Origin: Cymbomonas tetramitiformis
Taxonomy: Eukaryota > Chlorophyta > Pyramimonadophyceae > Pyramimonadales > Pyramimonadaceae
Length of the DNA: 64,000 bases
Assembly (NCBI GenBank): GCA_001247695.2
Contig: LGRX02033451.1
Location: forward strand, 1 to 64,000
Direction of reading: 5' to 3'
How positions within the stretch are numbered: position 1 is the stretch's first letter; each line of letters begins with the position of its first letter. Position numbers and translations under genes: made by a program. The notes under the pieces are model-generated. The model was given only the letters and a program-made list of their open reading frames with translations. It searched no databases and was not told the origin of the DNA. This document shows, one piece after another, positions 1-64,000 of this stretch.

Positions 1-763
1 GTATAGGATATCACGGTCCAGGTTTTTCGATCGCGCGAGAAAATCGCGATCCACGATTTCATCCTTTCACGAACTGTTTCCTGCGTTAGTGGGAAATATT
101 TCAGAGCAGTTTTTTAACCTTCCGCTCCGCTTTTTAACACTGTGGCAGCGGCATGGATATACCATTAAAGTGCATATGCATGTTAGGCACCGCATATATA
201 AGGCTAGGATGAACTCATATTGGCGAGAGGAACAATTTGATATGCGGGGTTTCGCATTCTGCCCAGTAGAATGGAAGATGCCTCATCTTCGCGGACCTTT
301 TCAATTTTTCCAACTTCTTGGATCAGCGTGGATCCGTTAAAAGGACAACGGAATCTTGTTCAGCAGGTTCAAAATTGCCTAAAACCGTCGAGCTTGTTCG
401 GGGGCGAGATGGGGATTTAAGCGCTAGAATGCGTTAATTCGCATTCACTACGCCCGCACCGGTGAGTTGCGGAATCGTGAGTGCATGTCCGAAACCGCAT
501 CAAAGTGTGCTTGTGATACGCTGATACCCCACGGGTATCACAAACACCTGAATAACTATGTAGGTTGTGTCTCCGTGCATAACAACACGAAACACGACAA
601 TTTTGCACTCACAAAGTAACGTCGCAAACGGTCACAAACTTCTAGCGAGCTCTACCCTATTGAAGATGCTCGCGGATTGAGCCTTTTTTGCCTTGAGTGC
701 ACCAACACAAAGTTGGATATGCTTCACTTACCCAAGTGAAGCATATATATGTGCTCAAGAGCT
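1..763. other. Left host flank, no gene recognised
   Basis: I see no convincing coding region here. The open frames are short and show no family motif. The one structured part is a hairpin-rich stretch at 692-759, with a perfect 11-bp stem (719-729 pairing with 734-744, four-base loop), an inner 5-bp stem, and an imperfect outer stem joining 692-702 to 751-759. It ends just before the CAATT target duplication of the LTR retrotransposon. Confidence 0.5.
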
Positions 764-768
764 CAATT
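764..768. repeat. 5-bp target site duplication (CAATT), left
   Basis: CAATT directly precedes the left LTR and recurs at 29288-29292 directly after the right LTR. A 5-bp direct duplication is typical of LTR-retrotransposon integrases and fixes the outer borders of the element. Confidence 0.85.
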
Positions 769-959
769 TGTGAGATATATAGCTACGGGTATATATCGGG
801 TTACAGTCAGAATGCTTTCACTTTCGGTGTTTGCATAAGTGTGAATAAACATAAGATAGTCTCGGCTTTATGCCGGAAACCCTAAACCTGTGACACCCGT
901 ACTGTACGGAGTACTAGTACAGATAACAGGAAGTGACACACGGTGTGTCACATCCAGCA
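769..959 (-). repeat. LTR (3' LTR of the minus-strand retrotransposon)
   Basis: This 191-bp direct repeat matches 29097-29287 with one difference seen by eye (agtgac here, agggac in the other copy). Its ends are TG...CA on both strands. Because the gag frame between the LTRs is on the minus strand, this is the downstream LTR. The bases just inside it (960-970) read as a short purine-rich run on the minus strand, as expected of a polypurine tract. Confidence 0.9.
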
Positions 960-1169
960 CACCACCCTGGACTATTACGGAGGAAGAGTTAGGGTGGAAC
1001 AGGGTTGTCGCAGTTAGAAAACACACCATCTCAAGCGGTGGAAACAATTCTAGAGGGGGCCTGTGCTCTTGGCCAGGGCGGTCCCAAATCTCTAGCTAGC
1101 CGTGCACACAGGGAGGCATCTTGGCCCTGAAGCTGATCTAGCAGGGCTACTAGCAGTCACAGAGCAACT

Positions 1170-2172
1170 CTAGCCACTTTGAAAGTGGCCCACAAAGCAG
1201 AGTCCACTGTAGAAGTTGCCGTTGTCAATCTCAAAGTCCAGATTGAAGATGTCAAAAGTGTTAAAGTTCAAAGAACCAGAGTCCAGATTGAAGTTGTCGT
1301 CGGGGTCAGCGGATCCAGAGTCCAGAAAGGCGGAGTCACGGAAGAAGTCCATTGCGTAATTCTGATAATTGAAGTACTGCCCGGACACCACCGCCCGTGG
1401 AGCAATCTCCGCGCCACAAAGTGTAGAGGCGGTAACGGTGTCGAGCAAAGCCATGCTCACACACATGAACAGAGCCGGCAGTGTTGCTGCCGTGAGGAGA
1501 CTGCCAATTGACGGCGTCCGGACACCACCAACCCGTGGAGCGGGCGGCGGTGCGTCCACATGCAATTCCTCATCGCCAGACTCGGAGTCAGCGACGCTGG
1601 CCGAATCATGCGTGGAAGAAATGTACGGAGGCAGGGGCGTGAAGGATTGAATCGAAACCTGTGGCTCGGGCTCGAAGAAGCCCAATTTTACAGACATGCC
1701 GTCCATAAAGGATTGCTCGAAGGGGGGTTCGTCGTCGACGAACTGCTTCGGGAAGATTAGCGCGTTCTCGTCGTTGCCGATTGTCAATTGCGGCTCGGGC
1801 TCCGCGATGCTCTCGTCGATTACGGCGGGCGGGGCCGTGCCGAAATGAACCATGGGAAAATGCTGCGGAGCCGGCTCAGCACCACCGGCTACCTGCTTCA
1901 GCTCACGGAGAGCCGTGCGCGCCTCGTGCACGCGGGTAGCAAGGAGAGAGGGCGGAGAAGGCTTTAAGCCTGCGTACTGTGCCCGAAGGCCAATGTTGAT
2001 GTCGTCCGCGAAGGTGAAGGGCTCTTCGTCGTGACGAACAACAGGCTGATCATGCTGTCCACAAAGTCGAGCGAAGGTGGCGTCGTCCTGAGCGTCGAAG
2101 GCGGTCTGGAACGCGGAGACGATTTCGTCGTTCTCGTCGGCAGCCACCAAGTCGCACTCCGCGCATGCCATG
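1170..2172 (-). pseudogene. gag-type polyprotein, 3' half (split by PLV insertion)
   Basis: This is the C-terminal 331 codons or so of the retrotransposon protein, read from the PLV left border to a stop at 1170. It is rich in acidic residues and proline, with one hydrophobic stretch (about 1410-1490) and two LDSGS motifs near the end. These faintly recall aspartyl-protease active sites but lack other protease signatures. The frame is open up to the insertion point, and its first residues (MACAEC) continue the other half at 27398-28707 in phase once one GCCATG copy is removed. The frame technically extends into the inverted repeat to 2201, but that part is viral DNA. Confidence 0.75.
2167..2172. 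repeat. 6-bp target site duplication (GCCATG), left
   Basis: GCCATG directly abuts the left inverted repeat and recurs at 27398-27403 directly outside the right one. A 5-6-bp duplication is the usual product of Polinton-type rve integrases. It lies within the gag reading frame of the host retrotransposon. Confidence 0.9.
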
Positions 2173-2539
2173 ACTACATGTATGTCGCTTAGGGGTGGCA
2201 TATGTCAGTGGATGACATGTGTGGTCGATGGTCTATGGTCTATGGTTTGTGTAAACATATATTTATGGTAATCTTATGTATGTCATATGTATATTTCATG
2301 CAAGTCTATGGTCTATGGTCTACGGTTTATATAAAGATATTTATTGTATTTTATATGTAAGATATATGTAAGATATATGTAAGATATATGTAAGATGTGA
2401 GTCTACAGTCTACGGTCTACGGTTTACATAAACATATTTCTTGTATATTTATGTATATCATATTGTCGATCTACTGATGTAAACACCACTAAGTCATTTT
2501 TATTTCTTTTCGTATCTTATGATGACCCAGTTATTCCAC
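2173..2539 (+). repeat. PLV left terminal inverted repeat
   Basis: These 367 bp are the reverse complement of 27031-27397, with no difference found by eye. The outer end begins actacatgtatgtcgc. The repeat holds three copies of a GTCTAYG-type motif followed by GTTT and an AT-rich tail (about 2230-2256, 2303-2340, 2401-2433) and a four-fold 11-bp repeat (about 2350-2395). The inner 21 bp (2519-2539) are the first seven codons of the methyltransferase gene whose full copy is at the other end, so the left repeat carries a truncated gene start. Confidence 0.93.
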
Positions 2540-2577
2540 TATTTTTTTTTTTTAATATTTACCGAAGAAATTTGCTA

Positions 2578-3381
2578 TCACTGTATTTCTATGAATTTCA
2601 CAATGAAGCTTGCTTTCATACCTAGTATATCTGCGTCACCTACTAATTGTAAAGCAAACTGATTACCTGGTTTAGTTATATACGTAAATTGGTTTAATAC
2701 GTCAAGCCTAGAATCACTTTCGTTAAATTCCGTTTGCGGCCGAGTAACAGAAACTATATATTTTCTACCTGTGATTTCTGGAGCTGTGATTGGTAAGTTT
2801 GATGTATCAAATGTTATGTTCAGAATCTTTCCGCCAGTAGCTATATCTGATGAAGTAAACGTCAAATTGAAGAAACAAATGAATTTTCCTGCAGGAATTT
2901 GCACGGTTCTATCACCTGGAGTTCCCCCAGTCAAAGCTGTAATGACTTGACAACCCTTGTAAGACAACTGTGTCGGCAATGTCAGTCTTTCTAACGCTAC
3001 ATTACGAGCTCCGGAAATATCACCCGACATGTTAATTCTGAAAAACCTATTTGTAGCTGCATTAGGTTTCCTTTGAAAATTTATAAAATATATAGTTTCA
3101 GCATCTGGTATGTTTACATCAGCGGTATTCAAACCAATAAATGAATTACCTGATACTTTTGTTCCAAATAAATCAATGTTAGTTTTGTCATTTGCAGTAT
3201 TGTTTATCTCACCATTTACCCGTAAATTATTTTGAACTATTACATTTCCATTTGTTCTTTCAATGTCATTTGTCGTACCTGACACATTTGACCATTTGCT
3301 CGATCCACCGTCTGGGGGATTGCCATTAATCGTATCACATGTTAAATTCTTACAAACTAAACTTTGTCCAAAACTTGACAT
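2578..3381 (-). CDS. Fibre-like virion protein
   Basis: The 267-residue protein has no recognised enzyme motif. It starts MSSFG, the same tail seen in the two neighbouring fibre-type proteins, and continues with a Thr/Asn-rich segment containing TINGNPP, of the kind common at the start of phage and PLV fibre proteins. The rest is rich in Asn, Thr, Ser, Gly and Ile, as in beta-structured attachment proteins. It is the last gene of the minus-strand structural block, next to the left inverted repeat. A TATA-like stretch abuts the ATG. The role in host attachment is inferred from composition and position. Confidence 0.55.
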   Translation of the reverse strand: MSSFGQSLVCKNLTCDTINGNPPDGGSSKWSNVSGTTNDIERTNGNVIVQNNLRVNGEINNTANDKTNIDLFGTKVSGNSFIGLNTADVNIPDAETIYFINFQRKPNAATNRFFRINMSGDISGARNVALERLTLPTQLSYKGCQVITALTGGTPGDRTVQIPAGKFICFFNLTFTSSDIATGGKILNITFDTSNLPITAPEITGRKYIVSVTRPQTEFNESDSRLDVLNQFTYITKPGNQFALQLVGDADILGMKASFIVKFIEIQ

Positions 3382-3394
3382 ATATCATATGTAC

Positions 3395-3934
3395 CTATTT
3401 AAATTTCACGCGGTATCGTTTAAAGTGTTTTATATGTGATATACCTAACAATCCTATAGCGTTAGGATAAACCAATACCGAGCCTTCTGCTACTTCACCG
3501 GTCGCTGGTAATATTAAAGGAACGTCGGAATATTGTGTTGTGGCAACCGAACCGCCTATACCGGTAGCACGTTGTGGTTGATTATGATAATCGGACGTAC
3601 CGTCTGGTTTAATTATTCCTATAAGTCTGGCATCTGCTGTGCTCATTTGGGTGGACGTTGCCCCTGTATCATATATTAAAATGGCGTTTGCACCGGTCCC
3701 ACCCTCTAATGATACGTTCACCCTAGATTGACGTTGATCTGTTTTTGCTTTTGTTTTTGGTAAGTTCTGTTTATTATATCTAACTACGTTTCCTTGGGCG
3801 TCAGCAATATTTCTTACCTTGCATCGAGTATTTGCAAGTCTTCCATTTATAATTCCTTTAATTCTCATACCGACCCCATCTTGAACGACGGTTTCACAAC
3901 TTGGTAAATTAGGATCATTTCGCTTTACAGGCAT
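3395..3934 (-). CDS. Retropepsin-like aspartyl protease
   Basis: The 179-residue protein shows the three landmarks of a retroviral-type aspartyl protease in the right order. These are the active-site motif YDTGAT at about residues 88-93 (catalytic D89), a glycine-rich flap-like segment ATGIGGSV around 123-130, and a hydrophobic GLLG motif at 161-164 matching the conserved ALLG-type helix. Such enzymes act as dimers of about 100-residue subunits, and here the domain spans roughly residues 70-179. The N-terminal 70 residues are basic and could be a pro-region or DNA-binding tail. It sits between fibre genes in the structural block. Polintons normally use an adenovirus-like cysteine protease for capsid maturation and none is seen here, so this enzyme may fill that role (inference). 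Confidence 0.7.
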   Translation of the reverse strand: MPVKRNDPNLPSCETVVQDGVGMRIKGIINGRLANTRCKVRNIADAQGNVVRYNKQNLPKTKAKTDQRQSRVNVSLEGGTGANAILIYDTGATSTQMSTADARLIGIIKPDGTSDYHNQPQRATGIGGSVATTQYSDVPLILPATGEVAEGSVLVYPNAIGLLGISHIKHFKRYRVKFK

Positions 3935-3945
3935 TTACAATATAT

Positions 3946-5754
3946 TTACAATTTAAATGACGGTTGTAAATAACATATAACTGCATTTGGCGATGCATGA
4001 GTTACGGTTTCCATACAGCACCCGATCACACCGGTCGTCGTTGTGACTGTCGCTGAATTTACAATACCATTTGCTTGAACTCCTAATAATTGCCCCTTGG
4101 TATACGAACCATCAATACAGTTAACAGAACAGAAACCGCTAATAAGTACAAAACAAGAATTACCTGCAAGACTATCTTGGATACATACACCGATAACAGC
4201 CACATTGGTATTAGTAGTTGTGTTTATCGCAGAGTATGGCTTTACACCGTTGATGTTCGTGCTGACATCGTCAAAAGAGACAACCGTTCCTGACGTTATC
4301 GTTGAAGATGTTGTGTTCACCATGGTATAGACTTGACCGGTGAACGTATTAGGTGATGTAGTTTTTCGATAAGCACTTGTAAGTTGTGTCAAAGGAATAC
4401 CATCGGTCGTTATCGAAGATGTGTTTGGATTTGTGTAAGCCCAGTCAATACTGTTTGTAATTCTAATAGCAGTTGTGTCTAAATCTGAACTGAGTTGGAT
4501 CGAACCACCGGTATTTCCGACAGCAAGGACCTGTGATAAACTTGGAACACCGCCGCCACTAGAAACAGGACCATATCGGACCTCATTGGATGCTGTGTCA
4601 TAATGCAACATTTGTGACTCGCTTGAAGGATCGGGACTGGCCCTGATAGGCCTGATATAACAACTACTTGCGACACCGGCATTTAATTCTACCCCGCTCG
4701 CGTTCAAAACGATTGTGTTATCGGTGTTAACCGCACTCTGAGTAGAGTTTTGTCCTGCCAAAGCACCTATGTTTATGGAACTTTCACCGGCTGTATATTC
4801 ACCTGCATATTTTCCAATGTTCACTGCTGCATCTTTGCAGTTAACCTGACCACAGTCGTCGCCAATAGACACGACATAGTCACCACAATTAGAATTACAC
4901 GAACCAGAACCAATCGCAATCGTATCATTACTTGTTGTATTGTTAATGGACAATGCATTCCTACCTATAGCGATAGAACGGTCTCCAATGTGGTCGGCAT
5001 TGGTAAACCGTTGAGTCTGTTCTCCGATCGATACCTTACCTAGACCGAGAGAGCCACTCTCAATTCTAAGATTATTTCCACTCAGTTTTTCTTGATTGAC
5101 TACCATGGTACCCGTTCCGGTGTATGAAACATCGGCGACACTAGTCGTGCTTCCTTGAGTAGTCACAGATTGCAAATCTTGGTTCGCACCTGTGGGTAAG
5201 TTACTCAATAATGAGCCATCTCCAATATACTTACCTGCAGTCAATGTGATATCACCGCTGTTGAGCACGAGTGGACCGTCGTTGATTAACAGACCACTGC
5301 CGAATGGCTCTATATTGATTGTCGTTTGCATACATGTAATTTCATTAATACCGGTTTCCCCAATCTTAACTCGTGTTTGTTCAACAGGATCCAAGCTTTT
5401 AATCTCAAACGATGCATCGAGGTCATCGAGACCTGCTGAAAATCGTGATTTGGAAACCGGGTTGTTCAACACGAAGTCGTTGAATTTGATTGATGTGTGT
5501 ACTTTTAGCGACCCATCTGTCAACAAGGACATTTGTTCTCTTTGATTCAATGGGTCTTGAGTATCTATGAATTTGATATCGTTCTGATAGCGTATATCTG
5601 ACCCGATATGCATGGGCTCAAGCGGCGATTCAACGCTGCCTATAGTTTGACACACCACTGTATCGCACGTTAGTGTATCGGTTGGACCCGTACCATTTAC
5701 AAATGGTTTACCGTTAATTTATGTTACAATTAAATTTGAACCGAAAGCTGACAT
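3946..5754 (-). CDS. Large fibre protein with YadA-like head repeats; early in-frame stop
   Basis: The long open part (to 5658) encodes about 570 residues. Its middle has repeated xxIG motifs (SIAIG, TIAIG, VSIG, VNIG, SINIG) spaced about 14-18 residues apart, the signature of the YadA/Hep_Hag left-handed beta-roll head of trimeric adhesins. The C-terminal third is Thr/Ser-rich beta-type sequence ending in several cysteines. The frame has no ATG at 5658, where the codon is GTG. Reading upstream in the same frame reaches an ATG at 5754 encoding MSAFG, the tail shared with the flanking fibre proteins, but a TAA at 5719-5721 interrupts it after 11 codons. So either this copy carries a nonsense mutation or sequence error, or translation begins at a non-ATG codon. 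Inferred role: trimeric receptor-binding fibre. Confidence 0.6.
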
Positions 5755-5776
5755 TATATACTATACTTTTTATATT

Positions 5777-6223
5777 TTAATATGTATTCCGATAAGATGT
5801 TGAAATCACATACCAATTTCCTGGAATGTCAACAACGGTAGTTGAACCTGATTGAAACGTCCTTTCGCCTGATGCAATTAGAGTGACGCTTGTAATACTA
5901 TTTCCATTGGTTGCATTATTTTCCAAAGTAATATCGCCGTTAATTGTGTCTGAAGATCCATTTATTCTGTCACCCTCAAACTTCTGAACAGTCACTGATT
6001 GCCCTGTTGCGGCTGTTCCGTTATAAATTGTAAACATTTTACCTTTGATAGCAGGTAGACATTCCGGCAACCGAACATTTGTAGCAGTATCACCTAATAT
6101 AATTTGATTCTGTACATCATCCTTTGTTAATTGTATCAATGTTCCATTTCTTAGTGTTGTGCGAAACGTAGTATTGGCATAAGTTAAGGTTTTTGCATTC
6201 AATTCATTTCCGAAAGCTGACAT
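5777..6223 (-). CDS. Short fibre-like virion protein
   Basis: The 148-residue protein begins MSAFGNEL, sharing its N-terminal tail with the proteins starting at 5754 and 3381. The rest is Thr/Asn/Gly/Ile-rich and ends in a pattern (SGSTTVVDIPGNWYVIS) often seen at the C-terminus of beta-rich phage tail-fibre or fibre-knob proteins. It lies just downstream of the 106-residue gene in the minus-strand structural block, with a TATA-like sequence immediately before the ATG. It may be a short fibre or spike using the same capsid anchor (inference). No enzyme motif is seen. Confidence 0.55.
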   Translation of the reverse strand: MSAFGNELNAKTLTYANTTFRTTLRNGTLIQLTKDDVQNQIILGDTATNVRLPECLPAIKGKMFTIYNGTAATGQSVTVQKFEGDRINGSSDTINGDITLENNATNGNSITSVTLIASGERTFQSGSTTVVDIPGNWYVISTSYRNTY

Positions 6224-6236
6224 TGTATATACTAAT

Positions 6237-6557
6237 CTATGAAAAAAACAAAGGTACAGGTTGCAACAATCGACTATTCAATGGATGCTCCATCGGGAAA
6301 TGGAACATTTCCATCTTTTGAGAAAGCTTTTCACCATGCCCTAAAGTATAACTTTTGTATCCCGCCAAAGGATGAACGTTGCTTATCCTGAATGGTGGAT
6401 ATGTGATGTCATTGATTGTTTTACACGGGAGTTGTTGCATCATAACCGGTCTAAAACCTGACATTTGAAACATCGTCGCGGTGTGAATCTGTTTGTCCAC
6501 GTTCGGTCCTACATCTTTTATCATGTTGTACCCAACCAATCCTGGTTGTTGAGCCAT
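6237..6557 (-). CDS. Small protein of unknown function next to the major capsid gene
   Basis: The 106-residue protein is not recognised. It is Met- and Pro-rich, with no membrane segment and no cysteine pattern. It sits between the major capsid candidate (24 bp upstream) and the short fibre gene (14 bp downstream), with an AT-rich TATA-like element directly before its ATG. That suggests co-expression with the virion genes. A minor structural or cement role is possible but rests on position only. Confidence 0.5.
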   Translation of the reverse strand: MAQQPGLVGYNMIKDVGPNVDKQIHTATMFQMSGFRPVMMQQLPCKTINDITYPPFRISNVHPLAGYKSYTLGHGEKLSQKMEMFHFPMEHPLNSRLLQPVPLFFS

Positions 6558-6580
6558 GTTTGTATACTATTAACCGCTTT

Positions 6581-7915
6581 TTAAAATACCGTTTCGATCA
6601 CACGGTTTTGACCGATACGAAGAACTGCGGTCGTTTCGCAAATAATCATGGTTTCGTTACTGTTTGTCAGATTTACCTTTTGTAAATCGTCATCTGGTTG
6701 TGCTACATGAGTTTGAAAATAGAAGGAACTGTTCAAACCCCGAGAATCCAATCCTGTCATACTGCGGACGCCCATTTCTGAGGGGAGATTCAAACGTACC
6801 ATAGGAATGAACTGATTATTGAGCCAATCTTCATAACTGTTAATCTTACAACCCGATAGCGTACCGTAGTTGTCAGCTTTAGCGATACAGAGCAGATTGA
6901 ACGCTGCAAGAGGATCGACTCGATAGTTAGGAACGAACAGGTTATTCAAGTTAAATTGTAGAGCACCTAAATGACCAGCTGAAAATCTAAAGTAAGACGG
7001 GAGGTAAGCTGTACCACAGGTGTTTTCCAATTTGATAAGTCCTAAAGGTTTATCCCGATAATCCCCTGGACGTTGAACAGCATATATGTTATCAATACAC
7101 TGTGAACTCAAAGAGAATCGCGTACTTTTGTCCATCGTAGCGGCCCCTTCAAAAAACGAAAAGTAGTTCTTATACGGAATTTCCAAAAAACCGTCACGCA
7201 ATTTTGATTCCACGGCGGCATCGTAGACACCTGAACTGAAAGTGATTGTTTCTACGGTAAAGTAAAGGTCGTCTAATAAAAAGTCCCCTTGTGAGATTAA
7301 AGTCTGTTGAGCTTTTTCCGTGAGATCGACTTCAGGTGGACTACCTTGGACAAACGCTCCTAACACCTCAGGCCCGTGGAGGTACAGCCTTATTTGGATC
7401 GGGCTAACTAAGCTGGTATCAATGTATGAAGGTTCTGCTTCTCCTAATATGCTGAGCCAGGTATTCAAGATGTATGGACGTGGTGTGGCATAGAAATTGT
7501 CAGCAACATTGATTTCTTGATTTTTGAGAACACGTTGATAAGTCATTTCTTTACTGAGTGTTGTTTTGATAGTGTCGAGAACGGTTGCTACCGTGCTGTA
7601 AGATTGAAAACCAGTGGTCAATTGCTGCCCTCCTGCGAACACCTCACACCTAGAGATGAGCTTTTCCAACCCGTTGGGAAGCGTAACAATTAAATCTTTA
7701 TTTCCATTGTCCGTATATGGTATAGGAGTTTTGCACGAACCTTTGCAATGCATACTGAGACTTTTCATATTAACGATGGAATTGACAGGCAGATTCAAAG
7801 TTATAGTTGAATACCTCGATGCTTTAGTAAGATTAGTGGTTTCCAATCTGAAGTAATTGGTGGAATACGAGTTCATTTTCGATAAGCCGTAGGCCAATGA
7901 CATGGGGAGGCTCAT
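6581..7915 (-). CDS. MCP: Major capsid protein candidate (double jelly-roll type)
   Basis: The 444-residue protein has the length, composition and position expected of a PLV major capsid protein. It starts with an NSYSTNYFRLE-type segment and is rich in beta-forming stretches and turns throughout. It is followed downstream by fibre genes and preceded by the minor capsid candidate, the usual PLV order. Double-jelly-roll subunits form pseudo-hexameric trimers that build the icosahedral shell. The fold itself cannot be proved from sequence by eye; the call rests on overall resemblance to PLV capsid proteins and gene order. A TATATATA-type element lies just upstream of the ATG. No break is visible. 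Confidence 0.75.
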   Translation of the reverse strand: MSLPMSLAYGLSKMNSYSTNYFRLETTNLTKASRYSTITLNLPVNSIVNMKSLSMHCKGSCKTPIPYTDNGNKDLIVTLPNGLEKLISRCEVFAGGQQLTTGFQSYSTVATVLDTIKTTLSKEMTYQRVLKNQEINVADNFYATPRPYILNTWLSILGEAEPSYIDTSLVSPIQIRLYLHGPEVLGAFVQGSPPEVDLTEKAQQTLISQGDFLLDDLYFTVETITFSSGVYDAAVESKLRDGFLEIPYKNYFSFFEGAATMDKSTRFSLSSQCIDNIYAVQRPGDYRDKPLGLIKLENTCGTAYLPSYFRFSAGHLGALQFNLNNLFVPNYRVDPLAAFNLLCIAKADNYGTLSGCKINSYEDWLNNQFIPMVRLNLPSEMGVRSMTGLDSRGLNSSFYFQTHVAQPDDDLQKVNLTNSNETMIICETTAVLRIGQNRVIETVF

Positions 7916-7937
7916 TTTTGTATATATATTATAAAGA

Positions 7938-8948
7938 TTATAAAATATCTGAGAGACCAGCAGGTGCTAATTCTTCAACCTTAATGCTTAATGAATAGTT
8001 AATACTGCCGTCTGATGCTTGGGTCGGAGAGGCCAATGTGATCAGTCTTGCTTTAGAATCTGTAAGTGTGATTCTAAATGAAGTAAATTGAGACCCAGAC
8101 ACTTCAATAACAAAGTTGTCGTTTGGATCTATGTATCTTATGAAATCTGTCGTCGTGTCACTAGGCAATAGTATTTTCGCCCAGATATCAGAACTGATCA
8201 TTTCGTTATTGTTTGTAAAAGTAGAAAGATTGGTTGATTCAATATTGTGTGTTGGTAACGATGTGACCCTAAGGTACAAGGCGTCGTTGGTTTGAATGTT
8301 GCAAGGGTATATCGATTCACATAAGCTGTACTCTACAACATAACTTGTTTGAAACAAGTCTAAGAGCTCAGACACTGTACTCATACCTGCCGTACTGCGG
8401 TTAACACGGCCACCGAGTACTTGGTCGGAATCGTTGTATTTGCCTGCTCTGGAAACCGAGGTATTTAAGGCGGTGTCTAAAGGAGACCCAAGTATAGCTT
8501 GAAAATCGCCGCTGACACTAAAAGCTACAAACTTTACATCGGGCTGTGGTGGTCTTAATTCTATACGAAATTTGTTCTCATAATTTAAGGCCCCGCCGTT
8601 GTCCTTGTCATAAGTGATAGTAACTGTGTCTATCGTGCCACCGATGGCAGTTTTTATTGCGGCGGCCAGTTTAGATGTGAATTGATCCAGCTCTGTATAA
8701 TTTGCATAAGGTATTTTCACTTCCGTTAAAGTATTATTTGCCATATCACCCACATAGAAGATGCCATTGGTCTCGTTAATACTATACCATGTCTTTGCAC
8801 AAGAGAAAGTATTCAAAGTTAATCTCAGTTTGGTTTGTGCTCGGTAACTTATCAGCTGAGTGGGTATGTTCATTTGCAAAACACGTGCGTCTCCATTGCT
8901 GTTGTCTTCGGAAGACAAGAATAGCGTTCTTGTGCTAATTACGCTCAT
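7938..8948 (-). CDS. mCP: Minor capsid (penton-type, single jelly-roll) protein candidate
   Basis: The 336-residue protein lies directly upstream of the major capsid gene (22 bp apart), the common arrangement in PLVs, virophages and Polintons. Its N-terminus (MSVISTRTLFLSS...) and strand-rich composition fit a minor capsid or penton protein forming the five-fold vertices. No catalytic motif is visible. Its start overlaps the end of the 79-residue gene by 14 bp. The TATATTAATATAG stretch just before the ATG is shared in kind with other genes of the block. The assignment is by length, order and composition, so it is less certain than for the polymerase or integrase. Confidence 0.6.
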   Translation of the reverse strand: MSVISTRTLFLSSEDNSNGDARVLQMNIPTQLISYRAQTKLRLTLNTFSCAKTWYSINETNGIFYVGDMANNTLTEVKIPYANYTELDQFTSKLAAAIKTAIGGTIDTVTITYDKDNGGALNYENKFRIELRPPQPDVKFVAFSVSGDFQAILGSPLDTALNTSVSRAGKYNDSDQVLGGRVNRSTAGMSTVSELLDLFQTSYVVEYSLCESIYPCNIQTNDALYLRVTSLPTHNIESTNLSTFTNNNEMISSDIWAKILLPSDTTTDFIRYIDPNDNFVIEVSGSQFTSFRITLTDSKARLITLASPTQASDGSINYSLSIKVEELAPAGLSDIL

Positions 8949-9174
8949 CTATATTAATATAACAATTATCTTTTCCTGCAACAATGTGCACATTGTTGCC
9001 GATGGAATCAACAGTATCCCGATCTAAAGGAATTGGTTCTTCAATGTTTCCAGTACAAAGGTCATCGTAAAATTCTGGACGTTTGATATAATCATCTACA
9101 AGCAATTCTACATGAGCTTCTTTAATATCGGGGTATTGAAGTTTGGCCAATCGTATCAATTCTTCACGGTCCAT
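8935..9174 (-). CDS. Small acidic protein, unknown
   Basis: The 79-residue acidic protein has no recognised domain. Its end overlaps the start of the minor capsid gene by 14 bp, and it begins 9 bp downstream of the next gene's stop codon, so it is embedded in the structural gene block. The N-terminal half (EELIRLAKLQYPDIKEAHVELLV, 35EELIR-type helical pattern) looks alpha-helical. An AT-rich element precedes the ATG. Its function is unknown. Confidence 0.5.
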   Translation of the reverse strand: MDREELIRLAKLQYPDIKEAHVELLVDDYIKRPEFYDDLCTGNIEEPIPLDRDTVDSIGNNVHIVAGKDNCYINIDERN

Positions 9175-9183
9175 TAATATAGA

Positions 9184-9675
9184 TTATAGTATTATTATTT
9201 CTTCCCAACCGTCATCGTCATTATCAGATTCATCCATAACATCAAACTCGGGATCGTTATGCACAGCTCGAACAATTAATGCCGTACTAAGGGCATTATG
9301 AATATCGTCCATATCTAAACATTCATACTTTTTATCTTCAACCAAAATATTGTACAACTCATTACAAAATGCAACTTCGTTACAATAATCGACTATATTT
9401 TGAAGTGTTGCTCGTCCATATTGGAAAACCTCCATCATGTGATACTTGTAAGCGGAACACCATTTGTCAACCACAAATCTTCCTTCCAACTCAAAATTAA
9501 GCTCATGTTCTACTTTTTTGGTATACGTGTCTAATGCTTTTTTGAGGTTTTCTTCTTTCAATTCCAATAACACGTCTTCGAAGTGTTCTTTATGTTCTTG
9601 AAATTCCATTGTATGCACCATATTGTAGATCTTCTCTTTAATGTCCAAAGGCAAATGATAAAAAGTATAAACCAT
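9184..9675 (-). CDS. Acidic alpha-helical protein, unknown
   Basis: The 163-residue protein is predicted by eye to be mainly helical, rich in Glu, Lys and Tyr, and ends in a strongly acidic tail (DESDNDDDGWEE). It has no recognised domain. The N-terminus (MVYTFYHLPLDIKEKIYNMV) resembles the short F-box-like openings seen in many giant-virus and PLV proteins, but that is too weak to assign. It is the first gene of the structural cluster after the intergenic GTCTAYG motif at about 9755-9777. Confidence 0.5.
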   Translation of the reverse strand: MVYTFYHLPLDIKEKIYNMVHTMEFQEHKEHFEDVLLELKEENLKKALDTYTKKVEHELNFELEGRFVVDKWCSAYKYHMMEVFQYGRATLQNIVDYCNEVAFCNELYNILVEDKKYECLDMDDIHNALSTALIVRAVHNDPEFDVMDESDNDDDGWEEIIIL

Positions 9676-9749
9676 AGTGGCCTTTGTCTCGATTGTTCTA
9701 CCCTATAAATAAATGGTCTTTATGTGGATTTTTGTAAAAGCTCTTTGGT

Positions 9750-9777
9750 AAAACTATAGACCATAAACCATAGACTA
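9750..9777 (-). promoter_or_regulatory. Intergenic GTCTAYG-family motif
   Basis: On the minus strand this reads as tandem GTCTATG-like heptamers followed by GTTT. The family occurs three times in each inverted repeat and between several internal genes (near 17151, 19262, 20374, 21073 and 21158). Here it lies between the end of the lipase frame and the 163-residue gene. Its function is unknown. Confidence 0.45.
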
Positions 9778-10989
9778 CTATTCATACCGACGTTCAAAAC
9801 TCGTCATTCTATCGGAATCTTTACCACTAATGGCATCGGCTAGGAATCTAGCTTCCGGCGGAGCCGTATCGTACGTCAATTGATAATCTGGGTCTATATC
9901 AATTCCAAAAATGCCATAAGGATTTAGATCTTCACTTACCGCGTTTGAAAAAGTTGACGGTTATGTGTTTCGTCTTGCCATACGAAGACCATGGTCAGCT
10001 GCAAAAGCACCTTGCACGACATCTAAACCAGTGCTCAATACATTCCCTATAGATTTCATAAGATTTAGTTTATTCACTTTATTGTTAGTTGGATATTGAA
10101 AGAACTGCGACAAGCTATGTTGATCAGGCACATACGATGATAACGTTGATTGTCTTTTCTCAGGAAAGTAATGAAATATATTTCTTTGTGAGTTTGCAGG
10201 TTTGTAAAGAGCACCGGCCGTTGTAGAATCTGTGACGGTTCTATGAATGTCATGGCGTCCACCACCAACTTGATGTGATAACGGCGATAAGAAAGGATTA
10301 AATGTAGTACTCTTTAATTTAAACTTATCGGCCACATGTATGGCCTTGGCACCTCCTAGAGAATATCCCATTGGTTCAATGTTGTGATTTGGATATTTCT
10401 GTCTTACTTTATCAAACACATCTTCAGCACGCAAGAATGACGGTCTATTTGATTCTTGGCCACGAAGTACTGACTTGATGTCAGTGACATCCTCGTTTCT
10501 ATACATAGGATTGCTGGATGCCCCATGGTAAGCAACATGCACTCTGTTGGCATCAGGATTGACAAGAACGGCAGCATCATAATTTGATAGCTCCCGATCT
10601 AATGCAAAGTTATTGTTTGGAATCTCGTTGTTGACAAATCGTTGTGCATTGGATATAGTTTGGTCCTCAAACGAATTTGGATAGTACAAATCAGGTTGAT
10701 ATTCTCGTGACCCTAAATATCCAGATGTTTGAACATGTAAAGCTTTTTCTCGGAGTTCTGGTGTGAATTGTTGTTCAATTTCAGAAGGTTGTAAGTTGAC
10801 GCTTTCACGAAATAGTGCATTCATCGTGGGTAATGATGATGATTGTACAAAGTAACCTTTGGATGTCTCGGAAAGTATGGGTTTATCTTCATTTTTGCTT
10901 GTGAAAAAGTTACCAATTGTTTTGAAAGATGCATCCATTGGTCTACAATAAACGTTCGATTGATAGCTTTGATTACAAGGAATATTCAT
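9778..10989 (-). CDS. Lipase-like alpha/beta-hydrolase; in-frame stop before a 60-codon extension
   Basis: The 342-residue open part (9961-10989) has a class-3-lipase-like core: a beta-strand plus oxyanion-type segment VHVAYHGASS at about 150-159 and the nucleophile elbow GYSLGG at 208-213 (S210). The remaining catalytic Asp and His cannot be placed with certainty. Lipases of this type cleave acyl esters and could act on host membranes during entry or egress (inference). After the TAA at 9961-9963 the same frame stays open for 60 more codons to a TAG at 9778. That extension has protein-like composition, including GIFGIDIDPDYQLTYDTAP, and has no ATG of its own until near its end. The TAA is therefore probably a recent nonsense change, a sequence error or a readthrough site. 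Confidence 0.65.
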
Positions 10990-10994
10990 TACTA

Positions 10995-11615
10995 TTAAGT
11001 ATCTTTTTCCTTTTGTTTGTATGGAGATGAAACGTCTTCTCCAGTAACAAAATTAACTACTTTTCGAAAGGGACTTTGTGTTGATTGGGCTCGGGTCCTG
11101 ACACCTTCTGAAGCGAGACCCCCAAAAACTTTTGGATCTTGCATTTCGTGTAATTGCAACGATTCCTGGACTGCGAGTTTCATATTTCTATCCTTTCCAG
11201 TAACCTTTGACGGTCCAGCTTCAGGAGTCTCTGGTAATAGTTGTTTGGATGCTTCTGCGACCATGGCGTTTCGGTCTTCAGCGTCTTTGGCAATACGCAG
11301 CAACGCTTGATTATTGATTTCGTCTTGTGTCATTGTCAGCATTGGATTCATTGTCATCATAGAATTGGGTATGGTTGTATCAATATCACTGCTATAGTCC
11401 TGAATGTCTCTCACTAATGGCTCCGTTCTTATGATTGAATCTCTCAAACTATTGTAGAATACCGCACTGTTTTGACTCGGCATCGTTATCACGTAGTTGT
11501 TTTTAGCGAGTTTACCATATCCTCGGAACAGAGTGTCGGAACTTGAGCCATTGGCAACTCCCATCATTTTCATACAATTACGTCGTCCGACCTCATCGGT
11601 CAATATTGTTCTCAT
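10995..11615 (-). CDS. Virion-block protein of unknown function
   Basis: The 206-residue protein is not recognised. It is Met/Ser/Asn-rich in the middle with a basic C-terminal half. It ends 5 bp before the lipase-like gene and starts 6 bp after the integrase stop, a tightly packed arrangement that suggests joint expression. TAATATATA immediately precedes the ATG. There is no membrane segment or catalytic motif. Confidence 0.5.
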   Translation of the reverse strand: MRTILTDEVGRRNCMKMMGVANGSSSDTLFRGYGKLAKNNYVITMPSQNSAVFYNSLRDSIIRTEPLVRDIQDYSSDIDTTIPNSMMTMNPMLTMTQDEINNQALLRIAKDAEDRNAMVAEASKQLLPETPEAGPSKVTGKDRNMKLAVQESLQLHEMQDPKVFGGLASEGVRTRAQSTQSPFRKVVNFVTGEDVSSPYKQKEKDT

Positions 11616-11621
11616 TATATA

Positions 11622-12941
11622 TTAACGGTTTCTTTTTTTCAACAGTTTAATTTCAGGGTCAGGTATATCAACGAACTCATCCTCTTCCGATTTGTCATAG
11701 AATATCAACTGATACTTACGTTTACTTTTCCTTGATCGATTGAGCTTAAGATATCCTTTCAAAGTCTTTTGATAATTTGACGATTTCTTATCGCTAATGA
11801 ACACATTAACTTCATAATCATCATAGTTCCTGGGTGTCTTGGAAGCGGTATTGCCTTCTATACCCTCTTTCTTCAACGCACGCTCAGATTTTGCGGCCTG
11901 CTTGTTTTCACTGTCAGTCTTGGTCCCACGAGTTTCTTTGGATGGTTTGGAAACAGGTCCTTGAACCTCTTTCAGTTCTCTTGGTTTGTATTGTCGGCTT
12001 AAGGTATCACCGTCACCGTCCTCTATCACGAAAGACAAACCCTTTCTACTTCTAATTTTGTACACCTGCGTAGACCATGTTTGACTCTCTTTATCAAATG
12101 TCTTCTTAGTCACACGTAATCTCACTCGATCGCCTGGCTTAATGTCCAATTTCTGCAAGAGTTTGGCAGTCTTATTTCTCTTCAATAATACATTTCGAAG
12201 GATGGTAGCTTCGGTCATATCATTAGGTGGAGTCTCGTTAATATTCCCTTGATTTACCGTTTCATTGTAATTTTCGACTATAGAATCTAAATAGTCAACC
12301 CAATTAGATTTACCGGTTCTAGCTTCGTTGAATTTAAATCTCCGTTTCAATGTTTTGTTAAACCGCTCGATTTTCCCTTGACGAGAGTGGTCCTCAGCTT
12401 GAGATGTGTAATGTTTGATACCTTTCTCTTTCAACAATGCCTGGACTTTTTTGTTTGTAAACTCAGAGCCAAGATCGGTTGTAAGAGTATCCATTTTGGT
12501 TTCGCTTATTAATCGTCTCATGGCAGACACAATGCCCTCCACATCTTCCTGTCTTTTATTGTTTTTATCTCTGACAGTCTTGGATTTCAAAGCAATCGCG
12601 TAGGCCTTATTACTATTGATATTGATTCCTGTCAGAATTACGGCGTAACCTTTGTTTACCGACTTATCTCGAGGTATGAACGCGAGGTCGGCTTGGATAG
12701 AAACCTTGTCAGCGGGTCCATAGATCGGAAAGTAATCTTTACGATTTATCCTTTTAGGCTGTGATAAAACTTGTGATGTCTCAGTCTTGAAAATAGCAGC
12801 CTTGACCTGAGATTCTGTGACCTTGTAACCTTGTGCCTTAAGCTTCTTGGTAAATGCATTGGCACTACTTAAACCAAAAGACGGGTCAAGATACAGTTCT
12901 TGCAATCTACTTTCAGAAATGGGTTTTGAAGTACTGCTCAT
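11622..12941 (-). CDS. INT: rve-family (retroviral-type) integrase
   Basis: The 439-residue DDE integrase inserts the viral DNA and makes the 6-bp target duplication seen at its borders. The catalytic triad is visible as D85 (in IQADLAFI), D156 (in LTTDLGSEF) and E192 (in QGKIERFNKTLKRR), giving the D,D(35)E spacing typical of retrovirus, LTR-retrotransposon and Polinton integrases. The first 70 residues hold a helical DNA-binding region. Residues of about 260-310 form an SH3-like basic segment (KPGDRVRLRV). The lysine-rich linker is followed by a C-terminal module (about 370-439) of chromodomain-like composition, which in Polintons can guide integration; that last part is inferred. It lies between the polymerase and the 206-residue gene. 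Confidence 0.9.
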   Translation of the reverse strand: MSSTSKPISESRLQELYLDPSFGLSSANAFTKKLKAQGYKVTESQVKAAIFKTETSQVLSQPKRINRKDYFPIYGPADKVSIQADLAFIPRDKSVNKGYAVILTGININSNKAYAIALKSKTVRDKNNKRQEDVEGIVSAMRRLISETKMDTLTTDLGSEFTNKKVQALLKEKGIKHYTSQAEDHSRQGKIERFNKTLKRRFKFNEARTGKSNWVDYLDSIVENYNETVNQGNINETPPNDMTEATILRNVLLKRNKTAKLLQKLDIKPGDRVRLRVTKKTFDKESQTWSTQVYKIRSRKGLSFVIEDGDGDTLSRQYKPRELKEVQGPVSKPSKETRGTKTDSENKQAAKSERALKKEGIEGNTASKTPRNYDDYEVNVFISDKKSSNYQKTLKGYLKLNRSRKSKRKYQLIFYDKSEEDEFVDIPDPEIKLLKKRNR

Positions 12942-12961
12942 CTATACAATTGTCGTATCTT

Positions 12962-15900
12962 TTATCCTAAAGGTACAATAACATAATCATCGATTTGTTC
13001 TCCTTTATCATAAGGCGTGTAGCTAAATGTTTTGGACTGAATTCTAGTTTCTAAGCCTAGTGACTTGCTTTGATGCCTTATGACCCTTTCTTTGATGGAC
13101 ACTGGCCGTGTGTTTGTTCCGATCACCATATCTCTCATTACATCATGATTGATATTTTGCCGCCTTTCAGGGTTGATAGGAAAGCCACTCAATGTACTAG
13201 ATGTGTATCCATCTTCGAATTTTATACTATACGACTTGTCATTGGTCGCTACAAATTCTATACATTTTCCATGCTTTACTTCCAGTTTTTTCAATTCACA
13301 TTTACACATTCCAAACCATGGTCCCATGATCTTGTCGCCATGATATACATAATAGTTTTCGGGCGTTTCTTTGTAAGTAACGGAGTCAGTATCCATATAT
13401 AACACATTTTCAAAGCCCACCGCCTTTAACAAAGAGTACAACTTTAGTCGCCCATATCCCGTAATGAATGCAGCAAGTGCTTCATTTGTCGAAAATCTTG
13501 TATCGTTGTATACATTTGAATTCTCCGTAAAGTTCATTAATACCATTTCCTCTCCTTCATTTCCTACAAACTCGTACTTGCAATCATACCGTTTGTTACT
13601 AATCGTGTTGTAAAATTCTCCGGGTTTATCAATAACCTTCGTCCTTGGTTTGTTTTGTCGTTCACCGAGTTTCCCCCCTAAAGCGACAAGCATCATCTTG
13701 CTGACTTTATACATGCCTGGATTGTCTTTGATGTTGGACTTATCGAGAGTCACTTGTTCGTGTTCTTGAAATTGTTGAACTCGATGCTCTAATTCTTCAT
13801 CGGTTGGTTCTTTGAGTTCCCCGCTTTCGTCATATACATCAATGCCACTTGATTCTGCCTTCAATTTCATGAATGTGTCAATGTAACCCTTAAAGATATT
13901 GCGAGACGTGTTTTCCCAATGTGCTACTTCGTAGATCTCTTCTATAACGTATCCCATATTGATGGCTTCGTTGACTTCCGGAGTAATCCATGTGCCGATC
14001 ATCGGGTACTTTGGAAATACCAACTTATCAATTTTTGGGTCTCTATACGGCAGCACACCAATGAGTATGTCCTTGGGTGGTCGTATCTTGCATTTAATAA
14101 TGCCAAAGAAGTCGTTGATATCGGTGCTTGTAAACTTTCTGATAATCTTTGGATGACCCTCGGGAAACAATTTATATTTCATAACATAAGGGTACTCTGA
14201 ATTGACATCTATCTTTCTTATGTGCACATCGGTAGACGGTGAAAAGTATGTTCGTACGATCTGAACCCGACCCCCGTGGTAAGCATCTCGATATACAAGT
14301 GGTGAAAGATGCTTTTGCCGTTCTAGAAATATGTTTCCTCTGTCCGTCTGTTTGAGTTTCGCCACTTGCTTATCCCAATCACTTTCCCATATGAAGGTAA
14401 TATTGTACCCGGCACTTTGTAAGTGTCTAATCTCATTTATAGTTTTTTTATTCACTCTTTCAAATGTCAAGCCCGAGTGTCGACCACTTTCATATTGAAT
14501 GTCGCCTTTGTGAAACACATTCAAATTTCCATGAAACCAATCTCCCAAAAACATAAACACATCTTTGTCTGTTTCGAACCGTCGACCATCGACTGATATA
14601 CCTAAGTCCTTCAATTTGTAATTTCGATTACCATCCAGGTCACGGTACATTAGAATTCCCTCTTCATTTTCCAAGTAATCGAGCCATTGATTCTCTTTCA
14701 TTGATGTGTTTTTGGTTTTTGGAGCACACGAGCTGAGGATGGCTACCGTTCTTTCGGGCATATATTTGTTTCTCCACATATTGATAGCCATCTGGGGTTC
14801 CGTAAGATAGCTAAATGGATCGAAGTCATTAGAACTAATGTCTAAAAAGATCTCTCTGAATTTTGTCACTGCTTGTCTTAGAATTGCCACATTGGAAGTT
14901 CCGTGTTCGACCTTAAAACCATATGTCGATGGCAATTTGTATACCGGTTCTGTCATGAATAAGTTGGAATCAATAAATCGTATACTCTTTATGTTCATGC
15001 ACATTATATCAGCCCCTGTGTATAATACACTACCCGGTGCTCTTTTGAGCACATTAATGAAATGTTCAAACAAAATTCTGAAGTGCTCTTGTGCACCTCT
15101 ATGAGCTATGAACGTGCATTTCTTGTGTTCACATGCCCAATCTGCAAAGTCTTTGATATTCTTGTGATATGTTGGTGTGCTATCATTCAAGTATTGGCTT
15201 TCGACACGAGTAACAACTAATTTGTTGCTCTCATCTGCGGTGAGTTCAAAATCAAAGCAAATGATAGTCTCCGGTGATAGAATTGGTCTTGGTTCGACCT
15301 TTGTCATGTAGCACTTGTGTTCATAAAGATCGCACACTTGATTGCAATTTAAACAAGCACGGTAGCCACAACGATGTTCTTCGCGAGGATCGAACAATGT
15401 GTCACATGTCGTGCATTTGTGTATCCTTGAACATGTCACCAACTTTTTATGCAGGTTATAACAATTTTCATTCATAAACTTTCGATTGCAATCGGTGCAA
15501 TAATGCCAACATTTATTCCCTTTGCGGTCACGTTCTGCTTTGTCGGCAAATATGCAGGTTTTCGACTTGCATTGTGTGCAATGTGGCTGATATTTATAAC
15601 AATGGAAAGCCTCGATGTTTGTGATGGGGTCATAATGATGGTCATACAAAACAAGATGAAACGAGTCATGATAGCTAGTATACTCGTTTGTTTCGGTGAA
15701 GTAAGGTGGATAGTATTGCGGGTTATGACCACCCAATGCTTCGCTCATTCCCCAAACATATATATTTCGTTTATAGTGTTTTTCTAACACATGGATTTCG
15801 GTAATCAAGATACCTTCATCCTTCAATTTGTTCGGAAACAAAGTATTCCTTAATTGGTTGGTATGTTTTGTAAGACTTCCTTTATCGTGCTTAGCATCTT

Positions 15901-16759
15901 GCTTTAATTGTTTCCATCTCGACTCAAGTTGTTTGTTACTTATTGTTTTGTTATTGACCATCTCCTTTAATTTGCGATGTCTATCTAACAGCTCAAGAGA
16001 CATTATGCCACAATTAGTTTTCGACTTTACCTCCACTGAACATTGTTTGTTGTTCCGCAATTCTTCAATGTTTTTTGGAGCTGGGTTACAATTGGAGCCT
16101 TTGCCTTCCGGAGCTCTTGCGACATAATGATCGACTTCTACATCTTTTACATAATCAGCCGCCTTTTTAGTAGAACTTTCACCCTTAGGACTTTGCAACA
16201 TTTCATTAAACTCTTTCAGCACTTGTAAACGGTTTGACCCCTTAACCCATTTGCTGGTCGTGTCATCCTCGAAAACAGCCCTCATTGCGATTTGCTCTAA
16301 CGCTCCAAACTTTGCATCATGTGTTGGCAACCAAAAATTCAGACTATTGCCTTTATCTTCTCCTTTTCCAAGGCCTGCACCTTTCGACAAAAAAACATCA
16401 AATGGAACTCTCAGTTTCTCTACATCGGTGTTGTGAATTTTAATATGTTTCTTCGAACCATCCACCTTATACTTGTCGATTAGAGCTTGTCGTTGTGTTT
16501 CTTTGCCGGGCAATTTCCCCTCCTTTATCCATTGTTTTCTTGTTACTTTTTCGACTTTCACCTTGGACTTCCGATAGGCCTTCTTGTATTCATTGATAGC
16601 TTTCAATCGGTCTTCAGGATTCAGATTTCTTTTCTCTAAGGCATCCCAATCAGTTGTCGAAAGTTTATGTCTAAGCTCCGATTTGGATTTGGATTTTGGT
16701 GGCATACTTATATTAGCGTTAGATTTTATTTTTGCACTTGCGTCGACCGAACTTTCCAT
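12962..16759 (-). CDS. pPolB: Protein-primed family B DNA polymerase
   Basis: The 1265-residue polymerase has the expected motifs in order. These are the exonuclease motif FDFELT near residue 500, a second metal-site region around 580-600, Pol motif A (DVNSEYPYV) near 850, motif B (a TNEALAAFITGYGRLKLYS helix) near 1100, motif C (YMDTDS) near 1122, and a KSYSIKF-type KxY motif after it. Before the exonuclease lies a large Cys/His-rich region (about 385-480) with several CxxC pairs, seen in Polinton polymerases. The N-terminal 60 residues are Lys/Ser-rich. Protein-primed polymerases replicate linear genomes from their ends, fitting the terminal inverted repeats. The priming residue and any terminal-protein domain are not identified. 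The frame is intact. Confidence 0.93.
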   Translation of the reverse strand: MESSVDASAKIKSNANISMPPKSKSKSELRHKLSTTDWDALEKRNLNPEDRLKAINEYKKAYRKSKVKVEKVTRKQWIKEGKLPGKETQRQALIDKYKVDGSKKHIKIHNTDVEKLRVPFDVFLSKGAGLGKGEDKGNSLNFWLPTHDAKFGALEQIAMRAVFEDDTTSKWVKGSNRLQVLKEFNEMLQSPKGESSTKKAADYVKDVEVDHYVARAPEGKGSNCNPAPKNIEELRNNKQCSVEVKSKTNCGIMSLELLDRHRKLKEMVNNKTISNKQLESRWKQLKQDAKHDKGSLTKHTNQLRNTLFPNKLKDEGILITEIHVLEKHYKRNIYVWGMSEALGGHNPQYYPPYFTETNEYTSYHDSFHLVLYDHHYDPITNIEAFHCYKYQPHCTQCKSKTCIFADKAERDRKGNKCWHYCTDCNRKFMNENCYNLHKKLVTCSRIHKCTTCDTLFDPREEHRCGYRACLNCNQVCDLYEHKCYMTKVEPRPILSPETIICFDFELTADESNKLVVTRVESQYLNDSTPTYHKNIKDFADWACEHKKCTFIAHRGAQEHFRILFEHFINVLKRAPGSVLYTGADIMCMNIKSIRFIDSNLFMTEPVYKLPSTYGFKVEHGTSNVAILRQAVTKFREIFLDISSNDFDPFSYLTEPQMAINMWRNKYMPERTVAILSSCAPKTKNTSMKENQWLDYLENEEGILMYRDLDGNRNYKLKDLGISVDGRRFETDKDVFMFLGDWFHGNLNVFHKGDIQYESGRHSGLTFERVNKKTINEIRHLQSAGYNITFIWESDWDKQVAKLKQTDRGNIFLERQKHLSPLVYRDAYHGGRVQIVRTYFSPSTDVHIRKIDVNSEYPYVMKYKLFPEGHPKIIRKFTSTDINDFFGIIKCKIRPPKDILIGVLPYRDPKIDKLVFPKYPMIGTWITPEVNEAINMGYVIEEIYEVAHWENTSRNIFKGYIDTFMKLKAESSGIDVYDESGELKEPTDEELEHRVQQFQEHEQVTLDKSNIKDNPGMYKVSKMMLVALGGKLGERQNKPRTKVIDKPGEFYNTISNKRYDCKYEFVGNEGEEMVLMNFTENSNVYNDTRFSTNEALAAFITGYGRLKLYSLLKAVGFENVLYMDTDSVTYKETPENYYVYHGDKIMGPWFGMCKCELKKLEVKHGKCIEFVATNDKSYSIKFEDGYTSSTLSGFPINPERRQNINHDVMRDMVIGTNTRPVSIKERVIRHQSKSLGLETRIQSKTFSYTPYDKGEQIDDYVIVPLG

Positions 16760-16783
16760 TCATATATCTAACTAAAAATGGCT

Positions 16784-17074
16784 TTAAGTGGATTTTTGCA
16801 TATACTTCTGGTGTGCCAACACATATGCATCGATGTTGTCAGGAAACTTCACACACATATCATGAACCAAGTTAAGAACGTCGATTGGTTTGATTTCGTA
16901 TTTCTCTAAGGTGTTGTGTGTGACATTTTTACCTTGAAGGATCTTACGAAGTACTTGCTTTCGTTGAATGTGATGCCGATTTTTTTCGTAATGGATTTTG
17001 TAATCCCGTCGGTTTGATTCATCGGGCTTCTTGTAATATACGTTCCCGTTAATAGACTCAACCTTAAGCAACAT
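16784..17074 (-). CDS. Small basic protein, unknown
   Basis: The 96-residue basic protein, rich in Lys, His, Asn and Tyr, is predicted by eye to be helical in its second half. It has no recognised domain. It starts upstream of the polymerase (25 bp gap) and could be co-expressed with it. A TATATATTATAG element lies shortly before the ATG. A terminal-protein or DNA-binding role would fit the position next to the protein-primed polymerase, but nothing in the sequence demonstrates it. Confidence 0.5.
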   Translation of the reverse strand: MLLKVESINGNVYYKKPDESNRRDYKIHYEKNRHHIQRKQVLRKILQGKNVTHNTLEKYEIKPIDVLNLVHDMCVKFPDNIDAYVLAHQKYMQKST

Positions 17075-17139
17075 TTCAAATGTGTCTATAATATATAACG
17101 AAGTAATTCTTTAAATTAAACGTTACTACCGCGTGTGCA

Positions 17140-17180
17140 TTTAGGTCGGAGGTCTATGGTCTATGGTTTGTAGGAAAAGT
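17140..17180 (+). promoter_or_regulatory. Intergenic GTCTAYG-family motif
   Basis: Tandem GTCTATG heptamers followed by GTTTGTAGG and AAAAGTATT. It is the same architecture as copies in the inverted repeats and near 19262 and 20374. It lies in the 191-bp gap between two minus-strand genes. Its function is unknown. Confidence 0.45.
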
Positions 17181-17265
17181 ATTACTTACATTTTGATTTG
17201 TGTCATTCTTTAGAGCAATAATATACATTTTCACATCTTGCACATTTTTTAGCTTCCGATACAAT

Positions 17266-17700
17266 TTATATTTTTGTGACATCATCGCGACTTTTCTTTT
17301 GTTTTTTCATTTTGATACGTTTTTCAATATTATCAATAGCTTTACGATAAGTACCAACACCGGTGAATTCTTCCGTAGGTCGTTGAAATACTGAGTCACC
17401 GCTGATTGTACCAATACTGCTTTTGTCTAACGGTGCTACCATGATAGGTGCTATCCTACGAGGTTTAGGTGGGAGAGCGGGGTCTTTGATGGGCTGTTGA
17501 TAAACTGGTTGGCCGCTTAGAGTTCCATGGTCTAAGGCGGTTCTACTTTTGTTTGATGTCTTCTTAACAACCGGACGACCTCGTAAGCTTTTAAGCTTTT
17601 CACCTTGTGTCATCTTACCGGGTCTCTTTTTTATTCCGTGTTCGGCTCTATACTCTTGTGCACATTGCTTTAGTTTTGTGATCCAAGCCTCCTTGGTCAT
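17266..17700 (-). CDS. Small basic protein, possible DNA-binding or core protein
   Basis: The 144-residue protein is strongly basic at both ends (GIKKRPGK near residue 22, RIKMKKQKKSR near the C-terminus) and Pro-rich in the middle (DPALPPKPRRIAP). Two related segments (TLSGQPVYQQP and TISGDSVFQRP) suggest an internal duplication. No known domain is recognised. It heads the minus-strand block, facing the plus-strand block across a 109-bp AT-rich gap that probably holds divergent promoters. A genome-condensing core-protein role is possible by composition only. Confidence 0.5.
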   Translation of the reverse strand: MTKEAWITKLKQCAQEYRAEHGIKKRPGKMTQGEKLKSLRGRPVVKKTSNKSRTALDHGTLSGQPVYQQPIKDPALPPKPRRIAPIMVAPLDKSSIGTISGDSVFQRPTEEFTGVGTYRKAIDNIEKRIKMKKQKKSRDDVTKI

Positions 17701-17809
17701 TGTTACTTTGTCATAAAGTGAGATTTTATTTTACTATATCGATTTCTATTTATGACAACTTAAGTCAGATCAAGAAATTTATTTCCTTAGGGTATCTTAT
17801 AATTACTTA
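17701..17809. promoter_or_regulatory. Divergent intergenic region between the two PLV gene blocks
   Basis: This AT-rich gap separates the minus-strand structural/replication block from the plus-strand block beginning at 17810. Both genes start from it, so it must hold promoters for both directions. TTATTTTACTATATCG and TATCTTATAATTAC are TATA-like candidates. Confidence 0.4.
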
Positions 17810-18280
17810 ATGGCTGTTAAGGGACAGAAGATCGAAGACCCCGTTGTTCTTGAAAGATTAACAAAAATGAGAGAGAAAGCTATCGAAGTGAGACGCAAAA
17901 AGGCTCAAGAGAAACAAGATATTAAGATGGCTGAGCAGCTTAAGGAGAAAGAGAAAGTGACCGAAGCCCAAGAAAAGATCAAACAAGCTACCTCAAAGCG
18001 TACACCAACTGAACCTGAAGATCACGAGCCTGAAGTTAACGAGGAACCCGAGAAAGTGTACGTGAAGAAGCCAAAAGCAACACCTAAGAAGAAACCCAAA
18101 AAGCAAGTTGTCATTGTTGAATCTGATAGTTCATCTAGTGAAGATGAAGAGCCCGAAGTGATCGTACGTAAGTCTACGAGACGTAAGCAAAGCAAATCTG
18201 AATCACCACCGAAACATAAGGCTGCCGATGATGACCGGACATATGATAAAGCTTACAACAGTCTATTTCTCAACTTATGA
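17810..18280 (+). CDS. Highly charged protein with an acidic serine patch
   Basis: The 156-residue protein has a Lys/Glu-rich N-terminal half, likely a long helix or coiled coil (about 10-65). A proline/lysine region follows (about 80-100), then an acidic serine run (ESDSSSSEDEE, about 104-114) that looks like casein-kinase-2 sites, and a basic segment (RKSTRRKQSK) that could serve as a nuclear localisation signal. It ends five bases before the ATG of the packaging ATPase, suggesting a shared transcript. Function unknown; a scaffold or nucleic-acid-binding role fits the composition. Confidence 0.5.
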   Translation: MAVKGQKIEDPVVLERLTKMREKAIEVRRKKAQEKQDIKMAEQLKEKEKVTEAQEKIKQATSKRTPTEPEDHEPEVNEEPEKVYVKKPKATPKKKPKKQVVIVESDSSSSEDEEPEVIVRKSTRRKQSKSESPPKHKAADDDRTYDKAYNSLFLNL

Positions 18281-18285
18281 TATAG

Positions 18286-19224
18286 ATGAATCTACAAAGA
18301 ATTAACGATGCATCGTACAATGTAAAAGTTCCCAAAAAGAGTGCCTTTACAATTCAGACTCCAGACGATTTCATTCAAATGCATGCCGTTGTTCTTGCGA
18401 ACGCGAAGAGAGGAGGCTCAAAAACGACAAATTTGACACATCTAATGAGAATGATGCAACACCACAACGCCTTAGAGAAGATTATATTAGTTAGCCCTAC
18501 TTACGAAAACAACAAACACTATTTCGAAGATCTGCCATTAGATGAAAGTGATGTTATCGAACCTGATATGGACGCCGTCCCAAAGATCGAAAGCATATTA
18601 GACGAAGAAGCATTAGAGTACGAAGAATATCACGAGAAATTAAAAAGGTATAAACGTCTTATGAAGATGTTGAACAATAGCCAGCTTAGTGTGTTTGAGA
18701 TACCCACAGATTTATTATTGGAATTTGGAGATGAAAATGGCAACCTCTCCCCACCTCAATACAAATATAAGGTTACCAATCGACCGCCGGTAGTGGCTAT
18801 ATTCTTTGATGATTGCTTAGATTCCCCAGTCTTCAAACCAAACTCAGGGCTCGGTAGATTTGTCATTTCACATCGACACAAAGGCCGTACAAAAAGCATG
18901 GGATCGATAGGCTGCACTTTATTATTCAGTACTCAAGCATACACCTCTAACGGCCATGGATTGCAACGTTCAATAAGGTCAAATCTTACACATATCTTAT
19001 TGATGAAAACTAAGAATCAAAAGGAATTAGAACAAATCGCAACAGAGGTCGCAGGAGAAGTGCCACCGGACGTGTTTTATTCCGCTTATGAGAAGGCATT
19101 GCAACAGCCTTTCGACTTTCTCTTTATCGATTTAGCTAAGAAGCCTTCCCATCCTAGCATGTTCAGGAGAAATTTCAATGAATGGATCATACCCTATACA
19201 CAAAAGGGTACAAGCAATATATAA
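18286..19224 (+). CDS. FtsK/HerA-type genome-packaging ATPase
   Basis: The 312-residue protein has the layout of PLV, virophage and NCLDV (A32-like) packaging ATPases that pump DNA into the capsid. A P-loop lies at residues 38-48 and Walker B at 168-176 (VVAIFFDD), followed by a sensor-type segment (TLLFSTQAY). The P-loop is unusual: it reads AKRGGSKTT, where relatives typically have a GK pair (as in RSGKT). The Lys-Thr pair is kept but the preceding glycine is Ser. An acidic, helical insertion (about 85-135) separates the Walker motifs. The frame is otherwise intact. Confidence 0.8.
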   Translation: MNLQRINDASYNVKVPKKSAFTIQTPDDFIQMHAVVLANAKRGGSKTTNLTHLMRMMQHHNALEKIILVSPTYENNKHYFEDLPLDESDVIEPDMDAVPKIESILDEEALEYEEYHEKLKRYKRLMKMLNNSQLSVFEIPTDLLLEFGDENGNLSPPQYKYKVTNRPPVVAIFFDDCLDSPVFKPNSGLGRFVISHRHKGRTKSMGSIGCTLLFSTQAYTSNGHGLQRSIRSNLTHILLMKTKNQKELEQIATEVAGEVPPDVFYSAYEKALQQPFDFLFIDLAKKPSHPSMFRRNFNEWIIPYTQKGTSNI

Positions 19225-19261
19225 TACATATTTTACATGAACCGTAGACCGTCGACTGAAG

Positions 19262-19305
19262 ACTTGCTTGGGTTGTGGTCTATGGTCTATGGTTTGTTTT
19301 AAAAG
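19262..19305 (+). promoter_or_regulatory. Intergenic GTCTAYG-family motif
   Basis: Two GTCTATG heptamers, then GTTTGTTTT and AAAAGTATTTA. It lies in the convergent gap between the ATPase (+) and the oxygenase (-), so a terminator-like, replication or recombination role is as likely as a promoter role. Confidence 0.45.
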
Positions 19306-19308
19306 TAT

Positions 19309-20292
19309 TTACACATAATGTGGTGTATCATATATTGGATCTACCACAGGCTTTCGATGATCATACGACTTAAACCATATCACACAGTACCTATTACCTC
19401 GAAAGTCATCTAGTATCACTTCATGAGGTAACCTACCATCCATCTTCAAGATTTTATTGTGATAGTCGTAATCTCCAATGACATCGTCATTTTTGTCGTA
19501 ACATCTCAAGGCAGCTCCGGTGTAATCTCCAAGAGCCAATGCATATTGAAAGCTCACATCATCTTTGTCTACATGCTTTCTCACATAGTGGTCTCCGGTT
19601 GTCATCTTAGAATAGTTCACAACATACTCTCCCTCGGCAAAATCTTTGTCAACCATGCTTATTAATTCATTTGACAATCTCCATAAGTGTTGTTTCCATT
19701 TTGGGAGTTTTCGGTCCTCAACCGGTGTCACACATACACCTTTCCCTTTCTTGGATGAGATATTGTGAGGTGTGTGAAAGCCACCACTGCCCAATGCTCC
19801 CGTCGTGTGCCCAAGTAAAAATGCCCATTCTAGATTGAATCTAAGTTTTTTGGTCTTATCTCTATATTGCTTATCCATATTGACATTATCGAGAATCTCT
19901 TCAATATTTTTCATGAGATCTCTTGCCTTTTCATCCTCGCTTACCAATGTCGAGGTCACTTGCTCTTCAACGATTATATGCTCTTTATCACATCGGACAG
20001 CGGTTGGTATCTTTTCATGGCATTGCCAATATTTTCTAGGATCCTCGTCAAAGTGGAAATAGGTCCGATGACAAGACCTGAAGTACCGATCTTTGGTAAT
20101 GGTCCAAGTCTCCCAAGTAGACTTGTTCTCCGACCAATATAAGTGTTTGCGATCACGATGAGCACTAAGATAAGTGTTGTCTTTTACGTTATGTATATAT
20201 ACATATCTCATCGGCTTCCGTCCAATTTCGACATCGGTCACCACTTTTACTTTGATGTCTTCGTCGCTTTTCCAAAGAAGATAGTTAGGCAT
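19309..20292 (-). CDS. 2OG-Fe(II) oxygenase with N-terminal beta-trefoil-like domain
   Basis: The 327-residue protein has two parts. Residues of about 25-110 resemble a fascin-like beta-trefoil module (NTYLSAHRDRKHLYWS, then WETWTI), a fold used for binding sugars or other ligands. Residues of about 215-310 carry the iron and 2-oxoglutarate site of a double-stranded beta-helix dioxygenase: H240-x-D242, distal H290 (in RLPHEV) and R301 (GNRYCVI), with the ALGDYTGAAL strand between. The pattern resembles TET/JBP-like oxygenases of algae and algal viruses, which oxidise methylated bases, but other substrates are possible. The neighbouring gene, transcribed divergently, is a cytosine-C5 methyltransferase, which makes 5-methylcytosine a plausible substrate (inference). 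Confidence 0.75.
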   Translation of the reverse strand: MPNYLLWKSDEDIKVKVVTDVEIGRKPMRYVYIHNVKDNTYLSAHRDRKHLYWSENKSTWETWTITKDRYFRSCHRTYFHFDEDPRKYWQCHEKIPTAVRCDKEHIIVEEQVTSTLVSEDEKARDLMKNIEEILDNVNMDKQYRDKTKKLRFNLEWAFLLGHTTGALGSGGFHTPHNISSKKGKGVCVTPVEDRKLPKWKQHLWRLSNELISMVDKDFAEGEYVVNYSKMTTGDHYVRKHVDKDDVSFQYALALGDYTGAALRCYDKNDDVIGDYDYHNKILKMDGRLPHEVILDDFRGNRYCVIWFKSYDHRKPVVDPIYDTPHYV

Positions 20293-20369
20293 AATTGCAA
20301 TAGCAAGTATTCAAGTTAGTATGTTGTTTGTTCTACCTTAAGTATTATTGGTCTTTAAGTGGATTATTT

Positions 20370-20412
20370 CGGTATATGGTCTATGGTCTACAGTTTCTAT
20401 AAAGATATTATA
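20370..20412 (+). promoter_or_regulatory. Intergenic GTCTAYG-family motif and TATA-like stretch before the C5 methyltransferase
   Basis: GTCTATG and GTCTACAG heptamers are followed by GTTTCTATAAAGATATTATATAC, ending five bases before the ATG at 20418. Here the motif family is in a position where it could act as promoter. Confidence 0.5.
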
Positions 20413-20417
20413 TACAA

Positions 20418-21050
20418 ATGAGAGTATTAGAATTATTCTGCGGTACATCTTCAGTTGGTAAAGCATTGAGACATATATATACCGATATTGATATAATCTC
20501 TCTTGACATTCATCATAAATATAATCCTACACATGCTGTAGACATACTTCAATGGAGTTATAGGATGTATCCCGAAAGACACTTTGACATTATTTGGGGA
20601 TCACCTCCCTGCGTAGAATATTCTAAAGCAAAACGCAAAGGAGTAAGAAATCTTGAATTGGCTGATAACATAGTAAAGAGAACATTAGAGATCATAGAAT
20701 ATTATAAACCCACTTATTGGTATATAGAGAATCCTTCAGACGGAGGATTGCTTAAACATCGAGAGATAATGAAAGATATCAATGAATATATGTACACATG
20801 TTCTTATTGCATGTATGGAAAGGAGTATAGAAAACAGACTAATATATGGACTAATAAACCTAATGTATACTTAAAGAACTGTAGTAGGGAGACTCCTTGT
20901 ATACATAAGCAAATACATGGAAGACATATGAAGACTGCTCAAAGAACTCAATCCTCATGTGCCTCTCATAGCACGGGACAATCTTTAGAGGATGCATACA
21001 GTATCCCATTTGAATTATTGAAAATATTATTAACATACGATGACCCATGA
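20418..21050 (+). CDS. DNA cytosine-C5 methyltransferase (short type)
   Basis: The 210-residue enzyme transfers a methyl group from S-adenosylmethionine to C5 of cytosine in DNA. Visible motifs are motif I LELFCGTSSVG (residues 4-14), an acidic SAM-ribose site (SLDIHH, 28-33), motif IV GSPPCVEYS (61-69, catalytic C65), motif VI IENP (103-106), and a motif VIII-like region with KQTNIWTN. It is about half the length of typical bacterial C5 enzymes and has little room for a target-recognition domain, like compact versions in algal viruses. It diverges from the 2OG oxygenase. The start is fixed by the first ATG after the TATA-like stretch. No sign of damage. Confidence 0.85.
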   Translation: MRVLELFCGTSSVGKALRHIYTDIDIISLDIHHKYNPTHAVDILQWSYRMYPERHFDIIWGSPPCVEYSKAKRKGVRNLELADNIVKRTLEIIEYYKPTYWYIENPSDGGLLKHREIMKDINEYMYTCSYCMYGKEYRKQTNIWTNKPNVYLKNCSRETPCIHKQIHGRHMKTAQRTQSSCASHSTGQSLEDAYSIPFELLKILLTYDDP

Positions 21051-21064
21051 CAAACACACATGAA

Positions 21065-21186
21065 TTACAATTGTTTACACAAACCGTAGACCATAGACTG
21101 TAGACTAATATGATTGTTGATGATCATATGCATTAATTGTTTGAATTATAATTGTTTACACAAACCGTATACCATAGACCGTAGAC
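21065..21186 (-). promoter_or_regulatory. Two GTCTAYG-family motifs in a convergent gap
   Basis: Two copies (about 21073-21105 and 21152-21188) read on the minus strand as GTCTACAG/GTCTATG/GTCTACG heptamers followed by GTTTGTGTAAAC. Both are flanked by the same attgtttacacaaaccgta sequence, so the second copy looks like a local duplication. The gap is between the convergent C5 methyltransferase and helicase genes. Confidence 0.5.
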
Positions 21187-23577
21187 TTAGAGGATCATAT
21201 TACTATATTCCTCATGGCTCTTTGGTTTCAATCCTACACGACAAGCAACACCACATTTGTCTATCTTCTTTTGCCAATTATCAAATCCCATCTTTGTAAG
21301 TTCTCTTCCTAATTTTGTTTGTGACATATTTCCAAAGCCCTCCATTCTCTTCAATGTATTATATATCCTACTAAATTTGACATAGTCCTCATTCTCGACT
21401 CTTTGAGATGCCTCTCGGACATTGTCGACTGCCTCGAACTCTTCAAACAATAATTTCTCTATGCTCGAACCTCCCAACCATGTGTCCCTGATCTCCATCA
21501 TGTCTTTAGGCTCTATAAGGCCATGTCGTGCATATTCTTTGTAAGCTTCAAACAATATTTTGAGAAATGCATGCTGCCACTCGATGGTATCGATCTTGTC
21601 TTTGATTTCATCGTCCCTCAACAATCGTGTCTTGCCGTTCACCTTTTCTTTCTCTACAAATTGCACGTTCCATTGAGAGATCCTCACTCGATTCTTTACC
21701 GCGTCGTCCGTCGGCTCGATGACCGGTATATCATTACACATCAAGAAACACGATGTCAATAAGTAAAACGACATTTCATTTTGATAATTCTTTCGACCAA
21801 CGACCTTATCACCACCCGATGCCGCAATCTTTATCATATTCCCATCTAAAGGGCTTTGCATCTTCATTTCGTTTGATAACACAATTCTCTTTCCGATGAA
21901 GTCCACAAGCCAAGATTGTTTTTTTGCTGGCTCGCCTCCTTTGCTATACACCAAGTTTTCACCACACATGTGTCCTATATAATCCCCAAACGTGTTTTCT
22001 AGGAAATTGCATAACACACCCTTTCCGGCATTGGATTCTCCGACATGGATAAAGAACTTCTTTTCTTTCAAGAGATGTCCTCCCAATGCCATGGCTAAGG
22101 ATTGGATTATGTAATTCCGATGATCTACATTTGGATGTGGGTTTTCAAATATATTTGAATAAACCTCTTGTTCCACTTTTGGGTCCACTTTGCTCAAGTC
22201 CGGAAAATCGTAATCTAGCTTATGAAATGACACAATGCTTGGATCAAAATCTTGTAGTGTACCGGTGGTCATGTTATATATGCCGTTGTTAAAATGTATC
22301 ATACCCACTCCACTTTTGAAAGTCCTTTTGTACCAATTGTCTTGTCTTACAAATCTGGGTAACATCATTGCAAGTCGGTTGAAGGGACCTAAATCTTCAC
22401 CCCAAGCGGTTGTCATTCTTGGACCGCCTTTCAACTCCTCCTCAATTCCATCACACAATTTAAACAATCTTGAATGATACTTGTCATCCTTGTACCATAC
22501 ACCTTCATCGTAGATATAAAAGGTGTCCTCACAAAACTTCAATTTGTCTTTGTGATATCTCAAAAAGACATGAGCGGCATCTTTATCGGTCATCGGAATT
22601 ATTGTTGTCGGCATGGCGGTGTCCCTATTTGACCATGCCTTTTCCAATTTCGCCTCAAGATCACTACACTCCTCAAAAGGTTTAACAATGAGTTTGATTC
22701 TTGAGTATTCAACACCGAAGTGTTCAACAATTGCTTTCTCACACGAGTAAATAATATCGTCAATATTCTCCTCAGATTTTCTAAGCAACAATCCATCAAA
22801 TATTAATGATCCTATATCATGCCCCTCGTCCTCCAAGTGTTTCTTGATGACCATTAATATTTCACATTCCTTCGAGAACACAAGTCTAGACAACTCACTA
22901 CCCGAAGAGACTTTGAGGTGAGGCAATATCGTGTTCTTAAGTTCATGGGAAAGCTTTCCTCCAAAGGTATTCTTTATATCGTTTATGGGAACATTATTTT
23001 TTTCATGCCAAGTTTTTTGTACTTGACCAAAAAGCTTAGCGGTAAATAGATTCTTAATCAAATCTTTGTCACAATTGTAGGCTTTCATAAGGTTTTCTAT
23101 AATCGACTCTCGATCGTTCAAATATTCATCCAAATTTGGTGTTGAAGCATCACCACACAATACTTTGACGATGGTGTATGCACAATTCTTAATATCGATA
23201 TCATGATAAATGTCTTTGGCAAGATATGCTCTTATTTCTCGAGGCATACCTTGGTAGGTTGAGATGTCGGTTTGAGCATAATACCGACCACATCGAGATG
23301 GTTTATATTTGACCTCTACTTTTCCATCGTTGGAATTTTCAAGCTTCAATAGTAAATGTTTCATTTGTTTTTTGGAATTTGTCGTAATCGATTCATCCCT
23401 AGAGATAGAGAAAGTAAAATCTGAAATGTTTCCTTCGTATATGAGCTTCTCAACCTTCTCTTGATCGTAGAATTCAATGTTAGTGATATTTGTTGACTTA
23501 GGCATGTTTGTATTATACTCGTTAGATATCGAGTCTTTAAGTGGATTATTTGCGTTATCACTCTTGAAACACTTCAT
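21187..23577 (-). CDS. TVpol-type polymerase/primase fused to SF3 helicase
   Basis: The 796-residue replication protein has two parts. The N-terminal half (about 90-300) matches the TVpol family described in transposons and virophages: a motif A-like DIDIKNCA (126-133), a motif B-like helix DLIKNLFTAKLFG (172-184) and a motif C-like IFDGLLL (259-265). The C-terminal half is a superfamily-3 helicase with Walker A GESNAGKG (513-520, Gly instead of the usual Ser/Thr after Lys), Walker B RIVLSNEM (564-571), motif C FLMCNDIP (611-618) and a D5-like region before it. SF3 helicases unwind DNA as hexamers. Finding it beside a protein-primed PolB means two replicase modules in one element. The frame is intact. 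Confidence 0.85.
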   Translation of the reverse strand: MKCFKSDNANNPLKDSISNEYNTNMPKSTNITNIEFYDQEKVEKLIYEGNISDFTFSISRDESITTNSKKQMKHLLLKLENSNDGKVEVKYKPSRCGRYYAQTDISTYQGMPREIRAYLAKDIYHDIDIKNCAYTIVKVLCGDASTPNLDEYLNDRESIIENLMKAYNCDKDLIKNLFTAKLFGQVQKTWHEKNNVPINDIKNTFGGKLSHELKNTILPHLKVSSGSELSRLVFSKECEILMVIKKHLEDEGHDIGSLIFDGLLLRKSEENIDDIIYSCEKAIVEHFGVEYSRIKLIVKPFEECSDLEAKLEKAWSNRDTAMPTTIIPMTDKDAAHVFLRYHKDKLKFCEDTFYIYDEGVWYKDDKYHSRLFKLCDGIEEELKGGPRMTTAWGEDLGPFNRLAMMLPRFVRQDNWYKRTFKSGVGMIHFNNGIYNMTTGTLQDFDPSIVSFHKLDYDFPDLSKVDPKVEQEVYSNIFENPHPNVDHRNYIIQSLAMALGGHLLKEKKFFIHVGESNAGKGVLCNFLENTFGDYIGHMCGENLVYSKGGEPAKKQSWLVDFIGKRIVLSNEMKMQSPLDGNMIKIAASGGDKVVGRKNYQNEMSFYLLTSCFLMCNDIPVIEPTDDAVKNRVRISQWNVQFVEKEKVNGKTRLLRDDEIKDKIDTIEWQHAFLKILFEAYKEYARHGLIEPKDMMEIRDTWLGGSSIEKLLFEEFEAVDNVREASQRVENEDYVKFSRIYNTLKRMEGFGNMSQTKLGRELTKMGFDNWQKKIDKCGVACRVGLKPKSHEEYSNMIL

Positions 23578-24497
23578 AGTGTACGTTAGATATTATTCAA
23601 TGAACCCATGACGCAAAGTGGGTCTAAAAAATATTTTCTGAGTCTGAAAAGCCAAAAACGCACTGTTACAGGGCCTGATTTCAGATCGCAGACCCCCCTG
23701 GACAGTGGGTCGTGGGTCGTGGGTCGACGGTTTCAGATTAAAGTATTTTGTAATCGTTCGATTAAATAATATCGAAGGTCTGTGCGAAATCTGTGTATAA
23801 TTTCAAATGCTCCTTGGACGCAGGAACGCTTTCGAAGTTATTACGTCATAGAGTTCCAGTGAAATTTGCGTATAAACATAAAAGTCCGACTTGAAACACT
23901 CGTTTGCCATGCTGGAACAGTATATAAGTGACTATAATTACTTTCTCCACGGTGGAGCACTCGTTTGCCATGCTGGAACACTAAATAAACGAGTCTGAAA
24001 TTTATTTCCATGCTGGAACAGTATATAAGTGACTATAATTACTTTCTCCACGGTGGAGCACTCGTTTGCCATGCTGGAACACTAAATAAACGAGTCTGAA
24101 ATTTATTTCCATGCTGGAACAGTATATAAGTGACTATAATTACTTTCTCCACGGTGGAGCACTCGTTTGCCATGCTGGAACACTACCATTGGGTCGAAAA
24201 GAATTATACGATCAAAACCGCCGAAAATATCCCGATAATATGTAATGACACGGAACGGACGATCGTCAACCTGGAACATTCAATTGTCGACCTGGAACAT
24301 TCAATTGTCGACCTGGAACATTCCATTGTTTATCTGGAACACTGTCATTGGATAATTTGAAATGCCAATCTAAGTGAGAACTTACATCCATGCTCTGCTA
24401 AAACACTGCCGGCGTTTTCAAGGTGCGAGCCAACTTTTCGACCCTGCCTGTTGACTGTCCAGCTGTTTGATATCTATTCTATTTACCTACTTCTATC
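23578..24497. promoter_or_regulatory. Long intergenic region with tandem repeats, origin- or enhancer-like
   Basis: This 920-bp gap has no convincing gene. It holds a degenerate GTCTAYG-family motif (about 23700-23745), the 101-bp tandem repeats (23897-24186) and a 21-bp repeat block (about 24268-24345) built on a tcaattgtcgacctggaaca unit. The heptamer TGGAACA recurs about ten times. It is the only large non-coding region inside the element, so a replication origin or control region is a reasonable guess. Confidence 0.5.
23897..24186 (+). repeat. 101-bp tandem repeat, about 2.9 copies
   Basis: The unit repeats at exactly 101 bp (start points 23907, 24008 and 24109). Each contains a TATA-like GTATATAAGTG, a hairpin CTCCAC-G-GTGGAG, and an 8-bp inverted pair ACTCGTTT ... 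AAACGAGT around a second CCATGCTGGAACA. The copies look almost identical. Confidence 0.9.
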
Positions 24498-25214
24498 ATG
24501 ACTTCTTTGGCTATTGATGATGATACCTATGAGGAGAGACAAGAAGAGGCTGAAAAGCATCCTGCCTTAGTCGCAAAGGAAAAAGCTATTCTCTTGACTG
24601 AGTTGAAACGCCCGAATCTTGATTCTATTCAGCAGCGAGTTCAAAATTTTACGACTTGGCACAGGTCTGAACTGATATCTACTGCTGAGCACGCTGTGAT
24701 TCTCGTGACCTCCTTCCAAGGACGAGAACACAAGCTATTGATTGAGGAGCCAAGCCTCCCTAATATCGTCCAGTTACTATTTGACATACCTGATGCGACT
24801 ATGAGAAGTGACTATGTCGACTTTTTCTATGACGCTCGTTCCGCATCTATCGTAGGAAAAGAAGTGTTAGACGCGAAAAAAGAAGCTGAGAAAACTGAAG
24901 CGGTCGCTTTGAAAAATGCGGACGTAGCTAAGCTCCTTGCTGCCTTGCAAGCACAAGGGGTTGACGTCTCTACTCTGAAAACTAGCAACGAATTAACTCT
25001 CCCTACTGCTCCTCCTATGGCTCAAGTTGTTCCTGGAGTCCCTGCTACTGCACCTCCTAACTTAATCGACATAGTAGGTCCTAATCCGCCCACTAGTGAG
25101 CCAGCCGCCTTACAGAACGTGGGGGAGAAACGTTCGCAGCCTGAGGCGAGAAGTTCTCTCGCTGAGACTCTTGGAAGTTTGTTGGGCTCGTCGAAAGCAC
25201 CTCGCAAGTTTTAA
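24498..25214 (+). CDS. Orphan protein, unknown (PLV accessory)
   Basis: The 238-residue protein is not recognised. The N-terminal two-thirds is mixed helical with an acidic start. Residues of about 125-155 form an Ala/Lys/Glu-rich helix (a possible coiled coil), and the C-terminal part is Pro/Ala-rich and probably disordered. Its codons are visibly more GC-rich than those of the core PLV genes. It follows the tandem-repeat region and is followed by a short spacer of TTCGCAT-type repeats. It may be an acquired accessory gene; no function can be assigned. Confidence 0.5.
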   Translation: MTSLAIDDDTYEERQEEAEKHPALVAKEKAILLTELKRPNLDSIQQRVQNFTTWHRSELISTAEHAVILVTSFQGREHKLLIEEPSLPNIVQLLFDIPDATMRSDYVDFFYDARSASIVGKEVLDAKKEAEKTEAVALKNADVAKLLAALQAQGVDVSTLKTSNELTLPTAPPMAQVVPGVPATAPPNLIDIVGPNPPTSEPAALQNVGEKRSQPEARSSLAETLGSLLGSSKAPRKF

Positions 25215-25422
25215 GGTAAGTCCCTTCCGCATTTTCAGTTCTTAGCTTCGCATCACGCTTCGCATGTCGCACTTCAGTTACTCCGCATGTCCCTTCGCAC
25301 TTCAATGTTTCGCATCACGCTTCGCATTTTCAGTTCTTAGCTTCTCTTGACTTATCACGTTCCGCATGTCGCACTTCAATATTCACTTCAATGTTTCGCA
25401 TCGTGTGCTGTGGCGTGCAGAT
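25215..25422 (+). repeat. Spacer with irregular TTCGCAT/TTCGCAC repeats
   Basis: Short motifs of the type cttcgcat, cacgcttcgcat and gtcgcacttca recur at least ten times in about 200 bp, with larger blocks (agttcttagctt, caatgtttcgcatc) duplicated. It separates the two orphan genes. Confidence 0.6.
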
Positions 25423-26025
25423 ATGAGCGACGAAGGCGAATCTCGGACGTGGCGTGACCTAGAGGGCCACTTGTGGTGGCACGTCGACGACTTGAATAAG
25501 AAAGTTAAGCAGTCCAAGGCTCAGAACCGCACTGAAATTAAGAAGTTTGTTTTGGACCAGCTTGAGCCTATTAAGGCTATGTTTGATTCGCACTTGGAAA
25601 GTGCACACGTTGATCCGCCACCAGCAGCGGATGGGCCAGCTCGTTCTGGGTCCAACGACCCGCAGTTTGTTTCAATGCGTAAGTTTCAAGCTATGGAGGC
25701 ACAGCTTGCTTTCCTTCAAGCAGATGTAGCCAAGCAGGCAAAGGAATTAGAACAGGCACACGAGGAGTGGAACGTCTTCGCATCCGAGCCCCACAAGCCG
25801 GCAGCCCCTTCATCCGTCACTTGCAAGCAAGTTGTCATTGAGAGTAGTGAGATAGATAGGCTTAAAACTGAGGCGGTGCTTATCCAGGGTCAGACTTTGA
25901 CGCAAGAAGATGCTCAGCACTTGACTTATTTCCGTGAGCTCCTAAAGGACGGAATTGTGCAGCTCGAGGCACGCAGCCTGCTTCTCTCGTCCCCTCCAGC
26001 CAAGAAACGAAAAACCCAGCCGTAA
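25423..26025 (+). CDS. Orphan coiled-coil protein with C-terminal nuclear-localisation-like tail
   Basis: I prefer the ATG at 25423 (MSDEGESRTW) over the upstream one at 25366, whose extra residues come from the repeat spacer. The roughly 200-residue protein has a helical Lys/Glu-rich first third, a Pro/Ala linker (about 64-75), a coiled-coil-like stretch (MEAQLAFLQADVAKQAKELEQA, near 90-110) split by polar residues, and a C-terminal PPAKKRKTQP that looks like a classical monopartite nuclear localisation signal. The gene is more GC-rich than core PLV genes. No domain is recognised; action in the host nucleus is an inference from the tail. Confidence 0.5.
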   Translation: MSDEGESRTWRDLEGHLWWHVDDLNKKVKQSKAQNRTEIKKFVLDQLEPIKAMFDSHLESAHVDPPPAADGPARSGSNDPQFVSMRKFQAMEAQLAFLQADVAKQAKELEQAHEEWNVFASEPHKPAAPSSVTCKQVVIESSEIDRLKTEAVLIQGQTLTQEDAQHLTYFRELLKDGIVQLEARSLLLSSPPAKKRKTQP

Positions 26026-26337
26026 TTTGAGTCTGGTAGTTAACATCTGAGTGTAGCCGTGAACATCCGAACATCCGAGAGCCCAAGTGGCTGATATGCT
26101 ATTATTTTGGTACTTTTTCACTTTTATAATATGTGCTTTTAGTCTGTTCAGTGAAAAAAACTTCTTAACTCACTTGCTTGCCTTGCAACATCCGAGCATC
26201 CGAACACCCGAAGTGCACTTGTGCACCCGAGCATCCGAACATCCGAAGTCACACACGCACCCGAGCATACCTGCAAAGTGATATTATATCATAAAGCACT
26301 TCACATATTATTGCATAGATCATTGCATAACAACTTG
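26026..26337 (+). repeat. Intergenic region with CATCCGA repeats
   Basis: A 7-8-bp motif (aacatccga, gcatccga, cacccgaa) recurs about nine times at 26045-26075 and 26188-26275. It has no coding potential I can support. The unit differs from the TTCGCAT spacer upstream, but both are short degenerate direct repeats next to the orphan genes. Confidence 0.55.
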
Positions 26338-27051
26338 CTAGCTTTCAGTTATTTCTTTTGCTATCTGATAATACTTATGATCTTTTTCAATCCCTATATA
26401 TCTGCGTGAATTATCTAAACAGACTTGAGCTGAACTCCCAGTACCCATAAAAGGGTCTAATACTGTATCATTTTCATTTGAATAAGTTCTTATTATGTAT
26501 TGCATGATATCATATGGCTTTGCTGTCGGGTGTGTAGACTTGTAATTACTTTTGTCAATATGTATAACTGATCGAGGAAATCGTTTTCCATCTGTGTTTT
26601 GGGTATTTACTCTCGGTGATTGTCCTGCGTAGAGTTCTGTGCGTCGACCGGGAACACGTGTATAAGGTTGACCGTCAGTCTTTTGAGGATTATATGTAGT
26701 CCGACCTTTTGCAAATATGTAGATCATTTCGTGTGCTCTTAGCTCTTGATAATTTGCGTGATAAAAGAGAGTCGACATGGACTTAACGTAACAAAGATCA
26801 CGTCGGAAATATGGTTTATTACTTGATATTAGTTCATGACCGAAACGTGTCGTGCAAAAGAATATGTACGCAGCTTTTGGTTTTCCGATTCTTTTTAATT
26901 CTTTCCATAACTTATCTAAGTCTACTTTATTCTTATCGAACTTACAAGCTGTTTGATTATATGGGAGATCAAGTATCACTAAATCAACTGAGTGCGTGTC
27001 GATATTTGGGAATACATCGAAACAGTCTGCGTGGAATAACTGGGTCATCAT
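26338..27051 (-). CDS. DNA N6-adenine or N4-cytosine methyltransferase
   Basis: The 237-residue enzyme has its motifs in the order of the beta class of amino-methyltransferases. Catalytic motif IV is near the N-terminus (DLPY, residues 28-31, with Leu for the usual Pro), HPTAKP is at about 174-179, and SAM-binding motif I is near the C-terminus (DPFMGTGSS, 199-207). The target base cannot be told from sequence. Its first seven codons lie inside the right inverted repeat, so its promoter must be repeat DNA. The left repeat holds the same start codons leading nowhere. A defence against host nucleases or a marking role is possible (inference). Confidence 0.85.
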   Translation of the reverse strand: MMTQLFHADCFDVFPNIDTHSVDLVILDLPYNQTACKFDKNKVDLDKLWKELKRIGKPKAAYIFFCTTRFGHELISSNKPYFRRDLCYVKSMSTLFYHANYQELRAHEMIYIFAKGRTTYNPQKTDGQPYTRVPGRRTELYAGQSPRVNTQNTDGKRFPRSVIHIDKSNYKSTHPTAKPYDIMQYIIRTYSNENDTVLDPFMGTGSSAQVCLDNSRRYIGIEKDHKYYQIAKEITES

Positions 27052-27397
27052 AAGATACGAAAAGAAATAAAAATGACTTAGTGGTGTTTACATCAGTAGA
27101 TCGACAATATGATATACATAAATATACAAGAAATATGTTTATGTAAACCGTAGACCGTAGACTGTAGACTCACATCTTACATATATCTTACATATATCTT
27201 ACATATATCTTACATATAAAATACAATAAATATCTTTATATAAACCGTAGACCATAGACCATAGACTTGCATGAAATATACATATGACATACATAAGATT
27301 ACCATAAATATATGTTTACACAAACCATAGACCATAGACCATCGACCACACATGTCATCCACTGACATATGCCACCCCTAAGCGACATACATGTAGT
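27031..27397 (-). repeat. PLV right terminal inverted repeat
   Basis: Reverse complement of 2173-2539, 367 bp, with no mismatch or gap found by eye. It contains the start of the methyltransferase gene at its inner end and three inverted GTCTAYG-family motifs. Confidence 0.93.
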
Positions 27398-27403
27398 GCC
27401 ATG
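27398..27403. repeat. 6-bp target site duplication (GCCATG), right
   Basis: It directly abuts the right inverted repeat and matches 2167-2172, marking the right border of the PLV. Confidence 0.9.
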
Positions 27404-28707
27404 TCGTCCGTGGGGCAACTCGCGGTGTCGTGGTAGTGTCCAGGAGGACAACGCGCGCACTCAGGGACGAAGGCGGAGGAGGCTACGTGGAACGAGATGT
27501 TGTGGGCGGAGTTCTTTTTGTAGTGTTGCTGACTCCAATTCCCGTCGGTCTTGAGCGGGCCCGCGGCGAAGCGGAAGCTCTTCCGCGCGCCATAGCCCCC
27601 AACACGATTGCTCCGTCCATGGAACTTCCCATCGTCCCTCCTGTTGCGTTCATCCCGCCAACGTGAGGGCGGAAAGGAGACACCCCGCTTACCGTCAGGC
27701 TGCTGGCGGTTGCGGTGAGAGTCAGTGAATCCAGAGAGAGGCTCGTCGTCCCTCGCGATTGAGCCCTTCAGCGTCACGAGAGTTGAGGCGGCGGCCTCCA
27801 ATTGCTTCTCGAACTCCATGATGAGGCTCTTCACGTCAACCCCACCAGAGTAAAGCATAGTTGGGGAAGTCGGAGGTGACGGCTTAGGCTGCTTCGCGCG
27901 GCCAACACCGTTCTCGCTCTCCCAAATCTCGAGGATGTGGGCGTAGATGTCCTCGAGGTCGACCTTGGCCAAGTCCACGTCGAGCCGAAGCGGCGTGGTG
28001 ACCTTGTCGTACATGATGGGGTCGAGGGACGCGAGCAGCTGCTTCTTGGCCATCATGTCGTCGAGCGGACCAGAGGGCGAGTTGCGGATAGCCGTTAGGC
28101 AGGCGTCGAAGTCTTGGATTAACGGATCGGGGTCGAGCTTGGAGTCGAAGTAGATGGCACACAACTCCTCGTAGTTCCCAAGGGGTCGAAGAACTCGAGG
28201 AAGCAGCCTCTTCGTGACCTCAAGTAAAGCTCGCTTCCCATCTCGCGGTGAAGCACGTCCAGAAGCGTCCACCCAACGTCTTGCGGGTGAGTGAGGCCTC
28301 GTCAAAGACGTCAACGTCGTGAAGAGGATGGCGTTGTAGACGTTGTTGACCTCCTTGGTGGCGTCCGCCAAGTCGAAGAGGGTGTCGTTGGCGGTGTCCT
28401 TCAGCTCAAATGCCGACTGCAAAGATGTCACCAACGACGTCCACAAAACATTGCGGTCCGATTCGTCACCTCGGAATGACGCCTCCTTGGAGCCAAGAGC
28501 GTCCCGAGATGTTCTTTTGATTAAATCCACGTCCCATGATGAATTTTGAACGGCCACAGCACGTGTCCGCTCAGGGGCCGTCAAATTAGCCGCTGGAGAT
28601 GCAGGTGTCGGCCGATAGCGCATCCCAACGTCTCGGGAAAAAATTGTGTCTAGCCGAATTCGGTTGTGAGCCCCCATGGGAGGCGTAGCTTGCGAAGAAA
28701 TACTCAT
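27398..28707 (-). pseudogene. gag-type polyprotein, 5' half (split by PLV insertion)
   Basis: From the ATG at 28707 (MSISSQATPP) about 437 codons read to the insertion point; the frame is open further upstream to 28956. A UBN2/copia-like gag core is visible around FDACLTAIRNSP, KKQLLASLDPIMYDKV and LEDIYAHILEIWESE. After an Arg-rich stretch comes a zinc-knuckle-like cluster (CARC...GHYHD...C) just before the PLV border. Gag proteins form the particle in which retrotransposon RNA is reverse transcribed. The frame is cut at DDMA and continues in phase at 2172, so the break is due to the PLV alone. Confidence 0.8.
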
Positions 28708-29096
28708 GATAAAAATCCTATAGGTGGGTACGTCGGGGTAAGGTGGCGATGGCGCGGAGAGGAGGAACTCGCGGAAATGGTGATGGCAAAAGCAGTCAAA
28801 ACGTCCGTAACTGCGAAATCCCAATTGTAGAAATGCGGAAGTCAAAGAACACGTTGCGCAAGAAGTCCGCGACAAGGAGTGATCAATTCCAGTCAAAACG
28901 AAAATCCCGTGGACATCCAGAAAATCACGTAGGGTACGCTGCAGCGATAAACACAATTATTCCGTAACGACGCGTGCCTCAACCGCGAGTCCTCATAGCG
29001 CAACCATCAAATGGGACCCCCAACGCCCCACCAAGCGGAGGCGTTTAGCCAATCATGCTACCAAAAGTAGTGGAAGGTGCCTGGCGCACCATAACC
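28708..29096 (-). other. Retrotransposon 5' untranslated region
   Basis: This lies between the 5' LTR and the likely gag start. Its inner edge next to the LTR reads ggttatggtgcgccaggc on the minus strand. That is where a primer-binding site should be, but I could not match it to a tRNA end with confidence. Confidence 0.5.
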
Positions 29097-29287
29097 TGTG
29101 AGATATATAGCTACGGGTATATATCGGGTTACAGTCAGAATGCTTTCACTTTCGGTGTTTGCATAAGTGTGAATAAACATAAGATAGTCTCGGCTTTATG
29201 CCGGAAACCCTAAACCTGTGACACCCGTACTGTACGGAGTACTAGTACAGATAACAGGAAGGGACACACGGTGTGTCACATCCAGCA
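29097..29287 (-). repeat. LTR (5' LTR of the minus-strand retrotransposon)
   Basis: This 191-bp repeat equals 769-959 apart from one base, has TG...CA ends, and is followed by the CAATT duplication at 29288-29292. It should carry the retrotransposon promoter for the minus strand. Confidence 0.9.
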
Positions 29288-29292
29288 CAATT

Positions 29293-30330
29293 GGCGCAAT
29301 AGATCGCAAAAGCAACAATCATGTAAAAATTTAACCTATCTGGCCAGTGAGACACCTTCCGTTGACCAACACTGGGCAACTTTGACCGTGATTTCCGGAG
29401 CCGTCCGATGTCCAAATTCACTTTTGAGACCGGATTTCAGCATGGCGCACCCCACTTTATATCGATAGCCGCGAGGAAATTGTCATCCGAGAAAATTTTG
29501 TTCGACCGTGTCATCCTATACGCAGCCGCAGCCGTGACATGCAGTCATCATGTGTCATCGGAAAAGTTGGACGAGTTCCCAGCGCCCGTCGCGTCGCGTG
29601 TCCACCCTGTCCCACATAAAAGTAGGTGGATGAGGAGATTCAGATTGAGGACGTGCATTAGAGCTGCACAGCTTAAACTGGTCCGTTCATTTATAACAGT
29701 GGTAATTCTCCGAATCCGACAGTCCATATACGATTTCAGAGATCGAAGTGACACGATCCAGTCCTTTGTCGCTCCCCAGAAATCTCTTAGGACCTTCCGA
29801 TGTTCCCAATCTAAAAACCTTGGACGGCTCAACTTTAGTTGGGCATCCCCAACGTGCATTCGTGCATTGGTTGAGCAGCTTCGAGCTTGAGGAACCTCGC
29901 TTTAAACCTCTCGCTCTGACCTGTCGCTATCGCGAATCGGGTACTGTACTGTATGGACGGATGGTCGTGACCAACTTGAAACTAATAAGGCTATGCTGTC
30001 CTGTCGTGTGGGCTCAGCCTGGGCTGTCTAGTATAAAGTGAAAGTCTAATAAGTACAACATGTGTCGATTTACGCTGAGCTGTGCATTCTATAGCTTCAA
30101 ACTTGCATTGAAAACAAACATGTGATAATGAAATCTCCTTGAACAATCCCCAACTCACTACGATTAAGATCTTGACGCAGAGCTTACTTCGAATCGAATT
30201 GGTATATCGCGGCTGGTTCTGATGCAATACGAACCGTTCTTTCGCGCGAATTGGAAAACGGACAATTCCTTGTTATAAAGCTGCAATAATGCCACGACAC
30301 TTCACGCATTTCGTTTGTTAACAGCACGAT
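29293..30330. other. Intergenic region before the kinesin gene
   Basis: I see no supported gene here. Several short open frames exist on both strands without recognisable motifs. It presumably contains the kinesin promoter at its right end. Confidence 0.4.
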
Positions 30331-33300
30331 ATGAATTCTGAACCAGAGCAAATTTGGGTCGGGGTCCGTCTCAGACCTTTGAACGAAGCTGAGAAAAGAT
30401 CGTGTGATAGTAGTAACTGGCACGTTACAAGTGAGACCAGCTTAAAGCAATGCGAGCAGGTTTCTCAAACGCCTGGGAGCTTGAAGATATATAATTTTGA
30501 CCGTGTCTTTTCCCCAGATACAAACTCTAGGACGGTATACAACGATGCAGCCGAACGGATAGTAATTTCAGGTGTGAGATGGGTACAACTTTTGTTCATC
30601 ACACTTTTTACGTCATGTGATATTTGCCCCAATTTTGTGGTGTTTGTTGATATCCCTTGTTCCGGGGTGTACGTCGTGCATGACAGGTATGCAAGGGATA
30701 AACGGAACGATATTTGCTTACGGACAAACCAGTAGCGGCAAGACGCACACCATGAAGTCCATAGTATCCCTTGGGACAAAATCGGTTTTCGAACACATCC
30801 GGAACACCCCTTCTCGAGATTTCCTATTGCACATCGCAGCCATAGAGATATACAACGAGGTATGCCTTGTCTTCGTTGGCATGGTCTGCGGTGTCTCGTG
30901 TTTACGTGAACGCAACAACGAAAGCTGTGAGTAGTCGGTTGTTCGTTGACCAATCTGATTGAATTCGTTAATCAATATTTGTGTGCGGTGTCTGCAGCCC
31001 GCGAAGGGTTGGGCGCGTCTTAACTCGTTTGCCTCCTGTATATTGCACTCGGCGAGCCAAGGTCGTTTCCCTGTTGGTATTCCAGACCTCCTGCGGTAGT
31101 GCAGGAGAACACCCACCTGGCGGGGGGGGAGCTTCGTGCAGGACTGCCGCGATCTACTGAAGAACAACGGACCTTCTCTGCGACTATTGGACGACCCCGA
31201 ACGCGGCACGGTGGCGGAGGGGCTCACCGAGGAGCCCGTGCGGTCCCTCGAGCACTTCCTGCAGCTCGTTGCGGAGGTGGAGAACAGGCGCCAGGTAAAG
31301 ACTCGGTGTGCCTTGCAGCGCCATTCGTGCAATCTCTTGCGCCAGCAGCAGCCTGGTGCTAATCCTGGCGCTATTTGCCCGCCTCGCCCACCCCAGAGAG
31401 CTCGGAGCTAGCGAGCACAGGTGCGCGGACTCGTGGGCATGGGGGAAGGGCACAAAGCTGGCACTCGCTGAAGAATCCCGAGCAGCCAGCTTTCTGAGCT
31501 ATGCCTGTGGGGCGATCGGCCTGGCGCACTGTACTCAGCCGACTGGCGCCATCCTTCAACAGCACATCCAGCGCTTAATCAAAGGCAGGTTTATGTTTCG
31601 CGTGATTCAATGGCGCACGTCAGTACACTATCTTTCCACACATAGTCCGATAGTGCCACCACTTCTCTCTCGACATCTCGCCACCTAAACTGTTTCTACA
31701 AGTGAATGTCAGCGCGAGGGTTTGGCGTGGAGAGTTGTGTATCTCTGCTCTTAAGCGGGCGGATGGTCGCTCGCAGGTTGGGTCGCATACTCTGAACAAG
31801 ACTAGCTCACGCTCCCATCAGATCATTCGGATCACCATCGAGAGCCGTCCTGCTAGCACTGCAGGTGCACCCAACAGTGCTGGTGAACGCAAACCGTTCC
31901 TCTTGAACCTCGCCCTGGATGGGAAGGCGCCCAGGAGCTTCACCGTGGTTTGTATCTCATTCCTGCAAGTGCAGGGTGACATAACGAGCGGTGGGGGCAA
32001 GTCCCGTCAGGGGAGTGCAGGGTGTCGTTATGGCCGGTGGGGGCAAGTTCCGTCAGGCGAGTGCGGTGTGTCATAACGGACGGTGGGGGCAAGTTCCGTG
32101 ACGGGAGTGTGGGGTGTCAACAAGGCCGGTGGGGGCAAGCTGCTTCATGGGAGTGCGGGTGTCATTATAGGGGGAAGGGGGGGGGGCACTTGACACAAGC
32201 GGCGGGTATTTGTTGGGTGCAGAAGGTGAAGCGGATGGCTCTGGCCCGTTGGTGTCCCACCTGAATTTCGTGGACCTTGCTGGATCTGAGCGCTACTCGG
32301 AGACCGGCGCCAGTGGCCAGCGCCTGAAGGCACGTGGCGCCAGCTTCCTGATGTTCCGCCAAATCGTGCCATCCAATGCGAATTTCTGTGCGCCAAACTG
32401 CTAGTGAACGTGTGCTTCAGCGATACGGCAGCCATTACAGGGTATGCCAAAGGAGGCTTCCGGCCAGTCTGCTGTATTCTGGTGCAGCTGTCCCCAGAGC
32501 AGGTCCCGGCTACTAGTGGAGCCTCCCCCCTTTACGTGCGCCCGGGTGCCCTCCGCTTTCCGCCGGAAAAAGTGACGCGGAGCTATTGGAGGGGTGCGGC
32601 TGTGAACAGGAGGGGAGCCACATCAACCAAAGCCTGCTAGCGCTGGGGAAAGTTATACGGGTGTTAACGGAAGGCAAGTCGGGGGCGGCGCATGTTCCCT
32701 ATCGCGACTCTAAGCTCACCCGCATCTTGCAGCACTCCCTTGGAGGCAATGCGAGAACCGCCATCGTGTGCACCATCAGCCCAGCGATCGAGCACCTCCA
32801 CCAGTCCAAGAAGACCCTCGGGTTTGCATCGGCGGCGCAACGCGTCACTAATTGCGCGAAGGTGTGACGCATAGGCCCAAGACCCTGCACTGTCGCTGAC
32901 GTCCTGTATGAGACGGCATGTGCCCGTGCCCGTGGAGCCTCGTGAGCTTGCTGAGGGCGGGATGGGAGGATGCAAGGGCAGTGCTGGAGGACATGCGATC
33001 GGAGTGGATTGATATTTAGAGTGGGGAGCAGCAGTTGAGGGCGCGTGCTGAAGGGTGTTTGGGAGGCACTGGTGAGGGCATGGTGTAGGAGGAGCACTTC
33101 TGCCTGGGCTCTGCAGAGGAAATGTGGGGGGCCGCGCGGACAGCGCACAGATGTATGAAAAGTGCAGCGCGGCGGGGGTGATACGCAGGTGAATAAAGTA
33201 CAAGAGGGCAATATGTCAATCGAAGAATATCGGGTGAGTCATGTTTCAGGATGCCAGCATGAATGTGTTGGCGGTGTTCACACATATTTAAATCACTCAC

Positions 33301-36300
33301 TTCTTGCTGACACTTTCACAAGAATATTCAGTCACAAAGTGCTGAAGGAAGTTTGTAAGATCAGAGAGCCACACATCTTTATATATACCATAGCATCACT
33401 GAATGCAGATCCATGTTATTGGAAGCAAAGGGTAAACATGCCGTAATAAACAAAGACGCTACACTATGACTGGATAGGACACTGCTTTATCGCAGATGGT
33501 GTTGGAAGGGTCCCATTAAGCTGAGCCTAGATTCCGCTTCACATGCGCGAACAATCACGCTCGGGCAAGAGTATATGCCCAAGGATTGCACATTTGTTTG
33601 TCCATTACAAGGTGTATTATGCATCAGCATGTATCAGACGGCAATGCTGGCAGACTATACAGTCTGGCTGAAAATAGAAGAAAAAGGGGAAAATGAATTG
33701 TTTCGCTTCAAAGGGATGCCGTGCCCGCCTGTGCATCGCTGTGCTCATGACCTCCACAGGTTGCCACTCCGCTCGGCCCCTGCATATTCCATATCAAGAC
33801 CCGTTCGATACCAAATCGATCTAGTAAGTCAAACCCCTATCCGTCCAGCCGACCAAGAACACAGAGTTTGATAAAGGAGTCGGACTCGCCAAAAGGTGGC
33901 AGAGGCAAAGAAAGATCAAATGGTGGGATCTGAGAGAACGCGTTCGCTGCAGTGAGCAGTACTGCGGCCTTCGCTCTGTCGACTGCATAGGGTCGAGGGT
34001 TCTGGCTCCAATACATTTGTGCTACCTCGAAGAGAATTCCTTATCAGGTAGGAGTTGAGTACATGCGGGCCGGGACTGCTTGTACTAGTGTCGGCGAAGG
34101 TGGCAGGCCGGTTGGAATCAGAGGGTATATTCGCATGGCGCGCCCACACCGTGACATGCGGATTATCCAAGCAGAAGAGATGTCACCGAGCGCTTTGTGG
34201 GGTTGGTCATCGGGCGCGCACGCAGCTGTTGCGTTGCAGGGTTTTAGGGTGCATGATGCCGCAGCTCTAAGTCCTACCTCGCCTTAGTCAAGCCACGTGG
34301 AGTATGCATCGCGGAAACCTGTCGGGGTGTAGGCTTTGCCAGGGAGTCATCGTCACATGGGATGACGCGAGTTTGCGACTCCGATGCACTTCCGGCCGGC
34401 GCTCGCCTCAACGCAATTGGTTCGATGGGTCGGCACCGAGCTCCGTCAGAGGCACCTCGCACCGCAGGGAATCCGCCTCGCATGCGGCCTTCATTGGAGG
34501 ATCGCGTTGCATCGCATTGGACGTGCTTGCAGAGCCCGCGTGGCAATAATCGCGTCGCATCGCATTGGACGTGATTGCAGAGCCCGCGTGGCAATGATTG
34601 CGTCGCATGCGACCTCCGGCGCTGCTACGCGTGTCACCATGTGCTCACAGCCTAAAGCCTGCAGTGCCGAGCATCTCGACCAGACGGAGCCTTTGCCCAA
34701 TCCGCTCGATCTGTCCCGGACATCGCGCTGCGCCGTCTGCCCAGCTGCGTGCGGAGGCGAGGCCTCTGGTTCAGCCACAGTTTAGCCTGACGCGGACCAC
34801 GGTTCGGTGGGCTTCGCGGTGTTGCGCGCCGCAGGCGGAGAACCACACGCTTCAGGAGGCGCTGCAGCGAGCTCGAGGCCGGACTGCGGGCCCGGACGTA
34901 GAGGAGCTGAAAGCGGAGAGGGATGCTGCAGTGGCGGCGAAAGTGGCGGCGCAGGAGTCTCGCGTGGCGCTGGCGGAGGAAAGCGCGAGGCTCGAGGAAG
35001 CGCTCCAGGAGCAGGAGCGCACTTTGGCACAGACCGTGGCAGCTCTAGATGTGGAGAGGGTCCACGTTCGCTCGGCCACAGATTCTCGCATCAGGCTGGA
35101 GGAGCTGGTGGCAGAGAAGGAAGCTGCTACACAGGAGGCAGAGGCGGCGTGGAATTACCATCGATCGAGGCTGGAGGCACTGTTGGAGATGAAAGAGGCT
35201 GTGGCGAAGCAAGATGAAAGGGCATGGGCAGAAGAGAGGGTGCAGCTAGAAGAACTTGTGGAGGAGAAGGAGGAGGCCATCCGGGAGGCGAATTCAACAC
35301 TAGCAGTTGAGCGGTGGAGGCTTGATTCCCTGGCAGCTGAGAGAGATGCTGCCGTAGTGGAGAAAGATGAGTTAGAGGCGGAGTGGTCGCGGGAGAAGTT
35401 GAGGCTGGAGGACCTGGTGCGTGAGAGGGATGCAGCGGCGGCGAAGAAGGACGAAATGTTGGAGCAGACGGAGGCGGAGTGGTCACAGGAACGGTCGAGG
35501 CTTGAGGTCCTAGTGTGTGAGAGGGATGCAGCGGCGGCGAGCACTGATGACGCTCTGCAAGAAGTGAAGGCGGAGTGGTCACAGGAGAAGTTGAGACTGG
35601 AGGACCTGGTGCGTGAGAGGATGCAGCGAAGGACGAAATGTTGGAGCTGACGGAGGCGGAGTGGTCGCGGGAGAAGTTGAGACTGGAGGACCTGGTGCGT
35701 GAGAGGGAAGCGGCGAAGAAGGACTGAGCGGGCGGAGGCGGAGTGGTCACAGAAGAAGTTGAGGCTGGAGGACCTGGTGCGTGAGAGGATGCAGCGGCGG
35801 CGAAGAAGGACGAATTGTTGAGCGGGCGGAGGCGGAGTGGTCACAGAAGAAGTTGAGGCTGGAGGACCTGGTGCGTGAGAGGGATGCAGCGGCGGCGAAG
35901 AAGGACGAAATGTTGGAGCAGGCGGAGGCGGAGTGGTCACAGGAGAAGTTGAGGCTGGAGGAGCTGGTGCGATCCTTGAGGGATGCAGCGGCGGCGAAGA
36001 ATGATGATGCTTTCGAAGAAGTGAAGGCGGAGTGGTCACGGGAGCGATGTAGGCTCGAGGACCTGGTGCACGAAATGGGGGTTGCAGTGGCAAACAAGGA
36101 CAAAATACTTGAGCAGGCGGAGGCGGAGTGGTTGCACCAGCGGTCCAGGCTGGAGGGGCTTGTGAGAAAGGCTGCCAGGCTGCCAGATCTGCCTTGGAGG
36201 ACAGAGCGCCCGAGCTTGCGCGAGAGGTCCAATCTTGAGACGCAGGAACCGGAAAGATGCGCCACATCCGAGGCGAGCGACGAGGGAGCTGCAGCGCGGC

Positions 36301-36782
36301 GCGAAGACGGCGCGCCCGTGGAGTCCCCCGAGGTGCAGCACCCGGTGGCAGTGGATGACGGCGCAGCGCGGGAGGAGGCCAGCTCGTGGAAGGCTCACAA
36401 GGCGACTCCTGACCACGATGCATCGCAGCTGAACTGCGGCGCTCGAGATGGACAGAAGGGAGCAGAGCATGCGAAGCACGCCGAAGAAGCCGTGAACATA
36501 CCTGCGGATAGCGAAGGCCAGGCTGCTGCTATGGATGAGATAAATCATGACACAGTGCCGTGCTCACCGGCGGATGAGAACCGTGTCCTGCCACGCGATA
36601 CCGGCGAGGAGCCCTGCAGCGCGGTACGTGTGTTTTGGCCCATCGAAGAAAGTAAAGGCCCCTTGCGCCGCCGTGCCATGGCCTTCTATGCACGCTGCCG
36701 TGCTACGTCTTTGCCTATCTTGATATGGCGTGGCATGACCGTATGCTGGACTGCAAGCCACGGATGCCGTGCAGGAGTTTGA
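30331..36782 (+). CDS. Kinesin-7/CENP-E-like motor protein (multi-exon)
   Basis: The motor domain is spread over short exons. 30331-30571 ([13 protein letters not shown]); 30687-30859 with the P-loop [10 protein letters not shown]; 31142-31294 ([21 protein letters not shown]); from 31779 with switch I ([10 protein letters not shown]); about 32250-32329 with switch II ([11 protein letters not shown]); and 32610-about 32864 ([35 protein letters not shown]). This set matches kinesin-7 motors, which move along microtubules and in CENP-E position chromosomes. A coiled-coil region follows at 34827-36230, made of repeats of about 30 residues. The frame continues to a stop near 36782. Joins 1-2, 2-3 and the 32329/32610 join were checked in frame; exons between 32864 and 34827 were not resolved. 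Some coiled-coil repeat units contain frameshifts, so the gene may be disrupted or misassembled there. Confidence 0.75.
31975..32165 (+). repeat. Minisatellite of about 45 bp in a kinesin intron
   Basis: About four imperfect units of the type ggtgggggcaagttccgtca followed by gggagtgcagggtgtc. It lies between the switch I and switch II exons. Confidence 0.75.
35377..36160 (+). repeat. Coding coiled-coil repeats of about 90-93 bp in the kinesin tail
   Basis: About eight units each encode a segment beginning [20 protein letters not shown]. Units at about 35615-35650 and 35785-35825 have lost bases relative to the others (gagaggatgcag against gagagggatgcag), which shifts the frame. The repeat DNA is almost identical between units. 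Confidence 0.8.
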
Positions 36783-37439
36783 GCGCGAGGCTTCTCGATG
36801 CTCATCTCAGAGTGGACGGATCTGTTGCTTGAACCCGGCGACTTGTGAGTATACGATTGGGGGGGTTAGATCACGGCAGATGGCGCCCTGCAGGTAGCAA
36901 CTCCCGTGAGCCAAGATCCATACGGCCTGCCCGCAATACACACCCCGATACATACGGCTCAAGGGGCTACGCCCAGAGCAAGAGCTGCTCGCTCAGGTGC
37001 ACCCCTCCCAGCCTCCGAACTATCGATCGGGAATATCTCAAAGATCCTTGCTGTGCATAATTATATGTTTCGTTTAAAGCATTGCATGTGAGGCAACCCC
37101 AGGACGTCATCACCGAGGGGTCCTCATCGAGGCAGCGGCCATAAGCATAACCTGCGCAGGCAACTAGACGTGCAATGCGCTCACCATGGGGGGTATCCTT
37201 CGGGCTCTCACGGTCTCTGCACACAAGCTTGATGGTGACGTGTGTGGGAGTCTTGGTCAGTGTGACAGTGACGTATCATGCGTCATTTTTTTATGTGAGG
37301 GTGTATTATTTCATTATTCTTCATGTGATAATGTGTATTTCATAAGCAGCTTGCGGTGTCAAGTCTATGCTACGACCGGAGTGATGACACATCGCAAACG
37401 GGTTGCCCCACCAGCAATGAGCTTTGAACGAAGGGTTTT
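36783..37439. other. Region after the kinesin frame, no gene seen
   Basis: I see no supported coding region. It may hold the last kinesin exon, 3' UTR or intergenic DNA. Confidence 0.35.
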
Positions 37440-37952
37440 GTGATGGGTTTGCCGGGGGAATCACAAGGCTCTCGGAAAAACGTTCCGTCGCGCGCCGGCA
37501 AGCAGTGGAGCATGGCGGAGTTTGCAGAGCTTTGCCTGGGAGTGCGCAAGCGGCTCGGAGAGACCGGTGCTGAGCTGGCAGACGATTGCAAGGCAGAGTG
37601 GTGGAAGCCGGTGGCGGAGGGCATTCTACGCGAGAACCCTGATGCCTCAAGGCAGGGTGCCGTGGAGCTGCAGCAGCGCGTGCAAGAGTGGCCGACGCCG
37701 CAGCGCCCAACGAAGCTGGCGGAGCGTCTGAAGGCGAAATGGACCAAAAGAAAACGAGGAACCTCGGAGCAGTCGCCGTGCCCAGGTTGTGACAGCCTGG
37801 AGTTCCCCTCTGCGATGAGAGCCAAGTCATCGATCTGGCAGCGGGCATCGAGGCAAGGCATCTCAGTGGCGAGAATGTGGCACTCCTTCTGCGCCGATCA
37901 CAGCAAACTTATCATGGCAGAAGGCAAGTCACCCAACTTTAGTTTTTGCTAG
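37440..37952 (+). CDS. Possible exon or small gene, unknown
   Basis: A 170-codon open frame, GC-rich and protein-like (KQWSMAEFAELCLGVRKRLG, then PCPGCDSLEFPS), with a Lys/Arg-rich segment before a CPGC pair. No family is recognised. It may be an exon of a larger gene rather than a complete one, since no promoter or gene neighbours define its limits. Confidence 0.3.
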   Translation: MMGLPGESQGSRKNVPSRAGKQWSMAEFAELCLGVRKRLGETGAELADDCKAEWWKPVAEGILRENPDASRQGAVELQQRVQEWPTPQRPTKLAERLKAKWTKRKRGTSEQSPCPGCDSLEFPSAMRAKSSIWQRASRQGISVARMWHSFCADHSKLIMAEGKSPNFSFC

Positions 37953-38715
37953 GGGGGAGCGAACTTGGATACGTGTTCAGTGCCCGTCATGTGTGTAGAG
38001 CAAGCCCACCCTATGCAAGTCGATAATTAATTCTCGGTGCTCCGCGAGGGACGCAGCAATCTGCGATGATGTGGGTATTTTGAATGCTTGTTTGTGGAAG
38101 GATGCTGACGATGCCTGACTGCCAGGTACAAGCTCAACCGGTGAACAAGACATGGCGCAAGCGGATGAGACCATGAGTTGTGACGATCCAGCCATGTCTG
38201 GCAAGCTTCTCGAGGCGCACCCTCTCATGGCCCGTGGATCACCCAAACGAAAGCTGGCGCGCACGATGATGTCACCATTGGCCGATCGTCCAGTCAATAC
38301 CATGCGCCATAATGAAACGGAGACGTACACTAAGATGAAGACGAAACGCAAGCTCGGCAATTGCACTGCCATTGCCTAACCCTCATGCGATGGCGTTCAC
38401 CGTGGCCGTTCATCATGTGAATGATGAATGTGAACAGCGTAGCAATTTGCACTCAAGCACATGATTACACCATCAGGGAATCCGTGTTGCATTCATGAAG
38501 GACTGAACAGATGTTTCCAGTTATATGCGAACGTCAAAGCAGCGCTGCACACAGGAGAGTCATTCGTGTTGCGGTGTGTGATTACACAAAGTATCTCTAG
38601 CTGTTTTTTTACAATTGCTGACCACTTGGTGATGAATACTTTTGAAACTTATCAAGTGGTATTAGAGCATGAATGGATCCCATCTTCATTTGTCTTGATC
38701 TATTGTATCGATCCG
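37953..38715. other. Non-coding region, no feature seen
   Basis: I see only short frames without motifs here, ahead of the 40-bp minisatellite. Confidence 0.35.
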
Positions 38716-38718
38716 GTG

Positions 38719-39064
38719 CACTGTCATCCATCAGTATGCTGTATGATAGATAACGCAGCACTGTCATCTATCAGTATGCTGTATGATAGATAACGCAGCA
38801 CTGTCATCTATCAGTATGCTGTATGATAGATAACGCAGCACTGTCATCTATCAGTATGCTGTATGATAGATGTCATCTATCAGTATGCTGTATGATAGAT
38901 AGCGCAGCACTATCATCTATCAGTATGCTGTATGATAGATAACGCAGCACTGTCATCTATCAGTATGCTGTATGATAGATAACGCAGCACTGTCATCTAT
39001 CAGTATGCTGTATGATAGATAACGCAGCACTGTCATCTATCAGTATGCTGTATGATAGTTAACG
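38719..39064 (+). repeat. 40-bp minisatellite with hairpin units
   Basis: About eight copies of a 40-bp unit, each containing TCTATCA-gtatgctgta-TGATAGA, so every unit can fold into a 7-bp-stem hairpin. One junction near 38870 lacks the spacer. Confidence 0.9.
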
Positions 39065-39329
39065 ATTATTAACTCCACTGAAAACTAATGACTCCGTGCT
39101 CGAGACGACCAGAATCGGGAATGAAATGGACAGGTAGTAAATTGAAAAAAGCCATGTTCAAAGTACTGACCGTTACGTATATCACGTTTAATTTCGATTT
39201 CGTCGATTGTTCGGGACGATTTCTTACCCAATCTATGGGTCTGACGATTCCGATGGTTCTGGAGGGTCATCTTGTGTCGTTGGGGGCTCTACTTGCGGCT
39301 GTACTCAACGTCATGGCTCTGCTGAGTAT

Positions 39330-39605
39330 AATATCCACTCTGGCTTACCACCACGCATTGTGCGATTTGTACCAAGCAACAGAGGCATCCGATAGTTTGA
39401 TCAGACCGTGATAATTATATTATATTCACTCTGGCTTACCACCACGCATTGTGCGATTTCAGACCGTGATAATCACGATGCTTGTCCCGGCGCGACGGGG
39501 CATACAAGGCTACACATGAAGCGATCCACAGTGTGAAACACACATACGCACTGTAGGTATGAGCGAAGGTCGCTGCATACTCAGATTATAGTATAATACA
39601 CCACG
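39330..39605 (+). repeat. Dispersed repeat, copy 1
   Basis: It matches the reverse complement of about 57090-57300 over about 200-270 bp (cactctggcttaccaccac..., gaccgtgataatcacga..., ggcatacaaggctacac). Within this copy the ctctggcttaccaccacgc and cagaccgtgataat segments are duplicated in tandem. It is probably a transposon fragment; no coding capacity is seen. Confidence 0.7.
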
Positions 39606-40799
39606 TGACTATTCGTACTCGCATAATGCCTGTCGGCTGACCTAGTCGTTATAGTGTTTTGTCATCAGTCGATCAGCATGGGAGTTCTATTGATGGTGGC
39701 CGTCCTGGATGGATATTGTAACTTTTGAAGTATAGGATCCGGGATCTACAGCAGTATACTATAGGATAGGGATGGATTGTGATCCGGGAACTGGGTTGGG
39801 TTATGAACATGATGCTAATTATGGTCGTTTGATGCCGACGATTTCGTTGGACGGATACTGTGTGAAGATGCATATTCTGGTTCATTTATAATTGTGTTTC
39901 CGCATATACTGGTACACCCGAGTGACTCGCTAAACTTAATGTGTGAAAATACGAGTACGCTGATCTAATAAGAATACGCCTCAATCAAAGCTACGTTTAG
40001 CAGACATACCGGAGAGCTACCTGCAAAATTCCACTGATTTTAAGGACATTATGTAAGACTGATTGCCATTTGCTTGAGAAGGTTCACCATTGGCAACAAA
40101 TTGTTCTTCATTGTAAGCTCTAAAACATATAAAAGCACATGGCAGGGTTACATCCCTTTTGTATATTGGTGATCCTACTGAGCAAACGTATGTTCCGCGT
40201 GCTACGCCTCTTTTGGCAACTCCGTTATGTAAGGAACTGCTGCGGTGTATGTTTGGAATGTCATCACATTGCTCAGCAGTCTGAATAGACTCGCTGCTGG
40301 ATAGCACGGCCAGCCACCACAGCCACTCCGCTTTCTACAGTTTTGCTGTTCTCGCATGCACTGCCTCTCTTTGGGAGCCTCGGTGGCGGTTACCTGCGGA
40401 CTTGCCTGTAGAAATCCAGTGCCTAATACGATATCTGCTGGTGTGTGAGATACAGAGTTGGGCCGCAGTTGTAGAATGCAGACGAAGAAACTACTGTATG
40501 AGACATATCAGCAGTCGTGGCCATAGAGTCTACCCTTAGGTGATGCATCCATTCTCTCTACACAGGATTCTTCTATGCATGCGGATTGATCAAACTTTTG
40601 ATGTCTGCGAATAGCAAATGTCAACAACACGAATCAGTTGAGCGGATCAGCATGTTACTGACATGCTGCAAAGTTCACCACATACTCGTGCACCACCTCT
40701 GTCTCTGCGCATCACACCATGCTTGCTGTGTGAGTCGTCGCCATGCTTGGCGTGCGAGTCATCATCATGTTGCTGAGAATCTCTCAACAAACGTAGGAA

Positions 40800-43700
40800 T
40801 GACTGCAAAAAGCAATAACGCATTACCATTGTGCAGCCGGTGAATTCTGCTTGCGCTCTTGTTGTACAATAAGCTGCCCACATGCTCCATCAACATCTCG
40901 ACCTCTTGCAGAACTCCACCTTATCTGTGTCATCGAACGCAACCCTATCACCTTCGACGTGGCCCGCTTTGTGGAATGCGTGCATGAAGCACTCACAGGC
41001 AGAGCAAAGGCGGAGGTATGCTACGCGCAACACTCACCCGAGGCACTGCTCAAACGCGGTAATATCCGTCCCAAAACCAATCTGGGGAAGCGCACCAGAT
41101 ACATCTCGATGCAAATAGCATGTGCCTTGACTGCGCCACTCCCTAAGGGTTGAATGATCCACAAAAGGCGTCGCGCACCCTCTACACCAGCTGCCCTCTC
41201 TTCCTGTCTCGGGCTCTGCACCTTTGTTTTAATGCCGAAATCATTGAGAATATCCTCAAATACAATGCAGTCGTCATCCTTGGGCACCTGCATGGACAAC
41301 GGTCCTGGTAAGCCCTAAAATTCCATCGGTGACCAGCATCAATCAGACTGATTCCACACATTCAGAAACCAAAATACGCTTTGCTACTCGGCCTTGAGAA
41401 GTCATCGCCAGCGAATAATTGCAGAGGCGGCCACACAGTAAGAAGCTGAAATTAGTATTTCGAGGGCCGTTGAAAGAACAGTTTCGCTCCAACGTATCAC
41501 TGCGGACTGCACGACATAGTTGTATGCTGCAGTGGGTTGGGTGGATTTGGACCCGGTGTGTGCGAAAGCGAGGAGCGCAACGAGAAGGAGGACTGTAGAG
41601 AACTGCCTCCGAGAGAAGCGCACGGAGGAGGCGGACTAGAAGGCAATGCCGCATACGAACCATGTATCCATGCAGGGCGCCGATTTCTGTGGGGTTGTAC
41701 GGAATCAGGTTGACAAACACTTTACGCGTCTGGATAAACTCACAGAGCTCCTTGGCACTGCCCCGCATTGCCCAAACAGACAATCAAAGGGCCAATCACG
41801 CTACAAACATCACCAAATGGCCCAATGGCAACCCTTTGGCTCGACTTTGAGATGACTTGCATTCAGGATTCTGTCCAATTGCATGCATTCGGTGGCCGTC
41901 CTGAACCAGCCAGCTTCTTATAGCGTGCGCCTTCAGCTGAAGCTCCTCCCTCTCTCGCGGTCGTCCATCAACCAATCAACAAGCATAGTGACTCAGTGCC
42001 AGATACCGCCATCCTAATACAGGAGATATGTGCGAAGACACTCGTTGCCAGTGCCACGTGCCAAAACGTTGCAAGCGGGCGGGAATGCATCATGGGTGCG
42101 GGGCTTCAATGAATGATCAGATCATTGAGGCCGTCCATCAGTGCACTCAAGCAGGTGGGAAGGTGCCAAGTTTGTGGGGCTTTTACAAAATGGGCAAATC
42201 GTTGAGGCCGCCCATCAGTGTGTACTCCAGCATGACCTGGCGCCCAGTACGTTCGATGTAATAATCGATGGCAGCCTGCAGCTTGTCCACGGTGAAGCGC
42301 CCCCCGCTCGGGATAATCTGTGTCCGCAATGCCTGAGTTGGCCTCCCGCACCCTCCTGGTCAGTAGGTGTGAGCCGCCCCCTGCAGACACTTAAATGAAG
42401 CTCGGTGTGGTCCAGCCCTTGACCAATTGCTGCCGCTCGATTGGTATGGTCGGCCATTTTCCTCTCATCCGAGCCATCCCCTCGAGCAGCGAAATGTCTG
42501 CCGTGCGTGGACGCCTTGTTGATGTGTCCAAGGGGCGCTTAGGGGCATCGCACAAGTAGCGCGGGGCAAACACCTGATTGGATGAGTGGAGGGATAGTGC
42601 TAGGCTGACTTCAGGGCAGTCATCGGCGAGCTGCTGGATACGGTTCACCACCCCGACAGTGGACACGGTGATGCGGTCCATGCAGACGTTGAACTGGTTC
42701 TGCTGAGTCAGCCCACGTAGGGAAACCAGCACCTGCGCAATACGCGCGCCGTTCAGATCGAAAGGGATGCTATCGGACGGATGTGACACCCGAGAGCTGC
42801 ATGGCATCCGAACGACGTGGCTTCCGAGAGCAATGCCTTCCGAAACGTGCGCCATCGTGGCAGCCGCTGCCATGTTCACTGGCTGGCACCACACGGCCAT
42901 GGCGCGTGCTTGTCCGGCTCTCCGAGGTTATGCGTGCAACGGGGTAGCAAGAGGTTTGTGATGCCAAAGGGTTATATGCCAAGAAAAAGGCGGTACCTCC
43001 TCGTAGTTGTCCATTGGCTCTCCCATGCCCATAAACACCACGTTCCTCGGGGTGCAGTACTGCCTCGCATGCCACACCTGCCACATCAAGTCCTCGGGGG
43101 CTCAGCGTGGCAAGGGCGCATGGTCGGGTCCCGTTGCCACTGCCTCAGCACGACATGGCTGGCAGCTATGGCCGCACTAAAAGGGCCTCGGGTCGGTAAT
43201 GAGCGCCGGCACGTGAGGAACTCCGAGGCCGGATCGAGTGACAACTGTTCGGGGGAGCCGCCTGGGACCAGAGCAAGTTCACACATGCCCTCTCTAAGCA
43301 TGTACCCTAACGACCGCCTTCTGACCACGGCGACCGGCTGCTAGTGGGTATCCCCCTGGCCTGGTAGGTCAGATAACAGTGCATAAAGTTGGCGGATCTA
43401 AGCAAAATGGTCATGGGTGAATGCTTGGATGCAGCAGTATACAAGACACCGTGCATCGATGGCCACTGGCTATACCAACCTTGAGGCGTCTCCGACTGCA
43501 GGGGAGCTTTAGGGGTTGGTGGGGGAGTCCGATGCACTTGTACCTGCTCAATGATCTCTCCTGCGGTCAGGTTGGCCTGCAGGCCCATGGTTCCTGTCGC
43601 GCAGAAGGTGCACCCCATCGCGCAGCCGACCTGAGCCCCCCTTCGCCCCGCCCCTTTCCCCACTTCCCCGCATGGGTCAGCCCACCCGAGCACCCCTTAC

Positions 43701-46330
43701 TCATTCCCCTGCACCCTCATATGGGTCAGCCCTGCCCACTTGAGTCCGCAGTTCCCCTAAACCGCAATCTGGCGCAGCCCATTCATGGATTGCATTCCAT
43801 GCGCGCTGCCAGGTGGCACTGCTAGATGTGCGGCCCAAATCTGCTTAGGTTTCATAGCATGGAAGAACGCCCAGAGAAATCGTCAAGGGAGCGCTCAGGA
43901 AGAGGCAAGGGGGGAGATCGAATACTACACAGGGCAGAGGCAAGGGAAGCGGCAAACACCAGATGAACACGCTGGAAGGAAGTGTGCAAATCAGGCAGAG
44001 CTTTGAGGCATGGGAAACCACCGCCATGGAGAATATGCATGGTGAAATAGCACGACGAGGTGCCAGGTCATAAAGCCTACACTAGTAACTGCATACCAAG
44101 AGGAGAGTTCCATACTTACTCCTACATTTTCTGCACCTACTGTTGCACACATACCAGTCGCATGTTGGAACAGACCTTGCTCACACTCCTGTGTGAATCG
44201 GACGGAGGCGTGCAGATCCCCCCGGTGAGAAAATAGCCTAGGAGGGTTCCCGGCAGAAGGCGGGTGAATGGATAACCTGGCTCGAGACGCATACGGTACT
44301 ACGCTTCCTCGCCTTGTGGGTGTGGTTGATGATAACGGTTTCCACGCGATGTCCATCCTTTAGCTCGATGATCAATTTTGCTCCGGATCCATCCTCTGCA
44401 TTCGCACCCACACACAAATATCCTGATTTGAGATCCGTCACCGAAGGAAGCCCGAAACTTAATGGTCATACACTGAACGGCATGAGGGCCGCCAACAGAA
44501 GCCAGCCCGGGTGCCGTTCTCCATTAGTAAGCTTTGAAAACTCCGGATGAGTGTCCCAGGGAGCGTGCTGAATCCTTTGATCCCCGGGTTCACAGTGCAG
44601 CCAGCACTCTGTGGCTATCTGGTGCAAAATGAAATGGTCCAAGGATAAGCACACGCACACACGGCACTTCACTGCTCGCAGCCGCCCTCCGAGGCCCGTG
44701 CTGAATCAGGGGCCGCCATCCACCCGAGCTTGTCCGTCGCACTCACAGGGTAGATCAAGGAAAAGCAAGAGCATAGAAATGCCAGTAGCGAAACCTCCTG
44801 CCCTGACAACTACTCCACAAATACCAACTGAAACATGACTCAAAAAACCCAGGGTAGAAAGTTAGCCGCGTGCAAATGAAAGGAGGGCGCTGGGTTGGGG
44901 TTTCTCGCCAGCATCCCCAGTCCACTCACAAGGCAAACTGAACCGTCACGTGTTGGGGGGTGAGGGGAAACAGGGGAAGGGAGGTCACGTGCTGGGAGGT
45001 GAGGGAAAAGAGGGGAAGGGAGGATGCTCACCAGCCTCCGCAACCTCCACCACCTTCGAGGTGGTGAGCACGAAGTTCTCCTTCAGCAAGTCCTGTGTCT
45101 TCCTCCCGATGTCCGGAGTCTCCCAGAAGGCCGTGCGGCCGCGTTTGAATATCTGTGCCCCACAATTGGTGTTCTAACCCATGGAACCTCGATCACAGAG
45201 CTGAAGAATTGATCCTGTCTCTCACTGTCCTCGAGCAAGTGTCTCCGTACGGGGTGTAAAAAGTTCGAGTGTGTAAAGCTTAGGATGAGGAGCCTGAGTT
45301 GAGAGGGCTGCTTGTGGAGGGATGCTTGAGCGGTCACATCCTATCACAAGCCACGCCTGCCTGGCTATTGCGCCCCGGCATCAGTTTGAAAGAGGCCACG
45401 TCACACCCTGACGTAAGCTACGTTTGCCTGGCTAATGCGCCCCGGCATCAGTTTGAAAGAGGCCACGGCATACCCTGACACAAGCCACGTTTGCCTGGCT
45501 ATATTGCACCCCTTCACATGTTTTCAGGAGGCCACGTCACACCCTATCCGTAAATCATGTCGTACGGGCATCAGATATCGGGCATCGGGCATATGACTCA
45601 GATCAGGTACGTAATACCTGCACCAGGCAGTGAGCGCAGCAAACTTCTGAGGCACAGCGATACACGACATTGCATCCGCTGCATGCAGACCGAGAGGAAT
45701 AGCATCTCTCCAATTCAGCATCTTTTGATGCAGACGGAATAGAGCAGATATGCTAAAACCCTATAATTTTACCGGTCCGTCTATGACGGCACCCACCGAG
45801 AGTGATAAAGGTGAAACTAGACGTGCATCAGCCCAAGATAGCTTTAGTCCCCACCGGCAGGGCATCTCTCTCGTCCCAGCTCGCATAGTTAAACAACTAC
45901 AAGCGCAACGAGACGAAAAGTCTCTTGAGCCGCCAAGATGCGCTGTGCGAAGTGTGCTTCCGGTCCAACGTTTGCAAAGCGCGCAAACTGGCCCTAGATT
46001 TAGCTTGACTGCCATCCTAGAGTTGTATCGGAAATTTTGCATACAAAGAGACTGACCTGTTAAGAACACCTTTGTCATCGTATGCAACAGGCGTCAACTG
46101 TTTGGCGCGACGCTCTAAGAGGCGGACGACCACTCCACCGGCACTGCCACCACCCGGCGACCTCTCGGGGGCGAAAAACAGCTAGGTGGGGTGCGCCACG
46201 CACCTCCCTGTACACGGTGTTGACGTGATTCATTTTGATGTCGTTCGCACGGAAGAACTCTTCCAGGGCTTGCACGTCCAGCACGCTTGTCTCTCCTCCC
46301 GCCCGCTCATTGTCGCGTTTGAGTGGTCGC
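40800..46330 (-). CDS. RlmN-type radical-SAM rRNA/tRNA methyltransferase (multi-exon)
   Basis: Exon fragments in order on the minus strand spell out an RlmN/Cfr-family enzyme, which methylates C2 of adenosine in 23S rRNA and some tRNAs. About 46290-46193 is an N-terminal helical part ([21 protein letters not shown]); near 45110 is a [12 protein letters not shown] segment; 44420-44270 has [12 protein letters not shown] and TVCVSSQ; about 43640-43540 has the CxxxCxxC iron-sulfur motif ([15 protein letters not shown]). Then come about 43090-43000 ([15 protein letters not shown]), 42790-42590 ([19 protein letters not shown]), 42310-42195 ([10 protein letters not shown]), 41770-41690 ([11 protein letters not shown]), about 41275-41220 (FGIKTKV) and 40885-40850 (GACGQL with the second conserved Cys). 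In a eukaryote it probably acts in plastid or mitochondrion. Exact exon borders and the start codon are not resolved. Confidence 0.75.
45330..45535 (+). repeat. Tandem repeat of about 66 bp, three copies
   Basis: Three units contain ccacgtcacaccctgac, tttgcctggcta and gcgccccggcatcagtttga-type blocks, with decay in the third. It falls between exons of the methyltransferase gene. Confidence 0.75.
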
Positions 46331-46469
46331 TCAATCACCTGCTCAGGCACAGTCCCCGCTGCAAGTAGTGTAAACACTTCGCCCTCTCCTGGCCTTCCCA
46401 AGTGACAGATGTTTGCTTCCTTGATGCTCTCTAACCACGTGCGAAGGACGCCTCCCAACTTTGCCAAAG

Positions 46470-48000
46470 TTTACAACAAAGATGACAGGCCCTCCTTGCG
46501 TTAACGAAAGAGAAAAGCGCTTCGTTAGTAGGCACCAAATTCCTGTTCCGACGAGGGGTATACTGAACCTACGAAACATGCACGATGAAGGAACGCCGAC
46601 TATTGCATAATCACCAACGTCTTGTCGGGTGAGGGTAACTATGAGGGACTGCATTACCAGGCGGCTGCCGTTATAGTGGGAAATCTGATTTTTGTCTGCA
46701 ACGCAGCGCAGAACACCACGCCGAGTACCAACGCTCCGTCGACGAGACCCCGACAGCGGAGGAGGAAATGACCTGTGAGAATTCGAATGTGCCCGGTGAG
46801 TTTTGAGAAAGGAAAGTCTGGCCTTCAGCTCAGGCCGGACGGCCCTGAGGGCGAAGGACGTACTTTAAGGCGCGTGTACAGCCATGCTGTTTTGATGGAT
46901 TGCCAATAAATAGGCAGCCGGGGTAACTTGTCGTAATTGCGGTCGTTATCGGCATCCTTGCGCACGCTAACAACAACTCACAGTCCACCAGCACGTTAGT
47001 TCATGAAAAACTATGCGAGAGCAGGGCGAACCCGTGACATAGGACAGCATACCAAGATATGGGAGGTGCGCCCGAAGGCCCAACCACAACTTCAAGCACA
47101 TTTAAACAACACACACACTTAGACAAGTGCGGAGTACCCGAAGGCCCAACCACCACATCAAGCAAAACACAACAAAATGCTGCTCCTCACTACGCACTGA
47201 ACGGCATGATACGCGCCAACCGAAGTTAGCCCACCACCACGCAATTGGGTGCGAGGTGCATGCACCAAAAAGGTGACAACACACACATGCACGCACGCGC
47301 GCGGGCGCGCATATAGGTGAAACCTATAAGATAATCGATACTGAATTCCCTATCACTCGCGCGTACTTGAATATGTATCCAACGATTGGCGAACTGCACT
47401 GAAGTGGAGCAGGCGTAAAAACACACCTTAGTGAGATATACGATGAGAAAGCTGCTTTAGCGAGACGAACAGCAGACTTACAAACCCCCGAAGAATCACG
47501 CCCTGCGAGACGTTTCCAGTGATCACTAATGAACTGATAGAATTCGAATTCCCCTTCAAAACAAGACGGTGTGCGCACTGTTCCGAGCCCGGTGTTGCAC
47601 TCTTGTGTTGAAGGCTTTGTTTACCCGATCGCTCCGAACAGCAACCTATAACAAATCCGTTAGGTGTCCAGAAATTGTGAAGTGATAAGCACTGCACAAA
47701 ACTCTTCAATTAATAGACGGTGCGCACAGAACGCATGGGATGTGGCGCGTACGGGCACAGGGATCCACCCAAGTGTGACATATCTCAGCGAAGCGAAAGG
47801 AATGAGATACTTTCCAAAATGCCGTTTTCTTATCCTCAATCCTGACTATTCTATTGCATAATGCAGTCTCGCCAAAACCATGTTCTTATACACATAATGA
47901 AATTTCATCCTAAATATGGAGGGTGTAATCAAAAGACGTGCGATGGACGGATGGAGAAGGTTGTTGGATTCTTGCTTTCTTGCGTTGGATCTTGCTTCAA
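46470..48000. other. Non-coding region with a dispersed-repeat copy
   Basis: I see no supported gene. Around 47195-47270 the minus strand matches the dispersed family also seen at about 44450-44520 (minus), 52640-52930, 53540-53620 and 54055-54140 (plus). Confidence 0.4.
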
Positions 48001-48029
48001 GTTTTATAAGAATCTAGAATGGGTGACAA

Positions 48030-48300
48030 TGACATGACATGACATGACTTGACATGACATTGACATGACATATGACATGACATGACATGACATGACATGA
48101 CATGACATATGACATATGACATGACATGACATGACATGACATGACATGACATGACATGACATGACATGACATGACATGACATGACATGACATGACATGAC
48201 ATGACATGACATGATATATGACATGACATGACATGACATGACATGACATGACATGACATGACATGACATGACATGATATGACATGATATGACATGACACA
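48030..48300 (+). repeat. (CATGA)n microsatellite
   Basis: About 50 copies of the pentamer catga, interrupted by tat or att variants, run through this stretch. The long frames it creates on the minus strand (MSCHVMSCH...) are repeat artefacts. Confidence 0.95.
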
Positions 48301-49700
48301 CGACATGTGCACAGTCACAGAGAGTGTGACACACGAACAGAACAACATCAACAGTGATGATGAGTGACACCAGCAGACGAGAGTTCAGAGTGACACAGTA
48401 GGGCTCTAGTCATCGATGCCATCCGATCGTGGATCCGGCAGTGGAAGAGTGGATGTCTTCATGAATCGTTTGCAGACGGCATGTTGTTTGGAAAGGGCAG
48501 TTTATTACTGTAGAGGATATAGCATAGGAACACGTCATACGACTCTTTTCTTACGCTACTTATGCCTCCCGCAAACTGCTGGCTGAGTTCCATCGCATTC
48601 CCACTTCGCTAAACGCTTCGGACCTTCGAAAGCTACTTCCTGCCCGGTCAGGGGAATATTTGTTCGTTTCCTGATCGCAGGTCTCTAGCGCAATGAGTTA
48701 TCAATACTCGCGTCCTTTGCGAGTGCTCCGCGTGCGCTCTGTCTGCGGCAGATGCCCTATCCTCCAGTACGATTCCTTAACCCACTTGCGGCCTGGCTCC
48801 AAGTGCGACCTTTCGCAAGTCCTCTCAGCTAGCCTTGCTGTTGAATTTAGTTGAATGATTGAAGAGATGAGATCGAAGGATGATATTTGTGGTTGATTAT
48901 CTGGCGCCTATGTACCTTAGGTACGGCATACCACGGAACCGGGTGTTCTTGGCCAGTGAAGGACGTCGCCTGCAGCCAGCTCTGAGCTCGACTCGCACAT
49001 CCCCCAGCAAGCTCTTCAGACGCCAACCAACGTGCACGCGCAGTAGTGCCACTCCCGCCACTACGGAAGAGTACTTTCAGGTACGGATCTTTTGGTATTT
49101 CGATGGCATATCCAGCCAGTCAATGTCGGTTTGACAGCGGACACCCCTGTCGCGCCTCTTCGCCTGTTGGCTGAACGCGCGCGCGCCTGCACTCACACAG
49201 GTCACATATACAGACTGTATGCATTTATGAATGCATGTATGTACAAGGGCGTACACGTGTGCAGGATCGTCGCTGTCGTCGTGCTCTGTGTCTGTATTTG
49301 ACTTCTGTGAGCACGGGAGCGCGGGCATGCGCGTGTTCGTGCGCGCGCCTTCCTCTCCATTAGAGCGCGTAACCCCATTATCCACAGAACGTGTTGACTA
49401 GCATCTTATTGCATCCCGGAACTCGTTGGGCTGGGGTTAAGCATCCCTCCGCTTGGCCTGACGTATGCCAAGTAGTTTACCAGCTTCACATGCCTGTCCA
49501 AATCGTTACTGCGATCCATCCGCAAAATCTGAAGGACAAGATTTCACGTCAGCAATCTGGCACCTCGGTTGCCGTCTCGACTCAACCTCGCTGCTGCAGT
49601 TTGCCTCCGCTGCTGCTGGCCTCGTCTTCGCCGCGTGGCCGAACCCGGACAACGGCGCTATATATATATGCACACACACGCTATATAACGGCGCTAATCG
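48301..49700. other. Non-coding or 5' region ahead of the glycosyltransferase gene
   Basis: No recognised coding motif. A frame at 48880-49080 ends in a consensus-like splice donor (ttcaggtacgg) and could be an upstream exon, but I cannot identify it. Confidence 0.35.
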
Positions 49701-49779
49701 CTGTAGCGCCCGATTGTTGTGCCCCCATCACCTTCGGACGCGCCCTACTTTCGCAGGCGCGTGCTGCAGGGTATCCTTA

Positions 49780-52700
49780 GCCAGCGCACGACGCGTGGTG
49801 GGACGGCTTGCGCACAGGCTGAGGGGTCGCATGGTCAGGATGGCGTCTGGAGTGTGGTAATCCCAACGTATAATCGGCTTCCAATTCTGCTGAAATGCTT
49901 GAAGGTACGCATCGCCATCCGAATGCGCTGCCCAGGGCTTGTAAAAACTGAAGGGGGAGGTTTCGTGGCTCCTCGCTCCTGCAAGTGGCACGTGGGACCT
50001 TCCTGCGCGACTGTAAGTTGGCCCAGGCGCCTGTCACAAGAGTTAACCGACCACATGAAAGCCCTCGCCCATTTTCCAGTACATTGTTGTGGCGTCCCTC
50101 AACTGCGTGCTCTCGTGCCCAGGTGTCCCTCATCACTTGAGTTACAGGCCGAGCATGAGAAGAGTGGTGTCATCGAAGCATGCAGGGCGGAGCCTGACCC
50201 CCAGTGACCTCGGGAACGGGTTGGTGGCAGTCGCTGGGAGAGCAGACGCTAGCCCCTGAGTTTGGCCTCCAAGCCTACGAGGTACGGCAGTCCCCATCGC
50301 GCCAAACCCTCACCTGCCGCGCGCACTCTGGTGGATGTTGCTCCGTTGGTGCTCGCCACCGACTCGACCAAACCGCAAGGCGGGCATCCTTTGTCATTCC
50401 GAAGCAGTGGAGCGCCTTGCCAAGCTTCCGATGCGAGGCGTGCCACGAGGCTCCGGTTGCCACGAGGCTCCGGTTGCCACGAGGCTCCGGTTGCCATCAG
50501 GCTCCGGTTGCCAGCAGGCTCCGGTTGCCAGCAGGCTCCGGTTGCCAGCAGGCTCCGGTTGCCATCAGGCTCCGGTTGCCACGAGGCTCCGGTTGCCACG
50601 AGGCTCCGGTTGCCATCAGGCTCCGGTTGCCACGAAGCTCCGGTTGCCATCAGGCTCCGGTTGTCACGAGTCTCCAGTTGCCATCAGGCTTGCCTCAGCA
50701 GTATGCTCACAGTGTAGAAGGGAGGACCAGCTCGACTCTGTTTAACGTGCTGCACGACGTGCCATGCCGTGCCGCAGCGCGAGGCAGCGAGGAGCGCCCT
50801 GGAGCTGCGCCCCGCCAGCGTGCGGTGCGGATGGCTTTGAGCGCGCACTCGGGAACGGCTCGAGATGAAGCATAGTAGGGGGCGCTCGCACAGGTGGTGG
50901 TGGTGGACGATGGTTCCTCTGACAGTACTGTGGAAACCCTCGAGGTGCGCCCAGGATGCAATGCAAAGGGCGCCGATAGGACGTGCTTGCTTGGAGTAGG
51001 GCGCTGGACCAGGCATGTGTTGCTCGGCAGTGGGGCGCTGGATCAGGCGTGTGTTGCTCGGCAGTGGGCGCTGGATCAGGCATGTGTGTCTTGCTCGGCA
51101 GTGGGGCGCTGGATCAGGCATGTGTTGCTCGGCAGTGCAGCACACTCACGGTTGCGTGGGCTGATGGGCATGGTTGCAGGAGATGAAGCATGATCTACCG
51201 CATGTCAGGCTCATAGTACAGGTAGGCATGCACCTACGACAGCAAGGCATATGCTTTTCAAGGCGGCGTGGACCCCCGAACAGATGTCACATTCAGATCC
51301 AACCTCATACATAAATCTGGAGAAGGCCTGCTGCGGGAGCACTGACGCCATGCTGCGGTGTGCACGCTTCCAGAGCAATAACGAGGGAGCAGCGGTTGCT
51401 CGCAACGTTGGCGTGAAAGCTGCAAAAGGAGGTGAACACCCTGCCCACCTCGAGCACCCTAACTCGCCCTCTTCTGCAGCAGCGGCCACCATCCGGCACC
51501 ATTATTTCTGTTGAGCCTTGCATCATATACGCACGGAGCCCTTCTCAGCGCGTGCATGACCATCGCTGCAGGTGTGGATGAACGTGATCAAACTTAATGC
51601 TGTAGCCTCGCTTCACTGCATTTCTGCACTCACCTTCGTCAGGCGCAGCCCTTGAATCTCTGTTCCGATCTCCGACTGTGCCCATAGCGCTCGTGGATCC
51701 ACGGTGCACTGTGCTGGCGGATCCACGGTGCACAGCGCTCGCGGATCCACGGCGCGCAGCGCTCATGGATCCACGGTGCGCAGCGCTCATGGATCCTTGG
51801 TGCGCAGCGCTCATGGATCCACGGTGCACAGCGCTCATGGATCCACGGTGCGCAGCGCTCGTGGATCCACGGTGCGCGATGCGCAGCTGTACACAGCGCC
51901 ACGTCTCCTGAAGCTAATGAGTCCGGGGGGCCTTTGCTTTGCTTGCTTGCGCATCGCATGTTGCAGCATCTCCGGCATTCCGTGATTTGGATCAGCTCGC
52001 CCGTTGGGTATATGCATAGTCCTAGCTTTCTTGGGGGGGGAACAGAGGGGCATCTTGGTACCTGTGCACCAGAGATGCCCCCTCCACTGCCTCCCCTCAC
52101 TCAACTTCCCGATCCTGACACTATTGGGTGCATGCAGACACCATTGTTTTCATCGACTCGGATATGGTCGTGGTGTCCTCGTTCCTCTACGAACATGCCT
52201 CAAAACTCCATACCGCGCGCGGCGAGTTTGGTGCAACCTCTCTGCTCCAAACGCCGCCCCTCTCCATGCGATGTGCTGTTTTTTGTGTGCTGGCCACAAA
52301 AAGCAGCGTGTGCCTCGTTACAACTCTCTGCTGTAGGGCTGTGTCAGCTCCCAAATAGCTTTCAAGGAAGCTGTCGCCGCCCTAAGTGCCTCACCGTTTT
52401 GATCGCGCAAGTGAGAAGATGCGGAGAAGATGCGAAGATGCCCTAGAGTTGTAGAGGTTTATGTTTTAGGGTTCAAATCTTACATTTGATCGTGCGAATG
52501 ATGGTTCCAAGTGCAGAATTCCCCTACTCTACTGACCATAGAACTAGTCTGATGGCCTGTGCTTGTGATAAAGGGTTTGGACTTCCCTTTGTGTGTGTGT
52601 GTCGGTGGAAGAATTTTTTGACATGAGGTGTCCATACTGTGTGGTGTGACTGCATTCATGGCATAACCATGGACCAACGGGTCCCATCCATCGACCGTGA

Positions 52701-53664
52701 GCCACTGGGGGGCATGCCAGCAGGATCCGCTCACTCCGTAACCCAGAGACCAACAAGTGTTGGGCGATGATCGGTCACATCGTATCATCTTTCCATGCTG
52801 CTTTGCATCTGGGTTAGGAATATGTATGAGTTTGTGGTATCTTCTCACGGCCCCGCCCTGCTGTTGATTTGCTTCTCACATCCACTGGGATGATGGTGGA
52901 CTGGCTTTTGTTGGCGGACCGCATGCCGTTTAGTGTGTCGGTGGAAGGAGCCTTACGCTTACCTGGGCTTGAGCACCGGATTGGAATATTTCCATGACGG
53001 ACCTGCGGTGCAGAGCTGGATGAGCTCCCAGCTACCCCACACTTTTCGGCTGTGATTCGTGTATGTGATGGGTTCGCTTTGCGCTTGGTTTGGGATGTGT
53101 CGAAGTGAATGGTATCGTGTCACGGCCCCGCCCTGCTCTTGATTTGCTTCTCACTCGAGCGCCTTCGGGAACATTTTAAGGGGCTAGATTTTAATCTCCC
53201 ATTCTGATCTGACTTAAGAAGTGATAAACACTGGGAAAAGGATCAAAACCCGACCCAAAACGTGATCTTTATATAATTATACCAGACTGCGCACTTTCTG
53301 CGCATGAAAGTAGGGTATCGTTGAAAAGGTCTTTCCAAGCCGGATACATCGCAATCTTGACCTCATGTGCGGATGGTGCGCATCTCTTAATATTCACGAA
53401 CAAACCGCTTTTGGGTTAGATAATTATCCGGGTTTTCATCGAGTTACAAGTGTTAACAATTTTAATGGGTCACGTTTTCACGATTAGGACGTGCCATTCT
53501 TATCTAGCCCCTAAAAACGTTCCCGAAGGCGCCCGAGCACGCCACTGGGATGATGGTGGGCTGGCTTTTGTCGGCGGGTCTCGTGCCGTTCAGTATGTGT
53601 GCATGCCCCCGTGGTACCTTTCTGGCGGGCACTGCCTCTTGAGGAATAAGGCAGAGACTAGTCT

Positions 53665-53698
<34 letters not shown>

Positions 53699-56669
53699 CA
53701 AGGAGAGGCAGGGTGGGGTCGCAGCCTCACTCTGTGTCCTCCCTTGATCTCTGTAGGGAGCACCTCGGTGCCCGCTTCTGTTTTTTGGTTTCATACGTCT
53801 TCCATTGTCAGACCATTGGTTTGCATTCATCGACCAACAGGTTGCGTTCATCGACTGTGAAGCCACCGGGGGGCATGCCGGCAGGATTTGCTCACTCCGA
53901 TGCCCGGGAATCAACATGCAGAGTCGCGTGAAGTCGCGCAATCTCGCATTTTTGGCAGTGTTTGGCACATACATCCATCTATCCAACTTGCATCGCATTT
54001 GGTTTAAGATGTGTGTGCGTCGGTGGTATCTTGGCATCGGTGCGTCGGTGGTTGCTTCTCACATCCACGGGGATGGTGGTGGTCTGACTTTTGTTGGTGG
54101 GCCTCCTGCCGCTCAGTGTGCGTGTGCATGCACAGACATATTTCCATCAGTCTGCAGACCGTGAGATGGCTTGCGTGCTGTGGCAGGGGACGACCTGACA
54201 TTCAGCTACGGGCGCGTTATCAACACGGACAACTTCGAGGACCCCTGCAGCGAGCCCTTCAAACTCAGGCACGTCCCAGCAGTGTGGAGGGCCCCGAGGC
54301 GCATCTGGAAGCTGCAGTGGCTTCCTCTCCCTCGCCTGTAAGGGTGATGCTGCGAGTCTCGTTGCCACCCTTCTTCTATTGATGCGCCGTGTACGGGCAG
54401 GTTGTGCGCACTCGTCGACAGTGGGCGAGGGGTGAGGAGGGCGCTCCCTGCAGTGACAGCTCCGCCGCGTTCTTTGCCACCGGCAACGTAGCACTCAGCC
54501 GGCGATGCTTGATGGCAGCGGCGAGAAGCGATGCTACAGCATGTTGTGAAGGCCCTTTCGACACTGAGTTCAGCGAGTACGGCTGGGAGGTCAGCCAGGC
54601 CTCCCCACGTTGCCGATGCCCCTCTCTCCAGCGATCTCCCGGTGCTGTATTTGGACTGGTGGGGGGCGGAGAATAGGATATCAAGTAGGATAGGTGGGCG
54701 AGCGGTGATGGCAAGCAAGATCTTGAGCTCCAGGAGCAGAGATGTGGCAGCAGTATGCACGCATTCAGTAGGGGAGTTGGTCAGGATCTTGAGCTCGGGG
54801 AGAGGCTGCGACAGCAAGGCACCCGAATTGTCCAGTGCCCCACGGCCGCGGTATAGCCTAGCAGCCACTCCTGGCGGCTTGCTGGGCCCACCTCCGATGC
54901 TGCAAAAGTGCTGTCACACGCACGTGGCATGTAATGCACGTGGCGCCTGTCCTTGGAGTACCATCTCCTCGGGCACATTCAGTATAGAACATTCGTGGGA
55001 GGGACCATCCTGACAGCATACTGGAAGTGGGAGGGCGGGCCCTTGCAGGGTTATCACTATCATCCAGCGTTCACGGTGGATCAGATTCCAGCGCTGATAT
55101 CACAGGTGTGCCCTCCAATTGTGTCCTGGCAGGGCGGTCATCATTGAACCCTCCGTGAAGTTGTCAATCAATCAGAATTGTTCCTCGCAGCAAGCCGCGC
55201 CGAATCAGGTTGCAACGGTTGCAACATATTGGGTGAGCCCTCGTGTATCATTACAGCTTGGCGATCACCTGCAGGCCGCCAGGTCAGCTTCCATGTCCGC
55301 AGTAGTCATAGGCATGTCATGTGTGATGCCGAGCTGCTGTGGAAATGAGTGGCTACCACTTTGCAAGCGTCCCGGAGCACCGCGCATTCCGTTTCAGATC
55401 GCCGTATGCAAGTACGAGGGTGGTTGTGTTCGGAGAGTTGGGCATGCAGATGGAGATGAGGATGGAGATAGGGATGGGGGAGGAGATTGTGAGGGTTGCG
55501 GGGGCGGGAACGTGCACAGGAACGGCAAAGGGGGCGAAACGGAGCTCGTTTTTTTCTAAAGGTGGAGCATGGGCCCCACCCGCAGCACCCTCGTGATACT
55601 CCAAGCTCCCAAGCATAGCATTGCGAGGCTTCATCGTCTTGTCAATTTCGTTTACCTTTATCGTTCCCGCGAGTGGTCACCTTGCCTTCACCCTAGATAC
55701 CTGACTTGAAAATAAGTTTGCTGGACCCATGCATCATCTGGCCGATGCATCCGACGTTGGCCTGCGAGGGGTATGCTTTTATGACACTGCATCCGACGTT
55801 GGCCTGCGAGGGTATGCTTTTATGACACTGCATCAGACATTGGCCTGCGAGGGGTTATGCTTTTATGACACTGCATCCGACGTTGGCCTGCGAGGGTATG
55901 CTTTTATGACACTGCATCCGACGTTGGCCTGTATGCTTTTATGACACTGCATCCGACGTTGGCCTGCGAGGGGTATGCTTTTAGGACACTGCATCAGATG
56001 TTGGCCTGCGAGGGGTATGCTTTTATGACACTGCATCCGACGTTGGCATATCTGCAAAATGCGTTATGACACGGCATCCGACAATTGGCTCCTTAGATTA
56101 TGCTTGTGACTGCTCCGGACTGCTCATCAGCATGGATTTGCTCACCTCCAAGTTCCAGAGGTTGAAGCACTGCCCTTTAGTGTATGCCAAATCATTATGT
56201 GGTATACATTGCTTCCTTCAGTACTTCTCTTCCTTCTGCTACTCTCTCGGCGATCCTTCCCTCTCAGTTGATGGATGGAGGTCTGCTTTTTGTAGTGGAT
56301 GTAATCGTTTCACGCCTCAGGCAGCGCTTGTCCAAACTTACTGAGCGGGAGGGTAGTGGTTTTTGCTGTGGGCATCGCACTTGGAACGACACCTCTTGCG
56401 TGCGGCACCTCGTCTTCTTACTTACCGGTTCGGCAGCATCCCAATTTAGGGGTCCGGCTTATGGTGCAGCTGACGCCACTACATTACGGGCTGTGGTTCC
56501 TGCTGACTCTCGGCGGGCTACTCAACGAGGACGTGTGGCGGCCACTTGTGGGTGCGTTGGTGCGCATCGGGCGGCCACGGGCAGCGCAAGGAGTGCTCAG
56601 TCCCATCCTCAACTGGCACTGCGTGTGTGCTGTCCGAAGTGAAGCCCGTGCATTGGGCATTTTTACTTA
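49780..56669 (+). CDS. Family-2 glycosyltransferase (multi-exon)
   Basis: Exon fragments in order match a GT-A-fold family-2 glycosyltransferase, which transfers a sugar from a nucleotide donor. To 49904 (WSVVIPTYNRLPILLKCLK); 50894-50944 (VVVVDDGSSDSTVETLE); about 51370-51430 (SNNEGAAVARNVGVKAAKGG); 52138-52220 with the metal-binding DxD (FIDSDMVVV); about 54190-54268 (GRVINTDNFEDPCSEPFKL); 54457-54525 (AAFFATGNVALSRRCL); 54551-54591 (GPFDTEFSEYGWE, the acceptor/catalytic-base region); about 55000-55110 (GYHYHPAFTVDQIPALI); and about 56420-56660 (RLMVQLTPLHYGLW, LTLGGLLNE). Most fragments end at GT donors. The introns are packed with minisatellites. The first exon and precise joins are unresolved. 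Donor and acceptor are unknown. Confidence 0.7.
50445..50695 (+). repeat. 15-bp minisatellite
   Basis: About 16 copies of ggctccggttgccay-type 15-mers (variants cacga, catca, cagca) lie inside a glycosyltransferase intron. They create long frames on both strands that are not genes. Confidence 0.9.
50985..51150 (+). repeat. Minisatellite of about 35 bp
   Basis: About four units containing gttgctcggcagtggggcgc followed by tggatcaggcatgt, in the intron after the DDGSSDS exon. Confidence 0.85.
51680..51890 (+). repeat. 24-bp minisatellite
   Basis: About nine units of gctcatggatccacggtgc plus gcagc, with variants, in a glycosyltransferase intron. Confidence 0.9.
52640..52930 (+). repeat. Dispersed repeat family member
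   Basis: Blocks including gggatgatggtggactggct, tttgttggcgg and tgccgttyagtgtg recur at about 53540-53620 and 54055-54140, and in inverted form near 44450-44520 and 47195-47270. This suggests an old mobile-element family without visible coding capacity. Confidence 0.6.
53160..53531. mobile_element. MITE-like element with about 30-bp terminal inverted repeats
   Basis: The 372-bp AT-rich segment begins cgccttcgggaac and ends with its inverse; about 27 of 30 end bases match by eye, ending in ggggctagat on each side. The flanks read CTCGAG and CCCGAG, a possible 6-bp duplication with one mismatch. No open frame is seen. It sits inside the dispersed repeat region. Confidence 0.65.
53668..53697 (+). 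repeat. (CT)n microsatellite
   Basis: About 14 CT dinucleotides in a row. Confidence 0.95.
55740..56060 (+). repeat. Minisatellite of about 42 bp
   Basis: About seven units containing gcatccgacgttggcctgcg followed by aggggtatgcttttatgacact, with unit-length changes. It lies before the last recognised glycosyltransferase exon. Confidence 0.85.
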
Positions 56670-59600
56670 GTCCTGTCTAACGCACGGTGTGAATAAGGCA
56701 GAGGTCCTTGGTATTATGCACGTTCCTGTGGCCAGCACTCACAAATTTGTAGCCCTTGCTGACGAATGATTATCAGTATTCAACATCAATACATGAAACA
56801 GTCTCGACACATACCTGACCATAAAACAGGACGGTGCTATTGGAATCGTATTCATCAAGGGCCTTCAATATTATATTGGCAATACACACCTTTCCCCTCA
56901 GCGTGTAGGCTTGCTCAATTGGCACCAGCGACATGCTTTGTTGCTGGCAATGAGGGGTCCATGTGTAATTTGTAGCTGTGACATGCTTTATAGGTACATA
57001 TATAATGTGAGGTATGTCACTTGATCTTAATATGCCCACATGCATGTATTCGCAACACGAAATTTGGTATGCGTGTACATGAGCATATTTCGTGATGCAT
57101 GATACTATGATATTAATATGAAGCGACCTTCCTGCATACCTATGTGGGTTTCACACGGCTGTAAATCGCTTCTTGTGTAGCCTTGTATGCCCCGTTGCCG
57201 GGACATGCGTCGTGATTATCACGGTCTGATTTAATTATTGGATGCATCTGTTGCTTGGTACAAATTGCACAATGCGTGGTGGTAAGCCAGAGTGAATGAT
57301 AACAATCACTTGATCTTAATATCGGTGGCCCCTGATCACCGATCTCTTTTGGATCGATAGCACAGAAAATGCGCCAGTGATGTTCTTTATTGTAACTGTG
57401 GATTGTCATATTATAGCAGACGAAGATCCGCGTCACATTAGTAAAATATGTGATCCAAAGCCACAAACATAGCGATGAACACGCTTAATCATGTTCGGTT
57501 GATAGTCAGCATCCGAGCCTATATGAAATTCTATACGTAAATCTGTCAATGAAGATGATCATGTATGAAATGCCCAACATTCGATGCACAGTTACCTGGC
57601 GCAACCATTCATGAATCTATGGCCAACGAGTTAAAAAATTTGCATGCTCTATCTATATGTGTTGCTCTTCTGGCAGCAAGAGATATATTCGCAATTGTAG
57701 ACGAACTGGTGCGGTGCTTTCACTAATTATCTAAAAGATTTCGGGCAAAATACATGAGAAAGTGTAAGGTGGTCATCAAAGAATTTACTCGGCGCTCTCT
57801 TTTCTCGCTCGTGCTGTGCCATGGCCCGAATGAACTCCATTTGCAACTAGGCTAACGTACAATGAGGGGAAGCGAGGCTCGCGTCAATGATAGTCATATA
57901 TGCGAGTGTCCCATCCATCATGGTGAGCAACCATGATGTCAGGCTCAATGTATGTGTCGGTAACGATGTCGGTTCTCCGGTATTATTATATATATATATC
58001 AGGCAAATGTGATGGTGTTTTTGGAGTGATATAATATCTGGTAAACCGGTATGAATCAATGCGTTTCACCAGCTACATTATCTTTGCTGACCATTGTACG
58101 GATGGGTGAGAGTTCTGAAATAAAGGTGCATTTTCTAGTCGACTAAACTGTATTTATTTCGCTGGGAGCGCGACTTGCTTTGTGTGATGCTCGCTAACCA
58201 CGGTTAGGCTAGTGCACATGCGGGCTAAGATCCGTTTCAAACATATGCAGCACGGTTCCTTAAGAGTTCCTCATCGTCACTTTTCTTCTGCCATGGTCAC
58301 CGACAAGTGTCCATCGTGTGTGCAGGCACGCCAACTCTGCGGTGCAACTGCAGACTCGGATGTTGATACGATGTGAGGTGTAACGAGTGATTAAATACGG
58401 TGGGTTGCTGCTATTAGTTACAACTGAATGTTGTACAGGCAATCCTCACTTTTAACATCTCTGCAACCAGTGATCCGACTTTCAAAAGCTGCTCCAACGA
58501 TTAATGGCTGTTCCACTTCTTTCTGTAGCGTAAAGGCTTAAAGGGATACCCAAATTTGGGGAATATTTTTGGGGGAAATGTTTTAAGATTGAGAATGTTT
58601 TGATATGGATGGCTTCAGTTTGATGCAACTTTGCGAAAACGAAATTTGCGAAAAACGAAATTGGCAAAAATAAATTGTGTGAGCTCTATCCCAGTTTTCG
58701 GAATGAATATTTGGTAACATAAATTATGTTCGTACCAGTAATTACGACGAGTGATGACTTCTAGTCTGTGTGGCATGCAATAGATGCAGTCGAATCGCGT
58801 GACCATGAGCATTCCGTGTCACAGTCGAGCAAGTGTCGAGCGTAGACTCGCGATGCGACTCAGATTCCGCTTTGTGGGTCTCGGTCTGCTGGGTGTGTGA
58901 TGTTGCGTTGGTGTATGATATGCTGGTATTGGTAGTTTTTATGTTTGTAGTTTATTTGACTTTGTGCTCTGACTGTTTACCCGGGGGTGGTGCTTAGTTA
59001 CCATCGCAAGCGCTGCGTTTCAATTTCGGTAAAAGCGCGCTGGACGGTGGCTGTCTAACCCGCATCCTTGAGCATTTTACTTTCACCTCACCAGCATGTA
59101 CATGTTTGCTAATTTGATCATATCGCGCGACTGGGACTTGTCCCTATCGGGACCCGCTTTCGGCCTTTGCCGACCATGCTGTTGACGTTTTACTTCTTCA
59201 TCCAAAAAGTAGCAGAGCGACTGGAGCTTGTCCCTGGCGGGATCGTTCCTCGGTCTTTGCCGACCATACTATGGAAAGGTGAGATGTGTTTGTAAGGGGT
59301 CCGAAGCTTATTTAGTTCGCTGAACTGTCCGTAATTTGCAGGTTGGACGTCTGCTTTTTGTGCCTCAAGCAACCGCAGAATCGGAGTGTCCCGTGGGATT
59401 CGCGGAACTCTTCATTTCAAGGTGCGTGTGTCGTCTTGTGTGGCAGATCGTTTTCCACCTCTTTTCTAGAAAGTCTATCAATGATTTTGCTTCGTTACTG
59501 ATAAGGTTTTGCTTTGGTGTGCGCAGACATCACGCGCCACTCGTGACACAGCAGAAGTGAGCATCGTTAAAACATAGTGGTTTAGCGTAGCCTAGAATCG

Positions 59601-60540
59601 CGCTGTGAAAGCACGGGCAAGATCATGTAGTGATCGGTAAATTTTAAGAGGAGATCGTGATAGAGTATTATTTAGAGTAGATCAGAGTCGCCTCTAGGAA
59701 GTATTGATTTTAAGTAATAGCCTGCAGTGCTGCAGGCCTGCAGCCGTAATAACTTTCATAAATACTGGTGGAATACTAGCGATGGTAACCTGCATGTGTT
59801 GCTTGAAAATGGTGTCGCTGCTCCTACGAGGCCGTGGCTGTTGTAGGTTTTCGGTAGCTTCGGATAATCCACAGTGAAAATACCAAATATGCGCCGTGTT
59901 CTAGGCGTTACATACATCAAATGTGGAAATATTTTATTATCAAGTGATCAATATATCAGAGTGATGGGACTCCTGCATTAAGCAATAGCAAAAAGGACAT
60001 ATTGCTTCGATCCAGGAATTGCTTTCGTCGTAAAATACCTACAAGAACTTACAAGCATTTGGAGTGAAATTGATAACATTATTCGTGCGCTGATGTTCCA
60101 ATAGCATTTAGGTCATTGCAAATGTGTACGATCAGAAGTCGTGTTAGACATCGATGCTTTGGAGTCCTTGTATGACACCGTTGACACAATATGCATGCAT
60201 TCCATGTGTAAACCCTGAGCTCACCGACCCCTCCAACTTACCTGCTCACAGTGATACTGAATGGAATAATTAATCCTGAAGCAAATGATTTCCCCCGGAT
60301 CAGATTTTGTCCCAAATAAAAGAATATTGTTGGAATTGTAACCGTAAAATAAAATACCCTGAGGGACCCTGTTTCATGTTCACAAAAATGGGATTCACAT
60401 ACAGCGTGACAGTTCCCAGGACACCGTGTCCTTCGTGGTTTCCAGTGCATGGTTGCTCCTAGCACAACATGGTTCCTGTAGTCATCTGACTTTTCAAACC
60501 TAGATCACACCACAAAAAGCGCAGCTTGAGCAGAGCTCGG
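56670..60540. other. Gene-poor, AT-richer region
   Basis: I see no supported gene in about 3.9 kb. It contains dispersed repeat copy 2 (about 57090-57300, inverted relative to 39330-39605) and a two-copy repeat at about 59125-59178 and 59215-59270 (gcgactgg...cttgtccct...ctttgccgaccat). Confidence 0.45.
57090..57300 (-). repeat. Dispersed repeat, copy 2
   Basis: Inverted homologue of 39330-39605, lacking the internal tandem duplication present there, so it may be closer to the ancestral form. Confidence 0.7.
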
Positions 60541-60544
60541 CTAT

Positions 60545-63500
60545 TCTTCAGCACGTCAGATAAATCATTTGGCAGTGTCTGAAGACATCCGTGATTCTCT
60601 TGTTCATCTTATCGCAGATTCCAATTCCGATCATTGCCAGATCATGATATTCCAATCGTGGCGTGCAACGCACTTGACGTTCATCCAGACTTTGCTGCGA
60701 ACAAATGCTGACAGCCTTGATCCGAGTGCCCTTCTCCCTATATTGTAGCAAAAAAGTAATACAGAAATCCAGAATGCTGATGACCGGAGGGTTCAAACAT
60801 TTTACATTTTGGAATTCGTCTTCTTTGCGTCACCGCATATCGTCAGGTTTAGCGGTCCCATCCCTCCCCTTTCCACTTCACGACATCGTGAAGGAACTCG
60901 TTGACAGCCTGCAGGGCATATATCCAGGAAATTCTCATACTTTCTCGTAGCCAGCACTTGAGGATGCGGAATCGCCCGTCTAAATTGTGCCGGCGTGCGC
61001 ATCACAGAATACGGAAGAAGAAGATGAGGCGCATAAGAAATTGCAAGGTTGGCGTGGCGGACTGCGAACATGGACACGCCGGTACAAGATGGAGCTGAGA
61101 CACGCTTTTCATGATGCCGTCACGGTGCATTGTGCACCAGAAGAATGCGACCAAGCATGGGAGGGAGGCACATGCTACAGTCGGACTTGAAACGCGCCTC
61201 ATCCACCCGCACTCCCTGGAGGGCGGCGCACCTTGTGAGGGGGGCCAAGAGCATCCTGCGCGGAGCGGACATCCTGCAGCCCGCAGTTGGAGACAAGCGT
61301 GTGCAGGTGGCTCAGCATGAGTTCCGGCACTCTCTTGTGGACAGCAAAGTCCTGCACGAGGTCCATGTGTGTGAGGATCTGCGCGCAGGACATCAGAGCC
61401 TCGGATGGCCAGCCCCACACGGAATACACTCGCAGAAGCCCCATAAAACAGGTCATATTGTACTCCTCGTTCACGCCCGCTCGGTAAGCCCGCTCCGCGT
61501 CCTCCAGGTGCAGCAGGCGCTCGCTCAGCAAGCCTCTCTTCAGCCAGTCGCCTGAAAAAGGAAGGGGAAACCGTTTAAATTGGTTGCCCTGAGAGCGCCG
61601 AGCCTCCCGAAACAGCACGCACCAAAGCATGGACGGGGGAAGAAGCACCTGCCGTCAACGGAGGCCCAGGTGTGACCACCTGACCTGGGTCCTCATCTGA
61701 ATCGTAGTCCTCATCGTCCATCTCGTCCTCGTCATCCTCGTCATCCTCGTCAAGACCTAAATCTCCGCAACAACCGCTCAACGTTGCGCACTGCTGTGGC
61801 ATGCCATGATCTTACACCCCCCGATGACGTGCCATGGTGTTGCATCCCGCGATGGCACCCTAATGATGCCCCGCAATCGTGGCACCCTCATCGCGCCGCA
61901 CAACCGTGGCACCCTAATGACGTCCCGCCACCGTGGCACCCTAAAAGCGCCGCACAACTGTGGCACCCTGACGACATTCCGCCACCATGGCACCCTAAAA
62001 GCGCCGCACAACCGTGGCACCCTGATGACGTTCCGCCACGGTGGCACCCTAATCGCGCCGCACAATCGTGGCACCCTGATGACGTCCCGCCACCGTGGCA
62101 CCCTACTCGCGCCATACGGCGCAATTTATGCGTAAGGAACACTGTTTAATATGAGACGGAAGATACTCGGCAGATCTTCATTTTGCATCATATTTAATTT
62201 ATGACGATCGCGAATGACATGCTGATCTATGTCACATGGTAATTTAAAGTTTTAATCCGTACCGCTCAGAAAAGCTACTAGCTTCAATAAATACAGCAGA
62301 GCCGCGCGATTGGCATCTCAGAAGAATCTCGAGCGTAATACCGTATTTAATAACCTTGTAAATTTTACACGAGTAATTAGTTTTGAGGAAACCGGTCGAT
62401 CGGGAGGGTTTTTCACATAACTCGATATACACGTGGCAAAGCCTATGTTACTTAGGGATGTCGTATATTTCCCACGTGTATGTATGGATATATAGAAAAC
62501 CCTCCCGACAGGTTGATGCACCTTCTAAAAAAATTGTACTCCAGCACCCCACGTTCATATTTCTAATGAAAGTATGCCGTTCAACTAACTAAATAAGGAT
62601 TCACTGTCATACTGTAATCCTGGGGTTGTCTGTACTGTTCATTTCTTTCAGTGCGATATATACCGTAGAGATTAATGATGCTGACGAGTTTATATATTGA
62701 TGACTCGAAGAATAAAATAAATAATATATGGAGACAAAACGGCGTATGCCGCACAACCGTGGCACCCTGATGACGTCCCGCCACTGTGGCACCCTAAAAG
62801 CGCCCCGAATGGCGCCACACAACTGTGGCACCCTGATGACGCTCTGCAATCGTGGCAGCCTCCAGCGAATTCCTGAGATGCTGCATAATCTCCACTCATG
62901 GTCGCTGGTGGATGATCCTTCATTCACTGCACGCACACTCTCGCGTGTTTCCAGGCTTCTGAGACTGAAGAGGAGACGCTCAAATGACCACTGAAAGCTG
63001 CACGCTGTGAATTGCGCCCGCCCAAGCTGCCCATGCTTGCTGGCAAACACCTGGCAGTCGATCAGAGTGGCCGGCACTGGACACATCCAGACGGGGGCAG
63101 CACCCCAGCGACTTGCGCCACGGGATGCTACAGCGATGCGGCACTTGGCTCACCTTTCATCAGCCTCTTCTGGCGACGCTTCACCTTCCACTCGCTGTAG
63201 CGCCAGTCCATGTATACTGCGAGGTCCTCGTAGATGGCCTGCAACACCCCGGGTGCGAGCACACTCGAAATTCTTCCCAGGTTTCTGGCCACATCCAGCC
63301 CGGGGATGCCCATCCCGTGGGTACCAAAACACACAAAGCAGAGAAAGGCCAGGGTACAAAGGCGAAAGCACAGAGAAGGCACGCACTGAGGCCGGCAGCA
63401 GCGCAAGCGGAGGGGGCTGAGGAGGCTAAGTCAGAGGACACACCTGAATGATCTCGTCCAGCCACACCGCGCAGATGCCCTTGTGGGTTGGCAGCTGCCC

Positions 63501-63720
63501 CAGGTTCACCACAGCGTTGTAGATCTGCATCTTCCTGGCAAGTGCCGGGGACGTGCCCGGAGGCAAGGCTGGCTGCTGTTGCTGCTCTCGCTGCGGCGGC
63601 GGCGGCCCTGCACCTTCTGTGCTCTTCGCTTCTGCGCCCACTCCCCCGCCCAGCATCCGCTCGGAACCTTGACACCACCATCGCCGTGTTCAACCTGCTG
63701 GTGACCTGATCACAGCCGGC
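60545..63720 (-). CDS. Unidentified multi-exon gene(s), helical-repeat protein fragments
   Basis: Several minus-strand stretches look like exons. About 63650-63440 (ARKMQIYNAVVNLGQLPTHK, then GICAVWLDEIIQ). About 63290-63140 (VARNLGRISSVLAPGVLQAI, YMDWRYSEWKVKRRQK). About 61800-61650, an acidic run (DEDDEDDEDEMDDEDYDSDE). About 61555-61210 (ERLLHLEDAERAYRAGV and SVWGWPSEALMSCAQILTHM) resembles TPR-like helical hairpins. About 60800-60550 is less certain. I do not recognise the family, and whether these belong to one gene is unknown. A strongly acidic linker between helical-repeat exons fits a scaffold protein. Confidence 0.4.
61798..62110 (+). repeat. GTGGCACCCT minisatellite, left part
   Basis: About twelve units of 24-28 bp built around cgtggcaccctaatgacg and cgccgcacaaccgtggcacc. 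The array resumes at 62751-62870 after a 634-bp interruption. Confidence 0.9.
62114..62747. mobile_element. Candidate small insertion splitting the minisatellite
   Basis: The AT-rich 634-bp segment starts ATACGGCG and ends CGGCGTAT, an 8-bp imperfect inverted end, with GCC on both sides (62111-62113 and 62748-62750). The repeat array reads through cleanly when it is removed. It contains an imperfect hairpin (about 62398-62515) with arms cgggagggtttt/aaaaccctcccg and atacacgtgg/ccacgtgtat. No coding frame is recognised. Confidence 0.5.
62751..62870 (+). repeat. GTGGCACCCT minisatellite, right part
   Basis: About five further units of the array at 61798-62110. Confidence 0.85.
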
Positions 63721-64000
63721 TTAAACAAAGCCCCTGCCAAAGTGAACCCAGCTCCCAGCCGTGGGTACGCCCTGTCAAAGGGCTGCCCAAATCAACCGCG
63801 GCGCCTCGGCCCTCCATTCCTTTCCTCTCCCCTCTCGTTTCCACTCACTCCTTTCTGCCGCTGGTGCTCGGAGCAGAATCGTGCGGGGGCTCACCTCCAG
63901 CGCCCTCAGCGTCATCGCTGCTGGAGACATCAAGCGCTTCCTGTGGCACCTGTTTCTGAAGCCCGGCCCCTCCGGCGCCCGGCTCCCTGCCTGCCTTGGT

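Follow-up and report, generated by a model that had tools for sequence, protein, structure and literature searches.

The window, a stretch of 64,000 nucleotides from Cymbomonas tetramitiformis, contains an element of 25,225 bp (Table 1), a size within the 14-40 kb range of polinton-like viruses (PLVs). Its terminal inverted repeats (TIRs) are identical, as reverse complements, over 367 bp, with the first mismatch at base 368, and they are flanked by two copies of the target-site duplication (TSD) GCCATG; both features are as the first-pass annotation had described them. The GC content is 39% within the element and 52-53% in the flanks. When the element and one GCCATG are excised in silico, the joined flanks give an open frame of 851 codons on the minus strand, which indicates insertion into a previously open frame. 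A Pfam scan of both flank halves of this frame gave no match; a likeness to 'retroelement gag' is at most tentative. An Rfam scan of the window at gathering scores yielded no match, and ARAGORN found no tRNA.

The frames named as hallmarks in the first-pass annotation are open on translation, and its impression of a recent insertion was upheld: the provirus looks young and complete, with exact ends. Its view that provirus boundaries at single-base precision are uncommon did not hold, since, according to the accessible part of PMC12220804, cryptophytes and chrysophytes harbour 1,193 complete elements, and in two clusters TSDs flank 57 of 97 and 179 of 305 members, and since many further copies are present in the same genome. 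The provirus, apparently complete, lies within a eukaryotic chromosome and belongs to this set of many copies; the description given here is drawn from sequence.

Table 1. Features of the element and its borders, with positions in the window.
Feature	Position	Strand	Remarks
Left TSD, GCCATG	2167..2172	.	
Left TIR, 367 bp	2173..2539	+	three copies of type-specific repeat
267-aa protein	2578..3381	-	left edge of capsid gene block
Retropepsin-like aspartic protease, 179 aa	3395..3934	-	DTG at residues 89-91, LLG at 162-164
555-aa protein	3946..5613	-	probably fibre-like, by its repeats; no family match; pN/pS 0.10 over part covered
148-aa protein	5777..6223	-	pN/pS 0.46, fastest changing of five genes compared
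106-aa protein	6237..6557	-	100% identical in 6/6 copies
Predicted major capsid protein, 444 aa	6581..7915	-	double jelly roll by fold comparison of predicted model
Penton-like/minor capsid protein, 336 aa	7938..8948	-	fold comparison, middling model
163-aa ORF	9184..9675	-	slot 9179-9791 without match in any of 6 copies
Internal copy of TIR repeat	9751..9775	+	further copies start at 17145, 19271, 20372, 21081, 21162
342-aa protein	9961..10989	-	weak UPF0227 (E 0.0036) and alpha/beta-hydrolase (E 0.077), both below cut-offs
206-aa protein	10995..11615	-	ORF
rve (DDE) integrase	11622..12941	-	identity to other copies drops inside gene near 12173
PolB, 1265 aa	12962..16759	-	this type lacks residues of exonuclease motifs II/III and the motif-B Tyr
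144-aa basic protein	17266..17700	-	ORF
156-aa charged protein	17810..18280	+	holds left edge of ATPase swap (~18100-18140)
Putative packaging ATPase, 312 aa	18286..19224	+	suggested by motifs and company
327-aa protein	19309..20292	-	no family match; split in copy C2038
C5 cytosine DNA methyltransferase	20418..21050	+	family match
D5/SF3-type primase-helicase, 796 aa	21187..23577	-	family matches
N6/N4 DNA methyltransferase	26338..27051	-	family match
Right TIR, 367 bp	27031..27397	-	exact inverted-repeat partner of left TIR
Right TSD, GCCATG	27398..27403	.	same 6 bp as left copy

Replication and Integration Genes

The integrase matches the rve family (E 1.1e-6) with 29.3 bits, under the Pfam cut-off of 32.6, and the D-35-E spacing is visible in its translation. 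The Polinton feature of an rve integrase together with a 6-bp TSD is present, with an rve score under the curated cut-off. PolB matches DNA_pol_B_2 (PF03175) over residues 824-972 (E 5.8e-22). Both genes had been named in the first-pass annotation and were recovered; its further description of the polymerase as protein-primed is suggested by the PolB family, in a protein with altered catalytic motifs. The exonuclease-motif residues and the motif-B tyrosine are missing in the PolB of the window and of one further copy, C2038, and are kept in four other copies. PolB without the exonuclease-motif residues pairs with an SF3-type helicase, and the PolBs that keep them pair with SF2 types. These pairings bear on the trade-off between exonuclease and helicase that is proposed in the accessible text of PMC11071308.

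The 312-aa protein may be the A32-type packaging ATPase expected of a PLV, a gene that the first-pass annotation had listed among the hallmarks. It contains the P-loop-like motif AKRGGSKT and a stretch FFDD. A Pfam match was not obtained, however, and the best PDB match of a five-member profile had an E value of 0.023. The 327-aa protein may be 2OG-oxygenase-like.

Capsid Proteins

The predicted model of the 444-aa protein matches PBCV-1 and SGIV capsid chains in fold comparison, with E values from 7.6e-15, and on this model the protein is a double jelly-roll major capsid protein (MCP). The 336-aa protein, on a middling model, resembles pentons. For the two capsid candidates of the first-pass annotation, fold comparison found similarity of the jelly-roll and penton types, respectively. 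Among the named structural relatives of the penton model, two proteins from Tetraselmis viridis virus S1 rank first, and virophage proteins rank lower; the accessible text of PMC11071308 describes this virus as a PLV in culture. The S1 proteins match in fold at E 2.1e-10 and 6.6e-10, but they are only 10-11% identical in sequence and are listed as uncharacterized. A search of PDB sequences with the penton profile gave a single match, a ribosomal protein (E 1.1), which was taken as chance. Protein searches found 15 relatives for the MCP, 3 for the protease and 13 for the penton, and no relative turned up in viral contigs scanned with the ATPase or the MCP (alignment A1; homologue P0005).

An Aspartic Protease in the Capsid Gene Block

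Inside the capsid gene block sits a retropepsin-like aspartic protease, where relatives of the element have a cysteine protease or none. A single DTG and a hydrophobic-G motif lie within one domain, as in clan AA, and DTG and LLG are invariant in all ten aligned members. PF13650 and PF13975 are matched by all ten, the window copy scoring below both cut-offs. Retroviral proteases occur throughout the best 60 of 204 PDB matches, among which tethered dimers reach the best E value (2.9e-5) and single chains 0.021 or weaker.

The protease may derive from some retroelement. A Ty3/gypsy-like element is contained in copy C19394, and direct comparison with it gave no meaningful alignment; this particular source is not supported. 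The openly licensed literature, outside which most subscription reviews fall, was searched for an aspartic protease in viruses of this kind. In the passages checked in three of the papers, the word refers to a tRNA synthetase (PMC10945749), occurs in a reference title (PMC11071308) or concerns retroviruses (PMC10848233).

A Pfam scan of 20 of the 21 listed ORFs gave no match to an Ulp1/adenain cysteine protease; outside its scope were the ORF of 219 aa and a pair of overlapping ORFs (109 and 112 aa). Together with the lead of Tetraselmis viridis virus S1 over virophage proteins among the relatives of the penton, this makes it unlikely that the name Polinton or virophage would suit the element better than PLV, even though PolB, rve integrase and 6-bp TSD constitute the Polinton set.

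Further Copies and Exchange of Modules

A genome search for other copies, as suggested in the first-pass annotation, found many. The MCP is 96-100% identical across the best 95 of 1,756 matches (window included) and free of stops in 93 of these 95; with the TIR, the best 40 of 329 candidates were scored, including the two of the window. Detailed comparison covers six further copies of 11 selected by MCP protein score. TIR pairs were resolved in two of the six, C171 and C2038, which are flanked by the 6-bp TSDs CACATG and CCCAAG.

Near-identical capsid-core genes ride in elements with differing polymerases, helicases and, where resolved, TIRs. The MCPs of the six copies are 98.6-99.8% identical to that of the window, and in four of them PolB is only ~48% identical. 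In those four, dS is 0.005-0.09 for the MCP versus 0.70-0.95 for the integrase, and PolB differences among replicon types exceed synonymous saturation. One capsid type occurs with three different helicase systems. Uniformity falls off from the core of the block to its outer genes, with identities in the six copies of 73-99% for the protease, 40-99.6% for the 267-aa protein and 76-99% for the 555-aa protein. Each of two replicon types has its own repeat, common to its TIRs and gene junctions. The ATPase swap in C2038 has one edge inside a repeat cluster and the other outside, and such events are too few to decide on repeat-mediated recombination.

Could this mosaic pattern be an artefact, with repeats of different proviruses wrongly joined? 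The assembly has 25,745 contigs, and according to the accessible part of PMC10120064, repeats of this kind cause difficulties in assembly and can show false stops. Nevertheless, an artefact is very improbable, as matched TIRs and TSDs are found in both C171 and C2038, the four copies whose PolB has diverged all show this arrangement, and C2038 and C4898 have a second ATPase allele class in common.

Selection on the Capsid Genes

Purifying selection acts on the capsid genes. Choosing copies by MCP protein score biases MCP dN downward; in 19 loci chosen on the MCP alone, pN/pS relative to the window is 0.15 for the penton and 0.06 for the 106-aa protein. Between the window and C2038, the capsid genes without the MCP carry 29 synonymous and 20 nonsynonymous differences, and their pN/pS of 0.20 departs from neutrality (P 5e-8). 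Constraint in comparisons that were not ranked on the genes concerned is not expected of a transposon confined to the nucleus, whose capsid genes would simply be carried along and owe their intact look to the youth of the copies, nor is the spread of one capsid core over replicon types whose PolBs differ beyond synonymous saturation. Such a transposon would fit the many near-identical copies within one genome and an element read from DNA, not from virions, but it is considered an improbable explanation.

The preferred reading, with a probability of roughly 85%, takes the element for an endogenous PLV that its DDE integrase inserted, with PolB and integrase of Polinton type and a capsid block common to several replicon types. 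On this reading, insertion interrupted a frame that had been open and duplicated 6 bp there. PolB and the primase-helicase would replicate linear DNA from the TIRs, double jelly-roll capsids would take up this DNA and be matured by the aspartic protease, and the DNA would reinsert into that of the host. Recombination between co-resident elements would then explain why one capsid gene block is common to several replicon types.

Comparison with Known Elements

As described in the accessible parts of the papers cited, three groups of elements are comparable. The endogenous PLVs of cryptophytes and chrysophytes (PMC12220804) are also 14-40 kb long, with TIRs, rve integrase, 6-bp TSDs and a double jelly-roll capsid, and they too show large expansions in one genome, a Prim-S2H replicase type, and replication genes whose history is separate from that of the structural genes. 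In contrast, only a cysteine protease is described there, against an aspartic one here, methylases are rare, whereas two are present here, and lone S3H helicases are occasional, versus the unfused SF3-type helicase found here. EMALEs, the endogenous mavirus-like virophages of Cafeteria (PMC8547959), similarly have low GC, TIRs, intergenic motifs specific to each type, modules that recombination has replaced, and retrotransposon insertions. Their capsid set, however, is that of virophages and includes a cysteine protease, whereas here three helicase systems occur with one near-identical capsid core, and the motif is also found in the TIRs. OmPLV of Oxyrrhis marina (PMC12721341) resembles the element in size (~25 kb), TIRs (232-858 bp), PolB, MCP and N6 methylase, but has a tyrosine recombinase, no TSD and an SF1 helicase-PolB fusion, and its penton and protease are absent or unrecognised.

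Implications

A tentative joint reading, against which the odds are judged to lie somewhat, is that a retroelement-derived retropepsin-like protease has replaced the cysteine maturation protease usual in polinton-type viruses and is built into a mobile capsid block, while every replicon type retains a TIR-borne iteron or promoter code of its own; the 'virus' would then be a shell common to several independent replication systems per nucleus. Capsid maturation by an aspartic protease encoded among double jelly-roll capsid genes would be out of the ordinary. For Polinton-like elements, the question of virus or transposon can be judged by selection on the capsid genes; one genome supplies many copies for measuring it, and the capsid genes prove constrained.

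Ends, copies and age of the element

The provirus (25,225 bp; GC 39% vs. 52–53% in the flanks) is bounded by terminal inverted repeats (TIRs) that are exact over 367 bp, base 368 being the first mismatch, and GCCATG directly adjoins both ends on the outer side, as the first-pass annotation had described. When the element and one GCCATG are taken out, an 851-codon stop-to-stop frame spans the join of the flanks on the minus strand; a Pfam scan of both halves of the interrupted frame gave no match in either. The insertion was therefore precise and is young enough that the target frame remains open. The absence of TIR mismatches is consistent with a young insertion, although replication before insertion can also make TIRs alike. 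The earlier view that the element looks recently inserted is supported, as is the broad reading as a Polinton-like virus.

The proposed search for other copies in the assembly (851,713,466 bases, 25,745 contigs) revealed many, both with the TIR and with the capsid protein MCP. The best 40 of 329 TIR candidates, including the window's own two, showed 91–100% identity, and the best 95 of 1,756 MCP candidates, including the window's own, 96–100% protein identity; 93 of these 95 were stop-free, but since only the best candidates were scored, this intact share is biased upward and copy counts are lower bounds. Exact ends, which had been considered uncommon, are not rare, and the window element is one of many copies. 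Six further copies were picked from the MCP match list by size of the carrying contig. Two of them, C2038 and C171, share the first bases ACTACATG with the window element and have CACATG and CCCAAG, respectively, as target-site duplications.

Coordinates of features in the window
Feature	Position	Observation
Element	2173–27397	
TIRs	2173–2539; 27031–27397	
163-aa ORF and adjoining TIR repeat	9184–9791	Unmatched in 6/6 copies, even otherwise ~98% identical C2038
Drop in identity to window	near 12173	Inside integrase
Putative packaging ATPase	18286–19224	Assigned from motifs and company
ATPase swap in C2038	~18120 to ~19267	Identity ends; next aligned stretch begins, within repeat cluster
Region of higher GC	23900–26300	47% in 24000–26000 bin; two plus-strand ORFs (238 and 219 aa); tandem 101-bp, 21-bp and 35-bp repeats in or beside it; first 2.2 kb matched only in C2038 among six copies
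Tandem repeats outside element	31968–62113	Many; periods 2 to 195 bp

A shared capsid core beside divergent replication genes

Compared with the window copy, MCP is 98.6–99.8% identical across the six copies, the 106-aa protein 100% in all six, and the penton 99.1–99.7% in five, its frame being broken in C19394. The capsid block's outer genes are more variable (protease 73–99%, 555-aa 76–99%, 267-aa 40–99.6%). PolB is 97.7% identical in C2038, where a shortened frame covers 1,107 of the 1,265 residues; in four copies it is ~48% identical, and no match to it was found in C19394. In these four copies, MCP dS to the window is 0.005–0.09 vs. 0.70–0.95 for the integrase, and PolB dS is saturated and not computable over the alignable half of the gene. 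C2038 resembles the window element nearly throughout but has a different allele of the putative ATPase, whose identity to the window's is 56–76% in the five copies carrying one, C2038 included. The window's 327-aa gene is split into two frames in C2038 (L032 7627–8609). C19394 (L044–L046) is interrupted by DNA without match to the element; part of this DNA encodes a 1,688-aa protein that combines an aspartyl protease domain with reverse transcriptase and RNase H domains.

Three kinds of protein occupy the helicase slot. The window and C2038 encode a D5/SF3-type protein there, and the one in C171 is Prim-Pol/PriCT_2/SF2-like (E 9.4e-12 and 3.2e-5, with the helicase models below cut-off). C11929 has an origin-binding-protein-like SF2 helicase (E 3.7e-26), which showed no relationship to the other two when compared directly. 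C4858 and C4898 encode 950-aa proteins with the first 70 residues nearly the same as in C11929, to whose protein the family models were applied. In both the window and C2038, PolB is missing the FD of the second exonuclease motif and the YxxxD of the third, and its motif B has GG vs. YG in four other copies. Thus, loss of exonuclease residues accompanies SF3, and the residues persist beside SF2-type helicases. C11929 also encodes a SET-domain-like protein (L030:7–474; E 0.00041, just under cut-off); no such match was found among 20 scanned window ORFs.

Over 19 loci selected by MCP, pN/pS to the window was 0.15 for penton, 0.06 for the 106-aa gene, 0.46 for the 148-aa gene, 0.10 for the part covered of the 555-aa gene, and 0.18 for MCP, on which the loci were ranked. 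Frames were full-length in 18, 19 and 18 of the 19 loci for penton, 106-aa and 148-aa, respectively. Between the window and C2038, synonymous and nonsynonymous differences number 29 and 20 in capsid-block genes other than MCP (P 5e-8 against neutral), and 144 and 116 in eleven further genes (P 7e-35), a count that omits the ATPase, 327-aa and 163-aa genes. Replication and capsid genes are therefore alike under selection, which speaks for a virus rather than a transposon confined to the nucleus.

An aspartic protease in the capsid block

Matches of the 179-aa protein to two aspartyl-protease models of Pfam are weak (E 0.0036 and 0.012). Both models match every one of ten aligned relatives (best E 6.9e-5), with DTG and LLG invariant. 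Among the best 60 of 204 PDB matches, its profile found retroviral proteases: tethered HIV-1 dimers at E 2.9e-5, the sum of two weak domain matches, and single-chain proteases at E 0.021 or weaker. We read it as a retropepsin-like protease, and its position in the capsid block suggests a role in capsid maturation. The gene is found in all six copies and falls into two allele classes: its dS to the window is 0.03–0.10 for two copies and 0.53–0.67 for four. For related viruses, the sections consulted of three papers describe a cysteine protease or none (PMC12220804, PMC7805220, PMC11071308).

Type-specific repeats in TIRs and gene junctions

The 25-base motif AAACCGTAGACCATAGACCATAGAC (≤5 mismatches) occurs six times in the TIRs and six times in the interior of the element, and was found neither in the rest of the window nor in one shuffle of the element. 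C2038 carries it in TIRs and interior; it was absent from the pieces of the other five copies, among which both TIRs are resolved only for C171. There, an unrelated ~55-base repeat is common to the 950-bp TIR and gene junctions. No such repeats lie within the capsid block of the window element or C171. They could be promoter-like sites, as proposed for the types of EMALEs, endogenous mavirus-like virophages of Cafeteria (PMC8547959), origin sites, or recombination seams.

Module exchange is already known for these viruses (PMC12220804, PMC8547959); the present analysis adds how recent it is in a single genome, with detail at the level of genes. Three features deserve attention: a capsid core that can be exchanged, the aspartic protease next to it, and TIR repeats that are specific to each type.
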